From an uncultured Dysosmobacter sp. (GTDB lineage: Bacteria > Bacillota > Clostridia > Oscillospirales > Oscillospiraceae), in contig CANQPD010000002.1 in assembly GCA_947625655.1 (NCBI GenBank), positions 62,001-126,000 on the forward strand: DNA of 64,000 nucleotides, read 5' to 3'. The notes below the pieces were generated by a model. That model was not told the DNA's origin. It ran no database searches and saw nothing but the letters and a program-made list of their open reading frames with translations. The position numbers and the translations under genes were made by a program. This document shows positions 1-64,000 of this stretch, piece after piece (the first letter of the stretch is position 1; every line of letters starts with the position of its first letter).

Positions 1-1
1 C

Positions 2-889
2 GCCGACATCATGACCGGCTGGGTCGGCGCCACCAGGGGCAGCGCCAAGCACCTGGAGATCCTGGAGATTTACAACAACCACAAGCCCCTCGCCCGCGGC
101 TACCCGATGAAGGTCAGCGACGCCCACTGCGCGGCCACCACCAGCGCCGCCTGGATCAAGGCCGGCATCGCAGACTGGACCGGGACCGAGTGCGGGGTTG
201 GCAAATTCATCGCCATCGCCCAGGCCAAGGGGACCTGGGTGGAAAACGACGCCTATATCCCCAAGCTGGGCGACGCCGTAGTCTACGACTGGGACGACAG
301 CGGCAAGGGGGACAACACCGGCGCCGGCGACCACATCGGCATCGTCACCAAGCCCGGCGCCACCAGCTTTGTTGTCACCGAGGGGAACATGAGCGGGGGG
401 AAGGTAGGCACCCGCACCATGCAGGTCAACGGGAAATATATCCGGGGCTTCATGGCGCCGCCCTACGCCGCTATCGCGGCCGCTCTCTCCAAGACGACCG
501 AGAACCCGGCCCCCGCGCCCGCGCCCGCCCAGGGGCCCGCTGTGGGCGATCTGGTGGCCTTTACGGGCACCACCCACTATTACAGCGCCAACAGCACCAC
601 CCCCAAGGCCTGCAAGCCCGGCCAGGCCAAGGTGACAGGCTACCTCAAAGGCGCCAAGCACCCCTACCAGCTTATCCATACCGCCGGCGGAGGCTCCACA
701 GTCTACGGCTGGGTGGACGCCGCGGACATCACCACCGAGGCACAGCCGCAGACCTACACGGTCCAGAAGGGGGACACCCTCTCCAAGATCGCCAAAAAGT
801 ACGGCACCACCGTCGCCGCGCTGGCGGCCGCCAACAACATCGCCAACCCCAATCTGATCTACGTCGGGCAGAAGCTCAAAATCAAGTAA
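2..889 (+). CDS. Phage endolysin: CHAP/NlpC-P60-like peptidase with C-terminal LysM (5' partial)
   Basis: The product probably cleaves host peptidoglycan at the end of phage infection. The reading frame is open to the window edge, so the first ATG (base 11) may be internal and the true start lies upstream. The N-terminal half has a cysteine in DAHCAA, a histidine in GAGDHIGIV and an EGN motif, spaced as in CHAP/NlpC-P60 cysteine peptidases. A Pro-Ala linker (about residues 165-178) and an SH3-like middle segment follow. The last 45 residues are a clear LysM repeat ([18 protein letters not shown] to VGQKLKIK) for cell-wall binding. The holin gene follows 15 bp downstream, which supports a lysis role. 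Confidence 0.85.
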
Positions 890-904
890 GGAGGACCCGC
901 ACCA

Positions 905-1507
905 ATGAGCGAATTCATCAGGACCCTACTCCAAGCCGTGATCATCGCGGCCGTCCCCATCTGCGCGAACTACGCCATCAAGGGCCTCGCCGCCCTCACC
1001 AAGTACCTGGCGGAGCGGACCAACGACAGCACCGCCAAGAAGTACCTGGACATCGCCGCCGACGCGGTGAGCACCGCCGTCTCCTACGTCACACAGACCT
1101 ATGTGGCCGCCCTGAAGGCCAGCGACACCTTCACCAAGGAGAACCAGGAGGAGGCGTTCAGGCGGGCCATGGAGCAGGCCAAGGCGCTCCTGACCCAAGA
1201 GGCCGCCGACTTCATCGAGGAAGCCTACGGCGACCTGGAGGCATATCTGCGGCCCAAGATCGAGGCCGAGGTCAAGGCCCAGAAGGACAGCGCCCCCGTC
1301 GTCTTCTCCAGCGTCGAGGAGATCAAGACCGACACTCCCGACACCGTGACCGTCGCCGCTGCCACCGCTGCGGCCACCGCGGCCGCCACCATCGCCCAGA
1401 CCGCCCCGGCGGCCCCTGCGGCATTCGCCCCCGTTGTGAATATCCAGCCCTCCCAGGAGGACGCGGGGAAGCCCCCGGAAGCGCCTGAAACCCTTGCGCC
1501 CCAATGA
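905..1507 (+). CDS. Phage holin, LLH family-like
   Basis: This 200-residue protein has one N-terminal hydrophobic helix (about residues 5-28). A long charged, mostly helical region follows (KYLAERTNDSTAKKYLDIAADAV and onward), then an Ala/Pro-rich tail. That is the layout of LLH-type phage holins, which form membrane lesions that release the endolysin. An RBS (AAGGAGGA) sits 8-10 bp before the ATG, and the gene lies directly after the endolysin. A strong terminator follows its stop. The family assignment rests on architecture and context, not on alignment. Confidence 0.75.
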   Translation: MSEFIRTLLQAVIIAAVPICANYAIKGLAALTKYLAERTNDSTAKKYLDIAADAVSTAVSYVTQTYVAALKASDTFTKENQEEAFRRAMEQAKALLTQEAADFIEEAYGDLEAYLRPKIEAEVKAQKDSAPVVFSSVEEIKTDTPDTVTVAAATAAATAAATIAQTAPAAPAAFAPVVNIQPSQEDAGKPPEAPETLAPQ

Positions 1508-1530
1508 TTTAGCGTCTTGACCTTCTGCAC

Positions 1531-1571
1531 AAAGAGGCCCGAATATCTTTGTATATTATTCGGGCCTCTTT
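1531..1571 (+). terminator. Terminator of the lysis operon
   Basis: A perfect 14-bp stem (AAAGAGGCCCGAAT with ATTCGGGCCTCTTT) around a 13-nt loop, ending in a run rich in T and C. It lies 24 bp after the holin stop. Confidence 0.85.
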
Positions 1572-1575
1572 CTCC

Positions 1576-1604
1576 TTGCTTATTTATAAACAGCGGTTTA
1601 TTAT
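1576..1604 (+). promoter_or_regulatory. Possible promoter of the small-gene operon
   Basis: TTGCTT (1576-1581) and TATTAT (1599-1604) are 17 bp apart, just after the lysis terminator and about 65 bp before the first gene of the next operon. This AT-rich stretch stands out in a GC-rich region. No expression evidence is available. Confidence 0.4.
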
Positions 1605-1669
1605 TAGCTCACAAACCAAGAGACGCCAAACACCGAGGCAGCCCGGAAGGGCGGGAAGGAGAAAACACC

Positions 1670-2293
1670 ATGACGCTCTACAAGATTACCTACAAGACCA
1701 CCGAGGGCACCTACGACGCGCACATCACCGAGCAGAGCGAGGCCGCGGCCCGCAAGGCCTTCAAGAAGCACTACGAAGGCGAGATCGTAGCCGTTGACTT
1801 CGTTCGGGCCAACGTGAGCGCCACCAAGGAGCAGGAGCGCAAGGCCGTGGAGCAGATCAAGGCCATCCTCGCCACCCTGGGCCCGGACAGCTACACCGCC
1901 ACCGCCCTGGACGGCTGCCTGGAGATCGCCGAGCAGAACATCGAGTTCGACTTCGCCGACAGCATGAAGGGCCGCCTGGAGGTCGCCGAGGCCGAGGTCG
2001 CCAAGCTCCGGGAGAAGCTGGCCTCCAGCGTGAAGGACTACGAGGCCGCCCACGAAGCCGCCCACCAGGTGGCCGACGACAAGGACGCCGAGATCGCCCG
2101 CCTGCAGGCCCAGGTGGAGAGCCTGACCGCCAAGAAGGCGGAGCTCCTGGAGAGCCTGCACGCCGCCCACGACGAAGCCACCAAGCACTGGAACAACTTC
2201 CGGGCGCAGGAGGACCGGGCCGACGCCGCCGAGCAGGAGGTTATCGCCCTGAAGGCCAAACTGTACGACTACATGACCGCCGGGGCCCAATAA
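1670..2293 (+). CDS. Phage protein of unknown function with long coiled coil
   Basis: Not recognised. The 207-residue product has a short N-terminal region (MTLYKITYKTTEGTYDAHI) resembling small phage or plasmid proteins that start with a beta strand. From about residue 100 to the end it has heptad-like helices rich in Ala, Glu and Lys, typical of a coiled coil. I chose the ATG at 1670 because GGAAGGAGAA lies just before it; the frame extends upstream to 1517, but that part overlaps the terminator. It is the first gene of an operon running to 7150. Confidence 0.7.
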   Translation: MTLYKITYKTTEGTYDAHITEQSEAAARKAFKKHYEGEIVAVDFVRANVSATKEQERKAVEQIKAILATLGPDSYTATALDGCLEIAEQNIEFDFADSMKGRLEVAEAEVAKLREKLASSVKDYEAAHEAAHQVADDKDAEIARLQAQVESLTAKKAELLESLHAAHDEATKHWNNFRAQEDRADAAEQEVIALKAKLYDYMTAGAQ

Positions 2294-2329
2294 GGGCCCC
2301 AGGCACCGAGAAGAAAGGAGACGCGCACC

Positions 2330-2791
2330 ATGTACGACCACGCCCGCACCTACTACCCCCGCCAGCAGCGCTGGGCCATCCGCTACCGCCTGCCGGACGG
2401 CACCGAGAAGACCCACACCTCTACCTCGGAGGAGCGGAAGGCCAAGGCCCTCGACACCATCAAGGCCAAGGGATTCCAGCTCGTGAGCTGCCGCAAGCTC
2501 TACCCCTTCAACACCGAGCGGAACCAGCACAACTTTGACCTCATCCACAACATCTGTGCGAACGCCATGCACGACATGGACACCGGCGAGGTTCCCTACG
2601 ACGCCGCCGAGTACGACCGGCTGGCCGAGACCAGGGAAAAGGCAGAGCGGCTTTTCTGCCTCCCCCTCCCCGTAGCCTGGGTGCCCTGGGAAGTCCTGAA
2701 GGACGCGAAGGAGCTGGCGACCGCCGCCGTGCTCCACCGGCAGGACGCCTGCATCGCAGCGGGCCGCCCCGATCTGGTGCCCTACTGCTAA
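2330..2791 (+). CDS. Phage protein of unknown function (153 aa)
   Basis: Not recognised. The N-terminus (YYPRQQRWAIRYRLPDGTEK) reads like a small beta-rich domain of the kind that opens AP2-like or integrase arm-binding domains, but no catalytic motif follows. The C-terminal half is helical. The start is fixed by AGAAAGGAGACGCGCACC before the ATG. It lies 36 bp after the preceding gene in the same operon. Confidence 0.65.
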   Translation: MYDHARTYYPRQQRWAIRYRLPDGTEKTHTSTSEERKAKALDTIKAKGFQLVSCRKLYPFNTERNQHNFDLIHNICANAMHDMDTGEVPYDAAEYDRLAETREKAERLFCLPLPVAWVPWEVLKDAKELATAAVLHRQDACIAAGRPDLVPYC

Positions 2792-2843
2792 ACCAACAGC
2801 CCGCCCCGGAGGTAACGAGGGCCAACAGAAAGGAGAACAGACC

Positions 2844-3299
2844 ATGACCGCCACCCAAACCAAGCTCAACGAACTGTTCGAGGAGCTGGTCCCCCAGAGC
2901 GGGGCCGCTCCCACCCTGGCCGGCGAGATCGTCAGGGCCATCTGCCGGGTTTCCTACCGCAACTGGAACGACGGCGACCACCTGGGCGTGGGCTACGGCC
3001 GGGAGACCTGCAACCCCGCCGGCCGCTACCTGGACCAGAAGTGCGGCCCCGAGGTCGGCCGGGCCATCTGGGCCATCTGGGGCATCGAGGACGACGACAA
3101 GTATGACAAGGGCCTGGGAGAGCTGGAGGCCGCCGTCCTGGCGTTCCTGGAGGCGCACCCGGAGGCCAAGACCACCCCCAACACCGAGGACATGTGGGAC
3201 TACCAGGACCCCGACGAGGACGTGGACACCTACGACGACGAGGACGAGGACGACGCGGACTGCGACGGCTACGACGAGGAGGGCGACGAGGAATGGTGA
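2844..3299 (+). CDS. Phage protein of unknown function with very acidic tail (151 aa)
   Basis: Not recognised. Residues 1-115 look globular. Residues 116-151 are almost entirely Asp and Glu with a few Tyr (PDEDVDTYDDEDEDD and on), a strongly acidic tail. Tails like this occur in DNA-mimic and protein-inhibitor phage proteins, but no specific similarity is visible. The RBS is GAAAGGAG. The TGA stop overlaps the next gene's ATG by 7 bp. Confidence 0.65.
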   Translation: MTATQTKLNELFEELVPQSGAAPTLAGEIVRAICRVSYRNWNDGDHLGVGYGRETCNPAGRYLDQKCGPEVGRAIWAIWGIEDDDKYDKGLGELEAAVLAFLEAHPEAKTTPNTEDMWDYQDPDEDVDTYDDEDEDDADCDGYDEEGDEEW

Positions 3300-3751
3300 C
3301 GATCAAGCTCAACAGCAAGGAGGCCAGCACCCTGCGGATGTTCCTCCTCCTCACCACCAAATACAGACGGGAGGAGGCGGACGCCTGCTGGCGGCTTTCC
3401 CAGGAGAAGGAGCCCGACGGGAGCCCCAGCTTCCCCAAGATGCGCTCCAACGCCGAGTGGTGGGAGGAGGCCGACAGGGTTCTGAAGACCATCGGGGAGC
3501 GGCTGGACGCCGCCCCCAGGGAGCCCGACGAGGAGGAGGAAAGCCCCGTGAAACTGAAGTACATCAAGGAAACGGCCACCGGCACCGGCGGCCGGCCGTA
3601 CACCCGGACCGAGATCACCAGGGCGGAGGCCCTGGAGCACGTCACCGCCGAGGACCTGGCGACCATGGAGGCGAACGTCCGGCGGGCCCCCGGCATCGGG
3701 GAGCTGCTGGAGGTAGGCCCCGGAACCTACGTCGGCGTGGCTACCAACTGA
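3293..3751 (+). CDS. Phage protein of unknown function (152 aa)
   Basis: Not recognised. The protein starts MVTIKLNSKEASTLRMFL and is mainly helical and charged. An EEEE-containing linker is near residue 80, and a C-terminal part (KYIKETATGTGGRPYTRTE) follows. The ATG at 3293 overlaps the preceding stop, implying translational coupling; the frame is open further upstream but only antiparallel to the acidic tail of the previous gene. GACGAGGAATGG offers a weak RBS. Confidence 0.6.
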   Translation: MVTIKLNSKEASTLRMFLLLTTKYRREEADACWRLSQEKEPDGSPSFPKMRSNAEWWEEADRVLKTIGERLDAAPREPDEEEESPVKLKYIKETATGTGGRPYTRTEITRAEALEHVTAEDLATMEANVRRAPGIGELLEVGPGTYVGVATN

Positions 3752-3763
3752 AAGGAGGACACC

Positions 3764-4129
3764 ATGGACACCATCACCACCAAAGACACCTGGGGCAAGG
3801 AGCAGACCTACAAGGTCGCCGAGAAAATCCCCGCCGGCTACAAGGTCTGGAACATCGGCAAGAACATGGGCCACGACGAATATATCCCCGTCTGCGTGGT
3901 CCGCTCCGACTTCCGCATCGTACCCGAGACCCTGCTGGCCGTACACATGGAGAAGCAGGAGGTCGAAACCCTCCGCGTCGCGGCCAACCGCGGAATCGAC
4001 TGCCTGGAGGCCGCCCGCCGTATTTCCAGGAAGGTCCCCAAGAACCCGAGCGAGGTAATCAGGAGCGGGCTGGCCTCTGCGGCCCTGGAAGTTTTCGAGA
4101 AGTACACCGAGAAGGAGGAGCACCAATGA
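3764..4129 (+). CDS. Phage protein of unknown function (121 aa)
   Basis: Not recognised. The N-terminal half contains a segment rich in aromatics and glycine (IPAGYKVWNIGKNMGHDEYI), and the C-terminal half is a pair of predicted amphipathic helices. A good RBS (GAAAGGAGG) precedes the ATG by 6 bp. The stop overlaps the start of the next gene as ATGA, so the two are probably translated together. Confidence 0.65.
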   Translation: MDTITTKDTWGKEQTYKVAEKIPAGYKVWNIGKNMGHDEYIPVCVVRSDFRIVPETLLAVHMEKQEVETLRVAANRGIDCLEAARRISRKVPKNPSEVIRSGLASAALEVFEKYTEKEEHQ

Positions 4130-4665
4130 CCGAGACAATCCAGAGGGACGAGAACGTCCGCCTCGCCGACGGCCGCCGGGCCCTTTTGAGCGCCGCCCGG
4201 ATCAGCGCCGACACCTACGAGGTAATGCTTCTGGCCTACCCCAACTCCGAGGAGGTAGACAGCCACCAGTGCGCCACCGCGGAGGAGGCCACGGCCTGGT
4301 TCCGGCGGATGCGGAGCTACTACCACGTCCCGGAGCTCAATGGCCGCTACAAGGACCTGGCCGACCATCTGGCCGACGCCCTCGCCTACGGCCTGGAGCG
4401 CAAGGGGGACGACGACGGCGGCACCTGCAACTTTGACGCCCTGGCCCTGAAGCTCGATGGCTGGCAGCAGAACAAGGTGGAGGCCGCAGCCAAGGCCGCC
4501 GGCCTCGGCTGCTTCGTCTGGAAGCTCTGGAAGCACCGCCTCTATGTGTTCCCCATCCAGAGCGGCGTCGGCCAGGGCTACACCCGCACCAAGGCCGCGG
4601 AGGCCATGGAGCAGCGCATGAAGGAGCTGGGCTACATCAGCGCCCTTTACTGCCAGATGGACTGA
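4126..4665 (+). CDS. Phage protein of unknown function (179 aa)
   Basis: Not recognised. The protein is about 60 residues of mixed strand and helix, then a segment (DLADHLADALAYGLERKGDDD) and a C-terminal region with several Trp and Lys residues (WKLWKHRLYVFPI). The ATG at 4126 shares ATGA with the upstream stop. The GGAGGAG before it serves as RBS. No enzyme motif is visible. Confidence 0.65.
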   Translation: MTETIQRDENVRLADGRRALLSAARISADTYEVMLLAYPNSEEVDSHQCATAEEATAWFRRMRSYYHVPELNGRYKDLADHLADALAYGLERKGDDDGGTCNFDALALKLDGWQQNKVEAAAKAAGLGCFVWKLWKHRLYVFPIQSGVGQGYTRTKAAEAMEQRMKELGYISALYCQMD

Positions 4666-4681
4666 AGGAGGCGAGGACACC

Positions 4682-5227
4682 ATGACCGAGAAGGAACGCC
4701 TCATAAAGAGGCTGGAGGGCGTGCGGGCCCTCGCCCAGAAGGGCGTCGGCGGGGAGAAAGAGAACGCCGAGCGGATTCTGGCTGACCTCATGGCCCGCTA
4801 CGGCATCACCGACGCGGACCTGGAGGAGAGCCGGGAGGAAACCTACTTCATCCGCTACGGCACCCCCTACGAGCGCCGCCTCCTATACCAGCTCGCCTAT
4901 ATGCACCTGGGGCCGGGCCACGCCGGCGGCGTCGTGGGGAAGTACACCAACCGCCCCCGGAAGAAGGTCGCCATCACCTGCACCCCGGCCAATTACATCG
5001 AAATCGAGGCAGATTACGAATTCTACCGCAAGGCGCTGGCCGAGGATATGGACCTCCTCTACTCCGCCTTCATAAACAAGAATGACCTGTTCCCACCCCC
5101 GGAGCTGGCCGGGGAGCCCAGCGACGACGAAGACGAGTTCGACATCGTGCGGGCCGCCAAAATCGCCACCATGGCGGAGAGCCTGGACCGCCGGCAGCGG
5201 CTCAAAGCCCTGCCCCCGGAGGAGTAA
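4682..5227 (+). CDS. DUF2786-like domain protein
   Basis: The first 45 residues (LIKRLEGVRALAQKGVGGEK, NAERILADLMARYGI) match the pattern of the DUF2786 family: a short helical domain in phage and bacterial proteins with conserved Ala-rich helices and an ending like LMARYGI. The rest (to residue 181) contains Tyr-rich segments and an acidic stretch (GEPSDDEDEFD). The function of DUF2786 is not known to me. The RBS GAAGGAGGCGAGG precedes the ATG. This is the last gene before a short repeat tract. Confidence 0.6.
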   Translation: MTEKERLIKRLEGVRALAQKGVGGEKENAERILADLMARYGITDADLEESREETYFIRYGTPYERRLLYQLAYMHLGPGHAGGVVGKYTNRPRKKVAITCTPANYIEIEADYEFYRKALAEDMDLLYSAFINKNDLFPPPELAGEPSDDEDEFDIVRAAKIATMAESLDRRQRLKALPPEE

Positions 5228-5287
5228 GCACCAGACAAGCACCGGGCCAGCACCGGGCAAGACCGGGAAAAGCCGGAACGAGCCCCG

Positions 5288-5357
5288 CCCATTACCCATT
5301 ACCCATTACCCATTACTCACCACCCATTACCCATTACGAGTTACCCATCACCCACAC
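5288..5357 (+). repeat. Ten 7-bp tandem units (CCCATTA-type)
   Basis: Ten consecutive heptamers: CCCATTA four times, then CTCACCA, CCCATTA twice, CGAGTTA, CCCATCA and CCCACAC. They fill most of the only non-coding gap (5228-5384) inside the phage operon. Just before, 5228-5280 holds imperfect copies of GCACCGGGC. The unit length is not a codon multiple, so it is not a protein repeat. Confidence 0.85.
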
Positions 5358-5384
5358 CGCGCAACCGCGGAGGAAGGAGCGGAA

Positions 5385-5687
5385 ATGAGCTATATGTTCT
5401 GCCGGGACGCCAGAGAGGCGGAGATCCTGGAGGCGGAGGCCAACGCCAGGAAGGGCGCCTTGCTGGAGGAGCTGGCGCAGTACATCAGGACCCCCGGCAC
5501 CATCGGAATCGAGGTAAGCCGGAAGTGCTACCCCCTGGGCGGCTGGAGCGTAGAGGCCGACCTGACCTACAACGGCGAGGTCGTCCGCCACTACGAAGCC
5601 TTCGACCTCCTGGAGCTGGAGCTGAACGAGATCGAGCTGAAAATCCTCTGCGACAGCATGAGGGCGAGGAAGGAGGCACCGGCATGA
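5385..5687 (+). CDS. Phage protein of unknown function (100 aa)
   Basis: Not recognised. It is a small acidic protein that starts MSYMFCRDAREAEILEAEAN, with a central beta-rich part (GGWSVEADLTYNGEVVRHYE) and a C-terminal helix. I chose the ATG at 5385 because AGGAAGGAGCGG ends 3-4 bp before it and the frame upstream runs through the heptamer repeat. Its stop overlaps the next start (ATGA). Confidence 0.65.
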   Translation: MSYMFCRDAREAEILEAEANARKGALLEELAQYIRTPGTIGIEVSRKCYPLGGWSVEADLTYNGEVVRHYEAFDLLELELNEIELKILCDSMRARKEAPA

Positions 5688-5857
5688 CCGAGCCATGGCT
5701 GGTCTTCTACCACCAGGGGAAGGAGCTCCTGGCCTACACCCTCCGCGGGACCTTCCCCGGAGAGCGCCAGGACACCATCGCCCTGCTGGCCGCCGAGCGG
5801 GGAATCGACCCCGCCGAGATAACCACCAAAACCGAGAACAGGAGGACAGGAAAATGA
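5684..5857 (+). CDS. Small phage protein (57 aa)
   Basis: Not recognised. The protein begins MTEPWLVFYHQGKELLAYTL and ends in a basic tail. Both ends overlap neighbouring genes by 4 bp (ATGA), so it lies in a translationally coupled trio with the genes at 5385 and 5854. GAGGAAGGAGG is the RBS. Its short length makes it the least certain gene of the operon, but the overlaps argue that it is real. Confidence 0.6.
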   Translation: MTEPWLVFYHQGKELLAYTLRGTFPGERQDTIALLAAERGIDPAEITTKTENRRTGK

Positions 5858-6825
5858 CCAATCTGAAAAACCACATCGCCGGCGCCCTCTACGGCGTCGC
5901 AGTTGGGGACGCCCTGGGCGGGCCCCTGGAATTCATGACCGCGGAGCAGATCAAGAAGACCCACGGCCGCGTCACCACCATGATCGGAGGCGGCTGGCTC
6001 AATCTGCGCCCCGGCGAGACCACCGACGACACCGCCATGACCCTGGCCGTTGCCGAGGGCATCATCGCCAACCCGGAGGACCCCACCGAGGAGATCGGCC
6101 GGCGCTTCCTCGCCTGGGCCGACAGCCGCCCCAAGGACATCGGCGGCACCTGTGCCGCGGCCATCTACTACGCCAGGGCGGAGGCCAGGACCAAGGGCCT
6201 CGACACCCCGGACGGCCTCTGCTGGGCCAGCGCCTCCCGCTGCGCGGACACCAGCAGCTCCGGCCGCAGCGCCGGAAACGGCGCCCTCATGCGGACCATC
6301 TACCCGGCCATCTACTACCCGGACCGGGAGAAGGCCACGGCGGAAGCGGGCACCCAAAGCCGCATGACCCACTGGGATATGCGGAGCGTGGAGGCTTGCA
6401 AAATCTACGCCGACGTGGTACACTGTTTCATAGCCCAGGCGAAAGACGGGAAGGGCCCGGAGGACTTCACCGCCCGCCTGGCCGACACCATCCTCCTCCC
6501 CACGCACTACAACCCGGACCGCATCATCAAGAACGGGGAGGCCGGCGGATGCCTGACCCCCAGCGGCTACGTCGTAAGCAGCCTGGAGTGCGCCCTATAC
6601 GCCTTCTGGACCACCGACAGCTTCAAGGAGGCCGTCGCCGAGGCCGCCAACATGGGAGGCGACGCCGACACCATCGCGGCAATCTGCGGCGGTCTGGCGG
6701 GCGCCTACTACGGCCTCGACCACATCCCCGAGGAATGGACCGGGGCGCTCTCAAAGGCCGACAGGAGCCGCCTGGACGCCGCTGTGGACGCCGCCGTGGA
6801 GAACTGGACAACCGGGAGGAAGTAA
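5854..6825 (+). CDS. ADP-ribosylglycohydrolase (DraG-like)
   Basis: This family removes ADP-ribose from modified proteins or nucleic acids using two metal ions. The metal-binding motifs are in order: GDALGGPLEF (about residues 18-27), TDDTAM (about 53-58), GNGALMR (about 147-153), and GGDADTIAAICGGLAGAYYG near residues 268-287. The length (323 aa) is normal for the family. It shares ATGA with the upstream stop. In a phage operon it could reverse host ADP-ribosylation defences or adjust host proteins; that role is inferred only. Confidence 0.88.
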   Translation: MTNLKNHIAGALYGVAVGDALGGPLEFMTAEQIKKTHGRVTTMIGGGWLNLRPGETTDDTAMTLAVAEGIIANPEDPTEEIGRRFLAWADSRPKDIGGTCAAAIYYARAEARTKGLDTPDGLCWASASRCADTSSSGRSAGNGALMRTIYPAIYYPDREKATAEAGTQSRMTHWDMRSVEACKIYADVVHCFIAQAKDGKGPEDFTARLADTILLPTHYNPDRIIKNGEAGGCLTPSGYVVSSLECALYAFWTTDSFKEAVAEAANMGGDADTIAAICGGLAGAYYGLDHIPEEWTGALSKADRSRLDAAVDAAVENWTTGRK

Positions 6826-6829
6826 CACC

Positions 6830-7150
6830 ATGGGATTCAGAGGCCGCCCCCTGAAGGGCAAGAGCAGACGCACCCCCATCACCGTCCACATCCCCGCCGG
6901 CCTTCTCGACACCATCGACGAATACACCGAGCAGCGGGACAGCCGGGAGGACGGCGCCTACACCCGGTCCGACTTTTTCTGCGAGGCGGCCCTGGCCTAC
7001 ATGAAGGCCCTCGGCATGGACACCGGCGACGCCGAGGCGGACGTCCGCGTGAACCGTACCAAAAGCGTACCAGAAACCGGCGCAAATACGGACGGTGAAA
7101 AAAATACCGCCAAAGAGGGCGGAGAAACGGGCCGGAAACAGCCGATATAA
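6830..7150 (+). CDS. Ribbon-helix-helix (Arc/CopG-like) DNA-binding protein
   Basis: The N-terminal half fits an RHH fold: a beta strand (TPITVHIPAGLLDTIDEY) followed by two helices (YTRSDFFCEAALAYMKAL). The C-terminal 40 residues are hydrophilic and probably disordered. The length of 106 aa is usual. It starts 4 bp after the preceding stop with GGGAGGAAG as RBS and is the last gene of the operon, next to the element boundary. It may repress its own operon or act at the element end; neither is shown. Confidence 0.65.
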   Translation: MGFRGRPLKGKSRRTPITVHIPAGLLDTIDEYTEQRDSREDGAYTRSDFFCEAALAYMKALGMDTGDAEADVRVNRTKSVPETGANTDGEKNTAKEGGETGRKQPI

Positions 7151-7159
7151 CATGAGGCA

Positions 7160-7185
7160 AAATACCCGGTATTGAGTGGGAGTGA
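7160..7185 (+). other. Attachment site 1, guaA 3'-end-like
   Basis: AAAATACCCGGTATT followed by GAGTGGGAGTGA (core 7174-7185) reads K-I-P-G-I-E-W-E-stop, close to the conserved C-terminus of GMP synthase (GuaA, ...TIEWE). The frame is closed 9 codons upstream, so this is not guaA itself. It marks the border between the phage segment and element A. Compared with the two other cores (15185, 27427) it differs only at the third positions of the Glu codon and at the stop codon. Confidence 0.75.
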
Positions 7186-7245
7186 GTTTTTGAAACTCCG
7201 AACCCGTTGCGGCACAACGATTTTGCGGTTTTATATCTCTCTTTT

Positions 7246-7262
7246 GATAACGATTTGATAAC
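7246..7262 (+). repeat. Left arm-type direct repeat pair of element A
   Basis: GATAAC at 7246-7251 and 7257-7262, separated by GATTT (11-bp period), so both copies face the same side of the helix. The same pair recurs at 15066-15082 near the other end. It is the expected layout for arm-type binding of a tyrosine integrase. Confidence 0.7.
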
Positions 7263-7353
7263 GCTCCCCATAGGCCGTATCATTCTGTATCCCCAGTGGA
7301 TTGCGGGTAAAGAATGTTCTTTTGCGGCTTATAAGTGAGGACAACCATATTAG

Positions 7354-7389
7354 AAAGCCCTTACCGATGGCAACGTCGGTAAGGGCTTT
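7354..7389 (-). terminator. Terminator of the element A regulator gene
   Basis: A perfect 14-bp stem, AAAGCCCTTACCGA (7354-7367) and TCGGTAAGGGCTTT (7376-7389), around an 8-nt loop, directly downstream of the XRE gene stop at 7396. T-rich flanks on both strands suggest it may act in both directions. Confidence 0.75.
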
Positions 7390-7395
7390 TGCTGT

Positions 7396-7929
7396 CTATT
7401 CATCAGTATCGGGGCTATCTTTGAGTGCATCCACCAGGAAATCACTCAATTCCTGTGAGGGAACTTTTGCCCACCGCAGGGTGGTGTCGTACTTGGGGTA
7501 GTTGTACCGCCAGCGGTCATAGTCCTCCCTGGTGATCTCCCCGGCCTCCAGCTTCTTGGCCTGCTCCGCCCAGGCGGACAGCATATCAAGCATATTGGCA
7601 TAGGTCTTGCCTTTGGATTTGTCCAGACGCAGACAAACCTCGCCGTCAATCTCCCCAATAGTCAGCCCCCGAATATCCTCCAAAGCAAAGAGGGTGTGCA
7701 TCAGGCCGATGTCGGTATCTATGTCAGGGACGGTCAGGGCATCAGGGGAAATATCAAAGAAGTCAGCCAGGGTCTTTGTCAGGTCGGCCTTGGGGGTGCG
7801 GCTCCCGGTTTCATACTGTGCCATACGCACATCGGCGGAGCGTTCCGGGAAACCCACCACCATGCCAAGATACTTCTGTGTGATGCCCTTCATGTTGCGG
7901 AAGAAACGAATACGTTCACCAATCGCCAT
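7396..7929 (-). CDS. XRE-family transcriptional regulator of element A
   Basis: The N-terminal helix-turn-helix (about residues 5-62: GERIRFFRNMKGITQKYLG, then SADVRMAQYETGSRTPKADL) is of the Cro/C1 type. The C-terminal 115 residues end in a conserved segment (EITREDYDRWRYNYPKYDT, AKVPSQELSDFLVDAL) shared with the element B regulator at 15893. I chose the ATG at 7929 because GGAG lies about 10 bp upstream and the paralogue starts there. It is divergent from the excisionase-integrase genes and probably represses both directions through the shared intergenic operators. Confidence 0.85.
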   Translation of the reverse strand: MAIGERIRFFRNMKGITQKYLGMVVGFPERSADVRMAQYETGSRTPKADLTKTLADFFDISPDALTVPDIDTDIGLMHTLFALEDIRGLTIGEIDGEVCLRLDKSKGKTYANMLDMLSAWAEQAKKLEAGEITREDYDRWRYNYPKYDTTLRWAKVPSQELSDFLVDALKDSPDTDE

Positions 7930-7966
7930 AACTGCCAACTCCAATCTATGTAATGGGGACACTTGA

Positions 7967-8097
7967 AGTATAACAGATATGTTTAGACCAGTCAAGAGAA
8001 AAATAAATAAATTTGTTTATATTTTCTCGTTGGAAGGTCTTGACATAACGGAATAGAGTTAGTATAATAGGACTACGTTAAGCAAATAGCGTTAAAT
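7967..8097. promoter_or_regulatory. Divergent promoters and operators between regulator and integration genes of element A
   Basis: On the minus strand, TTGACT (7990-7995) and TATACT (7967-7972) with 17-bp spacing serve the XRE gene. On the plus strand, a perfect TTGACA (8040-8045) and TATAAT (8063-8068) with 17-bp spacing serve the excisionase and integrase. Inverted half-sites lie at 8003-8020 (ATAAAT, 6 bp, GTTTAT) and 8078-8095 (TTAAGC, 5 bp, GCGTTAA). GTTTAG also lies inside the minus-strand spacer. The same arrangement is in element B. Confidence 0.75.
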
Positions 8098-8118
8098 CAA
8101 AAGAAAGGAGGAATCCAT

Positions 8119-8307
8119 ATGGAGAACAGATTCATCCGGGCGGAAGAAGTTGCGGACGAGCTGGGTGTATCGAAGCCCTACGCCTATAAACTCATCCGGC
8201 AGCTCAACGAAGAATTGAAGGACAAGGGCTTCATCACCATCGCAGGGCGGGTCAACCGCCAGTATTTCAACGAACGGCTCTACGGGGCCAGAAAGGAAGG
8301 GAACTAA
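8119..8307 (+). CDS. Small excisionase-like winged/HTH protein of element A
   Basis: A 62-residue protein with a MerR/excisionase-like N-terminal HTH (FIRAEEVADELGVSKPYAYKLI) and a basic C-terminal part (TIAGRVNRQYFNERLYG). Such proteins precede integrase genes in many Firmicute elements and are thought to direct excision. The RBS is AAAGGAGGAA, 7 bp before the ATG. The stop codon abuts the integrase ATG. Its homologue is at 16760. Confidence 0.75.
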   Translation: MENRFIRAEEVADELGVSKPYAYKLIRQLNEELKDKGFITIAGRVNRQYFNERLYGARKEGN

Positions 8308-9384
8308 ATGCCAGTCTTTAAGGACGAAGCAAGAGGAACATGGTACGTCATGGTGCGGTATCAGGACTGGACGGGGGAGCGCAAACAGAAGTGCAAGCGT
8401 GGCTTTGCCACCAAACGGGAGGCCCAGGAGTGGGAGCGCAGTTTCCAGATGCAGACCTCCGGCGACCTGGATATGACCTTTGAAGCCTTTACCGAGCTTT
8501 ACACCAAGGATATGAAACCCCGGCTCAAGGAGAACACCTGGCTGACCAAGGAGAACATCATCCAGAAGAAAATTCTGCCCTACTTTGGCAAGCGGAAGAT
8601 TAGCGAGATCACCACCAAGGACGTGATCGCATGGCAGAACGAGTTGCTGGCCTACCGGGACGAGAAGCGCAAGCCCTACTCGGCTACCTACCTCAAAACC
8701 CTGCACAACCAGCTTAGCGCCATCTTCAATCACGCTGTCCGCTTCTATGAGCTGCGCTCCAATCCCGCCGCCAAGGCTGGGAACATGGGGTCAGAGGAAC
8801 GGAAGGAAATGCTGTTCTGGACGAAAGCGGAGTACCAGAAGTTTGCAGATGCCATGATGGACAAGCCCGTTTCCTACTACGCCTTTGAAATGCTCTACTG
8901 GTGTGGTATTCGGGAGGGGGAACTGCTGGCCCTGACCCCGGCAGACTTTGACTTTGAGGCCGGGACGGTGAAAATCAGCAAGTCCTATCAGCGGCTCCAC
9001 GGCAAGGACGTCATTACCACGCCAAAGACGAAGAAAAGCAACCGCACCATTAAAATGCCCAACTTCCTCTGTGACGAGATGAAGGATTACCTGGGGATGC
9101 TCTACGGTATCAAGAAGAAGGAGCGCATTTTCACCATCACGAAAAGCTATCTCCACCATGAGATGGACAGAGGGGCGAAGTCGGCAGGGGTCAAGCGTAT
9201 CAGAATCCACGACCTCCGGCATTCGCACATCTCACTTCTGATTGACATGGGCTTCTCCGCTGTGGCGATTGCTGACCGTGTGGGGCATGAGAGTATCGAG
9301 ATCACCTATCGCTATGCCCACCTGTTTCCGTCCAAGCAGACGGAAATGGCAGACAAATTGGACTTTGAAAGGATGGGAGCGTAA
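8308..9384 (+). CDS. int: Tyrosine site-specific integrase of element A
   Basis: The enzyme catalyses integration and excision. Its parts are an N-terminal arm-binding beta domain (GTWYVMVRYQDWTGERKQK, residues 10-28), a SAM-like core-binding domain (about 58-150), and a catalytic domain with R202 (CGIREGEL), H301-D-L-R304, H327 (RVGHES) and probable nucleophile Y336 (YRYAHLF). The length of 358 aa is typical of the Tn916/phage integrase group. It starts immediately after the excisionase-like gene and overlaps the next start by 1 bp. It is very similar along its length to the integrase at 16956. Confidence 0.95.
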   Translation: MPVFKDEARGTWYVMVRYQDWTGERKQKCKRGFATKREAQEWERSFQMQTSGDLDMTFEAFTELYTKDMKPRLKENTWLTKENIIQKKILPYFGKRKISEITTKDVIAWQNELLAYRDEKRKPYSATYLKTLHNQLSAIFNHAVRFYELRSNPAAKAGNMGSEERKEMLFWTKAEYQKFADAMMDKPVSYYAFEMLYWCGIREGELLALTPADFDFEAGTVKISKSYQRLHGKDVITTPKTKKSNRTIKMPNFLCDEMKDYLGMLYGIKKKERIFTITKSYLHHEMDRGAKSAGVKRIRIHDLRHSHISLLIDMGFSAVAIADRVGHESIEITYRYAHLFPSKQTEMADKLDFERMGA

Positions 9385-9704
9385 TGTCAGCTAAGAATTT
9401 GGACACTCACAACCGCTGGAGGAACAAGACCGTGGCCTTCCGGGTATCCCCGGAGGAAAACAAGCAGATTGACGCCGCTGTGCGGCTCTCTGGCCTGACG
9501 AAGCAGGACTACATCACCCGGCGGCTCTTAGACCGGGCCGTGGTGGTGCAGGGCAATCCCAGGGTCTACAAGGCCCTGCGTGACCAACTCGCCGCCGTCC
9601 TGGGGGAACTGCGGCGCATTGAGGCCGGGGGCGACGTGGGGGATGAACTTCTCGCCACCATTGACCTTATCTCAGTGACGCTGGGCGGCATGAAGGAGGA
9701 TTGA
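9384..9704 (+). CDS. MobC-like relaxosome accessory protein of element A
   Basis: A 106-residue protein that begins with an RHH-like DNA-binding region (TVAFRVSPEENKQIDAAVRL, then TKQDYITRRLLDR) and ends in helices. This is the pattern of MobC-type mobilization accessory proteins and related element-encoded regulators. The ATG overlaps the last base of the integrase stop. By family knowledge it would assist the relaxase at oriT; that is inferred here. Its counterpart is at 18032. Confidence 0.7.
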   Translation: MSAKNLDTHNRWRNKTVAFRVSPEENKQIDAAVRLSGLTKQDYITRRLLDRAVVVQGNPRVYKALRDQLAAVLGELRRIEAGGDVGDELLATIDLISVTLGGMKED

Positions 9705-9711
9705 TAGATTG

Positions 9712-10866
9712 ATGGATTCCAGAGAAACGAAAAGGACTGTCCCGGTTCCGTCTGTTGGCGCAGACGGGGAACAGCCCAATTCTCAAACAACTACCCAAAG
9801 TATAGCAGAGGAAACGGCTGAAAACAACCCCCAAGAGAAAGATTTAGAGGAAATGCTCCGGGATATGCGGCGCATGAACGACCCAGCCTACCTCCACACA
9901 GTTTCCATGAACGACCTTTACCAGAACATCTACCAGAGCAGACCGCCCGTAATAGACGGTCTGCTCTACCCTGGGACGTACCTCTTTGCGGGAGCGCCCA
10001 AGGTGGGCAAGTCGTTCCTGATGGCCCAGCTTGCCTACCATGTCAGCATGGGCCTCCCCCTGTGGGGCTACCCTGTCCACAAGGGGACTGTCCTCTATCT
10101 GGCGTTGGAGGACGACCACCGCCGCTTGCAGGGGCGGCTATACCGAATGTTCGGCACAGAGGGCACCGACAATCTGCTCTTTGCGGTCTACGCCAAACAG
10201 CTTGGCGTTGGCCTGGAGGAACAGCTAAAGAAGTTCGTCCGGGAACACCCGAACACCAAGCTGATTATCATTGACACCCTCCAGAAAATCCGGGAGGCTG
10301 GTGGGGATAAGTACAGCTACGCCAACGATTACGAGGTGGTGGGTAAGCTGAAACGCCTTGCCGATGATTGCGGCGTCTGCCTCCTGCTGGTACACCACAC
10401 TCGAAAGCAACAGGCAGATGACAAATTCGATATGATCTCCGGCACCAACGGTCTGCTGGGAGCGGCGGACGGGGCCTTTCTTCTTCAAAAGGAGAAGCGG
10501 ACAGACGGCAGCGCCGTTCTGGACGTGGCCGGGCGTGACCAGCAAGACCAGCGATTCTATCTTACCAGGGACAAGGAACGGCTGATATGGACGCTGGAGC
10601 GTACGGAAACGGAGGCATGGACAGAGCCGCCCGACCCGGTGCTGGAGGCCATAGCCGCCCTTGTGACGGCGGAGAAGCCGACCTGGGGTGGTACGGCCAC
10701 CGAGCTGGTAGCGGCGCTCCAGACCGACATGAAGCCCAACGCCCTGGCGATGCGGCTAAACGTCCGGGCCGGGAAGCTGCTGATAGACTACCACATCCGC
10801 TATGAGAACAGCAGGAGCCACGCCGGGAGAAGTATCAGCCTGACGCTGGAACCGTCCCAGGCGTGA
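9712..10866 (+). CDS. RepA-like AAA ATPase (replicative helicase type) of element A
   Basis: Walker A (GAPKVGKS, about residues 94-101), Walker B (TKLIIIDTL) and a following VHHTRK motif place it with the RecA-fold RepA/AAA_25 ATPases found in plasmids and elements. RepA of RSF1010 is a hexameric helicase that unwinds iteron origins. The N-terminal 45 residues are low-complexity. TTG (9709) and ATG (9712) are adjacent candidate starts after AAGGAGGA; I prefer the ATG. 9-bp iterons start at its stop codon, which supports an element replication role. Confidence 0.8.
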   Translation: MDSRETKRTVPVPSVGADGEQPNSQTTTQSIAEETAENNPQEKDLEEMLRDMRRMNDPAYLHTVSMNDLYQNIYQSRPPVIDGLLYPGTYLFAGAPKVGKSFLMAQLAYHVSMGLPLWGYPVHKGTVLYLALEDDHRRLQGRLYRMFGTEGTDNLLFAVYAKQLGVGLEEQLKKFVREHPNTKLIIIDTLQKIREAGGDKYSYANDYEVVGKLKRLADDCGVCLLLVHHTRKQQADDKFDMISGTNGLLGAADGAFLLQKEKRTDGSAVLDVAGRDQQDQRFYLTRDKERLIWTLERTETEAWTEPPDPVLEAIAALVTAEKPTWGGTATELVAALQTDMKPNALAMRLNVRAGKLLIDYHIRYENSRSHAGRSISLTLEPSQA

Positions 10867-11001
10867 CGACCGTGACGGCTGTGACGGCTTTTTTGAGAGT
10901 GGCGGCGGTGTCTGAAACATCGTCACGGTCGTCACGGCTGTCACGGGGAGCAGCAAAGTTTAGGCGGGGTGCAGGGTGCCCTTTTCAAAGGGCGGCCCTG
11001 C
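10863..11001 (+). repeat. Iteron clusters and hairpin, candidate replication origin of element A
   Basis: GTGACG occurs at 10863, 10872 and 10881 (9-bp period). The inverted form GTCAC occurs at 10922, 10931 and 10940, also with 9-bp period. A long hairpin follows (GCAGGG, T, GCCCTTT at 10971-10984 pairing with AAAGGGC, GG, CCCTGC at 10987-11001). The layout, next to a RepA-like ATPase gene, resembles iteron origins with single-strand initiation hairpins. The same organisation occurs in element B with different unit sequences. Confidence 0.6.
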
Positions 11002-11023
11002 TGGGGGAGGCAACCGCAGTTGC

Positions 11024-11124
11024 CGGGGGCAAAGCCCCCGCACCCCCTCGGGAGAGCCCACGGCACTTTCGCACCAACGGGGCGAAAGTGTCATAGTGGG
11101 TTATTACACTTCCCGCAGGAAGTG
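11024..11124 (+). other. Candidate oriT of element A
   Basis: Three hairpins precede the relaxase gene: CGGGGGC-AAA-GCCCCCG (11024-11040); a 12-bp stem with one mismatch (11064-11075 with 11079-11090); and CACTTCC-CGCA-GGAAGTG (11107-11124). Between the last two lies TCATAGTGGGTTATTA, which is identical at 20222-20237 in element B. Stem sequences differ between elements but pairing is kept, as expected of an oriT recognised by a relaxase. The nick position cannot be told. Confidence 0.7.
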
Positions 11125-11186
11125 ACTCCCCCGAACCCCCGTCCATTTTCAACAACCAAACATCTGAAACAGGAGGATTTTTGCCT

Positions 11187-12530
11187 ATGGCGAGAGGCGA
11201 CGGTATTGACCGTACCAACGCAAGAAATATGAGGCTGACCGAAACCAAGATCGGTAACACCCAGCAGCACAACGAGCGTGAGAAGGATTCCTATGTCAAT
11301 CAGGACATTGTACTGGAGCGGACGCCGCTCAATGTCCATTTCAAAACCCCGTCTGCCGGGTATCGGGAGATGTTTGCTCAAATGGAGGCCGACGGCGTGA
11401 TCTCCACCCGTGGCATCAAGGAGGATGCCTTTCGATACGGTGAGTTGGTCTTTGATGTAAACTCCGCTTACTTCTACAATCACGGCGGGTATGACTTCGC
11501 AAAACAATTTTACACCGAAGCCTATAAAGCCGCAATCAAAATCGTGGGCGGAGAGCAGTATATTTTGTCGGCGGTCATGCACGCTGACGAGCGCAACCGG
11601 GCCATGTCCGAGGCGCTGGGGGAGGACGTGTACCACTACCACCTCCATGTGGTTTATATCCCGGTAGTGGAGAAGGAGATACGCTGGACAAAGCGGTGCA
11701 AGGACAAGTCCCTGGTGGGCAAGGTCAAGGAAACGATCATGCAGGTGAGCATGAGCAAGAAGTGGGCGTCCAAGCCCATTCTGGACGAAACTACCGGGGA
11801 GCCGTTACGCACAGCTAAGGGCAAACCCGTTCTACGAAAGTCGTACAGTGTCCTGCAAGATGATTTCTTTGAGCATATGCGCTCCGCTGGCTATGACGAT
11901 GTAGAGCGTGGGGAACGTGGTAGTTCCGAAGAACATTTGACTGTTACGCAGTTCAAGACGGAGCGTGAGCAGGAACGGCTTGCACAGCTTCAAGAGGTGT
12001 CGGCGCTGGCCCAGGTTGAGGCCGACAAAAAGAATAAGGAGGCAGCATCAGCTGAGAAGAAAGCGGCCCAGGCCAGGGCTAAGCTGGACGATGTAGCGCC
12101 CTTGCTCAAGGGCATGGAGAAACTGGCGGCGGACTTCTCCGACGACCCGGAGCGGACGCTGCCGGAGGCGGGGCCGCTGGAATCGGCCAAGTCCTACCGG
12201 GAGAAAAAGGCCAAGCCCCTTTGGGAGAAGATCGTCAAGGTGCTGCGCTCCGTCTACCGGGCCTACTTCGACCTCAAGAGCAAGTTTGAGCGGTTGCAGA
12301 GCGCCTATGATCGTGAGGTCAGTAAGAACGGCTCCCTGTCAGCCAGGATTTATGAGGTTTGTGCCGAGAGGGACGGCTTGAAAGGGCAAGTCAGGGACTA
12401 TGAGCGGGTCAGACGGGCCATTGGCCCGGAACAGGCGGACAGGATACTGGAGGCAGCTTACCAGCAGGAACAGGTCGAAAAGGAGCAGAAATGGGGTGCA
12501 AGGTCAAAAATAAGGGTAGGCGCACGATAA
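11187..12530 (+). CDS. MobV-type relaxase (Pre/Mob, plasmid recombination enzyme) of element A
   Basis: The enzyme nicks oriT and leads the strand during mobilization. Motif I is HNER (residues 28-31). The metal-binding motif III is HADE (132-135) followed by H150, H152 and H154 (YHYHLH). Residues 260-447 are mostly coiled coil, ending in a signature (RAIGPEQADRILEAAYQQEQ) that recurs in a remnant at 27510. The ATG at 11187 follows AGGAGGA by about 9 bp; an in-frame TTG lies 6 bp earlier. It is homologous throughout to the relaxase at 20308. Confidence 0.9.
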   Translation: MARGDGIDRTNARNMRLTETKIGNTQQHNEREKDSYVNQDIVLERTPLNVHFKTPSAGYREMFAQMEADGVISTRGIKEDAFRYGELVFDVNSAYFYNHGGYDFAKQFYTEAYKAAIKIVGGEQYILSAVMHADERNRAMSEALGEDVYHYHLHVVYIPVVEKEIRWTKRCKDKSLVGKVKETIMQVSMSKKWASKPILDETTGEPLRTAKGKPVLRKSYSVLQDDFFEHMRSAGYDDVERGERGSSEEHLTVTQFKTEREQERLAQLQEVSALAQVEADKKNKEAASAEKKAAQARAKLDDVAPLLKGMEKLAADFSDDPERTLPEAGPLESAKSYREKKAKPLWEKIVKVLRSVYRAYFDLKSKFERLQSAYDREVSKNGSLSARIYEVCAERDGLKGQVRDYERVRRAIGPEQADRILEAAYQQEQVEKEQKWGARSKIRVGAR

Positions 12531-12553
12531 TCACAAAAAATGGAGGTAATTTC

Positions 12554-12613
12554 ATGGAAAAGTACATCTTTGACGAGGGCAACGGTCTGTGGTATGAGTT
12601 GCAGAGGGACTAA
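12554..12613 (+). pseudogene. Truncated tnpV-like gene (19 codons)
   Basis: ATGGAGGTAATTTC precedes ATG at 12554. The frame reads MEKYIFDEGNGLWYELQRD and then stops. From memory this is the start of the TnpV-type protein common in Clostridia mobile elements, which normally continues for about 100 more residues (YYIPCL and on). The break coincides with the start of the tet leader segment, so the tet cassette probably inserted or recombined here. Confidence 0.6.
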
Positions 12614-12736
12614 CAATATTCGGGCGTGTGCGGCGGAAATCGTGGACACAGAAATTATTTGCGCATGAGGCCCCAAATCGGAGGGTGTCCCGGTGAATGC
12701 CCTCCTGATTTATTTGGGACAGCGGGTAAAAACTTC

Positions 12737-12765
12737 TTGCATTTTAGAGTGTGCTATGCTATACT
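12737..12765 (+). promoter_or_regulatory. Promoter of the tet(W)-type gene
   Basis: TTGCAT (12737-12742) and TATACT (12760-12765) are 17 bp apart, about 30 bp before a 7-codon leader ORF. This matches the upstream organisation of the tet(M)/tet(W)/tet(O) group. Confidence 0.65.
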
Positions 12766-12797
12766 GCTGTCATCCTGATTTGAGGAGTCTATTCAAC

Positions 12798-13005
12798 ATG
12801 CGGCAAGGTATTCTTAAATAAAATTTGATAATGGGCACAAAAATAATTGCCCCTTGCAGGGGCTTGGTTTTTGTACCCAATTTAAGAATGCTTTTGCCTT
12901 TTTATCAAATATCGTGACGGATAACGGCTCATGTTAGCTGAATGCGTTTCTATGTATCCGAAGTCATGATCCCCAGCGGTAAAAGTATTTGCCGCTGGGG
13001 ATTTT
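12798..13005 (+). promoter_or_regulatory. Attenuator leader of the tet(W)-type gene
   Basis: A leader ORF (12798-12821) encodes MRQGILK after GAGGAG. Its end overlaps the left arm of an inverted repeat: ATTCTTAAAT at 12810-12819 and ATTTAAGAAT at 12880-12889. Inside lie paired GGG.ACAAAAA/TTTTTGT.CCC and GCCCC/GGGGC (12849-12863) stems. A second hairpin (CCCCAGCGG 12971-12979 with CCGCTGGGG 12992-13000, then ATTTTT) is a terminator. Tetracycline stalling of the ribosome on the leader would favour readthrough, as established for tet(M)-type genes. Confidence 0.75.
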
Positions 13006-13038
13006 TGCGCCCTTTTGGGCCTTGTATGGAGGATAGAC

Positions 13039-14958
13039 ATGAACATTATCAATATCGGGATTCTTGCCCATGTAGATGCGGGCAAGACGACACTGACAGA
13101 AAGCCTGCTGTATGCCAGCGGAACCATTTCAGAGCCGGGGAGCGTCGAAAAAGGGACAACGAGAACGGACACTATGTTTTTGGAGCGGCAGCGTGGAATT
13201 ACCATTCAAACGGCAGTCACTTCTTTCCAGTGGCACAGTTGTAAAGTCAATATTGTGGATACTCCCGGCCACATGGATTTCTTGGCAGAGGTATACCGCT
13301 CTCTGGCTGTTTTGGACGGGGCCATCTTGGTGCTCTCCGCTAAAGATGGCGTGCAGGCCCAGACCCGTGTTCTGTTCCATGCCCTACGGAAATTGAACAT
13401 CCCCACCATTATCTTTATCAACAAGATCGACCAGGTTGGCATTGATTTGGAGAGCGTATATCAGTCTGTTCGGGATAAGCTCTCCGCTGATATTATCATC
13501 AAGCAGACAGTGTCGCTGTCCTCGAAAATAACTCTGACAGAAAACACTAGTGCAGAGGTGTGGGATTCGGTCATCGAAAATAACGATGAGTTATTGGCAA
13601 AGTATATCGCAGGAGAATCAATCAGTCAGAAAGAACTTGCGCAAGAAGAACAGCGGCGAGTTCAAGACGCCTCCCTGCTCCCGGTCTATCATGGTAGCGC
13701 CAAAAACGGCCTTGGCATTCAACAGTTGATGGATGCGGTGATAGGGCTGTTCCAATCGACCAAGGAACAGGGGAGCGCCGCCCTGTGCGGTAGAGTTTTT
13801 AAGGTGGAGTATACAGATTGCGGCCAGAGGCTTGTCTATCTGCGGCTATACAGCGGAACGCTGCGTCTGCGGGATACGGTGGCCCTGGCCGGGAGAGAAA
13901 AGCTGAAAATCACAGAGATGCGTATTCCATCCAAAGGGGAGATTGTTCGGACAGACACCGCCCATAAGGGCGAAATTGTTATCCTTCCCAGCGACAGCGT
14001 GGGATTAAACGACGTATTGGGGGACAACACCCGGCTTCCTCGTGAAAGGTGGCGTGATGACCCCCTCCCCATGCTGCGGACGACGATTGCGCCGAAAACG
14101 GCAGCGCAAAGAGAACGGCTGCTGGACGCTCTTACGCAACTTGCGGATACTGACCCGCTTTTGCGCTGCGAGGTGGATTCCATCACCCATGAGATCATTC
14201 TTTCTTTTTTGGGCCGGGTGCAGTTGGAGGTTGTTTCCGCTTTGCTGTCGGAAAAATACAAGCTTGAAACAGTGGTAAAGGAACCCTCCGTCATTTATAT
14301 GGAGCGGCCGCTCAAAGCAGCCAGCCACACCATCCATATCGAGGTGCCGCCCAACCCGTTTTGGGCATCCATCGGACTGTCTGTTACGCCGCTCTCGCTT
14401 GGCTCCGGTGTACAATACGAGAGCCGGGTTTCGCTGGGATACTTGAACCAGAGTTTTCAAAACGCTGTCAGGGATGGTATCCGTTACGGGCTGGAGCAAG
14501 GCTTGTGTGGCTGGAACGTAACGGACTGTAAGATTTGCTTTGAATACGGGCTTTATTATAGCCCGGTCAGCACGCCGGCGGACTTTCGCTCATTGGCCCC
14601 GATTGTATTGGAACAGGCATTGAAGGAATCAGGGACGCAGTTGCTGGAACCTTATCTCTCCTTCACCCTCTATGCGCCCCAGGAATACCTTTCCAGGGCT
14701 TATCATGATGCGCCGAAATACTGTGCCACCATCGAAACGGCCCAGATAAAAAAGGATGAAGTTGTCTTTACTGGCGAGATTCCCGCCCGTTGCATACAGG
14801 CATACCGTACTGATTTGGCCTTTTACACCAACGGGCGGAGTGTGTGCCTGACGGAACTGAAAGGGTATCAGGCCACTGTCGGCGAGCCAATCATCCAGCC
14901 CCGTCGTCCAAACAGCCGTTTGGATAAGGTGCGCCATATGTTCAGTAAGATTCCTTGA
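13039..14958 (+). CDS. tet(W): Tetracycline resistance ribosomal protection protein, Tet(W)-type
   Basis: This EF-G-like GTPase releases tetracycline from the ribosome. The G1 motif is AHVDAGKTT (residues 10-18), the switch region is RGITIQ, G3 is DTPGHMD and G4 is NKID. The 639-residue length equals that of Tet(W), and most of the sequence reads as Tet(W) from memory. Residues about 165-260 ([16 protein letters not shown] onward) look less typical, so a mosaic or a divergent allele is possible. The start at 13039 follows GGAGGATAGAC; the frame upstream is not conserved. It is the only resistance gene in the window and lies outside the mobilization genes. Confidence 0.93.
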
Positions 14959-15065
14959 TACGCCACAGCAAGGATGGTTATTGCATTTCCCTGCCTTTCG
15001 TGGTAAAATGTAGTTGTAAACCACCAGAGAAAACAACAACCCTGCTACCCCCCGTTATCACCACC

Positions 15066-15082
15066 GATAACAATTTGATAAC
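15066..15082 (+). repeat. Right arm-type direct repeat pair of element A
   Basis: GATAAC at 15066-15071 and 15077-15082, 11-bp period, followed by AGCCCAT, which resembles the CTCCCCAT that follows the left pair. It lies 102 bp before the core at 15185. Confidence 0.7.
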
Positions 15083-15184
15083 AGCCCATCGTATAGGGCT
15101 GGATAATATGGACACATCAAATAATCAAAAAAATGAGGTATCAAATTTATGAAGCAAAATCCGTTAAATATGATGCCCAACAAC

Positions 15185-15196
15185 GAGTGGGAATAA
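15185..15196 (+). other. Attachment site 2: junction of elements A and B
   Basis: GAGTGGGAATAA, identical to the core at 27427-27438 and matching 10 of 12 bases at 7174-7185. It reads E-W-E-stop, the end of GuaA. The stretch 14959-15184 before it has no convincing gene; a short frame there ends MMPNNEWE. Confidence 0.8.
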
Positions 15197-15255
15197 TCTC
15201 AGAGGTCGAAAAAGCCCAGTAATCACCGGACTTTTTAAGGATTAGAGCCTTTCGT

Positions 15256-15272
15256 GGCAACGAAACGGCAAC
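15256..15272 (+). repeat. Left arm-type direct repeat pair of element B
   Basis: GGCAAC at 15256-15261 and 15267-15272 with GAAAC between, followed by AAAATTT. The counterpart is at 27309-27325. Its distance from the core (59 bp) nearly equals that in element A (60 bp), though the repeat sequence differs. Confidence 0.7.
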
Positions 15273-15289
15273 AAAATTTCATTATTCAA

Positions 15290-15336
15290 AGAAAAAGAGC
15301 TAACTGATTTTGATTAAGTCAGTTAGCTCTTTTTCT
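15290..15336 (-). terminator. Terminator at the left end of element B
   Basis: A perfect 18-bp stem (15290-15307 with 15319-15336) whose arms begin AGAAAAAGAG and end CTCTTTTTCT. It overlaps the stop codon of the HEPN-like gene and, with T-runs on both strands, can shield the operon from either side. Confidence 0.85.
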
Positions 15337-15886
15337 ATCCAAAATATTCGTCGTATTCTTCGTCTGTGAGGTACTCAACAAAAGTATCTTTTTGAAGGCT
15401 GTGGAATATCACGCGGAAATCATCTTGAATGTCGTTATAAAGGTCAAATATTTCATCGAAACAGCCTTTTACCTTTTGGAGTTCTACAGCTAACGTATCC
15501 AAGTTTGTTCTTCGCATCCTGTGAACTGCTCCAACTCGGTATGAATTAAATAATTCTGCCTTTTCAATAAATTCCTGTTTCTTCAAGAAGCTGACGGACG
15601 ATTTAAGTTCACTAATATAATATCCGAACATTTTATCTTTTGGTAATTTGAACTCAATTTCAGCAGGATAAACAGAAAGTTGGATATAGAAATAGCAGTC
15701 CTCCAAAATGTGCATGCACATCGCCTCAAGAATCTGATGATACATTAGCGTTGCTGCAAGCATTCCCTCGAAAGTGTTTAATCCAAAACTGTTGTCTGCC
15801 AGTTCATTTAATAATTCTAAGTTTTCTGGCATCTGGATTGAGGGCCAATCATCAGAATTCATTATACGGCTTAAAATCTTATCCAT
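15335..15886 (-). CDS. Unknown protein with HEPN-like RX4H motif
   Basis: Not firmly recognised. The 183-residue product is mainly helical. Near residues 115-122 it has NSYRVGAVH, an R-X4-H pattern like the catalytic motif of HEPN ribonucleases, in the second helix of a four-helix layout. The C-terminus is acidic (DEEYDEYFG). It starts 6 bp after the XRE regulator stop on the same strand, so the two form an operon like some toxin-antitoxin or abortive-infection pairs. Element A lacks it. The family assignment is tentative. Confidence 0.55.
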   Translation of the reverse strand: MDKILSRIMNSDDWPSIQMPENLELLNELADNSFGLNTFEGMLAATLMYHQILEAMCMHILEDCYFYIQLSVYPAEIEFKLPKDKMFGYYISELKSSVSFLKKQEFIEKAELFNSYRVGAVHRMRRTNLDTLAVELQKVKGCFDEIFDLYNDIQDDFRVIFHSLQKDTFVEYLTDEEYDEYFG

Positions 15887-15892
15887 ATCGAC

Positions 15893-16414
15893 TCACTCGT
15901 TTTCCTTCAAAGCATCCACCAACATATCACTGAGTGCCTGAGACGGGACCTTGACCCAATGCTGCGTGGTATCAAATTCAGGGTAATGATACCGCCAACG
16001 GTCATATTCCTCCTGCGTGATCTCACCCGCTTTCAGCATAGCGGCAGCTTGACGCCAGGCGCAGAGCATTTCGTGCAGACGTGCAGCGTCCTTGCTTTTG
16101 CGAACATCGACTTTTATGCAGACTTCTCCATCTGCCTCGTCGATCTTCATTCCGTATCTGTCCTCCAGGGTAAATAGCGTGTGCATCAGGCCGATATAGG
16201 AGTCTATATCCGGTACAGCCAATGCCTGCGGAGAAACATCCAAGGCATTGGCGAGAGAAGCCGTCAGATCAGCTTTTGGAGTTCTTGCTCCTGTTTCATA
16301 CTGAGCCAAACGCACATCGGCAGATTTCTCCGGAAATCCCAACAACTGTCCAAGATATTTCTGTGTCATACCACGCATATTGCGGAAAAAATGGATTCTC
16401 TCACCAATCGCCAT
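15893..16414 (-). CDS. XRE-family transcriptional regulator of element B
   Basis: The N-terminal HTH (GERIHFFRNMRGMTQKYLG, SADVRLAQYETGARTPKADL) and the C-terminal segment (EITQEEYDRWRYHYPEFDT, VKVPSQALSDMLVDAL) are homologous to the element A regulator. It is about 174 residues. AGGAG precedes the ATG at 16414 by 9 bp; an ATG three codons upstream touches the RBS and is less likely. It is transcribed divergently from the excisionase and integrase and probably controls both promoters. Confidence 0.85.
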   Translation of the reverse strand: MAIGERIHFFRNMRGMTQKYLGQLLGFPEKSADVRLAQYETGARTPKADLTASLANALDVSPQALAVPDIDSYIGLMHTLFTLEDRYGMKIDEADGEVCIKVDVRKSKDAARLHEMLCAWRQAAAMLKAGEITQEEYDRWRYHYPEFDTTQHWVKVPSQALSDMLVDALKENE

Positions 16415-16450
16415 AACAGTCATCTCCTGTATGTATCTTATGATATGTAC

Positions 16451-16580
16451 AGTATAGCAGAAATGTTTAGGATAGTCAATATGAAACTAAATAATTTTGT
16501 TTAATATTCTTTCCGTAAACCACTTGACATTAACAGAAATGCTTAGTATAATGATGGTGAAGCTAAGCCATTTTGCTTAG
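16451..16580. promoter_or_regulatory. Divergent promoters and operators of element B
   Basis: Minus strand: TTGACT (16474-16479), 17 bp, TATACT (16451-16456). Plus strand: TTGACA (16524-16529), 17 bp, TATAAT (16547-16552). Inverted repeats are CTAAAT-6-GTTTAA (16487-16504) and CTAAGC-6-GCTTAG (16563-16580); single GTTTAG and GCTTAG half-sites lie within the promoter spacers. They are likely sites of the XRE protein. The rest of the leader to 16759 has only very short frames and an imperfect inverted repeat (GCATGATAAT near 16593). Confidence 0.75.
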
Positions 16581-16759
16581 TTAACTGAATATGGCATGAT
16601 AATACTCGCTCGGGCAAATCGGAGGCGACAAGAAAGTATCCGACACGAAATAAGAATTATTATGCTAGGAATCAAAAATCACAAGGAGGCGATGCACAAA
16701 GCAGAATGAACACAACCGAATAGCAGCGGCAGGCCAGTAAAACACAGGAGGTACACTTA

Positions 16760-16951
16760 TTGAACGAGAACAGCTTTATGAAAGTCAATGATGTGGCAAA
16801 GGAGCTGGGCATATCTGTCTCCCACGCCTACAAGATCATGCAGCAGCTAAACAAGGAGCTGAAAGAAAAAGGGTATATGACCATCGCAGGAAGAGTCAAC
16901 CGCAAATACTTTATGGAAAAGTTCTGCTACGGTGGAATAGAAAGGAAGTAA
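16760..16951 (+). CDS. Small excisionase-like HTH protein of element B
   Basis: 63 residues with the HTH (FMKVNDVAKELGISVSHAYKI) and the basic tail (TIAGRVNRKYFMEKF) seen in the element A homologue. TTG is the start codon: AGGAGGT lies 8 bp before it, and no ATG is upstream in frame. It ends 4 bp before the integrase gene. Confidence 0.75.
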   Translation: MNENSFMKVNDVAKELGISVSHAYKIMQQLNKELKEKGYMTIAGRVNRKYFMEKFCYGGIERK

Positions 16952-16955
16952 TCCT

Positions 16956-18029
16956 ATGGCAGTTTACAAAGAAGAAAAGACCGGTACTTGGCGAGTGATC
17001 TACCGCTATACCGACTGGACAGGCGAAAAGAAGCAGACGCAGAAGCGAGGGTTCCAGACCAAACGAGAGGCTCAGGCATGGGAGCGTGAACAGCTCCGCA
17101 AGGCAACCTCCGATCTGGATATGACCTTCAAGAGCTTCGTGGAGCAGTACACGGCAGATATGCAGACCCGTATCAAGGAAAACACCTGGGCGACTAAGGA
17201 GCATATCATCCGTTCCAAACTGCTGCCATACTTTGGGAAGCTTAAGATGTGTAATATCACCGCCCAGCAGATCATCACATGGCAGAACGACCTTTTGAAC
17301 TACAAGGACGAAAAAGGCAAGCCGTACTCCCCAGTATATCTCAAAACCGTCCACAATCAGCTCAGCGCCATCTTCAACCATGCGGTAAAGTTCTATAACC
17401 TCCGGGAGAATCCCTGCAAGAAAGCCGGCAGCATGGGAAAGAAGAAAAACCGTGAAATGTTGTTCTGGACGAAAGAGGAATATCTGAAATTTGCCGAAGT
17501 TATGATGGACAAGCCCCAGTTCTACTATGCATTTGAAATGCTCTACTGGTGCGGCATCCGTGAGGGTGAGCTGTTGGCACTCACTCCGGCAGACTTCGAT
17601 TTCAAGAAAGGAACGGTGAGCATCAATAAGTCCTATCAGCGTTTGAACGGTCAGGATGTTATTACCACTCCCAAAACCGAAAAGAGCAACCGTGTCATTA
17701 CCATGCCACAGTTCCTCATTGAGGAAATTCAGGATTATTTGAAACAACTCTATGATACCGGCGAAAACGACAGAATGTTTCTTGTGACCAAAAGTGGTCT
17801 GCACAGGGAGATGGACAGAGGGGCAGAAGCCGCAGGGGTCAAGCGTATCAGAATCCACGATATTCGTCATAGCCATGTTTCTCACTTGATAGACATGGGC
17901 TTCTCCGCTACGGCTATTGCTGACCGTGTGGGGCATGAGAGCATCGACATCACCTATAACTACGCTCACCTGTTTCCGTCCAAGCAGACGGAAATGGCAG
18001 ATAAATTGAATATGGAAAGGAGAGCATGA
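16956..18029 (+). CDS. int: Tyrosine site-specific integrase of element B
   Basis: 357 residues with the same architecture as the element A integrase: arm-binding domain (GTWRVIYRYTDWTGEKKQT), core-binding domain, and a catalytic domain with CGIREGEL, RIHDIRHSH, RVGHES and YNYAHLF. High similarity across the catalytic domain fits the shared attachment core. The arm-type repeats of the two elements differ (GGCAAC against GATAAC), so differences in the N-terminal domain may decide which ends each enzyme recognises. Confidence 0.95.
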   Translation: MAVYKEEKTGTWRVIYRYTDWTGEKKQTQKRGFQTKREAQAWEREQLRKATSDLDMTFKSFVEQYTADMQTRIKENTWATKEHIIRSKLLPYFGKLKMCNITAQQIITWQNDLLNYKDEKGKPYSPVYLKTVHNQLSAIFNHAVKFYNLRENPCKKAGSMGKKKNREMLFWTKEEYLKFAEVMMDKPQFYYAFEMLYWCGIREGELLALTPADFDFKKGTVSINKSYQRLNGQDVITTPKTEKSNRVITMPQFLIEEIQDYLKQLYDTGENDRMFLVTKSGLHREMDRGAEAAGVKRIRIHDIRHSHVSHLIDMGFSATAIADRVGHESIDITYNYAHLFPSKQTEMADKLNMERRA

Positions 18030-18031
18030 TT

Positions 18032-18367
18032 ATGTCAGCAAAGAACATGGACAATCACAACCGATGGAGAAACAGGACGGTGGCGTTCCGAGTGTCGGAC
18101 GAGGAAAACGCACAGATCGATCTTGCGGTGAAACTCACGGGGCTGACCAAACAGGACTATATTACCCGCAGACTTCTCTGCAAGGATGTGGTGGTACAGG
18201 GCAATCCGAGAGTATTCAAGGCACTCAGAGATCAGCTCAGCGCTGTACTGGATGAGCTTCGGCGCATTGAAGCCGGCGAGGGCGTGAATGACGAGCTGCT
18301 GGACAGCATCAATCTGATTGCAGACATCATGGATGGAATGAAGGAGGAATATGCCTATGGGAATTGA
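18032..18367 (+). CDS. MobC-like relaxosome accessory protein of element B
   Basis: 111 residues, homologous to the protein at 9384 (TVAFRVSDEENAQIDLAVKL; TKQDYITRRLL). ATG at 18032 is chosen to match the paralogue; an ATG two codons upstream overlaps the integrase stop. It overlaps the start of the following RepA-like gene by 11 bp. An accessory role at oriT is inferred from family and position. Confidence 0.7.
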   Translation: MSAKNMDNHNRWRNRTVAFRVSDEENAQIDLAVKLTGLTKQDYITRRLLCKDVVVQGNPRVFKALRDQLSAVLDELRRIEAGEGVNDELLDSINLIADIMDGMKEEYAYGN

Positions 18368-19532
18368 CGCAAAAGAAAAGACTGCCCTCAGCTCATCTGT
18401 TGGCGCAGATGAAAGGCAGTCATTTCAAACAAAGTCTGATAGTAGTATATCCACTTCCAACACAGAAATCAATTACCCGGACGAAAATTCTTCGGAAAAT
18501 CTGGAAGAAATTTACTGAAAGATGCAGCGCATGGCAAGTCCGTACTATCTGCATACGGTTTCCATGACCGAGCTGTATCAGACCACCTACAAGAGCAGAC
18601 CGCCGATCATCGACGGTTTGCTCTACGCCGGGGCATATATCCTCGCTGGTGCGCCGAAGATTGGCAAGTCCTTTCTGGTAGCGCAGATCGCCTATCATGT
18701 CAGCACCGGAGAAAAGCTGTGGGAGTATGAAGTCCATCAAGGCACGGTGCTTTACCTCGCCTTAGAGGACGATTACCAGCGTATTCAAAGCCGTATGTTT
18801 ATGATGTACGGTGTCGAGGACAGCGACAAACTTCACTTTGCTACAGCGGCAAATAAGATTAGAAATGGACTGGATGAACAGCTTGAATTTTTCGTGCGAG
18901 AGCATCCCGATACCAAGCTCATCGTTATTGACACCATGCAGAAAATCCGTGAAGTCGGCGGCGAAGCCTACAGCTACGCCAGCGATTATGAAATCATTGG
19001 CAGGCTCAAACAGTTTGCGGACAAGTACGGTATCTGCGTCCTGATCGTCCACCACACGAGAAAACAGCCTGCCGGTGATAGCTTTGAAATGATCTCCGGT
19101 ACAACAGGCTTGCTTGGCTGTGCCGATGGCTCTCTGCTGATGCAGAAGAAAAAGCGAACAGCATTGGAAGCAACCATTGATGTGGTGGGTCGTGATCAGC
19201 AAGACCAGATCCTCTATCTGAGCAAAGATCCTGCCACACAGATATGGAGTCTGGAAAGAACGGAAACGGAGCTGCACCGGGATCCGCCTGACAAGGTACT
19301 GGAAGCCGTTGCAGGGCTCGTTTCGGAAGAGCATAGGGAGTGGACGGGTTCTCCTTCAGAGCTTGCAGAAGTGGTCAATACTGGCATGGCAGCAAATGCC
19401 TTGACCAAGTATCTGAATGTCAAATGCGGCAGGCTTGCAGAGGACTACGGTGTGAAATATGAGAACAAAGCCAAACATTCCGGACGCAGGGTTACGCTGA
19501 CCTACAATGTCGATGGCACAGAACTGAATTAA
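18357..19532 (+). pseudogene. RepA-like AAA ATPase of element B, interrupted by an in-frame TGA
   Basis: From ATG 18357 the frame runs 53 codons (through SSVGADERQS to NLEEIY) and hits TGA at 18516-18518. The same frame then continues from ATG 18522 for 336 residues with Walker A GAPKIGKS and VHHTRK, as in the element A gene. Alignment to LEEMLRDMRRM puts the stop where element A has Arg or Asp. The ATPase core is intact and could be made by reinitiation at 18522, so loss of function is not certain. Confidence 0.7.
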
Positions 19533-19539
19533 ACCGAGT

Positions 19540-19640
19540 GCGACGGTCGCAACGGTGAAAATGATACCACAAAAACCACCGTCGCTATCGTCGCTATCGT
19601 TGCGGACAATGTGGCAAGTTCCCAAATTGGGAACTTGCCA
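19540..19640 (+). repeat. Iteron clusters and 14-bp palindrome, candidate origin of element B
   Basis: 9-bp units GCGACGGTC and GCAACGGTG (19540-19557) face three inverted units ACCGTCGCT, ATCGTCGCT and ATCGTTGCG (19578-19604). A perfect palindrome follows: TGGCAAGTTCCCAA (19612-19625) around a single A with TTGGGAACTTGCCA (19627-19640). The order iterons then hairpin mirrors element A at 10863-11001, with unrelated base sequence. Confidence 0.6.
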
Positions 19641-19657
19641 GAAAGGAAATGAAGCGA

Positions 19658-19912
19658 ATGAAAAATGTACAGATACCCTATGAGCTGTTCGTTGATCTTG
19701 TGCTGTACCACCTGAACGGCGAGGACGATTTCGACGAGGACATCCGGCGAGGATTAGAGCAAAAATTGGATGCCATGTTGAACAGACAACTCTATTCGCA
19801 GTACAAGACAGCACCCACCGGGGAGCAGCGAGAACAGGCAAAGCAGGAATACCTTGACCGACGTGGAGTGCCGCAGAGCTATCGCTGGACTACTTCTCCT
19901 TGGGAGCTATGA
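19658..19912 (+). CDS. Small conserved element protein of unknown function (84 aa)
   Basis: The protein (MKNVQIPYELFVDLVLYHL, then a run of acidic residues and RRGLEQKLDAMLNRQLYSQY) is of a type often seen in Firmicute conjugative elements. I know no function for it. ATG at 19658 is preferred because GAAAGG lies about 10 bp upstream; ATG 19649 is too close. A 10-bp hairpin (CAGGAGCGTG at 19913) directly follows the stop. Element A has no counterpart. Confidence 0.65.
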   Translation: MKNVQIPYELFVDLVLYHLNGEDDFDEDIRRGLEQKLDAMLNRQLYSQYKTAPTGEQREQAKQEYLDRRGVPQSYRWTTSPWEL

Positions 19913-20163
19913 CAGGAGCGTGCCACGCTCCTGTGGATGGCAGACAAAGCAGCACATTAGCTGACACAGGCCCCAGCGCATCCTACGTCCCCATCGAAAA
20001 ATCCGCAGATTTTGAGATGGATGGCAGAGTAGATTTTCACAATCTGCTCTGACTGTGGGCGGCGGCATTGGAGCAAATTCAGTTGCGGAAAGGCTGACGG
20101 TCACGCCGAATTTTGAGGATGTGGGTGCCACCCACAAGCCGAAAAAGGCGGCAAGGCATCCGT

Positions 20164-20253
20164 AGATGCCGCATACCCCCTCGGAGAGCCCACGATACTT
20201 TGTAGCCGCAGGATGAAAGTATCATAGTGGGTTATTACACTTCCGCAGAAGTG
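20164..20253 (+). other. Candidate oriT of element B
   Basis: CTCGGAGAGCCCACG, then a hairpin (ATACTTT 20195-20201 with AAAGTAT 20216-20222), the conserved TCATAGTGGGTTATTA, and CACTTC-CGCA-GAAGTG (20238-20253). Layout and single-stranded parts match element A while stems covary. The region 19934-20163 upstream shows no gene that I can support. Confidence 0.7.
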
Positions 20254-20307
20254 TTCCCCCAAAACGCTACCCCGTACCACCAACCAAAATTACAGGAGGA
20301 AATGCCT

Positions 20308-21594
20308 ATGGCAAGAGGCGACGGTATTCACCGTACCAGCGCGAGAAATATGAGAATGACAACGGATAAAGTTGCCAACGCTCAAGGTCATAATGAGCGT
20401 GAAAAAGAGAGCTATGTCAACCAGGACATTGTGCCGGAACGGCAAGGTATGAATGTCCATTTCAAAACACCTACCGCCGACTACACGGGTATGTTCGATC
20501 AGATGGTGGCAGACGGAACAATCTCCACCCGTGGTCTGAAAGCCGATGCAGAGAAATTCGGTGAACTGATCTTCGATGTCAATTCCGCTTACTTCTATAA
20601 CAACGGCGGCTATGACTTTGCAAAACAATTCTACGCCGAAGCCTACAAAAGTGCAATCGAAATTGTAGGCGGCGAACAGTATATTTTGTCAGCGGTCATG
20701 CACGCCGATGAACGCAATCGGGCAATGTCAGAAGCGTTAGGACAGGATGTGTACCACTACCATCTTCATGTGGTCTATATCCCCGTTGTGGAGAAAGAAA
20801 TCCGCTGGTCGAAACGATGCAAGGATGAATCACTCCGTGGCACCGTTAAGGAGCGTATCATGCAAGTCAGCATGAGCAAGAAGTGGGATTCCAAGCCGGC
20901 ACTTGACGAGAATGGGCAGGAGCTTCGCTCCAAGTCCGGCAAGCCTGTTCTGAAAAAATCCTATTCTGTGTTGCAGGATGACTTTTTCAATCACATGAGA
21001 GCTGCCGGATATACCGATATCGAGCGTGGCGAGCGTGGTAGCTCTGAGGAACATCTGACGGTCACACAGTTCAAGGTCGAGCGAGAGCAGGAACGCCTTG
21101 CAGACCTCACCGAGCAGACACAGCAGAAAGAAGCAGAAGCGGCGGCTCTGGATAAGAAAATTGAAAAGACCAGACAGAAGAAAGTCGACATTGAAAGTAT
21201 TGACAAAATCGAAGCCAGACCCGTCATGCTCTCGCCGTCAAGGGTGTCGCTTGAAAAAAACGAGTATGAAACGCTGGCTGCCGCTGCAAAGAAATATTAC
21301 ACACAGGAAAATCAGGAAGGCAAGCTGAAAAAGCTCTTGAAGGATGCCAAGAAAACCATTGCCGATCTGAAGATGAAAATCGAATTGCTGGTAACGGAAC
21401 TCTCTGCAGTCAAGGCAGAACTGGCACAATATAAGTCCATCCGTGGTAAGCTCCGCACAGCGGATTTGGAGCAGAAAAATGACCGGCTCCGTAGCAGACT
21501 TCGCACCTATGAGGATGTGATTTCCCGCAACAATTTGTGGTCTTATTTCTCTCGGCACAGAGAGAAAACGCCCACAAGGGACGATGTCCGTTGA
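20308..21594 (+). CDS. MobV-type relaxase of element B
   Basis: 428 residues. Motif HNER, then HADERNRAM and YHYHLHVVYIPV, as in element A. The C-terminal region is coiled coil but lacks the GPEQ tail of the element A protein. AGGAGGAA precedes two ATG codons (20302, 20308); the second matches the element A start (MARGDGI). Without conjugation genes in the element, transfer must rely on a helper. Confidence 0.9.
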   Translation: MARGDGIHRTSARNMRMTTDKVANAQGHNEREKESYVNQDIVPERQGMNVHFKTPTADYTGMFDQMVADGTISTRGLKADAEKFGELIFDVNSAYFYNNGGYDFAKQFYAEAYKSAIEIVGGEQYILSAVMHADERNRAMSEALGQDVYHYHLHVVYIPVVEKEIRWSKRCKDESLRGTVKERIMQVSMSKKWDSKPALDENGQELRSKSGKPVLKKSYSVLQDDFFNHMRAAGYTDIERGERGSSEEHLTVTQFKVEREQERLADLTEQTQQKEAEAAALDKKIEKTRQKKVDIESIDKIEARPVMLSPSRVSLEKNEYETLAAAAKKYYTQENQEGKLKKLLKDAKKTIADLKMKIELLVTELSAVKAELAQYKSIRGKLRTADLEQKNDRLRSRLRTYEDVISRNNLWSYFSRHREKTPTRDDVR

Positions 21595-21630
21595 TTCCCG
21601 TGTAGAGCTGGAAAAAATGTAAATTTTCAA

Positions 21631-21676
21631 ATGGGAGCGTCCAAATCGTACAGCGCATCATTTGGGCGCTTCCCAT
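21631..21676 (+). terminator. Hairpin after the element B relaxase
   Basis: ATGGGAGCGTCCAAAT (21631-21646) pairs with ATTTGGGCGCTTCCCAT (21660-21676) with one bulge and one GU pair. No long T-run follows, so termination is likely but not certain. Confidence 0.5.
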
Positions 21677-21740
21677 CCAAAAATCAGTCCACTTTTGCAG
21701 GTGATGAGCTGAGAAAAAATTGCGAAATACAGGAGGTTTT

Positions 21741-22037
21741 ATGAAAACAGGTCTTACCAAGAAGCAGAAAGCAACCAATGTCTATTTCAACGAGGCAGAC
21801 AGCATGGTCGAGGTCTGTACCTACAACACCGCACTCAAAAACAGGCTCACCGAGTACGCTGGGAAATATCCCTCTGAGTGTCGGTTGATTGACGATGATG
21901 GAAACGGCTGTTTGACCTTTGAGGTCAGTAAGGGACGCTTCGGCTTCAAGCTGACCGCCCCGTACACAGAAGAACGCCGGAAGGCTGCAAGCGATCTGGC
22001 GAAGAAAAATACTGAAAGGTTAAGGAGGCAAGCATAA
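21741..22037 (+). CDS. Small element protein of unknown function (98 aa)
   Basis: Not recognised beyond being typical of conjugative elements. The protein has a beta-rich middle (KATNVYFNEADSMVEVCTY) and a basic C-terminus (SDLAKKNTERLRRQA). ATG at 21741 follows AGGAGGTTTT; a TTG 21 bp upstream precedes the RBS and is rejected. Its stop overlaps the next ATG by 1 bp. Confidence 0.65.
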   Translation: MKTGLTKKQKATNVYFNEADSMVEVCTYNTALKNRLTEYAGKYPSECRLIDDDGNGCLTFEVSKGRFGFKLTAPYTEERRKAASDLAKKNTERLRRQA

Positions 22038-22282
22038 TGAATATTCTATCCTGCGCGTTCAATATGGATACCACCTGTGTGGAGCTTCGGCTGACAGATG
22101 GCACGCTGATCTCTATCGACTGCACCGCCGTAGAGAATGAGGTTGCTGACAATATGTATCAGCGATCCGAGCTGGACTATCTGATCTACAATGACCCGGT
22201 GGCGTATGCCGAACTGATACTGAACGGAGATCCCGAAACCTACTTGAAAACCGTAACAGAGTACAAACCTTTGGATGACTGA
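22037..22282 (+). CDS. Small element protein of unknown function (81 aa)
   Basis: 81 acidic residues (NILSCAFNMDTTCVELRLTD; DYLIYNDPVAYAELILNGD). It resembles small uncharacterised proteins (DUF6061-like) carried by Firmicute elements. It is coupled to the preceding gene through TAATG. A CCGCCCG/CGGGCGG hairpin follows. Confidence 0.6.
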   Translation: MNILSCAFNMDTTCVELRLTDGTLISIDCTAVENEVADNMYQRSELDYLIYNDPVAYAELILNGDPETYLKTVTEYKPLDD

Positions 22283-22290
22283 CCAACACG

Positions 22291-22325
22291 CCGCCCGTGG
22301 GAGAAATCCTGCGGGCGGTATTCCT
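22291..22325 (+). terminator. Probable terminator before the defence cargo
   Basis: CCGCCCG (22291-22297) and CGGGCGG (22312-22318) form a stem with a 14-nt loop, followed by TATTCCT. The short T-rich tail makes it a modest terminator. It separates the element backbone from the R-M genes. Confidence 0.5.
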
Positions 22326-22366
22326 CATTCTATCGGACGTTATACTCACTATCTCATGAGAATATC

Positions 22367-22395
22367 TTGAAAAGCAGTGTGCCATATGCTATAAT
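22367..22395 (+). promoter_or_regulatory. Promoter of the restriction-modification cluster
   Basis: TTGAAA (22367-22372) and TATAAT (22390-22395) with 17-bp spacing, 34 bp before the HTH gene that heads the cluster. Confidence 0.65.
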
Positions 22396-22428
22396 ATCTA
22401 AGAATCCGACAGTGAATGGAGAATGGCC

Positions 22429-22656
22429 ATGTCCGTAAGTTATGATAAACTTTGGAAACTGCTTATAGATAAGAAAATGAACCGTACCGAGTTGAAGGAT
22501 GCAGCGGGAATTAGCTTCAATGTTTTAGCTAAACTGGGCAGGAATGAATTTGTTTCGATGGAAAGTCTTCAAAAAATATGTCAGACCTTATCCTGCAATA
22601 TTGGCGAGATAATGGATTTCATCGAAGAAGATACTGTTGAGCATCAAGGGAATTAA
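22429..22656 (+). CDS. Small Cro/C1-type HTH protein, possible controller of the R-M system
   Basis: 75 residues containing one HTH (LWKLLIDKKMNRTELKDAAG, NVLAKLGRNEFVSMESL). It is of the HTH_26 type that often sits before methyltransferase genes. ATG 22429 lies 7 bp after GGAG; ATG 22423 is too close. It is 24 bp upstream of the methyltransferase. By analogy with C-proteins it may time expression of the nuclease, but no C-box was identified. Confidence 0.7.
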   Translation: MSVSYDKLWKLLIDKKMNRTELKDAAGISFNVLAKLGRNEFVSMESLQKICQTLSCNIGEIMDFIEEDTVEHQGN

Positions 22657-22680
22657 GCAAACATTAGGAGAGATTGATTT

Positions 22681-23667
22681 ATGCAGCAGCCTTTGACTTG
22701 TGTTGAAATATGTGCTGGTGCTGGTGGACAGGCTTTGGGTCTTGCAATGGCTGGTTTTGTCCATGTAGCACTTGTAGAGTATGAAAAAGATTATTGTAAA
22801 ATTTTGAAGCAGAACCGCCCCGAATGGAATGTTATTTGTGCCGATGTCCATGATTTTGATGGCCGTCCATATAAAGGCGTAGATTTGTTGGCTGGCGGGG
22901 TTCCTTGCCCTCCATTCTCAGTTGCAGGCAAGCAGCTTGGAAAGGAAGACGATCGAGATCTTTTCCCTGAGGCAATCCGCCTGATTAAGGAAATTCAACC
23001 GAGAGCCGTTATGCTTGAGAATGTACGAGGATTTCTTGATTCCGGTTTTGATGAATATAGAGATCATATTTTTACATCCATTCAAAAGCTGGGATATGTA
23101 ACGTATATTAAACTGCTGAACGCTTCTGATTATGGTGTTCCACAACTTCGCCCCAGAGTTGTTATTATCGGTATACGCAAAGATCAACTTGGCGCTTTTG
23201 CTTATCCAGATGAAAGGCCTGACAGTGCTCCATCCGTTGGCGAAACGCTTTATGACTTGATGGTTCAGAATGGCTGGAACGGCGCAAAGCAATGGGCAAC
23301 AAACGCCAACCGAATTGCTCCTACATTGGTAGGTGGCTCAAAAAAGCACGGTGGTCCTGATCTTGGCCCCACAAGGGCCCGAAATGCTTGGGCTGAACTT
23401 GGAGTAGATGGCCGGGGAATTGCAAATGAAGCTCCTGCCCCTGATTTTGAGGGAATGCCCCGTTTAACCAGCCGGATGATGGCACGGATTCAGGGATTTC
23501 CCGATACCTGGACGTTTGGAAACCGAAAAACAGTTGCCTGCCGGATGATTGGAAATGCTTTTCCTCCCCCGGTTGCTCAAGCAGTCGGAGAAAAAATAAA
23601 GGAGTGTCTTGAACATGGATGCATTGATAGCAAATGCGAGATTTCATTTTCACAAGCAGTTGTTTGA
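22681..23667 (+). CDS. DNA (cytosine-5) methyltransferase
   Basis: 328 residues with the m5C-MTase motifs in order: I (EICAGAGGQALGL, about 9-21), IV with catalytic C76 (GGVPCPPFS), VI (MLENVRGF, 111-118), VIII (QLRPRVVIIG), the target recognition region, and X (GNAFPPPVAQAVG). It should protect host DNA from the partner nuclease. Given the NgoMIV-type nuclease, a CCGG-containing site such as GCCGGC is likely; the exact sequence is inferred. It overlaps the nuclease gene by 53 bp. Confidence 0.93.
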   Translation: MQQPLTCVEICAGAGGQALGLAMAGFVHVALVEYEKDYCKILKQNRPEWNVICADVHDFDGRPYKGVDLLAGGVPCPPFSVAGKQLGKEDDRDLFPEAIRLIKEIQPRAVMLENVRGFLDSGFDEYRDHIFTSIQKLGYVTYIKLLNASDYGVPQLRPRVVIIGIRKDQLGAFAYPDERPDSAPSVGETLYDLMVQNGWNGAKQWATNANRIAPTLVGGSKKHGGPDLGPTRARNAWAELGVDGRGIANEAPAPDFEGMPRLTSRMMARIQGFPDTWTFGNRKTVACRMIGNAFPPPVAQAVGEKIKECLEHGCIDSKCEISFSQAVV

Positions 23668-24490
23668 AACCAATACCTTGACTTTGACCTCAGCTGGCGT
23701 TACATCCAATGCAGATACCAGCAGCCGCGGTTCAAAGGCGATTGCTCGCAGAATTGTTGATATTCTTGTGGAGGAACAGCATCATGCCGTTTCGACCGTC
23801 GATAAAATCTCTGGGCAGACACTTGGCAAGCAATTTGAAACGCTAACAATGGAGTTCCTCCGGGAGACTTTTCCTCAACTGCAAAATCTGCGTCCTGGAA
23901 AATGGACAATTCTCCAGCTTGGCAACAATAACAAGCTGAAAACCAGCGATTTTGCTCAGTATGAGCACCTCGCTTACCTGAACGCGCTTACTACACAAAA
24001 TGCGCAGTTGGCCGCTGCGCTCGGAAACGATTATCTTGTTGCGCCTGATGTTGTGGTTTACCGGGATTTGTATGAAGATGCCGAAATCAATGTAAGTCAG
24101 TGCATAGTCGATGATGATATCGGCAAAATGGCCGATATTCGGAAATCCAATGGAGGCAAACCAATCCTTCATGCAAGTGTTTCTGCAAAGTATACCATGC
24201 GCAGCGATCGGGCGCAGAACAGCCGGACAGAAGCATTGAACCTGATCCGTAATCGCAAAGGACACCTGCCTCACATTGTTGTGGTAACAGCAGAACCTAT
24301 GCCGAACCGGCTGGCCTCTCTTGCCCTCGGAACTGGCGATATAGACTGCGTATATCATTTTGCGCTCTATGAGCTGATCCGGGCGGTTAAGGAAGTCGGC
24401 TCTGAAGACGCAGTTGAAACATTGGAAACCTTGGTTCAGGGCAAGCGCCTCAAAGACATCTCGGACTTGCCGTTGGATTTGTCTGTGTAA
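23615..24490 (+). CDS. NgoMIV-family type II restriction endonuclease
   Basis: 291 residues. The active-site spacing equals that of NgoMIV: E75 (GKQFETL), D145 (APDVVVY), K192 in S-A-K (47 residues after D145) and E206 (14 after K192), each shifted by 5 from NgoMIV E70, D140, K187 and E201. R196, D198 and R199 (RSDR) match the residues that read CCGG. It cuts unmethylated foreign DNA, probably at GCCGGC or a relative. ATG 23615 lies 10 bp after AAAGGAG. Confidence 0.88.
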   Translation: MDALIANARFHFHKQLFETNTLTLTSAGVTSNADTSSRGSKAIARRIVDILVEEQHHAVSTVDKISGQTLGKQFETLTMEFLRETFPQLQNLRPGKWTILQLGNNNKLKTSDFAQYEHLAYLNALTTQNAQLAAALGNDYLVAPDVVVYRDLYEDAEINVSQCIVDDDIGKMADIRKSNGGKPILHASVSAKYTMRSDRAQNSRTEALNLIRNRKGHLPHIVVVTAEPMPNRLASLALGTGDIDCVYHFALYELIRAVKEVGSEDAVETLETLVQGKRLKDISDLPLDLSV

Positions 24491-24906
24491 TGGCTGATAC
24501 AATTTCTCCCGGAAGGAGAAGCGAAATAATGTCCCACATCAAAAGCAAGGACACCAGTATCGAGCTTTTGGTGCGGCGCAAATTGTTCTCGATGGGATAC
24601 CGTTACCGTGTGAATTACAAGGCGCTCCCTGGAAAACCTGACATTGTGTTCACAAAGAAAAAGGTGGCCATTTTTATTCACGGGTGCTATTGGCATGGGC
24701 ATGATTGCGGAAGCCGCTACGCACATTCCAGCCAGTCTAACAAGATGTACTGGGGCACAAAAATTGAGCGGACAAAGCAACGAGATGAAAAGCACATTCA
24801 GGCGCTTGAGGCTGACGGGTGGACAGTCGTAGTGCTTTGGGAGTGCCAGATTAGGCAAAGCTTTGATCAAACAGTGGAGTTTATTGTAAAAACACTGAGT
24901 GAATAG
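24490..24906 (+). CDS. vsr: Very short patch repair endonuclease Vsr
   Basis: Vsr nicks next to T:G mismatches produced by deamination of 5-methylcytosine. The residues used by E. coli Vsr are at the same numbers here: E25 (DTSIE), D51 (PGKPDIVF), H64 and H69 (FIHGCYWHGH). The 138-residue length is normal. It overlaps the nuclease stop by 1 bp, completing a C-M-R-V cluster. It limits mutation at the methylated sites. Confidence 0.93.
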   Translation: MADTISPGRRSEIMSHIKSKDTSIELLVRRKLFSMGYRYRVNYKALPGKPDIVFTKKKVAIFIHGCYWHGHDCGSRYAHSSQSNKMYWGTKIERTKQRDEKHIQALEADGWTVVVLWECQIRQSFDQTVEFIVKTLSE

Positions 24907-24995
24907 AAATGTTACGCTGAGAAGCAGATAGATTCCAAAATTATTGCTAAATGGAGCAGAATGCAGGAAAGCTTTAGGGGAGGAAAAAGCGAAAA

Positions 24996-26366
24996 ATGTA
25001 CGACCTATCCTCAAAATTCAACACATTCTACAGTTCTAATGTTGTTCTATCGCAAGCTGTTCAAGCTGAACTGTATGATAAGAAGGATTTGAATATTCAA
25101 CGCCTTAAGGACGGATTAAAAGAATATAACGAAGAGAACGGCACTTCGTATTCAGTGGTAGAAACTTGTGTTCAGGGAAGTGTAGCAATGTCTACAGTCG
25201 TTCAAAATGAAGACAGTGACTATGACATAGATGTTGCTGTTGTTTTTAGCAAAGCCGCTCTTGGTAATAAGGGTGCTCAAGCTACCAGAAACATGGTGGC
25301 AAATGCCCTTCGGAGAAAAACGAAGCAATTTAGTGCAGAGCCAGAAGTTAAAACCAGCTGCGTTCGGATAAAATACGCGGACGGTTATCACATCGATTTT
25401 GCTGTTTATAGGCGGTATTATGATACCGAGAATAATTGTTGGATTTATGAACATGCAGGGGCTGATTGGACAGAACGCGAACTTAAGGGCCTAACCGAAT
25501 GGTTTAAAACACAGAACGATGCTTCCGGCGGAAAACTTAGAAAAGTAGTCCGCCTCTCCAAAATGTTCTGTAAATCCCGAGATACATGGAAGAATATGCC
25601 GAGTGGATTGCTTCAGACTGTCCTATGTGATGAAAAATTACAATATTCCTATGATCGTATCGACGAGCTGTTCTATTATACGATGAAAGAGATCGTGGAC
25701 CGACTTGAAACAGATACATCTGTTGTTGCTCCCGTAGATAACAGTAGAGTCTTAACACCAAGGCAAAGCGACACGCAGAAAATGACTAACTGGAGGAACC
25801 GGCTTAAAAGTAAACTGGAAGATTTGGATGTTTTGTTTAAGGATGACTGCACAAAGCAAGATGCACTTCAAGCATGGTACGGTTTCTTCAACCATGATTT
25901 TTGGAATGAGCAGGTAGCCGAGTCGTCTAATTATTCTCAATCGCCAACGCAAATTTTTAAGTCTGTGTGTTCCTTTGCCGACACAGAGCAATTTATTGAG
26001 GACTTGTACCCGGTCAATCTTTGCTATAGTTGTAGAATATCTTGCCACGTCAGTGGAAACGGTTGGAGGCCTAAGCCATTATCTGAATTTCTAACAATGC
26101 TACGGCATTACTTACCGCACAATTTTGAAATTCGTTGTGTGATGGAATACACAAATTGTCCGCAGCCATACAAGATTTTATGGAAAGTTAAAAATGTGGG
26201 GCCCGAAGCCGAAAGACGGAATCAGCTCAGAGGACAAATTGTTGAAAAGGGGAAGGGCATAGTTGAACACAGTAGATTTTTCGGCAACCACTATATAGAA
26301 TGTTTTATTATTAAGAATGGAATATGTGTTGCGAAAACAAGGGTTGATATTCCGATTGGTAGGTGA
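24996..26366 (+). CDS. CBASS CD-NTase (SMODS) with C-terminal AGS-C sensor domain
   Basis: The enzyme should make a cyclic oligonucleotide signal on phage infection. The nucleotidyltransferase motif is GS (residues 61-62) followed by D75, D77 and D79 (SDYDID), with a third acidic residue D134 (YHIDFAVYR). The C-terminal part (about 335-456: CYSCRISCHVSGNGW, ILWKVKNVGPEA, NHYIECFIIKNG) fits the AGS-C domain fused to many SMODS enzymes. The 456-residue length is usual. The effector gene follows after 7 bp. No Cap2/Cap3 or HORMA genes are present, so this is type I CBASS. Confidence 0.88.
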   Translation: MYDLSSKFNTFYSSNVVLSQAVQAELYDKKDLNIQRLKDGLKEYNEENGTSYSVVETCVQGSVAMSTVVQNEDSDYDIDVAVVFSKAALGNKGAQATRNMVANALRRKTKQFSAEPEVKTSCVRIKYADGYHIDFAVYRRYYDTENNCWIYEHAGADWTERELKGLTEWFKTQNDASGGKLRKVVRLSKMFCKSRDTWKNMPSGLLQTVLCDEKLQYSYDRIDELFYYTMKEIVDRLETDTSVVAPVDNSRVLTPRQSDTQKMTNWRNRLKSKLEDLDVLFKDDCTKQDALQAWYGFFNHDFWNEQVAESSNYSQSPTQIFKSVCSFADTEQFIEDLYPVNLCYSCRISCHVSGNGWRPKPLSEFLTMLRHYLPHNFEIRCVMEYTNCPQPYKILWKVKNVGPEAERRNQLRGQIVEKGKGIVEHSRFFGNHYIECFIIKNGICVAKTRVDIPIGR

Positions 26367-26373
26367 TAACTTC

Positions 26374-27273
26374 ATGAAAATTGGAAAGTTAATTGGACTT
26401 GTTTTTGTATCTGCTATTTCCATCACGATTATATTCCTTTTTGAAATAAAGAATTGGCCTGCTGGAAGTAGCCTCTCAGGTATCGTACTCGGTTTCTCTC
26501 TTCCGGGACTCTGGCACTCGATTCAAGATCTTCTGGACACGACAAATTGGAAGGTATCTCAGAGGAGATTGAAACGTGGTGGTTTTATCACAGATGACAC
26601 CATCATCCGTATTTCATTCGCCTACCTCTATCGGATCAAGATAAGCGACAAATATCTCCTGGTTAAAAATGAACGTGGAACCGGGAAGTATCAGCCGGTG
26701 GGTGGCGTTTATAAACTAAAAGGAAATGAAAAAATTGAACTGAAAAATCGTTTCCTTGTAAAAGATGACAATAAGGTGTCGATTGACGAGTCCTCTCGTG
26801 ATGATTATCGGCTTCGAATGGAGAACCAGTACCTACGAAAATTCGTTAAACGGTTCAACAAGAAAGCAGAACGGGAGCGAGTTGATGACTTAAGTCGAGA
26901 GTTCGAGGAAGAACTTGTAAAAACAGGTATTGTCAACTGGAAACAGATTACATACCGTTTTTGCGGTAGACATATGACAGAACTGAAATTCGGAGAGCAC
27001 TTTCAAATTTATGAACTTCTTCTTGCTGATGTGGTTGAATTGATACCCACTCCTGAGCAAGAGCAGGATTTACAGAGGTTGATGGCACAACAGTCCGATA
27101 TGTATCGTTTTGCCACAGCTGAGGAAATCATCTCGCTCGGAATTAATACGGCAACTGGCAATCTTGAGGAATCTATCGGTGACCACACTAAGAAAACTAT
27201 TCAGGAGAACGAGAGGCAACTGATGAAAATTCCTGGTGTTGGTAAAGAGTATACCGTACAACTCAATGATTGA
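26374..27273 (+). CDS. CBASS effector: membrane-anchored SMODS-associated NUDIX protein
   Basis: 299 residues. Two N-terminal hydrophobic helices lie at about 5-24 and 34-52 (LIGLVFVSAISITIIFLF). A domain follows with NUDIX-like features: GTGKYQPVGGVYKL (about 106-119), and the core REFEEELVKTG near 180-190. This matches the SMODS-associated NUDIX effectors with transmembrane helices (Cap16-type). The signal from the CD-NTase would trigger membrane damage and death of infected cells; the mechanism is inferred from the family. ATG 26374 is chosen over 26317, which lies inside the upstream gene. Confidence 0.8.
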   Translation: MKIGKLIGLVFVSAISITIIFLFEIKNWPAGSSLSGIVLGFSLPGLWHSIQDLLDTTNWKVSQRRLKRGGFITDDTIIRISFAYLYRIKISDKYLLVKNERGTGKYQPVGGVYKLKGNEKIELKNRFLVKDDNKVSIDESSRDDYRLRMENQYLRKFVKRFNKKAERERVDDLSREFEEELVKTGIVNWKQITYRFCGRHMTELKFGEHFQIYELLLADVVELIPTPEQEQDLQRLMAQQSDMYRFATAEEIISLGINTATGNLEESIGDHTKKTIQENERQLMKIPGVGKEYTVQLND

Positions 27274-27308
27274 TCGGTAGGATCTTGTATCTATTATAGC
27301 TCAATCAT

Positions 27309-27325
27309 GGCAACACATTGGCAAC
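27309..27325 (+). repeat. Right arm-type direct repeat pair of element B
   Basis: GGCAAC at 27309-27314 and 27320-27325 with ACATT between, followed by AAAAAAT, matching the left pair at 15256. It is 101 bp from the core at 27427. Confidence 0.7.
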
Positions 27326-27426
27326 AAAAAATCAGATAGCCCATGCCGTCTGAATAATGAAAGTAATCCAAATAATCTGAACTAAATCCCATAAGCAAAA
27401 CTGTTTAAGATTTCTTTTTCAGGAGC

Positions 27427-27438
27427 GAGTGGGAATAA
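27427..27438 (+). other. Attachment site 3: right end of element B
   Basis: GAGTGGGAATAA, identical to the core at 15185. It is followed within 13 bp by a strong terminator, as would be expected after the stop codon of guaA. Confidence 0.8.
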
Positions 27439-27450
27439 AGCGCCAAAGCT

Positions 27451-27493
27451 CCGGAATCCTTGATTTTTCAAGGTTTCCGGGGCGTTTCTTTTT
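27451..27493 (+). terminator. Terminator right of attachment site 3
   Basis: CCGGAA, T, CCTTGA (27451-27463) pairs with TCAAGG, T, TTCCGG (27468-27480) around TTTT, followed by GGCGTTTCTTTTT. It may be the original terminator of guaA or of an earlier element at the site. Confidence 0.8.
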
Positions 27494-27509
27494 GCGGTGG
27501 CATGAAATT

Positions 27510-27629
27510 GACTCTGTCTCCGCTAACTATGAGCGGGCCAAGCGGTCCTTTGGCCCGGAGCAGGCAGCGGCGGCTGTGGAGGCCGCCAAACAGCGGGAAC
27601 AGGCGGAGAAAGCCCGCAAGCGGCCGCGG
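27510..27629 (+). pseudogene. Relaxase C-terminal remnant
   Basis: The frame reads NYERAKRSFGPEQAAAAVEAAKQ, then REQAEKARKR. It matches the tail of the element A relaxase (YERVRRAIGPEQADRILEAAYQ). No start or catalytic part is present. It lies outside element B, so it is the leftover of a third, related element that used the same site. Confidence 0.6.
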
Positions 27630-27676
27630 GCTCCCTCCTGCCGGGCGGGGCGCGGAGGATTTCGCGCGGCATGCGG

Positions 27677-27713
27677 AAACTGGCAGGCGATCTTGCGATC
27701 GCCTGCCAGTTTT
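27677..27713. terminator. Bidirectional terminator between element remnants and efflux operon
   Basis: A perfect 16-bp stem: AAACTGGCAGGCGATC (27677-27692) and GATCGCCTGCCAGTTT (27697-27712) with loop TTGC. It lies 38 bp beyond the stop of the minus-strand RND gene and ends that operon. Confidence 0.85.
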
Positions 27714-27750
27714 CATATGATTGGGGACGGAACGCGCTTTTTTCACGCCG

Positions 27751-30700
27751 TCACACCTGGGCGGGGGACTCCTGAGACGGCTGGGACTTCTTTTTGCGGA
27801 ACCTGCCCCGGAATTTCCCCGGCAGATCGTCGATGACGGAGTAATACACCGGCGTGAACAGCAGCGTCACCACGGTGGAGATGATCATGCCGCTCATCAT
27901 GACGATGCCCATGTCGCTCATCATCTCGTTGGTGTCGCCGATGCCCAGGGCCATGGGGACCATGGCCAGGACGGTGGTCAGGGTGGTCATCATAATGGGC
28001 CGGATGCGCAGGGGGCAGGCCTTCAGGATGGCTTCCTCCCGGCTCTCCCCCATCTCCCGGCGGATCTTGATGTACTCCACCAGGATGATGGAGTTGTTGA
28101 CCACCGTGCCCGCCAGCATGATGAGGGCCACCAGGGAGATCATGGACAGGTCCCGGCCCGTCAGGGGCAGGGCAAACAGTGCCCCGGTGAAGGCCACCGG
28201 CAGGATCATCATGACGATGACCGGCATTAAGAAGGACTCGAACTGGGCCGCCAGCACGAAGTACACCAGGCCCAGGGCCACCAGCAGCGCCAGCAGCAGG
28301 TCGGAGAAGCTCTCCATCATGTCGGAGTAGCTGCCCGTCAGCTGGGCGGTGTAGCCCTCCGGCATCTGATAGCTGTCCAGTAGGGCCGTCAGCTGTTTGG
28401 TCATCTCCGTGACATTGCCGCTGACGGTGTCGCCGGTGATGGTCACCTGGCGGGACTGGTTGACACGGGTGATGGTCTGAGGCGCCTGGACGATGGACAC
28501 GTCGGCCACGGAGCTCAGGGGCACATAGCCGCCCATGGCGGTGGCCACGGACATGGAGCGCAGGGCGTCCAGGCTGGCGGCGGCGGAGCCGTCGCCCTTG
28601 ACCACCACATCCAGCTCCTTGTTGTCAATGGTCACGGTGGTGGCGGTGCTGCCGGTCAGCTCCGACCGGACGGCGGCGCCCACCTGGGCGGCCGTCAGGC
28701 CGTACTGGGAGGCGGCCTCCCGGTTCATGGTGACCTCCACCTGGGGCACCTGCTCCGACACGGTGCTGGTGACGTCCACGGCGTCCTCCAGCTTCTCGAT
28801 CTCCTTGATCAGGTCGCCGGCGATCATGGTCAGGGTGTCATAGTCGTCGCCGGTGATCTCCACGCTGATGTCGCTGCCGCCCATCATGGCGGTCATGTCC
28901 GAGGCGGAAACCGTGATCTCACAGCCGGCGATATCCGCCAGGGGCGCGCGCAGGCTGTCCGCCACCTCGCTGCTGGAGCGTTTGCGGTCGCCCCGGTCCA
29001 CCAGGTTCAGCGTCACGGAGGCGGATTCCGGCTGGCAGGTGTAGTACAGGTTATCCAGCTCCGGCACCTGGGCCTGGGCGAGGGCCACCACCCGGTCGGC
29101 GATGGCGGAGGTCTCCGCGATATCCGAGCCGATGGGCGTGCTGATGGAGACAGAGACCATGCCCTGGTCCATCTCCGGCAGCAGGACCATGTTGGTGGAC
29201 AGGCAGCTGACCACGAAGACCGCCACCAGACCCACGGAGGCCAGCATGCCGATTTTCAGATGGTGGACGAAATAGTCCAGCAGGCGGATATAGCGGTCGT
29301 AGAGCTTTTTGATCCAGCGGCCGCAGGTCTCCGCGATGGGGTTGGGCTTTTTGCCCGCCCGCTTGATCTGCTGCGCCCGGACCTTGTCCGTGTCCAGCAG
29401 CATGTAGCACAGCAGCGGCACCCAGGTCAGGGCGATGACCAGGGAGCCCAGGATCAAAAAGGCGATGGTCAGGCAGAAATCCTTGAACAGCATCCCCGCC
29501 ATGCCGCCGGTGAGGCCCAGGGGCAAAAACACGGCCACGGTGGTCAGGGTGGAGGCCAGGACGGAGGTGGTGACCTCCCTGGTGCCGTCCACGCAGGCAC
29601 TCATGCGGTCATGGCCCTCGGCGGCGAAGCGGTAGATGTTCTCCAGCACGACGATGGAGTTATCCACGATCATGCCCACGCCCATGGCGATGCCCCCCAG
29701 GGACATCATGTTCATGGTCAGGTCGAACACGTTCATCAGCACGAACACCGCCAGGATGCACACGGGCATGGACACGGCGATGGTCAGCGTGGCGCCCCAG
29801 CGGCGCAGGAACAAAAACACCACGATGGCCGCCAGCACCACGCCCAGCACGATGTTCTGTAAGGCGGACTCCACGGCCAGATTGATGTAGTCGGAGGCCA
29901 GATAGGGCGCGGTATAGCGGATATTGGGGTTTTCCGCCGCCAGCTCCGCCATCCGCTCCTCCACGGCGTTGGAGGTGGACACCTCGTTGGCGCCGGACTG
30001 GCGGGAGACCTGAAGCACCACGCAGGGGCTGCCGTCCATCTGGGCCAGGGTGTCCGTGTCCTGGGTGGCCAGGGTCACGTCCGCCACCTCGCTGAGGCGG
30101 ACGCTGCCGCCGGTGGGCAGGGCCACCAGCATGTTGGCCACATCCTCCACGGACTGGAACTTGGCGTCGGTGGAGACGGTCAGGGTCTTGGAGCCGTTTT
30201 GCATGTCGCCGCCGGGATACAGCAGATTCTCCGCCGCCAGAAGCTGGGAGATGTAGCTGTTGGAGAGGCCCAGGCCCGCCGCCCGGGCGGCGTCGATCCG
30301 CACTTCAACCTGCTGCTCCACGCCGCCGCTGACCGAGACGGAGGCCACGCCGTCGATGCGCTCCAGAGCGGGGGAGATGGTGTCCTCCGCCAGGGTCTGG
30401 AGCTCCGACAGGTCGTCGCCCATCAGGGCGATGAGGGCGGTGGGCATCAGGTCGCTGACGTTGATGTTGACGATGATGGGGTCCATGGCGCCGTCGGGCA
30501 GGGAGAGCATGTCAAACTTCTCCCGCAGCTTGGTGGCGGCGATGTCCAGATCCGTGCCCTCCACATAGGTGATCTGGACCTGGCTGACGCCGTCGGAGGA
30601 GGTGGAGGACACCTCCTCCACGCCGGAGACGGACATGATGGCCGTCTCCAGGGGCCGGGTCACCAGCTCCTCGATATCCTCCGGTGTGGCGCCGTTGTAA

Positions 30701-30849
30701 TAGCACATGACCAGGGCCATGGGCGCTTCCATATCCGGCAGCAGGGACATCTGGAGCTGGGTGGTGAACACCACGCCGAAGATGGCGATCATGATGACCG
30801 CCAGCAGCGTCGTCACCTTATGCTTGATGCAGAATTTTGCCGTACTCAT
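27751..30849 (-). CDS. RND-family multidrug efflux permease
   Basis: 1032 residues, the normal size of HAE-type RND pumps. It has TM1 near 12-30, two large extracytoplasmic loops, the proton-relay motif GMIVDNSIVVLEN near residue 391, and MLAGTVVNNSIILVEY near 910. It is a proton-driven exporter of drugs or lipophilic compounds. It is the last gene of a TetR-TolC-MFP-RND operon (7 bp after the adaptor gene), so regulation probably follows the TetR protein at 33514. Substrates are unknown. Confidence 0.93.
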   Translation of the reverse strand: MSTAKFCIKHKVTTLLAVIMIAIFGVVFTTQLQMSLLPDMEAPMALVMCYYNGATPEDIEELVTRPLETAIMSVSGVEEVSSTSSDGVSQVQITYVEGTDLDIAATKLREKFDMLSLPDGAMDPIIVNINVSDLMPTALIALMGDDLSELQTLAEDTISPALERIDGVASVSVSGGVEQQVEVRIDAARAAGLGLSNSYISQLLAAENLLYPGGDMQNGSKTLTVSTDAKFQSVEDVANMLVALPTGGSVRLSEVADVTLATQDTDTLAQMDGSPCVVLQVSRQSGANEVSTSNAVEERMAELAAENPNIRYTAPYLASDYINLAVESALQNIVLGVVLAAIVVFLFLRRWGATLTIAVSMPVCILAVFVLMNVFDLTMNMMSLGGIAMGVGMIVDNSIVVLENIYRFAAEGHDRMSACVDGTREVTTSVLASTLTTVAVFLPLGLTGGMAGMLFKDFCLTIAFLILGSLVIALTWVPLLCYMLLDTDKVRAQQIKRAGKKPNPIAETCGRWIKKLYDRYIRLLDYFVHHLKIGMLASVGLVAVFVVSCLSTNMVLLPEMDQGMVSVSISTPIGSDIAETSAIADRVVALAQAQVPELDNLYYTCQPESASVTLNLVDRGDRKRSSSEVADSLRAPLADIAGCEITVSASDMTAMMGGSDISVEITGDDYDTLTMIAGDLIKEIEKLEDAVDVTSTVSEQVPQVEVTMNREAASQYGLTAAQVGAAVRSELTGSTATTVTIDNKELDVVVKGDGSAAASLDALRSMSVATAMGGYVPLSSVADVSIVQAPQTITRVNQSRQVTITGDTVSGNVTEMTKQLTALLDSYQMPEGYTAQLTGSYSDMMESFSDLLLALLVALGLVYFVLAAQFESFLMPVIVMMILPVAFTGALFALPLTGRDLSMISLVALIMLAGTVVNNSIILVEYIKIRREMGESREEAILKACPLRIRPIMMTTLTTVLAMVPMALGIGDTNEMMSDMGIVMMSGMIISTVVTLLFTPVYYSVIDDLPGKFRGRFRKKKSQPSQESPAQV

Positions 30850-30855
30850 CCCCGG

Positions 30856-32094
30856 TCATTCCTCCCCGGCGGGGGCCTGTTCGCCGTCAGAAGCATCCGC
30901 GGCGTCGTCCGCGGTGTCCTCAAACTGGGTGTTCTCCTCCGTGACGACGCGGACGGGGTCGCCGTCGGCCAGGTATGCCTGGCCCACCGTCACCAGCTGC
31001 TGGCCCTCCGTCAGGCCGGAGAGGACCTCGGTGACGCCGCTGCCGGTGAGGCCGGTGGTGACCTCCACGTATTTGGCGGTATCGTTTTCCACCACATAGA
31101 CGTACTGGATGTCATTGCTGGTGAGGATGGCCTCGGTGGGCACCACGATGGCGTTTTCAGAGACGTCCGTGTGGAAGGTCACGTCGGCGAACATGCCGGA
31201 GAGCAGGCCGCTCACATCCGCCGGGACCGTGAGGGTGACGGTATACAGCTTGGTCTGCAGGTTGGCCGCCCGCTCCACGGAGCGGATCGTGGCGGTGAAG
31301 CTCTGGCCGATGGAGCTGACGTACACGTCGGCGGTGTCGCCGGCGGCCAGCTTGGGCACCAGGGTCTCGGAGACGGAGGCCGTGACCTTCATCTGGTCCG
31401 CGCCGTCGATGACCGCCAGGGGCATGGAATTGGAGATGAAGCTGTTCTCCACGGCGTTCATGGTCACCAGGGTGCCCGCCTGGGGGGCGATGACGTTGCC
31501 CGCCTGGTCCACGTTCTCCAGGGCGGTGTCCAGCTGCTCCAGGCCGCTTTTGGCGTTCTGGATGCCGGCCTCCAGCTGGCTGAGGCCGGAGTTGCGGCCG
31601 GCCACGGCATTCTGGTAGTTCAGCTCCGCCTGGTCGATCTCCAGCTGGCTGGCGGCGCCGATCTCAAACAGGGCCTTGGTGTTGTTCACGTTGTCCAGCG
31701 CCATGGAGACCTGCTTATCCAAAATGGCCTTCTGATCCTGATAGCTCTGGACGGCGGAGTTGTAGCTGATGCGGGCGGCGTTGTAGCTGGAAAGGGAGCT
31801 GCCCAGATCCAGGGTGCAGAGGATATCCCCCGCCTGGACCTGGTCGCCCGCCTGGGCGTACACCGCCGTACACTTGGCGGCGGTGGCGATGAGGATGGTG
31901 GACTCACTGTCCGCCGAGATCTTGCCGGAAACCTTGTTCTCCGTGGCGATGATATCCGCCCGGACCGTCTCCACCTGGACGGCCACGCCGGCGGCGGGCT
32001 GCTCCGCCTCCTGCTCCCCGCCGCCGCAGGCGGTCAGGGACAGGATCAGAACAGCGGCGAGGGAAAGTGCGATGATACGGCTGTATTTTATCAT
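30856..32094 (-). CDS. RND efflux periplasmic adaptor (MFP/HlyD family lipoprotein)
   Basis: 412 residues. A lipoprotein signal with cysteine 23 (ILSLTACGGG) anchors it outside the membrane. A lipoyl-like half-motif (AVYAQAGDQVQAGDIL), a helical hairpin (about 115-200) and a beta-barrel region follow. It links the RND pump to a partner outside the membrane. An acidic tail (EDTADDAADASDGEQ) ends the protein. It lies between the TolC-like and RND genes with short gaps (17 and 6 bp). Confidence 0.9.
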   Translation of the reverse strand: MIKYSRIIALSLAAVLILSLTACGGGEQEAEQPAAGVAVQVETVRADIIATENKVSGKISADSESTILIATAAKCTAVYAQAGDQVQAGDILCTLDLGSSLSSYNAARISYNSAVQSYQDQKAILDKQVSMALDNVNNTKALFEIGAASQLEIDQAELNYQNAVAGRNSGLSQLEAGIQNAKSGLEQLDTALENVDQAGNVIAPQAGTLVTMNAVENSFISNSMPLAVIDGADQMKVTASVSETLVPKLAAGDTADVYVSSIGQSFTATIRSVERAANLQTKLYTVTLTVPADVSGLLSGMFADVTFHTDVSENAIVVPTEAILTSNDIQYVYVVENDTAKYVEVTTGLTGSGVTEVLSGLTEGQQLVTVGQAYLADGDPVRVVTEENTQFEDTADDAADASDGEQAPAGEE

Positions 32095-32111
32095 GATGCG
32101 GTCCTCCGATC

Positions 32112-33503
32112 TCAGTTCAGGATGCCGTGCTGCACGGCCCAGCAGTAATTGTTGTAGGACGAGAAGAGGTTGTTGGCGGAGGTCTTCACCGTCTCCTCCG
32201 CCGTGCGCAGCTCATCTTCGGCGCTGAGCAGCGCGTTTTTGGAGATGCTCCCCTGCCGGTACTTCAGCTCCATGGCCGCGTAATCTTCCTGTTCACAGGC
32301 CAGGGAGACCTTGGCGGCATCCAGGATCTGCTTGTTGTCCAGCACCTGGGCGTACAGGGCGCGGAAATTCAGCTCGTAGTTCTGTACGGTGTTGCTGTAT
32401 GTATACTGGGCCGCGTTCCAGGTGTGCAGGGCCTGCTTGGACGTCAGGCTGGTGCTGCCGTAGCTGTAGTTGTCCTTAAAGTCCTCCTTGGCGTCCTCCA
32501 GGGTATTGGCGGCGTCGTGGAGCTCCCAGCTCTTCTCCTTGGCCGCCAGCAGGTCCGCCTCCAGATCCATGGCGGCCAGCTGCTTTTCCGTGACCTCCGG
32601 CACCGGGCCCAGCTTGATCTCGCCGGTCTGCTCGGCCCCCAGCAGCATTTCCAGCTGGTATTTATAGGTCTTGATATTCATGCGCAGAGTCTCCAGGCCG
32701 CTGACCAGGGATTCCCGGCCGGCCTTGGTCTGGGAGAGCTGCAGCGCGGAGACCTGGCCCAGCTGATAGCGCAGCTCCATCTCCTCCACCGTGCGGTTCA
32801 GCGCCTCCAGCTGCCGCTGGAGGGCCGTCTCCTGGGTCTCCATGGCCGCCAGGGCCACATAGGTGGCCTCGCCGGCCACGATGATCTGATCCTGGAGGTT
32901 TTTCAGCTGGCGGATGGCGTCGGCGTTGTCCTTCTGCATCTCGCCGTCCTTGATGGCGTCAAACTGCTCCCGGACGGCATCGTAGGCCTGATCCAGCTGG
33001 TCATAGGTCTTATCCTTTTCGTACTCGCTCATGATAAGACTGCCGGAAAGCACCAGGCTCCACTGGGTCTTGGCCAGGGAGTTGAGCTGCTGGCGCAGGT
33101 CCTCGTACAGGTCGTCGTAGTCGATCTCCTGGATGGTCTGGACGCTCTCTTCCAGGATCAGGACCTGCAGGTTGTTCTCCCGCATCCGGCGCTCCACATT
33201 GGCGAAGGTCACCGAGCCCAGCTCATCCGGCACGATCTCCTCCGTCTCCGGCAGGGGCTCGCCGGTCTCCGGGTCCACCTCCGGTTCCGCGTCCGGCCCC
33301 GCCAGGGAGGGCGGCGCGCTCTCCGCGCCGTCTTCGGGCGCCTCTTCCTCTGTCCCGCCGTCTTCCGCGGCGGCGGTCTCCGCCATTTCGGCGGCCTGTT
33401 CCTCCGGCTGCTCCCAGCTCTCCTCTCCCGCCAGGGCCGACACCGCGCACACCGACAGCGTCAGCGCCAGCACCAGCAGCAGGGCAATGATCCTCTGTTT
33501 CAT
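32112..33503 (-). CDS. TolC-family protein
   Basis: 463 residues. A signal peptide (1-25, ALTLSVCAVSALAG) is followed by an acidic Pro/Glu-rich stretch (about 26-90) and long helices with TolC features (ENNLQVLILEESVQ; LRYQLGQVSALQLSQTKAG; LKYRQGSISKNALLSAED). In Gram-negative bacteria TolC spans the outer membrane; the host here is presumably monoderm, so this homologue must do something else, such as bridging the cell wall. It starts 10 bp after the TetR gene. Confidence 0.82.
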   Translation of the reverse strand: MKQRIIALLLVLALTLSVCAVSALAGEESWEQPEEQAAEMAETAAAEDGGTEEEAPEDGAESAPPSLAGPDAEPEVDPETGEPLPETEEIVPDELGSVTFANVERRMRENNLQVLILEESVQTIQEIDYDDLYEDLRQQLNSLAKTQWSLVLSGSLIMSEYEKDKTYDQLDQAYDAVREQFDAIKDGEMQKDNADAIRQLKNLQDQIIVAGEATYVALAAMETQETALQRQLEALNRTVEEMELRYQLGQVSALQLSQTKAGRESLVSGLETLRMNIKTYKYQLEMLLGAEQTGEIKLGPVPEVTEKQLAAMDLEADLLAAKEKSWELHDAANTLEDAKEDFKDNYSYGSTSLTSKQALHTWNAAQYTYSNTVQNYELNFRALYAQVLDNKQILDAAKVSLACEQEDYAAMELKYRQGSISKNALLSAEDELRTAEETVKTSANNLFSSYNNYCWAVQHGILN

Positions 33504-33513
33504 AAGTTCCTCC

Positions 33514-34143
33514 TCACGCAGGATTTTTCAGGCAGTCTGGGCGCAGGCTGCCGTATTTGATGATCTCCAGGCGCTCCACCAGCTCCTGCCGGTATTCCGC
33601 GCTCCGCTCGGGCTTGGTCAGGCTGTCCATCATGGCGGTGCCCAGGTTCAGCGTGGCCATGGAGAATACCCGCCGGGCAAATTCCGGGTCCTGCCGCCGG
33701 AGCCGGGAGGCGTCCAGCCGGTCCAGCAGCACCTCCAGGGGCTTGCCGGGCAGGCCTGACGTCAGCTTCTCCAGATCCAGCCCGACGTTGACCCGCAGAA
33801 GGCGGATCATCCTGTCCAGCTGAGGACTGCAGTCCTCCTCCCGCCGCTGGATGAAGCTGTCATAGGCCAGGAGCTGCACCCGGAAGATGTCCCCCTCCGC
33901 CTGGGTGAGCAGCTCCGCAAAGGACTGCGCGAAATGGTCCCGGATATCGTTCAGTAAGTAGGCAAAGAGGTCGGTCTTATCGGTGAAGTACTGGTAAAAG
34001 CTGCCCCGGGGGATCCGGGCCCGCCGGACGATCTTGTTGATGGACACATCGGTATAGGGAACGGCGGTGAACTCCTCCCAGGCCGCGTCCAGGAAGCGGT
34101 TCCGCTTCTCCTCAGGCAGGCGGAGAAACGTCTCTGTGCACAT
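33514..34143 (-). CDS. TetR-family repressor of the efflux operon
   Basis: 209 residues. The N-terminal HTH (NRFLDAAWEEFTAVPYTDVS, INKIVRRARIPRGSFYQYFTDK) is followed by a helical ligand domain with no named relative. ATG 34143 follows AAGGAGG by 8 bp; the frame upstream runs through the operators and is not coding. First gene of the operon, so it is likely autoregulated, with induction by pump substrates. Confidence 0.9.
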   Translation of the reverse strand: MCTETFLRLPEEKRNRFLDAAWEEFTAVPYTDVSINKIVRRARIPRGSFYQYFTDKTDLFAYLLNDIRDHFAQSFAELLTQAEGDIFRVQLLAYDSFIQRREEDCSPQLDRMIRLLRVNVGLDLEKLTSGLPGKPLEVLLDRLDASRLRRQDPEFARRVFSMATLNLGTAMMDSLTKPERSAEYRQELVERLEIIKYGSLRPDCLKNPA

Positions 34144-34165
34144 GGGAATGCCTCCTTGCAGAAAA

Positions 34166-34228
34166 TGACAAGCTGTCGCTTTATGACAGGCTGTCACCAA
34201 TTATACGGAGCTAACCCACCTATGTCAA
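34166..34228 (-). promoter_or_regulatory. Efflux operon promoter with two TetR operators
   Basis: TTGACA (34223-34228, complement) and TATAAT (34200-34205, complement) with 17-bp spacing. Two 13-bp palindromes lie right after the -10: TGACAGGCTGTCA (34184-34196) and TGACAAGCTGTCG (34166-34178), centres 18 bp apart. Binding there would block initiation. Confidence 0.8.
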
Positions 34229-34453
34229 TCGGTTTCTCCCGCCATTCCTGTTAATATTTTGTGAATTTCAGCGGCGGCCTGAACAATGCCTCGCTTTTTT
34301 GTCTGCTTCGCAGCCCTTTTGCAGGCATTCGATTCAACACGAGGGGGCTCCCGCCCCCTTGTCCTCCCCCGCGAAACGGAAATCTTTTTCTCCAAACAGA
34401 GGTTTTTTGACAAACTGAAGCGGGAGACGCCTGTTCGGCGTCTCCCGCTTTTG

Positions 34454-34849
34454 TCATATCTTCTCATCCAGGGGGCCAAGGGCCTCCCGCCAGGCCGCCA
34501 GCTCCTCGGCGTCCCGGTCATCCAGGGCGTGGAGGCCGCCCCGGGCCTCCATATGGTGGGTCAGCTCGTGGGAGAGGGTGGTGCGCAGCTCGTCCTCCCA
34601 GGTCTGCCGGTCCCAGTCCTCCTGCTCCGCCAGGGCGGAAAAGGAGCCGTAATACAGGTTGATGTACCGGCCCAGCAGGTCGTCGCAGTACTCCCCCAGA
34701 ATGTACATCTCCCCCGCCGGGAACTCCGGGTCCGGCAGGGCCTCCTCCAGCAGGTTCACCCCGCCGTTGAGCCCGTCGAACAGGGCCTCCGGGAAACTCT
34801 CGGCCATGCCGTCCAGCAGGTCGTTTACCTGGTCGATGGTCAGCAGCAC
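34454..34849 (-). CDS. Zincin-like metallopeptidase family protein
   Basis: 131 residues with the zinc motif HELTHH at 94-99, the normal position in the small zincin-like (PF06262) proteins. Their substrate is not known. GTG is the start codon; it overlaps the upstream HAD gene by 10 bp, so the two form an operon. A hairpin with arms GGGAGACGCC/GGCGTCTCCC lies just beyond its stop (about 34422-34446). Confidence 0.75.
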
Positions 34850-35508
34850 GGCTTGTCCCCTGTCAGGATCACGCGCTCCAGCTCTTCCACGGTGTCCGCC
34901 AGGTACTCGGCTCCGGCCTCCTCCAGGGAGGCCCGGGAGCGGAAGCCCCAGGTGACGCCGCAGGCCCGCATCCCGGCGTTGTGGCCGGTCTCGATATCCA
35001 CGCTGCTGTCGCCCACGAACAGCGTTTCCTCCGCCGACGCGCCCAGCTCCCTCATGACGCTGTGGACGCCGGCGGGGTCCGGCTTCGCCGGCACGCCGTG
35101 GACCTTGCCCCGCACCAGCTGGAAGACGCCGGGAAAATAGTGCTCCACGATCGCCTGGCTGAACTCGTCGGCCTTGTTGGAGTACACCGCCAGCTGGACG
35201 CCGGCGGCCCTCAGCCGCTCCAGCAGATCCCGGACGCCGGGATAGGGGGCGGTGGCGTCCATATTGTGGGCGCCGTAATACCCGGTGAACTGGGACAGCG
35301 TGTTCACCACCAGCAGCGGGCTGCGAAACTCCTTGGGAGAAAACTGGGCCACCAGGTTGGGAATGCCGTGGCCCACCATGGCCTTGAATTCCTCCACAGA
35401 ATGCTCCGGCCAGCCGTTCTGCCGGCAGACCCAGTTGCCGGCGCCGGCCAGATCCTCGATGGTATCCAGGATCGTTCCATCCAGGTCAAAAATCACAGTA
35501 CGATACAT
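34840..35508 (-). CDS. HAD-family hydrolase, phosphoglycolate phosphatase-like
   Basis: 222 residues. Motif I is [12 protein letters not shown] with D8 and D10, motif II lies in [11 protein letters not shown] and motif III/IV is [13 protein letters not shown] four-helix cap lies between motifs I and II (about residues 15-80). It resembles Gph/PGP enzymes that remove phosphate from small molecules. GAGG precedes ATG 35508; GTG 35514 is a possible earlier start. Confidence 0.85.
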
Positions 35509-35585
35509 AGGCACCTCACGTTTGATTTCATTATGCTCTTCATTTTACCAAGTTGTTATCCCTTTCACAACTGGTGGAAAAGCCG

Positions 35586-35614
35586 AAAGGCGCGGCAGCC
35601 GCCGCGCCTTTTTT
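35586..35614. terminator. Terminator of the histidine operon
   Basis: AAAGGCGCGGC (35586-35596), loop AGCC, GCCGCGCCTTT (35601-35611) and a T-run. It lies 28 bp past the end of the minus-strand his operon; the T-run is stronger on the plus strand. Confidence 0.7.
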
Positions 35615-35641
35615 AGACATTTCTTTGGGAAAACGTTTACT

Positions 35642-36475
35642 TTACAGGGGGCACTCCACCGCCCCCGCCGCCGTCAGCACCGCGGAGCGGGTAAAGCCCG
35701 CCGCCTGCGCCCATTGGGCGGCCCGGGCATAGCCGTATACCACTGTCTCCGCGCTGTGGCTGTCGGAGGTCAGGATGACCCGCCCGCCCAGGCGGCGCCA
35801 CTCCCGCAGCAGAAACTGCGCCGGGTAGGATGTGTCCCGGAACCCCCGGGACATGGCGCCGGTGTTGATCTCCAGCAGCGTTGCCGCCGGATCCGCGGCG
35901 TGGAGGGCGGCCAGCGCCGCTCTCCGGTAGCGGGGCGCGTCCTCGTCAAAGAATCTGTTCCCGGCGTTGAGCTTGGTGACAAGGTCGATATGGCCCAGGA
36001 TGGTGGGCCTCCGGGCGGCCATGGCCGCCACATCGGCGTAATAGCGCTCCGCCAGCGCCTGAAAGTCGCCGCCGGCCAGCTCTTCGCAGCCGGTGGTCAG
36101 CTTCCGTTCGTCCCAGTCCACACTGTGGTATTGGCCGGTCCGCCGGTCATACAGGTTGTGGACGGAGCCGATCCAGTAGTCCGCCCAGTCCGGCACCGGG
36201 TCCGGCGTGCAGCTGTCCTGCTCGATGCCAAGCAGCACCTCCATCCGTCCGGCGTATTCCTGCCGCAGGCGCAGAAGCTCCCGGCGGTAGGCCGTCAGGT
36301 CGGCAGGCAGGACGCAGCCGCTGTCGTGGGGGATGGGCGTGTGGCTGTGACCGGAGGCGCCGAAGTGCTTCACTCCCGCCGCATATGCCGCGGCGGCCAT
36401 CTCCGCCAGGGTGTTTTTCCCGTCGCAGAGGGTGGAGTGGGTGTGGACGGAACACAGGGCGGGCGTCAGGCTCAT
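35642..36475 (-). CDS. hisJ: Histidinol-phosphatase, PHP family
   Basis: Removes phosphate from L-histidinol phosphate (step 8 of histidine synthesis). PHP metal motifs: [11 protein letters not shown] (residues 9-19), [28 protein letters not shown] and LTSDSHSAE. 277 residues, as usual for HisJ. The ATG at 36475 overlaps the HisIE stop as ATGA. Last gene of the his operon. Confidence 0.92.
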
Positions 36476-37107
36476 TGCATCCGCTCCTGCTTGACCTTGT
36501 GGTCCACCACGTGGCGCTTTTCCAGCTCCCGGGTGATGTCCTCCACGGTAATGCCCAGCTGGACCATCAGCACCATGACGTGGTAGGTCAGGTCGGCGAT
36601 CTCGTAAATGGTCTCCTCCTTGTCCTCCTTGCGGCCGCCGATGATGACCTCGGTGCACTCCTCGCCCACCTTTTTCAGGATCTTATCCAGGCCCTTTTCA
36701 AAGAGGTAGGTGGTGTAGCTGCCCTCCTTGGGGCTGGTTTTGCGGCCCTGGATCAGGCGGTACAGGCCCTCATAGCTGAACTGCTTCAACTCATCGGAGA
36801 GGTAAATTTCGTTGAAGAAGCAGCTCTCGCTGCCGGTGTGGCAGGCGGGGCCGTCCTTCACCACCTCCACCACCAGGGCGTCGCCATCGCAGTCGGCGGT
36901 GATGCTGACCACATGCTGGACATTGCCGGAGGTCTCGCCCTTGCGCCACAGCTCCTGGCGGCTGCGGGAGAAGAAGCAGGTGCGCCGCTCGTCGATGGTG
37001 ATGGCCAGGCTCTCGGCGTTCATATAGGCCAGGGTCAGGACCTGCTTGGTGTAATGATCCTGCACGATGGCGGGGATCAGGCCCTTTTCGTCAAATTTCA
37101 GTTCCAT
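36472..37107 (-). CDS. hisIE: Bifunctional phosphoribosyl-AMP cyclohydrolase / phosphoribosyl-ATP pyrophosphatase
   Basis: The N-terminal HisI domain (residues 1-105) has [22 protein letters not shown], split around Ser-Arg, plus [10 protein letters not shown] and GPACHTG, the Zn/Mg sites. The C-terminal HisE domain (about 110-211) has [20 protein letters not shown] and EEIADLTYH-type motifs. Catalyses steps 2 and 3. 14 bp after hisF. Confidence 0.95.
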
Positions 37108-37121
37108 GTCGCTCTCTCCTT

Positions 37122-37877
37122 TTATATGCGCATCTCCACGCCCCTGGCGCGGAGGAAGCGCTTCAAGTCCTTGATGTCCACCTGCTTCGAGTGGAAGATG
37201 GACGCCGCCAGCCCCGCGTCGATGCCGGGGTGGGTGAACAGCTGGGCGAAGTGCTCCATGTTCCCGGCGCCGCCGCTGGCGATGATGGGCACGCTGACAC
37301 GCTGTGCCAGGGCGTCCAGCATCTCCAGGTCAAAGCCGTTTTTCACGCCGTCGGTGTCGATGGAGTTCAGCACGATCTCCCCCGCGCCGTCTCCGACGCC
37401 ACGGGCCGCCCACTCCATGGCGTCGATGCCGGTATCCACCCGGCCGCCCTTGGCGAAGAGGCGGAACTGGCCGTCCACCCGGCGCACGTCCATGCTGAGC
37501 ACCACGCACTGGTCGCCGTATTTTTTCGCCGCCGCGGCGATGAGGCTGGGGTCCGCGATGGCCCCGGAGTTGACGCTCACCTTGTCCGCGCCGCATTTCA
37601 GCACCCGGTCGAAATCGTCCAGGGTGCGGATGCCGCCGCCCACCGTCAGGGGGATGAAGATCTCGCCGGCCACCCGGCGCAGGATATCCGTGAACAGGTT
37701 CCGGCCCTCCACGGAGGCAGTGATGTCGTAAAACACCAGCTCGTCGGCGCCGGAGGTGTTGTAAAACCGGGCCATTTCCACCGGGTCCGCCATGTCCCGC
37801 AGCCCCTCGAAATTGGTCCCCTTGACCACCCGCCCGTCCTTCACGTCCAGGCAGGGGATGATGCGCTTTGCCAGCAT
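37122..37877 (-). CDS. hisF: Imidazole glycerol phosphate synthase cyclase subunit
   Basis: 251-residue TIM barrel with catalytic D11 ([15 protein letters not shown]) and D130 region (LSMDVRR), phosphate-binding GGGIR and ASGGAGN loops. It pairs with HisH to make IGP and AICAR. Confidence 0.96.
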
Positions 37878-37902
37878 AGGTTTCGCCTCGCTTTCAGTGC
37901 GT

Positions 37903-38619
37903 TCAGTCTTGCACGGCGGCGATGACCGTTTTCAGGTCCAGCCGCCCGGTGTACAGGGCCTTGCCCAGGATGGCGGCGTGGGTGCCGGTGCGTTTCAGCT
38001 CCTCCAGCTCCGCCAGGGAACTGACGCCGCCGGAGGCCGTCACCCGCAGGCCCTTGATCTCCGCCAGCTCCCGGTAGAGGTCCAGGTTGGTGCCGGATTC
38101 CGCGCCGTCCCGGCTGATGTCGGTGTAGATGACGGCGGTGACGCCCGCGGCGTACAGCCTGCGGCAGAAATCCACGCCCCGCTCGCCGGACAGCTCCTTC
38201 CAGCCGTTGACGGCCACATACCCATCCCGGGCGTCCACGCCCACGGCGATCCGCTCGCCGTACTTCTCCGCCATCCGGGCGGTGAAGGCGAAGTCCTTGA
38301 CGGCGACGGTGCCCAGGATGCACCGGCCCACGCCCAGATCCAGGTACTGCCGGATGCGGTCCTCCGTGCGGATGCCGCCGCCCACCTCAATATATAAGCC
38401 GCCCTGTCTGGCAATGGCGGCGATGGTCTCAAAGTTCGCCAGGGTGCCGTCCTTGGCGCCGTCCAGGTCCACCACGTGGAGGTACTTGGCCCCGGCGGCG
38501 ATGAAGTCTCTCGCCACGGCGCAGGGGTCCTGACCGTAGACCGTCATTTTGTCGTAATCGCCCTGGTACAGGCGGACCACCTGGCCGCCCCGCAGGTCGA
38601 TGGCGGGAAAAATCTGCAT
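37903..38619 (-). CDS. hisA: Phosphoribosylformimino-AICAR-ribotide isomerase
   Basis: 238-residue TIM barrel with D8 (FPAIDLRGGQVVRLYQGD), GGGIRTED and VDARDG; homologous to HisF. Catalyses step 4. In the operon between the PNPOx-like gene and hisF. Confidence 0.96.
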   Translation of the reverse strand: MQIFPAIDLRGGQVVRLYQGDYDKMTVYGQDPCAVARDFIAAGAKYLHVVDLDGAKDGTLANFETIAAIARQGGLYIEVGGGIRTEDRIRQYLDLGVGRCILGTVAVKDFAFTARMAEKYGERIAVGVDARDGYVAVNGWKELSGERGVDFCRRLYAAGVTAVIYTDISRDGAESGTNLDLYRELAEIKGLRVTASGGVSSLAELEELKRTGTHAAILGKALYTGRLDLKTVIAAVQD

Positions 38620-38640
38620 AACCCGTTCTCTCCGTTCTCG

Positions 38641-39111
38641 TTATAGATGCTCCTTGCAGGAGAGCTCCTCCACTTCCAGCTTGAAAACACACACGGCTTC
38701 CAGCATCTCCGGGGAGAACTCCCACCGGCCCCGGCCCGTGTTTTGCAGCATGATAGCCTCCAGGCCGGCCCGCTTCTCCTCCGGCGCCTCCACGATGGAG
38801 ACCCTTCCGCCGCCGATGACGCTGCGGAAGCGGGCGGAATAGCCGCAGGCTTTTTCGCTTTCGTTGAGCTTGTAGTGAGTGTCCATCTCGAAGCCGGCCC
38901 AGCCGGTCTGGCGGATCAGGTCGAGCTTGCGGCCCTCCTTCGCGCCGTGGAAGTAGAACACCCGCCTGCCCGCCTCCCGGACAAGGCCGAAGCTCAGGGG
39001 CACGATGTAGGCCCTTCCCCGGTCACAGAGGCCCAGGCGGCAGCACTGGCAGTCGGAAATGATCTCGTCGATCCGCTGGGGATCGGTGATCTCCCGGTCT
39101 TTTCTTCTCAT
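38641..39111 (-). CDS. Pyridoxamine 5'-phosphate oxidase-like flavin protein
   Basis: 156 residues with the split-barrel pattern of the PNPOx-like/NimA group: RLGLCDRGRAYIVPLSFG, VFYFHGAKEGRKLDLIRQ, and AGFEMDTHY. Such proteins bind FMN or F420 and often act as reductases. It is embedded between hisH and hisA (12 and 21 bp gaps). It is not a known histidine enzyme, so its role there is open. Confidence 0.8.
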   Translation of the reverse strand: MRRKDREITDPQRIDEIISDCQCCRLGLCDRGRAYIVPLSFGLVREAGRRVFYFHGAKEGRKLDLIRQTGWAGFEMDTHYKLNESEKACGYSARFRSVIGGGRVSIVEAPEEKRAGLEAIMLQNTGRGRWEFSPEMLEAVCVFKLEVEELSCKEHL

Positions 39112-39123
39112 AACGGCCCCTCC

Positions 39124-39735
39124 TTACAATTCCGCGAAGGCCTTCAGCAGCCGCAGGCCCGCGTCGCCGGACTTCTCCGGGTGGAACTGGGTGCCGTAGA
39201 CATTCCCGCAGCGCACCACGCCGGTGACGTCCACATTGCCGTATTGGGAGGTGCCAAGGGTGCTGGCTTCACAGTCCCTGGCATAGAAGCTGTGGACGTA
39301 ATAGACGTATTCGCCGTCGTTGAAATAGCGGAACAGCGGGTCGTCCTTTACGATCCGCAGGCTGTTCCAGCCCATGTGGGGGACTTTCAGCGTCTTGTCC
39401 TCCAGGTCGTTGTGGAGATCCACCACCTGCCCGGGCACCAGGCCCAGGCCGGGGTGCTCACCGTACTCAAAGCCGCGGTCAAACAGCAGCTGCATCCCCA
39501 GGCAGATGCCAAGCAGGGGCTTTTTCGCCGCCTCCTCCCGGATCACCGGCACCAGGCCGGTGGCGTCCAGCTTGGCCCTGGCGTCACCGAAGGCGCCCAC
39601 ACCGGGGAGGATGACGCGGTCCGCCGCCCGGAGGGCGGCGGCGTCCCGGGTGACCTCCGTCTCCAGCCCCAGGGCTTTCAGGCTGGAGGACAGGGAAAAC
39701 AGGTTGCCCACGCCGTAATCTACAATCGCGATCAT
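39124..39735 (-). CDS. hisH: Imidazole glycerol phosphate synthase glutaminase subunit
   Basis: 203 residues. Class I glutamine amidotransferase with nucleophile C78 (LGICLGMQLLF) and the His-Glu pair in TQFHPEKSG. Supplies ammonia to HisF. Its start abuts the hisB stop. Confidence 0.95.
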   Translation of the reverse strand: MIAIVDYGVGNLFSLSSSLKALGLETEVTRDAAALRAADRVILPGVGAFGDARAKLDATGLVPVIREEAAKKPLLGICLGMQLLFDRGFEYGEHPGLGLVPGQVVDLHNDLEDKTLKVPHMGWNSLRIVKDDPLFRYFNDGEYVYYVHSFYARDCEASTLGTSQYGNVDVTGVVRCGNVYGTQFHPEKSGDAGLRLLKAFAEL

Positions 39736-40323
39736 TTACAGCACACCTTTCGTGCTCGGGATCTCACCCGCGTGCCTGGGGTCCATGGCCGCCGCCATTT
39801 TCAGTGTCCGGCCCATGCCCTTGAAAACGGCCTCCAGAATGTGGTGGGTGTTCTCCCCCGCCATTTGGCGAATGTGGATGGAGGCGGGGCAGTTCCGCAC
39901 AAAGGCCAGCCAGAATTCCTTGGCCAGCTCCGTGTCAAAGTCCCCCACCTTGGCGCTGGGCAGCTCCACCGCCCAGCCCAGGTAGTCCCGGCCGGAGAGG
40001 TCAACAGCGCTGAGCACCAGCGTCTCGTCCATGGGCAGCAGGAACTGGCCGTAGCGGGTGATGCCCCGCTTGTCCCCCAGGGCCTGGGCAAAGGCCCTGC
40101 CCAGGCAGATGCCGATGTCCTCCACGGAGTGGTGGCAGTCCACCTGGGTGTCCCCGTGGCAGGTGACGGACAGGTCAAAGTCGCCGTGGCGGGCGAACAG
40201 CTCCAGCATGTGGTCCAGGAAGCCGCAGCCGCTGGCGATGCTGGCCTTGCCGGTGCCGTCCAGGTCCAGCGTCAGGGCAATCCGGGTCTCTTTGGTGTCT
40301 CTTTGAATGCTTGCGGTGCGCAT
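39736..40323 (-). CDS. hisB: Imidazoleglycerol-phosphate dehydratase
   Basis: 195 residues, the monofunctional form. Manganese-site motifs: DHMLELFARHG, DCHHSVEDIGICLG, and HHILEAVFKGMGRTL. Catalyses step 6. 12 bp after hisC. Confidence 0.96.
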   Translation of the reverse strand: MRTASIQRDTKETRIALTLDLDGTGKASIASGCGFLDHMLELFARHGDFDLSVTCHGDTQVDCHHSVEDIGICLGRAFAQALGDKRGITRYGQFLLPMDETLVLSAVDLSGRDYLGWAVELPSAKVGDFDTELAKEFWLAFVRNCPASIHIRQMAGENTHHILEAVFKGMGRTLKMAAAMDPRHAGEIPSTKGVL

Positions 40324-40335
40324 AGGCGTCCTCCT

Positions 40336-41403
40336 TTACAGCTCTTCCAGCAAGCGGGCGGTCTCGTCCACCAGGGCCGCCATCTGCTCCAGGGAGCCGA
40401 TGGTGACGCGGACATAGTCCCGGATGCGGGGCGCGTCCGCCCACCAGCGGACCAGGATGCCGTTTTCCTTCAGCTTCCGGTACAGGTCCTCTCCGGAAAT
40501 TTTGTCGGACTTCGCGAAGATGAAGTTGGCGCTGGAGGGCAGGACGGTGAAGCCCATGTTTTCCAGCTCTCCCACGGTCCAGGCGCGGTTGCTCCGGATG
40601 GCGGCGGTACACTGCCGGAAGTAGGGCTCGTCCTCCACCGCGGCGGCGCCGGCAATGATGGACAGGCGGTTGACGTTGTAGGGGTTGAAGCTGTACTTCA
40701 CCCGGTTCAGGGCGGCGATCAGCGCCGGGCTGCCCAGGGCGTAGCCCACCCGGCCGCCGGCCAGGGACCGGCTCTTGGACATGGTCTGCACCACCAGCAG
40801 GTTGTCATAGCGGTAGATCATGGGCACGCAGCTCTCCGCGCCAAAGTCCACATAGGCCTCGTCCACAATGACCACCCGGTCCGGGTCCGCCTCCAGCAGG
40901 CGCTGGATATCCGCCCGGGCCACGGCCATGCCGGTGGGGGCGTTGGGGTTGGCGATGACGACGGTGCCGGGGAAGTCCATGTAGTCGTCCACGTTCAGGG
41001 TAAAATCCGCCCGCAGGGGGACGATTTTGGCGTCCAGGCCGAAGAGGGCCGCCTGGGCCTTGTAGAAGCCATAGGTGATATCGGCGTAGGCCACGCCCTT
41101 CCCCTGGCCGCAGAAGGCCCGGAAGGCAAAGGCCAAAATCTCGTCGGAGCCGTTGCCGGTGATGACGTTCTCGCTCTGCAGCTCATACCGCTTGGCAATG
41201 GCCTCCGTCAGCTGGCCGCAGGTGGGATCGGAGTACAGGTTCAGCTTCAGCAGCTCCGCCCGGGAGAGGGCTTTGAGAACCTTGGGGGAGGGCGGGAAGG
41301 GGCTCTCGTTGGTGTTCAGCTTGATATACTGCTGATCCTGGGGCTGCTCGCCGGGGGTGTAGGGGGCCAGCGCGGCGGCCTCTTTGGAAAGGAATCTGCT
41401 CAT
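40336..41403 (-). CDS. hisC: Histidinol-phosphate aminotransferase
   Basis: 355 residues, PLP fold type I. Substrate motif LNTNESPFPPSP, NPNAPTGM, DEAYVDF, and the PLP lysine in TMSKSRSLAGGRVGY. Step 7. It follows hisD by 4 bp. Confidence 0.95.
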   Translation of the reverse strand: MSRFLSKEAAALAPYTPGEQPQDQQYIKLNTNESPFPPSPKVLKALSRAELLKLNLYSDPTCGQLTEAIAKRYELQSENVITGNGSDEILAFAFRAFCGQGKGVAYADITYGFYKAQAALFGLDAKIVPLRADFTLNVDDYMDFPGTVVIANPNAPTGMAVARADIQRLLEADPDRVVIVDEAYVDFGAESCVPMIYRYDNLLVVQTMSKSRSLAGGRVGYALGSPALIAALNRVKYSFNPYNVNRLSIIAGAAAVEDEPYFRQCTAAIRSNRAWTVGELENMGFTVLPSSANFIFAKSDKISGEDLYRKLKENGILVRWWADAPRIRDYVRVTIGSLEQMAALVDETARLLEEL

Positions 41404-41407
41404 GGCG

Positions 41408-42700
41408 TCAACTCTCCTTCTTCTGTGATTCGCAGCGGATCATGGCCGACCGGGCGTGGGCCTCCAGTCCCTCCCGGCGGGCAAAATCCGCGATGCGCCC
41501 GGCCACCGGGGCCAGGGCGTCCCGGGTGTAATAGAGGAAGCTGGACTTTTTCACAAAATCGTCCACGCTGAGGGGGCTGGAAAACCGGGCCGTGCCGGAG
41601 GTGGGCAGGGTGTGGTTGGGCCCCGCGAAGTAGTCGCCCAACGCCTCCGGCGTGCTGCGGCCCAGGAAGATGCTGCCGGCGTTCTTCACCTTTGGCAGCA
41701 GGGCGAAGGGATCGTCCACGCACAGCTCCAGATGCTCCGGGGCGATGCGGTTGGCGGCCTCCACGGCCTTGTTCAGACTGTCGGTGACGATGATCTTGCC
41801 GTTGTTGTCGATGGACTTTCGGGCGATATCCCGCCGGGGCAGCTCCGCCAGCTGGGCCTCGATCTCCGCCCGGACGGCCTCGGCCAGCCCGGCGCTGTCC
41901 GTCACCAGCACGGCGGAGGCCAGCACGTCGTGCTCCGCCTGACTGAGCATGTCCGCCGCCACCCACTTCGGATCGCTCCTGCCGTCCGCCAGCACCAGGA
42001 TCTCGCTGGGGCCGGCGATCATGTCGATGGCCACCTGGCCGAACACCTTCCGCTTGGCTGTGGCCACGAAGACGCCGCCGGGGCCCACGATCTTGTCCAC
42101 TTTCGGCACGCTCTCCGTGCCGTAGGCCAGGGCGGCCACCGCCTGGGCGCCGCCCACCTTGAAGATCTTGGTGGCGCCGGCGATCTTCGCCGCCGCCAGG
42201 GCGGCGGGGCTGACGGAGCCGTCCGCCTCCGGCGGGGTCACCAGCACAATGTCCTTTACCCCGGCGATTTTGGCCGGGATGACATTCATCAGGATCGTGG
42301 AGGGAAAGGCCACGGGGCTGCGGGGCACGCAGACGCCCACCTTTTCAATGGGGGTGTACCGCTGGCCCATGACGACGCCGGGCCGGTCGGTCAGCACAAA
42401 GTCCCTGTGGACCTGCTGTTCATGGAAATGGCGGATGTTGTCCGCCGCCAGCTCCAGCGTGGTGAGAAAGTCCGGGTCCAGGGAAGTCCAGGCGGCTTCC
42501 ATCTCCGCCTCGCTGACCCGCAGGTCCCCCAGCTCTGCGCCGTCGAACTGTTTTGTGTAGGCCCGCAGGGCCGCGTCGCCCTTTTGCCGCACCTCCGCCA
42601 GCACCGCGTCCACCGCGGCGCTGACGTTCTCCTCCGCCTGGATGTCCCGGGTCAGGATCTCTTCCGGGGAGAGCTGGTCGAACGCAAAAATCCGGATCAC
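41408..42700 (-). CDS. hisD: Histidinol dehydrogenase
   Basis: 430 residues. Motifs: VGVCVPRSPVAFPSTILMN, KIVGPGGVFVATAKR, IAGPSEILVLAD, and QAEHDVLASAVLVT. Zinc enzyme for the last two steps. The start is GTG at 42700, sharing GTGA with the end of hisZG; the longer frame upstream is an artefact within hisG. Confidence 0.95.
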   Translation of the reverse strand: MIRIFAFDQLSPEEILTRDIQAEENVSAAVDAVLAEVRQKGDAALRAYTKQFDGAELGDLRVSEAEMEAAWTSLDPDFLTTLELAADNIRHFHEQQVHRDFVLTDRPGVVMGQRYTPIEKVGVCVPRSPVAFPSTILMNVIPAKIAGVKDIVLVTPPEADGSVSPAALAAAKIAGATKIFKVGGAQAVAALAYGTESVPKVDKIVGPGGVFVATAKRKVFGQVAIDMIAGPSEILVLADGRSDPKWVAADMLSQAEHDVLASAVLVTDSAGLAEAVRAEIEAQLAELPRRDIARKSIDNNGKIIVTDSLNKAVEAANRIAPEHLELCVDDPFALLPKVKNAGSIFLGRSTPEALGDYFAGPNHTLPTSGTARFSSPLSVDDFVKKSSFLYYTRDALAPVAGRIADFARREGLEAHARSAMIRCESQKKES

Positions 42701-44277
42701 GGCGCGGTCACCTCCTTCAGCTTTTGCAGCATGGTCTCGATCTCCCGGCGCTTGAACTGCCAGCTGGCCCGGTTGGCGATAAACCGGGCGGAGATGGGCA
42801 TGAACTCCGTCAGCACCTTCAGATCGTTTTCCCGCAGGGTCGTCCCCGTCTCCACGATATCCACGATGACATCGGAAAGGCCCAGGATGGGGGCCAGCTC
42901 GATGGAGCCGTTGAGCTTGATGATGTCGATGTCCCGGCCCTGGGCGGCGTAATAGCTCTTGGCGATGTTGACGAACTTGGTGGCCACCCGCAGGGTGCGG
43001 CCGGGATCGTCGGTGAAGTCCTTGGGCCCCGCCACGCACATGCGGCAGCGGCCCAGGCCGGTGTCCAGCAGCTCGTAGACGTCGGCGCCGGACTCAGCCA
43101 GGATGTCCTTGCCCACGATGCCCACGTCCGCCGCGCCGTGCTCCACATAGATGGCCACATCGCTGGGCTTCACCAGGAAGTAGCGGATGCCCGCCTCCCG
43201 GTTTTCCACCACCAGCTTACGGGTGTCGTTGTAGTTTTCCGGGCAGCCATAGCCCACGCCGGCCAGGAGATTGTACACCTTGTCACCCAGGCGGCCCTTG
43301 GGCAGGGCCACGTTCACCATGACCCGTTCACCGTTCTCCGCCGCCGGCCCGTCGGCCAGGCGGTCCATCTCATCCAGGTACAGGGCAAAGCCCACGGCCC
43401 TGGCGCCGGGGCGGAACTGCTCCGCCAGGGGGTCGTACCGCCCGCCCTTCAAAACCGCCCGGGGCAGGCCTGCCAGATATCCCTGCAGCACCAGGCCGTT
43501 GTAGTACTCCATGTCGTTGACCAGGGACAGGTCCAGCTTTAAATGCTCCGTCTGCCCCTGCTCTGCCAGGGCGGCGCACAGGATGCGCAGCTCGCCCAGC
43601 GCCGCCCCCATGGCGGCGTTCAGGGCCAGGGGCTCCGCCCCGGCCAGCACGCTCTCCCAGTCCCCCGCCAGGGCGGTGAGACGGCACAGGGCGTCGGTCC
43701 CCTGCCGGGAGAGGCCCGCCTCCGCCGCCAGGGACTGCAGCTCGTGGAGCTTCCGGTCCCGGATGCAGGTCAGCAGGCGGGACCGGATGCCCTCCGGCGC
43801 GCCCACGGCGTCAAACAAGCCGGTGACAAAGCCCATGTGGCTGATCTCCACCGCGAAGTCCCGCTCCGTCAGGGCAAGGCTCCGGATGGCCAGGGACACC
43901 GTCTGGGCGGTGGTCTCGTCGTCCACCGCGCCGATGCACTCCAGGCCCATCTGGCTGATCTCCTTGAAGGTATGGCTCTCCTGGCTGGGGCGGTAGACGT
44001 TCTCCGCATAGTAGAAGCGGCCGCAGCCGCCGTCCTCCACCGGGGCGTTTTTGGCGATGGAGAGGGTCACGTCCGGCTTCAGGGCCAGCAGGCGGCCGTC
44101 CAGATCGGTAAAGGTGATGACCTGCTCGCTGGACAAAAACCGGCGGTTTTCCTGGTACAGGCCGTATTCCTCAAAGCGGCCCATGTGGTACTGGCGGAAG
44201 CCCGCCTTTTCATATAACAGCCGCAGCTGCAGGGATAAGCGCTCCTGGGGCTTCAGGATATTCAGGTCCAATTCCAT
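42697..44277 (-). CDS. hisZG: Fused HisZ-HisG ATP phosphoribosyltransferase
   Basis: 526 residues. Residues 1 to about 310 are a HisZ (HisRS-like) regulatory subunit (LQLRLLYEKAGFRQYHMG, ALKPDVTLSIAK, MEYYNGLVLQGY). From about 318 a short-form HisG follows (VNVALPKGRLGDKVYNLL, DVGIVGKDIL, VDIVETGTTLRENDL). In most bacteria with short HisG the two are separate chains. There is no stop between the domains. First gene of the operon, catalysing the committed, feedback-controlled step. Confidence 0.93.
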   Translation of the reverse strand: MELDLNILKPQERLSLQLRLLYEKAGFRQYHMGRFEEYGLYQENRRFLSSEQVITFTDLDGRLLALKPDVTLSIAKNAPVEDGGCGRFYYAENVYRPSQESHTFKEISQMGLECIGAVDDETTAQTVSLAIRSLALTERDFAVEISHMGFVTGLFDAVGAPEGIRSRLLTCIRDRKLHELQSLAAEAGLSRQGTDALCRLTALAGDWESVLAGAEPLALNAAMGAALGELRILCAALAEQGQTEHLKLDLSLVNDMEYYNGLVLQGYLAGLPRAVLKGGRYDPLAEQFRPGARAVGFALYLDEMDRLADGPAAENGERVMVNVALPKGRLGDKVYNLLAGVGYGCPENYNDTRKLVVENREAGIRYFLVKPSDVAIYVEHGAADVGIVGKDILAESGADVYELLDTGLGRCRMCVAGPKDFTDDPGRTLRVATKFVNIAKSYYAAQGRDIDIIKLNGSIELAPILGLSDVIVDIVETGTTLRENDLKVLTEFMPISARFIANRASWQFKRREIETMLQKLKEVTAP

Positions 44278-44333
44278 GGGATGCGTTCCTCCTCGTGGGG
44301 CGCGGCGCGCCCGCTTTCTTTCACGGGGCCTAT

Positions 44334-44360
44334 TTTACTTTATTTTATTAGCAAAGTAAA
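44334..44360. promoter_or_regulatory. Inverted repeat upstream of the his operon
   Basis: TTTACTTT (44334-44341) and AAAGTAAA (44353-44360), 11 bp apart, in the AT-rich stretch before hisZG. It could be a repressor site. I see no clear T-box or His leader peptide. Confidence 0.4.
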
Positions 44361-44462
44361 GTGGTAATTCGGTAATATGTAAAATTCTGCTGTTTGCACA
44401 AATATGCCGGGTCGGCAAAAGCCGGATACAGGGATTTTACACCCCGCATCCCCTTTTTGCAA

Positions 44463-44784
44463 TCATTCTTCCGGGGCAATCGTGAATGTAAAGGCAGCAT
44501 AGTTCTCCTCATACCCCTCCTCCGGGATCATAAAGCCCATATCGGTGGTCAGGAAGCCCTTCTGGTCGGTGTCCGGGGAAACTACCGCGTCCCCCTGACG
44601 GAACATAAAGGGCGCTCCGCCGTCCAGCGCCGACAGCAGAGTCCGCAGCGCCTCCGCGCTGACTCCCCGGCCGCCGCAGGAGCTTGATCCTCTCCGGCAG
44701 CGCCAGATCCTCCTCGCTGTATTCCCGACAGCCGTTTTTGGCCCGGGGCACACCGGAGCGGGCCTCCATCTCCCTGCCGGTCAC
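44463..44784 (-). pseudogene. Broken MerR-family regulator
   Basis: The start reads MTGREMEARSGVPRAKNGCR, then EYSEEDLALPERIKLLRR, which is a MerR HTH lacking about 15 residues between wing and helix (no RFYE segment). Near 44664-44674 the frame shifts by one base; the rest continues in another frame (GVSAEALRTLLSALDGG ... GYEENYAAFTF). Both lesions argue for a pseudogene. Confidence 0.65.
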
Positions 44785-44924
44785 TCACCGCCTCCTTTGG
44801 CCCCACTGTAAACTATCAAGCAGCCTGGCAGCCAAGTGTTTTTTCAGATTTTTCAGGATGAAACAGCCGCGGCATGGCCGCAAGGCGGAAAGAGGAGCCG
44901 CCCTGCGGCGGCTCCTCCTGCATA

Positions 44925-45899
44925 TCACTCCCCGTAGCCCGTCTCGGGCACCAGGCCCCGCCGCTCCATGGCGCCGTAGGCCAGCGCCACCAGCTCCATG
45001 GGCAGCGGCCTGCCGCCGATGCACAGGGGCGCGGGCCGCTCCAGGGTCTTCTTCCCGTGGTACAGCACATGATCCATGGCCCGGTTGGCGTCGGAAAAGG
45101 CGTTGGAAACCGGGGCCGCCCCGGCGGCGGCGAAGGTCTCGGCGATGACCTCGCCGAAGGCGCCGAAGGACCCGGTGCCCGCCAGCAGGGCGTCATATTC
45201 CGCCGGAAAACAGTTGACAGTGGACAGCAGCAGGCCGTCGTATACCGCCCCCTCGCCCCGCAGCATGGCGGTGGGATCGCCCTCAGCTCCCCGCAGCAGC
45301 ATCAGCCGGCGGGACAGCAGGCGGGACTTGGCCAGCTCGTCGCCGCCGCCGGAGTCCTTGCCCAGAATCAGGTTGGGATACCGCTCCGCCAGGGCGGCTA
45401 CCAACGCCGGTTCCACCAGCACCCCCGTCACCTGGGGAAGCTGGTAAAAGGCCATGGGCAGACCCAGCTCCAGCACCTCCGCCAGCGCCGCCTCCTGAGC
45501 AGCGGGATCCCGGACACCGTTGGGGGCGCAGATAACGAAGCCGTCCACCCCCAGGGCCGCCATGGCCCCGGCATCCTCCGCCTCGCCGGAAACCTCCCGC
45601 AGGAGCTCACACCAGCGGGCGACAGCCGTCTTCGTGTCCGCCGCCGTGGGCTTCAGCGCCCCCAGGAACATCCGGAAGCGGCCAAAGGAAAAGCCCTTCA
45701 AAAAGCGGCGGACGATGGCCTCCTGCTCCGCCTCCGGCAGGATCCAGCCGTCGCCGGTGGAGCCGGGCACCAGGACGCCCTGGCAGTGGGGATGCACCCG
45801 GGCCAGCATCTGCTCCATCCGGTCAAAATCCAGGGAGCCGTCCGCCCTGTAATAGGTCAGGGGCGGAAACCAGAGGCGGGGAAATTCATTCAACAGCAT
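44925..45899 (-). CDS. Dihydrodipicolinate synthase-family aldolase
   Basis: 324-residue TIM barrel. GSTGDGW replaces the GTTGE phosphate-type loop. Y152 (AFYQLPQ) and Schiff-base K181 (LILGKDSGG) are the DapA/NanA catalytic pair. Not true DapA: the substrate loop differs and there are no lysine genes nearby, so a sugar-acid or similar lyase is likely. ATG 45899 follows AAGGAG by 9 bp; an upstream ATG overlaps this RBS. Confidence 0.8.
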   Translation of the reverse strand: MLLNEFPRLWFPPLTYYRADGSLDFDRMEQMLARVHPHCQGVLVPGSTGDGWILPEAEQEAIVRRFLKGFSFGRFRMFLGALKPTAADTKTAVARWCELLREVSGEAEDAGAMAALGVDGFVICAPNGVRDPAAQEAALAEVLELGLPMAFYQLPQVTGVLVEPALVAALAERYPNLILGKDSGGGDELAKSRLLSRRLMLLRGAEGDPTAMLRGEGAVYDGLLLSTVNCFPAEYDALLAGTGSFGAFGEVIAETFAAAGAAPVSNAFSDANRAMDHVLYHGKKTLERPAPLCIGGRPLPMELVALAYGAMERRGLVPETGYGE

Positions 45900-45964
45900 G
45901 TTCTCATTCTCCTTCATCGTGTAATCAAAGCGGCCCCGAGGCCGTGCTTTTCCTCAAACGCCGG

Positions 45965-46927
45965 TCACGGCGCGGCGTCCTCCAGCGCCAGAAACCGCCG
46001 GGCGGAGTCCAGGTCTTCCTCCTCCACCACCGTGAAGCGGGCGGCCCCCAGGGCCTCCATCAGCTCCGGCCGCTCCCCCTCCAGCTGCCGCAGGGCCTGC
46101 TCCAGGGCGGCGGCAAAGGCGTCCCCGGCCAGCTCCTCCCGGGCCGGAGACACGGCGGCCAGCCGGGTGCAGAGAGGCTCCGTCTCCGCCAGCAGGGGCA
46201 GCGCCTCCTCCGCGTCAACCTCCGCCGTCTGGGCCCAGGGCTCCCGGCAGATCACCAGGGCGTCCACCTCCCCCAGCAGGGCATCGTCCAGCAGGGCGGC
46301 GTCATCCGGGTACAGCGTCACCTGGGGCAGCTCCGCCATCCGGGCGCTGTCAAAGTTTGCCGACAGCCACAGGTCAAAGCACGCTGCCGCCGCGCCGGTC
46401 TCGGAGACGCCCCAGCGGGCGTTTTTCAGTTCCTCCCAGGTCAGGGGGGCGTCCCCGGCGCTCCGGGCTGACAGCTGGCCGCCGTAGGGCGAGGCTCCCG
46501 CCCGCAGCAGGGCGGAGGCCCCCGGCTCCCGGAGCTCGCCATCGGGCTGGGGGCGCTGGGCGTCGGCCAGCAGGATGGCGGCGGCGCCGTCCCTCAGGGC
46601 GGCCTCCGCCGGCAGAAAGGCCAGGTCCACGTGCCCCTCTGCCAGCGCCTGGGCTGTGGCGGAGGACGAGGAGCCCACGGTGACGGTGAGTTCGCCCACC
46701 TCCGCGCCGGCGGCGGCAAGCGCTGTTTGCAGCGCCTCCGGCAGCTCCTTCACCGCTTTGGCCAGCTGTTCCGTCCCCAGGCCGCCCCGGGAGATCTCCA
46801 CTTTCAGCGTCTCCAGCCGGAGGGGGCCCGCTTCCTCAGGGGGCGTTTCCGCCTCCGGCGCCTTCGGCCCGCAGGCGGTCAGGCCCAGCAGCAGCGCCAG
46901 GACCAGCAGCAGGGATATTTTTTTCAT
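45965..46927 (-). CDS. PhnD-like ABC transporter substrate-binding lipoprotein
   Basis: 320 residues. Lipobox LLGLTACG (Cys19). Central motifs (GSSSSATAQALAEGHVDLAFLP; WGVSETGAAAACFDLWL; DDALLGEVDALVICRE) match phosphate/phosphonate-type binding proteins. No permease or ATPase is next to it, so it is an orphan; the ligand cannot be told. ATG 46927 follows AAGGAGCTG. Confidence 0.8.
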   Translation of the reverse strand: MKKISLLLVLALLLGLTACGPKAPEAETPPEEAGPLRLETLKVEISRGGLGTEQLAKAVKELPEALQTALAAAGAEVGELTVTVGSSSSATAQALAEGHVDLAFLPAEAALRDGAAAILLADAQRPQPDGELREPGASALLRAGASPYGGQLSARSAGDAPLTWEELKNARWGVSETGAAAACFDLWLSANFDSARMAELPQVTLYPDDAALLDDALLGEVDALVICREPWAQTAEVDAEEALPLLAETEPLCTRLAAVSPAREELAGDAFAAALEQALRQLEGERPELMEALGAARFTVVEEEDLDSARRFLALEDAAP

Positions 46928-47051
46928 AGACAGCTCCTTTTTGACACGGCGACTGGACTTTCCGCCGGCGCTCTGATACAATATGAGATACTCAATTCTA
47001 ACACCCCGCCGCCGCGGATGCAAGGGTGAGGCGGGCCCGGGAGGAAATCAT

Positions 47052-47396
47052 ATGTTCACACTGTCCGAAAACTGCAGGCGGGCGGACGTCTGCGTCCAAA
47101 ACGGCAGGGGTCTCTGCCACATCAAGCACCTGACCGACAAGGAGGGCCTTTACGGCCACGGCCGCATGTTCGCCCATGTGACGGTGGACCCCGGCTGTTC
47201 CATCGGCTATCACGCCCACGACCATGAGACGGAGTTCTACTACATCTTGAGCGGCGAGGGCGTGTTCAACGACGACGGCAAAGAAGTGGTCGTCCACGCC
47301 GGGGATATCTGCGCCACCGGCTACGGCCAGTCCCACGGTTTGGAGAACAGGGGATCCCAGCCCGTGGAGCTGATCGCCCTGATCGTCATGGAGTGA
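47052..47396 (+). CDS. Cupin-domain protein
   Basis: 114 residues with cupin motif 1 (GYHAHDHETEFYYILSGEG) and motif 2 (HAGDICATGYGQSHGLENRG), so a metal-binding beta barrel. The ligand or reaction is unknown. GGGAGGAAATC is the RBS. A terminator follows. Confidence 0.88.
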   Translation: MFTLSENCRRADVCVQNGRGLCHIKHLTDKEGLYGHGRMFAHVTVDPGCSIGYHAHDHETEFYYILSGEGVFNDDGKEVVVHAGDICATGYGQSHGLENRGSQPVELIALIVME

Positions 47397-47403
47397 ATTT
47401 GAA

Positions 47404-47433
47404 AAAGAAGCGGCTTCCGCCGCTTCTTTTTTT
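47404..47433 (+). terminator. Terminator of the cupin gene
   Basis: AAAGAAGCGGC-TTCC-GCCGCTTCTTT with seven T residues in total at the end. Confidence 0.9.
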
Positions 47434-47440
47434 CGCCGGG

Positions 47441-47469
47441 TGAAAGTTTTTGCCCGCCCGGATCGTATC
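47441..47469 (+). promoter_or_regulatory. Possible ECF-type promoter
   Basis: TGAAAGTTTTT (47441-47451) and CGTATC (47464-47469), spaced as in ECF sigma promoters and just upstream of an ECF sigma gene. It suggests autoregulation. Confidence 0.4.
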
Positions 47470-47501
47470 CCTGATGAGAGCGCTCTGAAGGAGTTGATAC
47501 C

Positions 47502-47990
47502 ATGAATGTGCATGAACGGGCGGAATACCTGGCGGAGACCTATGCCGACGCCATCCTTCGCCTGAGCTACACCTATTTGAAAAACACCCACGACGCCCAG
47601 GACGTCTGCCAGACGGTCTTCGTCAAGCTGCTGACGGAGCCGAGGGAATTTGAAAGCGCCGAGCACGAGCGGGCCTACATCCTGCGAATGGCGGCCAACG
47701 CCTGCAAGGACCTGCTGAAAAGCCCCTGGCGGAAGCGGACCTGCGACCTGGAGGCCTGCGCGGAGGTTCCCGCCCCGGAAACCGGGGACGGCGCCGTGCT
47801 GGCGGCGGTGAACCAGCTGCCCGCCAACTACCGCTCCGTCATCTACCTCTTTTATTACGAGGGGTATCAGGCGGCGGAGATCGGCAAAATCCTGGGCGTG
47901 CCCACCGCCACCGTCCACACACGGCTGGCCCGGGGACGGGCGAAGCTGAAAGACATCTTAGGAGGATACGGTTATGAACAGCCAGTTTGA
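47502..47990 (+). CDS. ECF-family RNA polymerase sigma factor
   Basis: 162 residues. Region 2 (AILRLSYTYLKNTHDAQDVC, QTVFVKLL) and region 4 (NQLPANYRSVIYLFYYEGYQ, AAEIGKILGVPTATVHTRL) are clear. The anti-sigma gene overlaps its end by 17 bp, so the two are coupled. The signal is unknown. Confidence 0.93.
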   Translation: MNVHERAEYLAETYADAILRLSYTYLKNTHDAQDVCQTVFVKLLTEPREFESAEHERAYILRMAANACKDLLKSPWRKRTCDLEACAEVPAPETGDGAVLAAVNQLPANYRSVIYLFYYEGYQAAEIGKILGVPTATVHTRLARGRAKLKDILGGYGYEQPV

Positions 47991-49026
47991 ATACAAGTCC
48001 GCCATGGACAGCCTGCATTTCACCGACGAGCAGAAACGCCGGATCGCGGAGAACGCCGCCAGCGCGGCGGAGCGGCAGCCCCGCCGGGCCCGCCGGCCCA
48101 TCGGCAAAACCGTCCTGATCGCCGCCTGCATCGCGGCAGTGCTGGCGGTGGGCGCCGGGGCCTCCGGGGTGCTGAAAACCGCCGTGGAGTCCTTCTCCGG
48201 CATCTTCGGCGGGGAGGCGGCCCAGACGGAGGTCATCGACAAGATCGGCCGGCCCATCGGCGCCTCCGCCACCGACAACGGCGTCACCATCTCCGCCGAC
48301 GCCATCATCGGCGACGAGTACAACGCCGCCATTGTCTTCACCGTCCGTCGGGACGACGGCACCCGCCTGTTCCCGGAGGAGGTCAATGAAAAAAATCTGA
48401 TGGCTCCCCATGGAGGTGCAGACTTAAACATTCTGGGCGGCAGTCATGGTAGTTCCTGGATTGTAGACGAGAATCCCGATGATGATTTCTTACAATTCGT
48501 GCAGGTTATTAGCACTGACACTCCTATCTCCAATTGTACTGCCACGGCAGAATTTAACAGTTTCCGTGTCTGGGATGACGAAGCTGAAACCTCTGTTCCT
48601 ATCATTGATGGCCACTGGAAGTTCCGCTTTGACGTGGATTACGAGGACTCCTCTGTCGTCCTCGGCGGCGGCGAGACCTTTGCGCAGGGCGGCATGACCT
48701 TCACCATTGATGAAGTGCGGGTCTCCCCCGTGGCCGTCCGGGTGGCCTACACCGTGGACAGTGAGGTCCAGTGGAGCGATGCCCCCAACGGTCGACAGAG
48801 CGACGCGGACACCCGGGAGATGCAGCGGTACTTCGAGAATGTGGAGGTCCTGCTGACCCGGACCGACGGCACGGTCATCGACCTGTCCGGCATCGGCGGC
48901 AGCATCAAGCCGGACCACGGCACCACCGTCTGCGTCAAAGGCGGCGTGCTGGACGAGATCATCCCCCTGGAGGAGCTGGAGAGCATCTCCGTGGGCGGCG
49001 TCGTGTATCCCTTCTCCGGCCAATAA
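47974..49026 (+). CDS. DUF4179-type membrane protein, putative anti-sigma factor
   Basis: 350 residues. Cytoplasmic N-terminus (1-45), one transmembrane helix (about 46-65: TVLIAACIAAVLAVGAGA), then an extracytoplasmic domain of the DUF4179 type found with ECF sigma genes in Firmicutes. It likely holds the sigma factor inactive. The central segment (48386-48640) is less GC-rich than its flanks. Confidence 0.82.
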   Translation: MNSQFEYKSAMDSLHFTDEQKRRIAENAASAAERQPRRARRPIGKTVLIAACIAAVLAVGAGASGVLKTAVESFSGIFGGEAAQTEVIDKIGRPIGASATDNGVTISADAIIGDEYNAAIVFTVRRDDGTRLFPEEVNEKNLMAPHGGADLNILGGSHGSSWIVDENPDDDFLQFVQVISTDTPISNCTATAEFNSFRVWDDEAETSVPIIDGHWKFRFDVDYEDSSVVLGGGETFAQGGMTFTIDEVRVSPVAVRVAYTVDSEVQWSDAPNGRQSDADTREMQRYFENVEVLLTRTDGTVIDLSGIGGSIKPDHGTTVCVKGGVLDEIIPLEELESISVGGVVYPFSGQ

Positions 49027-49038
49027 GGGCAAAACAAG

Positions 49039-49063
49039 GCGCCAGGGTGATCAGCCCTGGCGC
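49039..49063 (+). terminator. Hairpin after the sigma/anti-sigma pair
   Basis: GCGCCAGGG (49039-49047) and CCCTGGCGC (49055-49063) with a 7-nt loop; the tail is only moderately T-rich. Confidence 0.6.
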
Positions 49064-49163
49064 GCTTCTCTCAGGCTTGCCGTTCCCGGTCGGCAAGGTG
49101 TTTCCTGTTGATGGGACTCCTCCCATGTCTGTATCATAGCGCCCGGCTCCTCAGAAGTCAACT

Positions 49164-49190
49164 CAAATCGTTGCGGACTGCAACGATTTG
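49164..49190. promoter_or_regulatory. Palindromic operator upstream of the MarR gene
   Basis: CAAATCGTTGC (49164-49174), five bases, GCAACGATTTG (49180-49190): a perfect 11-bp inverted repeat about 90 bp before the marR gene, as expected for its own binding site. Confidence 0.55.
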
Positions 49191-49277
49191 TGCAAACCGT
49201 CAAAAATGCTCCGCCGGAATTGACGAAAGTCCCTCTGGGCGATATGATAAAGAAAAACACAGGGGGGAGGGACGCGG

Positions 49278-49757
49278 ATGGACCCCACCAGACGCCGCAT
49301 CCGAAAAATCGACCGGGACGCCCAGCGGTTTGTGGCCCGGGCACTGGACAACACAAATCTGAGCCTTTCGGATTACGATATGATCCACACCGTGGAGCAC
49401 CGCCCCGGCATCACCCAGGAGGACCTGCGGCGGAAATACGCCCAGGACAAGAGCACCATCGCCCGCCGCGCCGCCAAGCTGGAGGCCCAGGGCTATCTGG
49501 AGCGCCGCCCCCACCCCGACGACAAGCGGCGCAAGCAGCTCTTTATCACCGAAAAGGGCCGCGCCGTGCGGAACGCCAAGGTGGACGCGGAGACCTTTTA
49601 CTTCGCGTGGCTGACGGCGGAGCTGGATCAGGAGGAGCTGTCCGCCCTGTGCCCCCTGCTGGACCGTCTCCAGCTCCGCAGCCGGGACGAGCGCCGCCAG
49701 GATTTCGTACACCTGCTGGAGACCTACGCCCGGACCCACCCCCATGAGGAAACGTAA
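49278..49757 (+). CDS. MarR-family transcriptional regulator
   Basis: 159 residues with a winged HTH (LSDYDMIHTVEHRPGITQED, KYAQDKSTIARRAAKLEAQ) and the wing motif RRPHPDDKRRKQLFITEKG. It probably controls itself through the palindrome upstream; target genes are unknown. RBS GGGGAGGG. Confidence 0.9.
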   Translation: MDPTRRRIRKIDRDAQRFVARALDNTNLSLSDYDMIHTVEHRPGITQEDLRRKYAQDKSTIARRAAKLEAQGYLERRPHPDDKRRKQLFITEKGRAVRNAKVDAETFYFAWLTAELDQEELSALCPLLDRLQLRSRDERRQDFVHLLETYARTHPHEET

Positions 49758-49783
49758 ACGGAACGCCCGCAGGCGTTCCGTTT
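49756..49783. terminator. Bidirectional terminator
   Basis: AAACGGAACGCC (49756-49767), CGCA, GGCGTTCCGTTT (49772-49783), between the convergent marR gene and the gene at 49792. Confidence 0.8.
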
Positions 49784-49791
49784 ATGTTTCC

Positions 49792-50058
49792 TCAGACATC
49801 CGCCAGCACGGCTTTGGCCCGCTCCACGTCCCCGGGGCGGACGGAGACATAGTAGATCCGGCGGTCGATCCAGCCATTGGGGCCGTAGTTCCGGCGGTCG
49901 ATCTTGGCGCCGCAGCCGCAGAGGGGCGTCTCGCCCTCATAGGAGCCGCTCTCCATGATCTCGACGCCGGCGGCCTTCAGCGCCTCCCGGGCGGCCTTCC
50001 AGCGGGCCTTGTCGCCCTGTACCTGAAAGGCCACCTCCCGTTTTCCAAACAGCACCAC
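49792..50058 (-). CDS. Hypothetical protein (88 aa)
   Basis: Not recognised. The protein has KREVAFQVQGDKARWKAARE, a CGCGAK motif with two cysteines, and IYYVSVRPGDVERAKAVL at the end, suggesting a ferredoxin-like alpha-beta fold with duplicated halves. It lies downstream of the nitroreductase on the same strand (29 bp). Confidence 0.65.
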   Translation of the reverse strand: MVLFGKREVAFQVQGDKARWKAAREALKAAGVEIMESGSYEGETPLCGCGAKIDRRNYGPNGWIDRRIYYVSVRPGDVERAKAVLADV

Positions 50059-50087
50059 GCGTCACACCTCCCGCAGACCCGCCGGGC

Positions 50088-50609
50088 TCAGACCCGGACG
50101 ATGTAGCCTTCCTTCCGGGGCTTGGGGGCGGGGGCGGGGCCCTCGGCGTAGCCCAGGACACAGATGCCGACGCCCCGCAGGGTCTCCGGCAGGCCCCACT
50201 GTTTCAGCTGCGCCTTTCCAGCCTCGCCGTCGAAAAATTCCGTGCAGCGGTTGATCCAGCAGGACCCGACGCCCACGGACTGGGCCGCCAGCATCAGGTT
50301 GCCCATGACCAAGGAGCCGTCCTTGAGCCAGTTGGGATTCTCGCCGTCCGCCAGCACCACCACCGCGGTGGGCGCGCCGTAGAAGGGGTCCGCGCCGGGC
50401 TTGCCCTGGATCTCGGCGTTTTGGGCGGAGAGATAGCTGAGGGTCTCCCCGTCCTGGACCACCACCATCACCGGGGACTGCCTGCCCATGCCGGTGGGGG
50501 CCCAGGTGCCGGCCTCCAAAATGGCGTCCAGCTCTTCGGCTTTGATCTGCTCCGCCTTGTACTTGCGGATGCTGCGGCGCTCGCGGATGACTTTCAGTGT
50601 CTCGTTCAT
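50088..50609 (-). CDS. Nitroreductase-family protein
   Basis: 173 residues. FMN-binding start IRERRSIRKYKAEQIKAEEL, middle LEAGTWAPTGMGRQSP, and C-terminal GVGSCWINRC, GICVLGYAEG. It is a compact, NAD(P)H-dependent flavin reductase. ATG 50609 has AAGGAAG upstream; a longer frame has none. Confidence 0.9.
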   Translation of the reverse strand: MNETLKVIRERRSIRKYKAEQIKAEELDAILEAGTWAPTGMGRQSPVMVVVQDGETLSYLSAQNAEIQGKPGADPFYGAPTAVVVLADGENPNWLKDGSLVMGNLMLAAQSVGVGSCWINRCTEFFDGEAGKAQLKQWGLPETLRGVGICVLGYAEGPAPAPKPRKEGYIVRV

Positions 50610-50789
50610 AAAGCAACTTCCTTTCCCTTGCCGTTTTTTCACTGCCATCATACCACGTTTCAGGGGATCTTCCAAACAATATTTGCGGGAATTTGAAATT
50701 TTGATGAGATTTTAAGGTGGTTTTTTCCGTCCGTTTCCGCTATGATGGGATATCATACCGCAGATCCCAACATCAGAGGAGTGACGCTT

Positions 50790-51953
50790 ATGCCCCAGCC
50801 CCTTTCCCAGCGCACCGCCAGCTTTACGGATTCCGTCATCCGCCGGATGACCCGGGTATCCCTGCAGTACGGCGCGGTGAACCTCTCCCAGGGCTTTCCC
50901 GACTTCGACCCGCCCCAGGCCATTCTGGACCGGCTGGCCCAGGTGGCCCACGAGGGCCCTCACCAGTACGCCGTCACCTGGGGCGCCCAGAACTTTCGGG
51001 AGGCCCTGGCCCAAAAGCAGTCCCGCTATATGGGCTTTTCCATTGATCCCGACCGGGAGATCGTGGCCACCTGCGGCTCCACCGAGGCCATGATGTGCGC
51101 CATGATGACCGTCACCAACCCCGGCGACAAGGTGATCGTCTTCTCCCCCTTCTATGAAAACTACGGTGCAGATACCATCCTCTCCGGCGCGGAGCCCATC
51201 TACGTCCCCCTGACGCCCCCCGCCTTCACCTTCGACCCGGAGGCGCTGGAGGACGCCTTCCGCCAGCGCCCCAAGGCCCTGGTGCTGTGCAACCCCTCCA
51301 ACCCCTGCGGGCGGGTGTTCACCCGGGAGGAGCTGCTCATCATCGCGGGGCTGGCGGAAAAATACGACGCCTACGTCATCACCGACGAGGTGTATGAGCA
51401 CATCGCCTACGCCCCCCGCCGCCACACCTACTTCGCCGCGCTGCCGGGGATGCGGCAGCGGACCATCTCCTGCTCCTCCCTGTCCAAGACCTACTCCATC
51501 ACCGGCTGGCGGCTGGGGTACATCATCGCGCCGGAGGAGATCATCGACCGGGCCAAAAAGGTCCACGACTTTCTCACCGTGGGCTGCGCCGCGCCGCTGA
51601 TGGAGGCGGTGATGCCCGCCCTGGGCTTCGGCCAGGAGTACTATGACGAACTGCTGGCCAAGTACGCCCACAAAAAGGAGCTGTTTTTGAAGGGCCTGGA
51701 CGACCTGGGCATCGTGCACAACGACCCGGAGGGGGCCTATTACGTGCTGCTGGACATCCGCGAATACGGCTATGACAGCGACCTTCCGTTCTGCGAGGAC
51801 CTGGCCCGGGTGGTGGGCGTGGGCGCGGTGCCCGGCTCCAGCTTCTTCCGGGAGCCGGTGAACCACCTGATCCGCCTCCACTTCGCCAAGAACGACGAGA
51901 CGCTGAACGAGGCCCTGAACCGGCTGGAGCGCATCAGGCTTTTAAAGAGATAA
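50790..51953 (+). CDS. PLP-dependent aminotransferase, class I/II
   Basis: 387 residues. Motifs: NLSQGFPDFDPPQ, NPSNPCGRVFT, TDEVYEHI and PLP lysine in SSLSKTYSITGWRLGY. It resembles KAT/MalY-side aspartate aminotransferase-like enzymes; the substrate is unclear. GAGGAGTGACGCTT precedes ATG 50790, so the upstream 16 codons are excluded. Confidence 0.9.
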   Translation: MPQPLSQRTASFTDSVIRRMTRVSLQYGAVNLSQGFPDFDPPQAILDRLAQVAHEGPHQYAVTWGAQNFREALAQKQSRYMGFSIDPDREIVATCGSTEAMMCAMMTVTNPGDKVIVFSPFYENYGADTILSGAEPIYVPLTPPAFTFDPEALEDAFRQRPKALVLCNPSNPCGRVFTREELLIIAGLAEKYDAYVITDEVYEHIAYAPRRHTYFAALPGMRQRTISCSSLSKTYSITGWRLGYIIAPEEIIDRAKKVHDFLTVGCAAPLMEAVMPALGFGQEYYDELLAKYAHKKELFLKGLDDLGIVHNDPEGAYYVLLDIREYGYDSDLPFCEDLARVVGVGAVPGSSFFREPVNHLIRLHFAKNDETLNEALNRLERIRLLKR

Positions 51954-51959
51954 CACAAA

Positions 51960-52000
51960 CCGCTGGGCGGTCCCGAAACGGGACCGCCCAGCGGACTTTT
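51960..52000 (+). terminator. Terminator of the aminotransferase gene
   Basis: Perfect 16-bp stem: CCGCTGGGCGGTCCCG (51960-51975), AAA, CGGGACCGCCCAGCGG (51979-51994), then ACTTTT. It could also serve the minus-strand gene at 52016. Confidence 0.9.
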
Positions 52001-52015
52001 CGCGCTGCTTTTGGG

Positions 52016-52255
52016 TCAGTTCATGTAGGGCGTGCAGTCGTAGCCGTTGTACTGCTTTTTCAGCTTCACCAGGATGGAGCCGTCGGGCTGCTCCGTCTTT
52101 TCCAGGATCTTGTAGGGCGTGCGGTTCCGGTCCAGCTGGGCCAGATAGTGGGCGTATTCCGCCTGGACAAACTGTACGGCTTCCTCGTGGGACAGATCGT
52201 CCTTCAGCGTAAAGTGGATGGTCTGCTCCAGGCAGGCCGCCTTGATGCGTTTCAT
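52016..52255 (-). CDS. Hypothetical protein (79 aa)
   Basis: Not recognised. It starts MKRIKAACLEQTIHFTLKDD, has a helix (HEEAVQFVQAEYAHYLAQL) and ends with strands and YMN. ATG 52255 follows AAGGAGG. It is divergent from spoIIID. Confidence 0.65.
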   Translation of the reverse strand: MKRIKAACLEQTIHFTLKDDLSHEEAVQFVQAEYAHYLAQLDRNRTPYKILEKTEQPDGSILVKLKKQYNGYDCTPYMN

Positions 52256-52493
52256 GTGCGCACCTCCTTGTTGAGATGCTCTTATTTTAGCGGTTTTTCC
52301 CCCGTTTTGTAAGAAAAATCTCACAGGGTATTTTCATTTTTGCGAACTTTGCGCATCTATTTTCCGCAAAAAGTTGTGCATTTTCCCTCCTTTGCGCACT
52401 TTTCGTGGAGGCGCGTTTTTTCGCCCCGCCGGCGGCATACTCGGCCCCGCCCCCGCATAGGATGGAGCAACAAGAGGCGGGGAGTGTTGTGTT

Positions 52494-52742
52494 TTGAAAG
52501 GAAACATGGAGGAGCGGGCGGAACGCCTGGCTCTTTACATCATAGAGAACCGGGCCACGGTCCGCGCCGCCGCGCAGAAATTCGGTATCAGCAAAAGCAC
52601 GGTACACAAGGATATCTCCGAGCGGCTGCCCCAGTTCAACCGCCCGCTGTACTTGCAGGTGAAAGAGGTGCTGGACGTGAACAAGGCCCAGCGGCACATC
52701 CGGGGCGGCATCGCCACCCGCAGGAAATACCGCGGCGCATGA
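52494..52742 (+). CDS. spoIIID: Sporulation transcription factor SpoIIID
   Basis: 82 residues. Mother-cell regulator of sporulation: HTH ATVRAAAQKFGISKSTVHKD, ERLPQFN, and VLDVNKAQRHIRGGIATRRK match SpoIIID. TTG at 52494 follows GGGGAG by 9 bp; ATG 52506 is the alternative. It shows that the organism belongs to a spore-forming lineage. Confidence 0.93.
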   Translation: MKGNMEERAERLALYIIENRATVRAAAQKFGISKSTVHKDISERLPQFNRPLYLQVKEVLDVNKAQRHIRGGIATRRKYRGA

Positions 52743-52759
52743 GAAAGGAGGGAATTTCC

Positions 52760-53095
52760 ATGGCAAATCGCTCTCGCGGGCAGGACCGCCCCGACAGGGG
52801 GACGCCGGCGGTCCCCGTACCGCTGCCGTCCCCGCAGCAAAGCCCCGCCGGAGAGGGCGGCCCCCGGCAGGCGGAGCCCGGCGTTCCCGCGTTCACGGAA
52901 CCGGAAGTCCGCCGCTGGCCCCACCCGGTCAGCGGGATCGCCCCCGTCCGGCAGGGCCTGTCCGACCAGCAGACGGACGCCCTGCTCCACTGCGTCCGCT
53001 GCGCCCTGTCCTATCAAAACCAGCTGCTGGCGGATATCAAGGCCCTGCTGGAACGGCTCGTGCCGGAGGACGGTGTGGACGGCGAGGAAAAATAG
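52760..53095 (+). CDS. Hypothetical protein downstream of spoIIID (111 aa)
   Basis: Not recognised. Residues 1-65 are Pro/Arg/Gly-rich and probably unstructured. The C-terminal 45 residues (LSDQQTDALLHCVRCALSYQ, LLADIKALLERLV) form helices. AGAAAGGAGGG precedes ATG. It is 17 bp after spoIIID, so perhaps co-transcribed. The stop codon lies inside the following terminator stem. Confidence 0.65.
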   Translation: MANRSRGQDRPDRGTPAVPVPLPSPQQSPAGEGGPRQAEPGVPAFTEPEVRRWPHPVSGIAPVRQGLSDQQTDALLHCVRCALSYQNQLLADIKALLERLVPEDGVDGEEK

Positions 53096-53118
53096 CGGCA
53101 AAGCCGCTATTTTTCCTC
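53084..53118 (+). terminator. Terminator overlapping the stop of the preceding gene
   Basis: Perfect 16-bp stem from GAGGAAAAATAGCGGC (53084-53099) and its complement (53103-53118), loop AAA. The stop codon TAG is within the left arm. Confidence 0.9.
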
Positions 53119-53201
53119 TTGTGTTTTCCGGGAACGGGCTATATAATGGGGGCAGTGTTATGTAAATCAACAGAGACCATCTCCAAGGAGCGTTGTTTCC
53201 C

Positions 53202-54194
53202 ATGTCCAGAACCCATCACCGCCGCCGGTCCCGCAGCTGGGGCCGGATCTGCCTGCTGCTGATCTTTGCGGCCGCCGCGCTGTACGCCGGCGCCCACTGC
53301 CTGTTCCGCGCCCCTGAGCAGAAATCTGTCAAGGGCGATCCCGCCCAGGAAGTGGACGGGCCGGTCTCTGACCTCCCTGACGGGGAGGCGGAGGCCCTCA
53401 AGTCCCATATGGAGCGGAAGGAGGGCTTTTACACCATCCTGGTCTCCGGCGTGGACGACGGCAACGGCGGCAGCGACACCAACATCCTGGTGGCGGTGGA
53501 CGCTGCAAACGGCTGTATCTACGGCGTCAGCATCCCCCGGGACACCAAGGCCGTCATCAACGGCAAGAACCACAAGATCAACTTCGCCTACAACGCCGGC
53601 GGCATGGAGCTGCTGGCCGAGACGGTGTCCGGCCAGCTGGGCATCCCGGTGGATTACACGGTGCTGGTGAACCTGCGGGGCTTTGAGGCCCTGGTGGACG
53701 CCATCGACGGCGTGGATTTCTACGTTCCGGTGGATATGGATTACGACGACCCCATCCAGGGGCTCTCCATCCACTTCTCCAAGGGAATGCGGCATCTGTA
53801 CGGCGCCGACGCGCTGAAGGTGGTCCGCTTCCGCCACAACAACGACGGCAGCGGCTACGGCAGCGAGGACATCGGCCGGATGCAGACCCAGCAGGACTTT
53901 TTAAAGGCCGTGGCAAAACAGACCCTCACCCTCAGCAATCTGGACAAGGTGAACGACTTTGTAAAGATTTTTGAGGCCTATGTGGAGACGGATCTCACTC
54001 TCAACAACCTGGCCTGGCTGGGCAAGGAGGCCATCTCCATCGGCCCGGACAACATCGACTTTTCCACCCTGCCCAACAGCTGGAAGTCCCCCTACATCTA
54101 CCTGGACCAGGCGGAGACCCTGGCCCTGGTGAACGAACACCTGAATCCCTATGTGGAGGACCGGGTCCCGGAGGATCTGAACATCCCCTCCTGA
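53202..54194 (+). CDS. LytR-CpsA-Psr (LCP) family protein
   Basis: 330 residues. Cytoplasmic basic N-terminus, one transmembrane helix (about 15-35), and an LCP domain: SGVDDGNGGSDTNILV, SIPRDTK, KINFAYNAGG, FRHNNDGSGYGSEDIGRMQ. LCP enzymes attach glycopolymers to peptidoglycan. ATG 53202 lies 11 bp after AAGGAG; TTG 53193 is too close. Confidence 0.9.
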   Translation: MSRTHHRRRSRSWGRICLLLIFAAAALYAGAHCLFRAPEQKSVKGDPAQEVDGPVSDLPDGEAEALKSHMERKEGFYTILVSGVDDGNGGSDTNILVAVDAANGCIYGVSIPRDTKAVINGKNHKINFAYNAGGMELLAETVSGQLGIPVDYTVLVNLRGFEALVDAIDGVDFYVPVDMDYDDPIQGLSIHFSKGMRHLYGADALKVVRFRHNNDGSGYGSEDIGRMQTQQDFLKAVAKQTLTLSNLDKVNDFVKIFEAYVETDLTLNNLAWLGKEAISIGPDNIDFSTLPNSWKSPYIYLDQAETLALVNEHLNPYVEDRVPEDLNIPS

Positions 54195-54222
54195 CCGGCC
54201 GTCTTTTGGAAAGGAGCCCATA

Positions 54223-55656
54223 TTGAAAAAACAGATCCCCGCACTGCTGCTGGCGCTGAGCCTGCTGCTGAGCGTTCCCGCCCTGGCGGCCAGCGACAGC
54301 ATGGACAACTTTGTCCGCAGCCGCGCCTACGCGGGCCAGTTCTCCGATCTCACCACCGCGTCGGCCTTCTACGACCATGTGGCCGCGCTGTATGAATACG
54401 GCCTGTCCCTGGGCAAGGCGGACGGCACCTACGGCGTCCGGGACGCCATGACGGTGGGGCAGGCGGTGATCTTTGCCGGGCGCATCCGCAGCCTGTACCG
54501 CACCGGCGACCCGGAGCGAGGGCCCGCCGCCTATAAAAGCGGCGATCAGGCGGCGGCTGTTCCCTATCTGCTGTATCTCCAGGCGGAGGGCGTGCTGGAC
54601 ACGGCGCTGGACGGCCGGCTGGCCGAAACCGCCACCCGGGCCCAGATGGCCCACGTGCTGGCGGGCATCCTGCCGGAGGAGGCCCTGCCCCCTGTCTATG
54701 ACGCCCTGATCACCGAGAGCTACGCCACCCACCGCTTCATCACCGACGTGACGGAATACACCCCCTACTATCAGGACATCCTGTCCCTGTACCGCAAGGG
54801 CATTGCCGTGGGCAGCGACGCCCGGGGCTCCTTCCTGCCGGAGGAGTCCATCACCCGGGGCGCGGCGGCGGCCATGCTGACCCGCATGGTGGACCCGGCC
54901 CTGCGGGCGGCGCCCCAGTGGGATCTGTCCGCAGGCTACACCGCCCAGGGCACCACCCTGGCGGACCTGGTCACGCCGGGCACTTATATCCCGGCTCCCG
55001 CCACGGCGGCGGAGATGGATGAGAGCGTGCGGTATATGCTCTCCAACGGCGCCAGCCAGCTGACGCTCCACTATCCCGGCATCACCGCCGTCAGGGCCCA
55101 CCAGGTGATGGAGCTGGCCCTCTCCACGGTGAAGACCTACTGCGAGCAGAGCTACAACAACGTCACCTGCTCCTATACGCCCTTCGGTTCCGTCACCCTG
55201 ACCTTCTCCGCCGCCAGCGCGGAGGGGCAACTGGCCGAATACCGGGCGGCGGCCATGGAGGCCGCCATCGCCGTCCACGACCGGCTCTGGAAGGAAGGAC
55301 AGATCACCGACCGCATGACGGAGTGGGAGAAGGCCCGGGTCTATTACACCTGGATCTGCGACAACTGCGTGTACGATTACGACGCCGGGGACAGCTCCAT
55401 CAGCCACATCGCCTACAGCCTGTTCCAAAACGGCACCGCCGTGTGCGACGGCTACACCGGCGCCTACAACCTGCTGCTGAAGCTGGAGGGCATTGCGTGC
55501 TCCGCCCTGTCCAACGCCAGCCACATCTGGACGGTGGCCACGCTGGACGGAGTCCCCTGCCACATCGACACCACCTGGGGCGACAGCGGCAGCAGCGTCA
55601 GCTACGCCTTCTTCGCCATGACGGAGGAGCAGTCCAGGCTGTACCACAACTGGTAA
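54223..55656 (+). CDS. SLH-domain protein with transglutaminase-like domain
   Basis: 477 residues. Signal peptide (1-22), three SLH-like repeats (about 35-215) for cell-wall attachment, then a linker and a transglutaminase-like domain with Cys (GTAVCDGYTGAYNLLL), His (SHIWTVATLDG) and Asp (HIDTTWGD). The reaction could be a peptidase or cross-linking one. The TTG start follows AAAGGAG. 28 bp after the LCP gene, so likely one operon. Confidence 0.88.
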   Translation: MKKQIPALLLALSLLLSVPALAASDSMDNFVRSRAYAGQFSDLTTASAFYDHVAALYEYGLSLGKADGTYGVRDAMTVGQAVIFAGRIRSLYRTGDPERGPAAYKSGDQAAAVPYLLYLQAEGVLDTALDGRLAETATRAQMAHVLAGILPEEALPPVYDALITESYATHRFITDVTEYTPYYQDILSLYRKGIAVGSDARGSFLPEESITRGAAAAMLTRMVDPALRAAPQWDLSAGYTAQGTTLADLVTPGTYIPAPATAAEMDESVRYMLSNGASQLTLHYPGITAVRAHQVMELALSTVKTYCEQSYNNVTCSYTPFGSVTLTFSAASAEGQLAEYRAAAMEAAIAVHDRLWKEGQITDRMTEWEKARVYYTWICDNCVYDYDAGDSSISHIAYSLFQNGTAVCDGYTGAYNLLLKLEGIACSALSNASHIWTVATLDGVPCHIDTTWGDSGSSVSYAFFAMTEEQSRLYHNW

Positions 55657-55661
55657 GTGAA

Positions 55662-55888
55662 GCCCGCCGTGAAACTTTCGTTTCACGGCGGGCAGCCTGA
55701 CAAAAAGGTCTTTTTGCCCGGCTGCCCAAGTTTTCCAGAACTTTTAAAAGTCCTGGAAAACTTCGATTCAAAACGAAAGACACCCCTCCTGGGTTTCTTT
55801 CGTAACTATCTTCCTTCCCGTTATCCGGCGTTCCCACTTTTTTCGACAGCTTGAGCCCGCCGTGAAACTTTCGTTTCACGGCGGGCTC
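55662..55888. repeat. Cassette of five hairpins flanked by the same palindrome
   Basis: H1 (55662-55693) and H5 (55853-55888) carry the same stem, GCCCGCCGTGAAAC-TTTC-GTTTCACGGCGGGC, with H5 two pairs longer. Between them: H2 (GGGCAGCC 55690-55697 with GGCTGCCC 55720-55727), H3 (AAGTTTTCCAG 55728-55738 with CTGGAAAACTT 55753-55763) and H4 (CGAAAGA 55774-55780 with TCTTTCG 55796-55802). The ends act as terminators of the convergent neighbours. Confidence 0.75.
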
Positions 55889-55908
55889 TTTTACACCTTT
55901 ACGCTTCT

Positions 55909-57012
55909 TTACGCCTGCGCCTGATCCCGGTAATAGGCCACCAGCAGATCCACCACGGTGCCGTAGGACTGGATGCCCCGCTCGTCGCCGTAGGCCTTTA
56001 AAATGCCGTCGTAGACCTTGGTGGAGGCCTGCTGGATCACCGTGTCCCGGAACTGGTCCCAATAGGCGTTGTTGTCCGCCAGATCCGCCTTCACCGTGTC
56101 CGGCAGGCTGTCCCGGATGGCCCAGTAGGTCTCCGGGTCCACCCGGTACAGGGCGTTGCCCAAATGGATGTAGCCCATCAGCCAGCCGGCGTAGGCATAG
56201 GCCGCGTCGCCGCTGGTGGTGGAGGCCAGCACTGCCAGGAAGTTGCACTCCTGCTCCGACGCGAAGCCCCGCTGGTGGGCCATCTCGTGGGCGGCGGTGG
56301 AGGGCAGCAGGCAGGCGGGGCTGTCCACATTGACGTTGGATTCGCCGGTATAGGGGCAGTAGAAGCCGGTGAAGTCGATGATGCTCATGAGCCGGGAGAA
56401 GTACATGGCCTTGACGCCCACGTCGTCAAATTCCAGAAAGGGAAATTGCTTTTCCAGTTCGTCATACACGAAGGGGCTGTTCGCCAGAATCTCCTCCCGG
56501 GGCACGGCGAAGAGGCCGTTTTCGCTTCGTGCCACCTGATCCGCCGCCTGGGAGAGCCGGTCCGCGAAGTACGCCGTCACCGCTGTCAGATCCTCCCGGG
56601 CCACGGGCTGGGCACGGATGCCGGAGCGGTCCTGAAAGCTGTCCGTCCAGTAGTTGACGCCCCAGAGGAGGCAGAAGCCCGCGTAGACGGCAAGGGCGAT
56701 GTCCGCCGCCCCCAGCACCGCGCTGTATGCCCGGCGGCCCCGGCGGCCTACGGCCCGGGCCACGGCGGCGGCGCTCCAGACCACGTAGGCAATGCCCGCC
56801 AGCACCGCCAGGACGTACAGCACCTCCATGACGGAGACGTCGGTGCGGTAGCACAGCCGGCCCAGGGCCTGCTTCAGGGGCGTGGTGACACGGTCCGCCA
56901 GGGCGTTCATCCAGGCCCGGTTCCCCCGGCAGAGCCAGAAGGCCGCCAGCAGGCCCAGGTCCGCCAGCAGCCAGATATGGAGTTTTTTGTGTCTGAGAAA
57001 AAACGCTTTCAT
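55909..57012 (-). CDS. DUF3810-type membrane protein with HEMAH zinc motif
   Basis: 367 residues. Three to four N-terminal transmembrane helices (about 12-28, 60-80, 95-118), then a domain with AAHEMAHQRGFASEQECN near 236-253, a gluzincin-like zinc site. DUF3810 proteins are uncharacterised membrane metallopeptidase-like proteins. ATG 57012 comes just after the ABC gene stop (57015). Confidence 0.82.
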   Translation of the reverse strand: MKAFFLRHKKLHIWLLADLGLLAAFWLCRGNRAWMNALADRVTTPLKQALGRLCYRTDVSVMEVLYVLAVLAGIAYVVWSAAAVARAVGRRGRRAYSAVLGAADIALAVYAGFCLLWGVNYWTDSFQDRSGIRAQPVAREDLTAVTAYFADRLSQAADQVARSENGLFAVPREEILANSPFVYDELEKQFPFLEFDDVGVKAMYFSRLMSIIDFTGFYCPYTGESNVNVDSPACLLPSTAAHEMAHQRGFASEQECNFLAVLASTTSGDAAYAYAGWLMGYIHLGNALYRVDPETYWAIRDSLPDTVKADLADNNAYWDQFRDTVIQQASTKVYDGILKAYGDERGIQSYGTVVDLLVAYYRDQAQA

Positions 57013-57014
57013 GC

Positions 57015-57749
57015 TCACTCCGCCGCAGCCAGCAGCTGCTTGGTATAGTCCGCTTTCGGGTGGTCGAAGATCTCGTCCACCGTCCCCTGCTCCACAATGC
57101 GGCCCTCCTTCATCACCAGCACCCGGTCGCACAGCTGATAGACCACGTTCAGGTCGTGGGAGATGAAGAGATAGCTCAGCTCCAGCTCGTCCCGCAGCTC
57201 CTTCAGCAGCTTCAGGATCTGGGCCTGGATGGTCACATCCAGGGCGGACACCGGCTCGTCGGCGATGAGGAATTTTGGCCGCTGGATCAGCGCCACGGCG
57301 ATGCTGACCCGCTGGCGCTGTCCGCCGGACAGCTCCGCCGGGCGGGCCGTCAGGCACTCCTCCGGCAGCTCCACCCGCTCCAGCATGTCCCGGACCCGGC
57401 GGCGCCGCTCCGCCGCGCCGTATTTGCCGTAGATGCGCAGCGGCTCCTCCATGATCCAGCCCACCGTATAGGCGGGATTCAGGGAGCTGTAGGGGTCCTG
57501 AAAGATCATCTGGGGCCGCTTGGTGTAGTGGACGACCTCTCCCTCATCCGGCTTCACCATGCCCAAAATGGTCCGGGCCAGGGTGGATTTCCCGGTGCCG
57601 GACTCCCCCACCAGGCCCAGGATCTCGCCGTGGCGGACATCAAAGGTCACGTCGTGCAGCACCTCCTGACAGGCGCCCCGGCGGAACAGCCCGCCCTCCC
57701 GGTAGCCGCTGGTCACATGGCGGACGGACAGCACCAGTTCCTCGCTCAT
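57015..57749 (-). CDS. Oligopeptide ABC transporter ATP-binding protein (OppF/DppF-type)
   Basis: 244 residues. Walker [11 protein letters not shown]-loop [10 protein letters not shown], signature [15 protein letters not shown], Walker [13 protein letters not shown]. Second ATPase of the importer; ATG 57749 overlaps the OppD-type stop by 4 bp. Shorter than OppF because the usual C-terminal extension is missing. Confidence 0.92.
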
Positions 57750-58537
57750 AGGCTCTCCTCCTTCCGCCCGCGGGTGGGGATGGCGGCGATCAGCCGCTGG
57801 GTATAGGGGTGCCGGGGATGGTAAAAGATCTGACCAATGTCCCCCTCCTCCACCAGCACGCCCCGCTGCATCACCGCCGCCCGGGCGCAGAGCCTGCGCA
57901 CCACGTTCAGATTGTGGGAGATGAACAGCATGGAGATGCCGGACTCCCGGTTCAGCTTTTTCAAAAGGTCCAGGATCTGGGCCTGGACGGTGACGTCCAG
58001 GGCCGTCGTCGGCTCGTCCAGCAGCAGCAGGCGGGGCCGGATGACGATGGCCGCCGCGATCATGGCCCGCTGGAGCATGCCGCCGGAGAGCTCGTGGGGA
58101 TATTTTTCGTAGACCGCCGCCGGATCCGGCAGCTCCACGGCCGCCAGGGCGTCCAGGGCCAGCCCTTTCCGCTCCTCCGGCCCCAGGTCCGTGTGGAGGC
58201 ACAGCACCTCCTCCACCTGCCGCCCAATCTTCATCAGCGGGTCCATGCAGCTCTGCGGCTCCTGAAAGACCACGCCGATGGACTTGCCCTGGATCTTCCG
58301 CAGGGCGGCCCGGTCCGCGTGGAGCAGCTCCACGCCGTCCAGCAGGATCTGGCCGGAATAGGCGCACCGCTTCCGGGGCAGCAGGCCCGCCACGCTCATG
58401 GCGGTGACGGACTTTCCGGAGCCGGATTCCCCCACCAGGCCCACGATCTCGCCGTCGTGAATGGTCAGGGACACGCCGGCCACGGCCTCCCGGTCCCGGG
58501 TGTGGAATTTCACATGCAGATCTCGGATCTCCAGCAT
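57746..58537 (-). CDS. Oligopeptide ABC transporter ATP-binding protein (OppD/DppD-type)
   Basis: 263 residues. Walker [11 protein letters not shown]-loop [10 protein letters not shown], signature [15 protein letters not shown], Walker [13 protein letters not shown]. Signature LSGGM is typical for DppD-like partners. Overlaps the permease gene by 1 bp. Confidence 0.93.
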
Positions 58538-59346
58538 CAGGCCACCTCATTTCCCCGGCGCTGCAGGCCCTCGCCGATGAGGCCCACGCCGAACACCAAA
58601 AGAACGATCATCAGCCCGGTGCCCAGGGCGTACCAGGGAGCCATGGTGAACATGCCCTGGGCCTCGGACAGCATGTATCCAAGGGACGCGTCCGGCGGTG
58701 TCGCGCCGATGCCCAGATAGCTCATGGACGCCTCCGCCAGCACGGCGTTGTTGAAGCCGATGGTAAGGGCGGGCAGCAGCACGGACATGGTGTTGGGCAG
58801 GATGTGCACCACCAGGATGCGGGCCCTGGAGGCCCCCATCAGCCGGACGCTTTTGACGTAGTTCACGTCCCGCAAAGCGGCGAAGGCCGTCCGGGTCACC
58901 CGGGCAAAGCTGGGGATGAACACCAGCCCCAGGGCCAGCACCACATTGTATTTTTTGCCGGGGCCCAGGATGCTGATGATGACCAGGGCCAGCAGGATGC
59001 TGGGAAAGGCGGTCAGCGCGTCGTTCAGCCGCATCAGGATCTCATCCGCCGCGCCGCCGAAATAGCCGGTGACGGCGCCCACCGCCGTGCCGCACACCGC
59101 GCCGATGGCCACGGTGGACACCGCGATGGCAAAGGTGGTGCCCGCCCCCTTCAGGACGCGGCTGAAAATATCCCGGCCGAAGTTGTCGGTGCCCATCAGA
59201 TGGGCCAGGGAGGGCGCGTCCAGCTTGGGACCCACGGCCATGGCCGTGGGGTCGTAGGGCGTCCAGAAATAGCCCAGGACGATCACCGCCGCCAGCAGGC
59301 CGGTCAGCACCAGGCCGGCCTTTAAGTATCCGTTCATCCGCTTCAT
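58537..59346 (-). CDS. Oligopeptide ABC transporter permease (OppC/DppC-type)
   Basis: 269 residues with about six transmembrane helices and the permease loop ([38 protein letters not shown]). Overlaps the OppB-type gene by 4 bp. Confidence 0.93.
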
Positions 59347-60293
59347 GACCCACCTCCCAGGCGCAGGCGCGGGTCGATCCGCTGGTTGATCAGGTCCGCC
59401 GCGGTGCCGGCCAGCACCACCCAGAAGGCCAGGATGACCACGATGGCCTGTACCACCGGATAGTCCCGGTTGGAGATGGAGGCCACCAGCATCCGCCCCA
59501 GCCCGGGGATGGCAAAGACCTGCTCCACCACGATGCCGCCGGCCACGATCTCCGCCATGGTCTGGGCCAGGAATGTGACCACCGGCACCAGTGCGTTCTT
59601 CAGCACATGGCGGTACAAAACGCCGCCGCGGTCATTGCCCCGGGAGATGGCGGTGCGGACATAGTCCTTCCGCATCTCCCGCAGGATGGTGCTGCGCAGC
59701 ATCCGCACCGTCATGGCGGCGCGGGGAATGGCCAGGGAGACGGCGGCGAAAAACAGGTATTTCAGCGCGCCGGGAAAATCCGCCCGCAGATCCGGGAAAT
59801 TCCCGTGGACAAACCACCGCAGCACCGTGCTGAACAGCCAGGACAGCAGGATGCCGGTAAAAAAGGGCGGCACCGCCATGCACAGCTGGTCCAGCGCCGT
59901 CCAGACGCCGTCCAGGCGCCCGCCGGCCTGCCGGGCGGAGCGGACCCCCAGCGGGATGGACACCGCGACGATCAGCAGAAAGCTGAGGGCGCTGAGACAC
60001 AGCGTCACCGCCGCCTTGGGGGCGATCAGCTCCCACACCGGCTGCTTATAGCTGAAGGAGGTGCCCAAATCCCCGGTGAAAAAGCCCAGCAGCCAGCCGG
60101 CGTACCGCGCCAGCAGGGGGCGGTCCAGCCCCAATTCCCGCTCCAGGGCCGCCACCCGCTCCGGGGTGGCCTGGGTGCCCAGCAGGATCTCCGCCGTGTT
60201 TCCGGAGATCAGTGAAAAGGCCGCAAATGCCAAAAAGGAGACGATGACCATGGTCAGCAGCAGCATGGCAATGCGCTTGGCCGCGTATTTCAT
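59343..60293 (-). CDS. Oligopeptide ABC transporter permease (OppB/DppB-type)
   Basis: 316 residues. N-terminal helix, the conserved LGLDRPLLARYAGWLLGFFTGDLG region broken here at Leu-Asp, and the coupling loop (RSTILREMRKDYVRTAISRG; NALVPVVTFLAQ). ATG 60293 lies 9 bp after GGGG; ATG codons at 60302 and 60299 are adjacent to the RBS. Confidence 0.92.
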   Translation of the reverse strand: MKYAAKRIAMLLLTMVIVSFLAFAAFSLISGNTAEILLGTQATPERVAALERELGLDRPLLARYAGWLLGFFTGDLGTSFSYKQPVWELIAPKAAVTLCLSALSFLLIVAVSIPLGVRSARQAGGRLDGVWTALDQLCMAVPPFFTGILLSWLFSTVLRWFVHGNFPDLRADFPGALKYLFFAAVSLAIPRAAMTVRMLRSTILREMRKDYVRTAISRGNDRGGVLYRHVLKNALVPVVTFLAQTMAEIVAGGIVVEQVFAIPGLGRMLVASISNRDYPVVQAIVVILAFWVVLAGTAADLINQRIDPRLRLGGGS

Positions 60294-60341
60294 GGTCATC
60301 ATCCCCTTTCCGGGTGAGCGGCAAAGCCGCCGCCTGTCATA

Positions 60342-61895
60342 TTACTCCGCCCACCGCACCGTGGACAGATCCAGCACGTAGATGGGATAGAAGTTCAGGC
60401 CCTCCAGCCCATTGCGCACCGCCACCAGATCGGCCAGGTCCTGGATATACACATTGGCGGCGTTGGCCGTCAGGTTTTCCAGCATCTGCTTATAGAGGGC
60501 GGTCTGCTCCGCGTCGTCATAGCTGGCCAGGGCCTGGGCAAACAGCGCGTCGTACTCCGCGTTATTGTAGTTGATGAAGTTGTTGCCGGCGGTGGAGCTG
60601 AAGCGCTCCAGCAGGGCCCGGGCCGTCATGTTGGAGGCGTCCACGCCCACCACGGTGGACTGATACTGCCGGCCGGCGTACACGTCGGACAGCCAGGTGC
60701 CCCACTCCACCAGCTCGATCTTGGCGGTGACGCCGATCTCCTTCAGCTGTTCCACCAGCACCTCGGCGGTTTCGATGTGGGGCTGGTAGTTGGAGGGCAC
60801 AGTAATGGTCATTGCAAAGCCGTCGGGATAGCCTGCCTCCGCCAGCAGGGACTTGGCCTTTTCCACATCCCTGGTGTAGTAATTGGCCAGATCCTCTTCA
60901 AAGTACTTGCTGAAGGCGGGGTACATGCTGGAGCCGATGGGGCTGCCGTAGCCGTCAAAGGCCAGGTCGATGATGCCTTGCTTATCCACGGCATAGCACA
61001 GGGCCTGGCGGACCCGCACATCGTCAAAGGGCTTTTCCGCGTTGTTCAGATACAGGGCCTGCACCAGGTTCATGGTGCCCTCGGCCACATGGAAATTGCT
61101 CCCCAGCTGGGCCGCCTGGGTGCTGGTCAGATGGGCGAACAGGTCGATGGCGCCGCTTTGCAGGCTCATCATGATGCTGTCGGCGTTTTCGATGATCTTA
61201 TAGGTCACCTTGTCCAGATAGGCGGGGGTGCCCCAGTACTCGTCAAACCGCTCCAGGACGATGTTGTCCTGGGCGGTCCGGGACACGAACCTGAAGGGGC
61301 CGGTGCCCACGGGGGCGGTGTCCTGCCGGTCATAGTCCGCGGGCAGGATGGCTGTGGTCAGATAGGATATAAATTCATTGCTGGGCTCGGAAATGGTGAT
61401 GGCGACGGTGCGCGCGTCAATGGCCTCTACCGCCTGGATAACAGAAAACGCCTCCACCAGAGGGGCTCCCTCAGAGGTGTCGGCGCAGCGTGTGATGGAA
61501 TATACAACATCCTCCGCTGTCACCGTGTCACCGTTGTGGAACTTCACACCCTCCCGCAGGGTAAAGGTGTACGTCCTTCGGTCCTCGGAAACCGTATAGT
61601 CTTCCGCGACAGCAGGGATCAGATCTCCCGTAGAAGTGGGCTTTACCAAGCCCTCGAATACATTGAACATGACTTCCTTGGTTCCTGCCGCCACCGCGAT
61701 GTGGGGGTCAAGACTTTCGTCCAGGTCCTGGGCGATGCCCACCGTGATCTCGTTCGCGTGGGGCGCCGCCTCGGTAGAGCCGGTGTCGTTCTGTCCGTCT
61801 TCCGGGGCCCTGTCTGTGCTGCCGTCTCCGCAACCGCTGAGTACGGCGCCCAGGAGGCTGACCAGAAGAAGGAGCGCCAAAAGTTTCTTCTTCAT
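60342..61895 (-). CDS. ABC transporter substrate-binding lipoprotein (SBP family 5)
   Basis: 517 residues. Lipobox VLSGCGD (Cys22). Family 5 features: YTFTLREGVKFHNGDTVTAED, DVVYSITR, VRQALCYAVDKQGIIDLAF. First gene of the importer operon; binds peptides, nickel chelates or similar. It lies 49 bp upstream of the OppB gene. Confidence 0.93.
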   Translation of the reverse strand: MKKKLLALLLLVSLLGAVLSGCGDGSTDRAPEDGQNDTGSTEAAPHANEITVGIAQDLDESLDPHIAVAAGTKEVMFNVFEGLVKPTSTGDLIPAVAEDYTVSEDRRTYTFTLREGVKFHNGDTVTAEDVVYSITRCADTSEGAPLVEAFSVIQAVEAIDARTVAITISEPSNEFISYLTTAILPADYDRQDTAPVGTGPFRFVSRTAQDNIVLERFDEYWGTPAYLDKVTYKIIENADSIMMSLQSGAIDLFAHLTSTQAAQLGSNFHVAEGTMNLVQALYLNNAEKPFDDVRVRQALCYAVDKQGIIDLAFDGYGSPIGSSMYPAFSKYFEEDLANYYTRDVEKAKSLLAEAGYPDGFAMTITVPSNYQPHIETAEVLVEQLKEIGVTAKIELVEWGTWLSDVYAGRQYQSTVVGVDASNMTARALLERFSSTAGNNFINYNNAEYDALFAQALASYDDAEQTALYKQMLENLTANAANVYIQDLADLVAVRNGLEGLNFYPIYVLDLSTVRWAE

Positions 61896-61992
61896 GTCGT
61901 TCTCTCCTTTGCATCACTGCCGCTTTGGGTCAGTGTTGGGCGGGATCTCCGCCCTGACAGAAATGGTTCGGCTCTATTCAATTGTAAAAGGA

Positions 61993-62034
61993 GCCTTGCG
62001 GTACTGTTATTTTTGTAACGATCGTCCGCAAGGC
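61993..62034 (-). terminator. Terminator of the AI-2E family gene
   Basis: GCCTTGCGG (61993-62001) and CCGCAAGGC (62026-62034) with an inner GTTA/TAAC pair; on the minus strand it is followed by TCCTTTTAC. 40 bp past the stop at 62074. The remaining 61896-61992 should hold the promoter of the binding-protein gene, but I see no convincing boxes. Confidence 0.65.
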
Positions 62035-62073
62035 TGTATTGTACAGGATAGCCGCCCAAATTGCAAGGGCTTT

Positions 62074-63306
62074 TTAAAATTCCTTCTTCCCCTCCGCCGG
62101 ATCGGGGGCGGCGGAGGCCGTCTCCGGCGTGTCCGCGGCATAGGCGGCGGTGTCCACCGGCAGATCCCGCCGGCGCAGGCGCACCTCCACCAGGAAGGCG
62201 GCCGCGCTGTAGAGGCAGGCGCACACCGGCACGCCGAAAAACATGCCGGGGATGCCGAAAAAGCTGCCGCCCACCAGGATGGCGATGATGACCCACAGGC
62301 TGGACAGGCCCGTGGTCCCTCCCAGGATCTTGGGGCCGATGACGTTGCCGTCCAGCTGCTGGAGGGCCAGCACAAAGATCACGAAATACAGCGCCTTGAT
62401 GGGCGAGACCAGCAAAATCAGGAAGGTGCTGGGGATGGCCCCCAGGAAGGGGCCGAAGAAGGGGATGATGTTGGTGACGCCCACGATGACGGACACCAGG
62501 GGCGTATAGGGAAAATCCAGAATGGAACAGCCCACAAAGCACAAAATACCGATAATCAGGGAGTCCAGCAGCTTGCCCCGGACGAAGCCGGAGAAGATGG
62601 CGTCCACCTTGTGGGCGCCCCGCAGGACCCAGCGCACCTGCTCTTGGGGGAAGAGGCTGTATACGACCTTGCGGGCGTGGGCGGCGCAGCGCTCCTTGGT
62701 GGCCAGCAGATAGACGGACACGATGATGCCCACCAGCAGGTTTTTCAAAAAGCCCAGGACGCTCATCACGCCGCCGGCGGCCACCACCATCACCGCCTGG
62801 GCCTGGGGCAGCACATCCCGCTTCAGCCAGGTCTGGGCGTCTTTGAAGTAGTCGTCCATCTGGTCCGTCACCCACTGCTCCACCGTGGGGTTGCGCTCCA
62901 GCAGATGCTGCACCCAGCCGCTGACGGTGCTGTAATAATTCTCCACATTGGACACCAGCTGGAGGACGCTTTTGTACAGCTCCGGCATCAGCACCGACGC
63001 CAGCAGGTAAAAAAGCACGCAGATGGCCGCCCAGGTCAGCAGGATGCCCACCGCCCGGACGCCGCCGCGCAGGCGCTCCCGCCCCTTGGAGAGGCCGGTC
63101 AGGCCCCGCTCGAAAAAGTTCACCACCGGGGCCAGCAGATAGGCCATGAAGGCACCGTAGAGAATGGGCTGCACCGCGGTCAGAAACTGCCTCCAGATGG
63201 CCAGCAGCTCCCGGCGGCCAAACAGCGTGTCGTAAAACAGAAGGATCGCGCCGACCGTACAGAACACCGTCAGTCCGATCCCTATGTATCTGCTTCTCCG
63301 GGACAT
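62074..63306 (-). CDS. AI-2E family transporter
   Basis: 410 residues, about eight transmembrane helices. Family signature near the C-terminus (TNIIPFFGPFLGAIPSTFLI; LDGNVIGPKILGGTTGLSS) as in the TqsA/YdiK/YtvI group. Some members export AI-2, others small ions; which applies is unknown. ATG 63306 follows AAAGGTGGTGG. Confidence 0.9.
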   Translation of the reverse strand: MSRRSRYIGIGLTVFCTVGAILLFYDTLFGRRELLAIWRQFLTAVQPILYGAFMAYLLAPVVNFFERGLTGLSKGRERLRGGVRAVGILLTWAAICVLFYLLASVLMPELYKSVLQLVSNVENYYSTVSGWVQHLLERNPTVEQWVTDQMDDYFKDAQTWLKRDVLPQAQAVMVVAAGGVMSVLGFLKNLLVGIIVSVYLLATKERCAAHARKVVYSLFPQEQVRWVLRGAHKVDAIFSGFVRGKLLDSLIIGILCFVGCSILDFPYTPLVSVIVGVTNIIPFFGPFLGAIPSTFLILLVSPIKALYFVIFVLALQQLDGNVIGPKILGGTTGLSSLWVIIAILVGGSFFGIPGMFFGVPVCACLYSAAAFLVEVRLRRRDLPVDTAAYAADTPETASAAPDPAEGKKEF

Positions 63307-63443
63307 GGGCCCACCACCTTTCGACAGATTTATTCTACACGGCAGGCAGAGGAATTGCAATCCTCATTTTACCGTGCTATACTGTTTTTTACACATTGCA
63401 AACAGGAGATTTTTTCGTCTTTTTTAATCGGGAGGCGTTTTCT

Positions 63444-64000
63444 ATGGATCGAAAAAAGCTGCTGATGATCGTCAATCCCAAGGCGGGCCGGAGCAAGTCC
63501 CGGAGCCCGCTGTTCGACGCGGCCTCCGTTTTCTCCCAGGCCGGCTACCTGCTGTCCATCCACAATACCGCCGCCCCCGGCGACGCCGTGGAGACCGCCG
63601 CCCGGGAGGGCGGGGACTATGACGTGGTGGTGGCCGTGGGGGGAGACGGCACGCTGAACGAGGTCATCTCCGGCCTGATGCGGCTGGAGGATAAGCCCCT
63701 GCTGGGCTACATGCCCCAGGGCAGCACCAACGACTTCGCGTCCAGTCTCCATGTCTCCGGGAAGCCCGCCGACGCGGCCGCCGCCATTGTGGCCAGCAGC
63801 CCCCGGAAGCTGGACATCGGCTGCTGGAACGACCGGAGCTTTGTCTATGTGGCCTCCTTCGGGGCCTTTACCCGCACCTCCTACGCCGCCCCCCAGGCCG
63901 CCAAGAACGCCCTGGGCCACTTTGCCTATATCCTGGAGGGCATGAAGGATCTGAACACCCTGCGGCCCTATCAGGTCAAGCTCACCGCCGACGGCGAGGT
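63444..64000 (+). CDS. Diacylglycerol kinase-family lipid kinase (3' partial)
   Basis: At least 185 residues and open to the window edge. N-terminal MIVNPKAGRSKSR, the ATP site VVVAVGGDGTLNEVISGLM and GYMPQGSTNDFASSLH match the DagK/YegS fold. It phosphorylates diacylglycerol or related lipids. GGGAGGCG precedes ATG. Divergent from the AI-2E family gene. Confidence 0.9.
   Translation, partial: MDRKKLLMIVNPKAGRSKSRSPLFDAASVFSQAGYLLSIHNTAAPGDAVETAAREGGDYDVVVAVGGDGTLNEVISGLMRLEDKPLLGYMPQGSTNDFASSLHVSGKPADAAAAIVASSPRKLDIGCWNDRSFVYVASFGAFTRTSYAAPQAAKNALGHFAYILEGMKDLNTLRPYQVKLTADGE

Follow-up and report, generated by a model that had tools for sequence, protein, structure and literature searches.

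The 3' end of guaA is a described site of integration for mobile elements. GIsul2 is reported to use the site GAGTGGGA at this gene end, and both its excision and its integration are described in the published account (PMC9376610). ATE-1 of Trueperella pyogenes is tabulated as an integrative mobilizable element (IME) at the guaA 3' end (PMC5704250) and is stated to harbour tet(W) (PMC12904643). Accretion at guaA as such is already known, and further arrays are present in many other genomes.

The locus described here is very probably such an accretion array, in which a prophage and two IMEs, named A and B, would have entered one site at the guaA 3' end successively. The window, i.e., the whole analysed stretch of 64,000 nucleotides, corresponds to C2:62001-126000 of a genome whose nearest relatives in searches are gut Oscillospiraceae. 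Within it, the core pattern GAGTGGGA(A/G)T(A/G)A matches exactly at 7174, 15185 and 27427, each time on the plus strand, with no match expected from 100 shuffles. The first-pass annotation had placed three cores at sharp changes of gene content, and the exact sites were recovered together with shifts in G+C, which drops from 0.68 (6001-7000) to 0.52 (7001-8000) and climbs from 0.52 (27001-28000) to 0.66 (28001-29000). When up to two mismatches to the 12-mer are allowed, 14 matches are found in the window and a mean of 13.6 is expected by chance; weight is therefore given to the exact sites alone. Across the whole genome (3.15 Mb, 47 contigs), the pattern occurs four times and its reversed control not once. 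The fourth core, C2:6689-6700, forms the last codons and stop of an intact guaA (C2:5159-6700, 513 aa, family cut-off exceeded) located 55.3 kb left of the window. An intact guaA ending in the same core had been expected left of base 1, and the stacking order proposed for the single site is the one read in the genome: guaA, prophage (62.5 kb), A (8.0 kb) and B (12.2 kb). The locus thereby holds at least two complete elements at one attB, with att cores between them.

In other genomes of the order, the 12-mer by itself is weak evidence. It is present in 313 of 394 genomes, and the reversed control matches in many as well. Of the 94 core 12-mers in 80 regions, 39 distinct ones are accompanied by arm-type repeats or the guaA frame (16 of these by the guaA frame with no arms), and the remainder by neither. 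Being short and often found without arms or guaA in the order, the cores could have arisen by chance or represent a general motif with no role in integration. In the window, this reading is refuted by the ends of A common to other hosts and by A-free guaA ends (see below); the zero expectation in shuffles, the lack of reversed-control matches genome-wide and the matched arms also oppose it, leaving it a practically negligible probability.

Element A extends from the core at 7174..7185 (GAGTGGGAGTGA, plus strand), which serves as prophage attR and A attL, to the core at 15185..15196 (GAGTGGGAATAA, plus strand), which serves as A attR and B attL. Both assignments draw on the exact core, the arm repeats and the ends of A in other genomes. 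Whether related elements end elsewhere had been singled out as a test, and the start of A, at window 7170-7171, proved common to all eight distinct contigs of other genomes (identity 96.6-99.1%). The right end, at 15186-15197, is shared by six of them (L042, L044, L049, L050, L051 and L066); alignment rows L154 and L155 were left uncounted, as they come from the same contigs as L049 and L066. In the remaining two (L040 and L057), the alignment extends to 15334-15336, and the next element is B-like. One A-like copy, L056, matches no further than 14942 and is interrupted near 10950. In other genomes, contigs sometimes end near such cores, indicating that these sites can break assemblies, and the present genome is itself in 47 contigs, so the stack might be chimeric, with several guaA insertions having been joined at a common repeat. 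Yet, the common stretch of 8-12 nt would be too short alone to mislead an assembler, both junctions have element-specific flanks, and the contig measures 370 kb, all of which make a chimera very unlikely.

Comparison of guaA ends with and without A maps where the strands are exchanged. In two genera, guaA ends in E-W-E in three of three cases with A and in E-F-E in seven of seven without A, so the GuaA end is rewritten by A. The right flank of A was recovered at an A-free guaA end (81% over 107 nt). By this comparison, strand exchange for A maps within GA(A/G)T, to the left side of the Trp codon. A supplies TGG GAG, the last two GuaA codons, and the stop, leaving the length of GuaA unchanged; insertion in this way alters the C-terminus of GMP synthase. 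Moreover, Phe or Tyr codons are found at attR in 7 of 32 two-ended elements, the right ends carrying TTC, TTT or TAC. Given these right ends and the exchange mapped left of that codon for A, GAGTGGGA was rejected as the crossover. The cores had first been annotated as attachment sites, a view that holds insofar as they mark element ends; it does not hold for the 12-mer as the crossover itself, with exchange in GA(A/G)T and TGG GAG supplied by the element. In two same-genus genomes, G010 and G005, guaA ends in E-F-E or E-Y-E. Escape from integration was considered for these ends and set aside after the comparison of A-free guaA ends in the two genera; they seem more likely to be ordinary sites that lack an element.

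The prophage spans C2:6689-69185 according to PHROGs and Pfam matches, and its right end occupies 1..7173 of the window (plus strand). Its temperate-phage gene set (integrase, repressor, packaging, head, tail and lysis) is complete, with PHROGs matches to terminase, portal, major head, tape measure, baseplate, reverse transcriptase and endolysin. PHROGs/Pfam place an endolysin at 11-889 and an ADP-ribosylglycohydrolase at 5860-6825, and the integrase (C2:6786-8015, minus strand) lies 86 bp from the guaA core. The prophage also carries a diversity-generating retroelement, with an RVT_1 domain and a TR/VR pair in which 14 of 14 mismatches over 90 nt fall at TR adenines. A related phage contig contains one core with CGTACC arms on both flanks, i.e., an attP layout. 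The far end of phage contig G418 gave no alignment to the right end of the present prophage. A search of viral contigs for excised circles, based on the A and B integrases, yielded six distinct loci, none of which displayed an attP layout.

Both ends of every element bear an 11-bp-spaced repeat specific to that element, CGTACC in the prophage, GATAAC in A and GGCAAC in B, against a background of 3.4% in 5000 random 160-nt windows of the same contig. The right arm repeat starts at -119 from the right core in all three elements and comprises two copies of CGTACCA at 11 bp in the prophage (7055..7072), of GATAACA in A (15066..15083) and of TGGCAACA in B (27308..27326). On the left, the prophage motif recurs at +102 from the guaA core, and a repeat search found two copies of TTTGATAACG at 11 bp in A (7243..7263) and of GGCAAC in B (15256..15272); all five window repeats are on the plus strand. 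The third core (27427..27438, GAGTGGGAATAA, plus strand) is assigned as B attR from the exact core and the arm repeats and forms the right limit of the array, as no arm-type repeat occurs in the 160 nt right of it. Outside the array lies a remnant of a MobV relaxase C-terminus (27526..27640, plus strand), 85% identical over 40 nt to the A relaxase gene; part of locus L209 also matches it, at 83% over 119 nt. RND-pump synteny gave no support for the DNA right of 27438 being the former neighbour of guaA. The guaA and RND-pump matches are on separate contigs in 12 of 12 relatives having both, and within 1.5 kb behind the RND pump no core of the 12-mer form was found in the seven relatives checked.

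Arm-repeat class tracks integrase lineage, as the eight arm classes need eight changes on the integrase tree (minimum 7; shuffled mean 31.6). In loci of many genomes, adjacent elements are unlike in arm class in 26 of 27 pairs. A strict rule was dropped, as locus L196 and an A-A tandem in Subdoligranulum break the pattern; since the A-A tandem exists, unlike arm classes in neighbours are a tendency and no absolute rule. Near-identical tandems could, in addition, collapse in short-read assemblies. A permutation test on 26 pairs gave P values of 0.016 with all pairs in one group and 0.001 when permuted within sets, both overstated because the loci were drawn using the integrases of A and B; the second locus set alone gave 0.21. 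The 26 pairs omit L059 and L191, whose right repeat departs from the family motif, as well as L119, which has an attP layout, and the strict-motif count additionally omits L176 and adds L245 and L267. The arm repeats can be read as a code that helps in delimiting elements, separating neighbours and finding right ends even where the core is divergent.

Element A encodes a repressor-like HTH protein (7396..7995, minus strand), whose RstR-family match is far under the cut-off (34.8 of 80 bits). On the plus strand follow a small HTH protein (8119..8307), probably excisionase-like, with weak HTH matches under cut-off and identities of 57% to that of B and 50% to that of the prophage; a tyrosine integrase (8308..9384; Pfam Arm-DNA-bind_4, SAM-like and Phage_integrase); and, also by Pfam, a NikA-like mobilization accessory protein (9384..9704), a RepA-like AAA_25 ATPase (9709..10866) and a MobV (Mob_Pre) relaxase (11181..12530). 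A candidate oriT (11084..11113, plus strand) shares 97% identity over 30 nt with a B stretch just upstream of the relaxase gene (20215..20244, plus strand; the candidate oriT of B), and presumably resembles the nick region of pMV158. The tet(W)-type ribosomal protection gene (13045..14958, plus strand) scores above the NCBIfam cut-off for the TetM/TetW/TetO/TetS family and under that for Tet(M).

In element B, a 183-aa ORF of unassigned function (15335..15886; no PADLOC match) and a repressor-like HTH protein (15893..16423), likened to the A protein by eye from the ORF list, are on the minus strand. The plus strand encodes the small excisionase-like HTH protein (16760..16951; assigned by identity to that of A), a tyrosine integrase (16956..18029) with 70% identity to that of A and 45% to that of the prophage, and, from Pfam, a NikA-like protein (18026..18367), an AAA_25 ATPase (18522..19532) and a MobV relaxase (20227..21594). 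Its cargo, assigned by Pfam and PADLOC and likewise on the plus strand, comprises a cytosine methyltransferase, an NgoMIV-type restriction enzyme and a Vsr endonuclease (22681..24906), followed by a CBASS pair (24996..27273), in which a DncV-like cyclase, the CD-NTase, adjoins a 2TM-NUDIX effector. A and B each have their own integrase and att sites, a Mob_Pre relaxase and a candidate oriT, and a mating apparatus is absent among the ORFs scanned (the small ORFs of B in part). Both are thus best classed, from their gene content, as putative MobV IMEs and not as Tn5801-type conjugative elements. The guaA site of Tn5801-like elements had been invoked for this locus and is retained; the Tn5801 type is not, given the MobV relaxase and the 8.0 kb of A.

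The three elements each have their own yet related tyrosine integrase, whose catalytic part would bind the core and whose N-terminal domain would bind the element's own arm repeats. An incoming element could then use the core at the resident's edge. A and B may excise with the Xis-like protein and, by way of the MobV relaxase, be mobilized in trans with the help of a conjugative element, and the phage would exit as a circle. Distinct arm classes would, it is proposed, lessen cross-excision between neighbours. A tentative overall model, somewhat more likely wrong than right, assumes one integrase superfamily across the phage and the mobilizable elements. All would exchange strands at a common 4-bp site in guaA and replace its last two codons, and diversified arm repeats, recognised by the N-terminal domain of the integrase, would keep them functionally apart, such that unlike stacks persist and like stacks are unstable or rare. 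Alternatively, the outer cores (guaA and 27427) could delimit a single composite element that moves only as a whole, with the inner cores as relics. The cores are uniformly oriented, so the outer pair could recombine, and transfer of whole tandems is known (reviewed in PMC5704250). However, each part has an integrase, an Xis-like gene and matched arms, and A sits directly behind guaA in some other genomes, rendering a composite improbable. As an accretion array, the locus offers one dock common to a resistance element, a defence island and a prophage, and stable stacking at one site becomes testable if arm codes insulate neighbours.

Compared with described systems, GIsul2 and the array share the same eight bases, the same gene end and an integrase, although the genes named for GIsul2 are others (alpA, stbC, resG and sul2); by the published description, the likeness lies in the site (PMC9376610). 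Tn5801-like elements resemble A in occupying the guaA 3' end and in tetracycline resistance, and their direct repeats are described as 11-bp (PMC4844618). Yet, they are described as 25 kb long with conjugation genes and tet(M) (PMC4844618), whereas the relaxase of A and B is of the MobV type and their scanned ORFs include no conjugation gene. In place of a Tn916-type conjugation module with tet(M), A holds int, NikA-like, AAA_25, MobV and Tet(M/W/O/S)-family genes. ATE-1 and A are alike by description, both being IMEs at the guaA 3' end with tet(W) (PMC5704250, PMC12904643); in the 80 loci listed, out of 448 relatives, Trueperella does not occur. IME_Rho_tet, described as broad-host in gut bacteria, is likewise a tet(W) mobilizable element, but its serine recombinase and its MAFF2 or other sites differ from the tyrosine integrase and guaA site of A (PMC12904643). 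Finally, the reviewed accretion tandems of ICEs, IMEs and CIMEs similarly stack elements with distantly related integrases at one site; relative to the tandems described there, the present stack includes a prophage, and its arm-repeat classes are readable (PMC5704250).

The 12-base guaA-type core occurs on the + strand at 7174, 15185 and 27427, exactly where the first-pass annotation had placed it, while none is expected from 100 shuffles; with two mismatches allowed, the 14 matches were at chance level (13.6). Across the whole genome (3.15 Mb in 47 contigs, the window being C2:62001-126000, where C2 is contig CANQPD010000002.1), the core pattern occurs four times and its reversed control not once. 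The fourth core is the 3' end of an intact guaA at C2:5159-6700, an uninterrupted frame of 513 residues, as had been anticipated to the left of the window. From guaA to 7174 there is 62.5 kb of phage DNA, followed by element A, a tet(W)-type mobilizable element (7174-15196), and element B, a mobilizable element with defence genes (15185-27438), in the order originally proposed. The earlier observation was correct, and its reading as a stack at one guaA site is supported.

A scripted search around the cores for short direct repeats gave one 11-bp-spaced repeat (arm) on each side of all three elements. The right arm begins 119 bp before the right core in the prophage, A and B alike, and the left arm at +102, +58 and +60 relative to the left core, respectively. 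The arm motif, which defines the arm class, is identical at both ends within an element and different among elements, being CGTACCA in the prophage, GATAAC in A and GGCAAC in B. The guaA side of the first core has one unrelated repeat, CCGCAT, within coding sequence, and no 11-bp-spaced repeat was found within 160 nt beyond 27438. Directly right of the array (27526-27640), there is a C-terminal relaxase remnant, perhaps the trace of an older, lost element.

The prophage encodes terminase, portal, major head, tape measure, baseplate, tail and endolysin families, and its integrase gene begins 86 bp past the guaA core on the - strand, adjoined by a repressor-like gene. Left of the window, it also carries a diversity-generating retroelement (C2:57084-59277) with a reverse transcriptase and a template/variable repeat pair (C2:57084 and C2:59188), in which all 14 mismatches of a 90-base window fall at template adenines, and an ADP-ribosylglycohydrolase gene lies close to its right end (window 5860-6825). 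Element A encodes an integrase, a NikA-like protein, an AAA_25 ATPase, a MobV relaxase and a TetM/W/O/S-family resistance gene. Element B shares the first four as its backbone, and its cargo comprises a cytosine methyltransferase, an NgoMIV-type enzyme, Vsr, and a CBASS cyclase with a 2TM-NUDIX effector. Each of the three elements also encodes a small HTH protein that is probably an excisionase, and the B and prophage versions are 57% and 50% identical to that of A.

When A plus 500 bp on each side was aligned to loci from other genomes, near-complete copies were found in eight distinct contigs, whose hosts include Selenomonas bovis, Mitsuokella jalaludinii, Pseudoflavonifractor phocaeensis and a Flavonifractor. 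As to whether related elements end elsewhere, which had been named from the outset as something that would refute the stack, the match starts at 7170-7171 in 8/8 and ends at 15186-15197 in 6/8, while in the other two it runs ~140 bases longer because the next element there is B-like. The remaining alignments are partial, several on short contigs and some with the left part only; four match only the resistance-gene part, and one copy (locus L056) has a break near 10950 and stops matching at 14942. A Subdoligranulum variabile plasmid-collection record carries A at 99.1%, the sole one of 19 matching records with at least 80% coverage. In Subdoligranulum variabile OY725880.1 (L306 5990-22023), two A copies in tandem, 99.99% identical, are followed by a GATAGC-type element. 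This stack sits behind a short second guaA (L306 4712-5998), and similar shorter GuaA-like genes follow the full guaA at L059 7736-8896 and L032 3034-4032; in all three loci the shorter gene lies behind a full guaA and its end is the occupied site, and the full guaA ends V-E-F-E in L059 and V-E-W-L in L032, not E-W-E. Earlier elements may have left the shorter gene behind as a docking copy.

Comparison of element ends points to where strand exchange falls. The second codon at the right end is TTT, TTC or TAC instead of TGG in 7/32 distinct two-ended elements, a set whose left ends were selected by TGGGA and which is bias-free only for the A copies, found by homology. Three copies of A (in L044, L050 and L051) carry TGG on the left but TTT, TTC and TAC on the right. 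Among 10 guaA genes read in the genera represented by L050 and L044, the last three residues are E-W-E in 3/3 with A behind them and E-F-E in 7/7 without arms; in L050, the sequence to the right of A aligns at 81% over 107 nt with the end of guaA in an A-free congener. This places the exchange left of that codon. The two ends of A do not share the base preceding GA in L049, L057 and L066, which places it within GA(A/G)T. For A, exchange thus lies within GA(A/G)T, left of the Trp codon. In other members of the family, E-F-E ends followed by arms at the usual distance make up 20 of 51 arm-bearing ends, codon supply by the element being mapped for A, and the left ends of one element lineage come in both forms, TGG and TTT (L111, L114, L117 versus L115, L118).

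Scanning GTDB genomes with the integrase of A gave 448 relatives; in the best 80 of these, 55 guaA ends were readable, with an arm repeat behind 51 and none behind four. A B-type integrase relative (E <= 1e-80) was found in at least 74 of 394 genomes of the order, with at most five candidates scored per genome. Regions were taken around selected integrase matches (60) and, among the matches listed, selected core matches (80, including 17 picked for at least two cores per contig); the latter hold 94 core 12-mers, 39 of them distinct with arms or guaA frame and the rest with neither. Right arms, sought by strict motif from -123 to -115, were found at -118 to -120 only. In a less biased set, arms stand behind 16 of the 35 guaA ends that had enough sequence to their right (GGCAAC 6, GATAGC 4, GATAAC 2, GATACT 2, GACAAC 1, GACAAT 1). 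Integrases group by arm class, since in a maximum-likelihood tree of 59 distinct integrases from behind left arms, the eight classes require 8 changes (minimum 7, shuffled mean 31.6, 0/200 shuffles as low). With the set thinned to 39 sequences (below 95% identity), nearest neighbours share the arm class in 36 cases by arm-binding domain, 34 by full protein and 30 by catalytic part, against 8.2 by chance. Differences between classes are largest in the arm domain (0.77 within classes, 0.53 between), compared with 0.79 and 0.70 for the catalytic part.

Arms flank 28 cores on both sides, 27 of which join two elements, and arm class differs at 26 of these 27 junctions, with ~6.5 same-class neighbours expected by chance (hand calculation from arm class frequencies at guaA ends). 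The excess of unlike neighbours is suggestive only, because loci were sampled with the integrases of A and B, and the A-A tandem of OY725880.1 is a counterexample. The one same-class junction (L196 4841, minus strand) has GGCAAC arms on both sides, and no relative of the prophage, A or B integrase was found in the 4.8 kb beyond the core; the element there is perhaps integrase-less and dependent on its neighbour. The 28th core, on a viral contig (L119), is the only one in 57,047 bases and has phage-type arms on both sides, the layout of an attP. The start of this contig matches the right arm of our prophage at 81% over 42 nt, and its last 8 kb gave no match to the right end of the prophage.

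As a kind, the structure is already known. In literature on guaA integration, tandems, accretion and arm-type sites, titles and abstract openings, with subscription journals thinly covered, held nothing on arm classes in guaA arrays or on a rewritten Trp codon, which is no proof of novelty. Specialists may find less expected a prophage with an integrase of the same superfamily inside the stack, the exact placement of arms whose classes differ within a single stack, and a GuaA end rewritten by insertion. The guaA end is in print as an integration site for Tn5801 (PMC4844618) and, with the bases GAGTGGGA, for GIsul2 (PMC9376610), and accretion tandems are reviewed in PMC5704250, which deals with mobilizable elements. 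A serine recombinase is used by a recently described family of tet(W) elements (PMC12904643).
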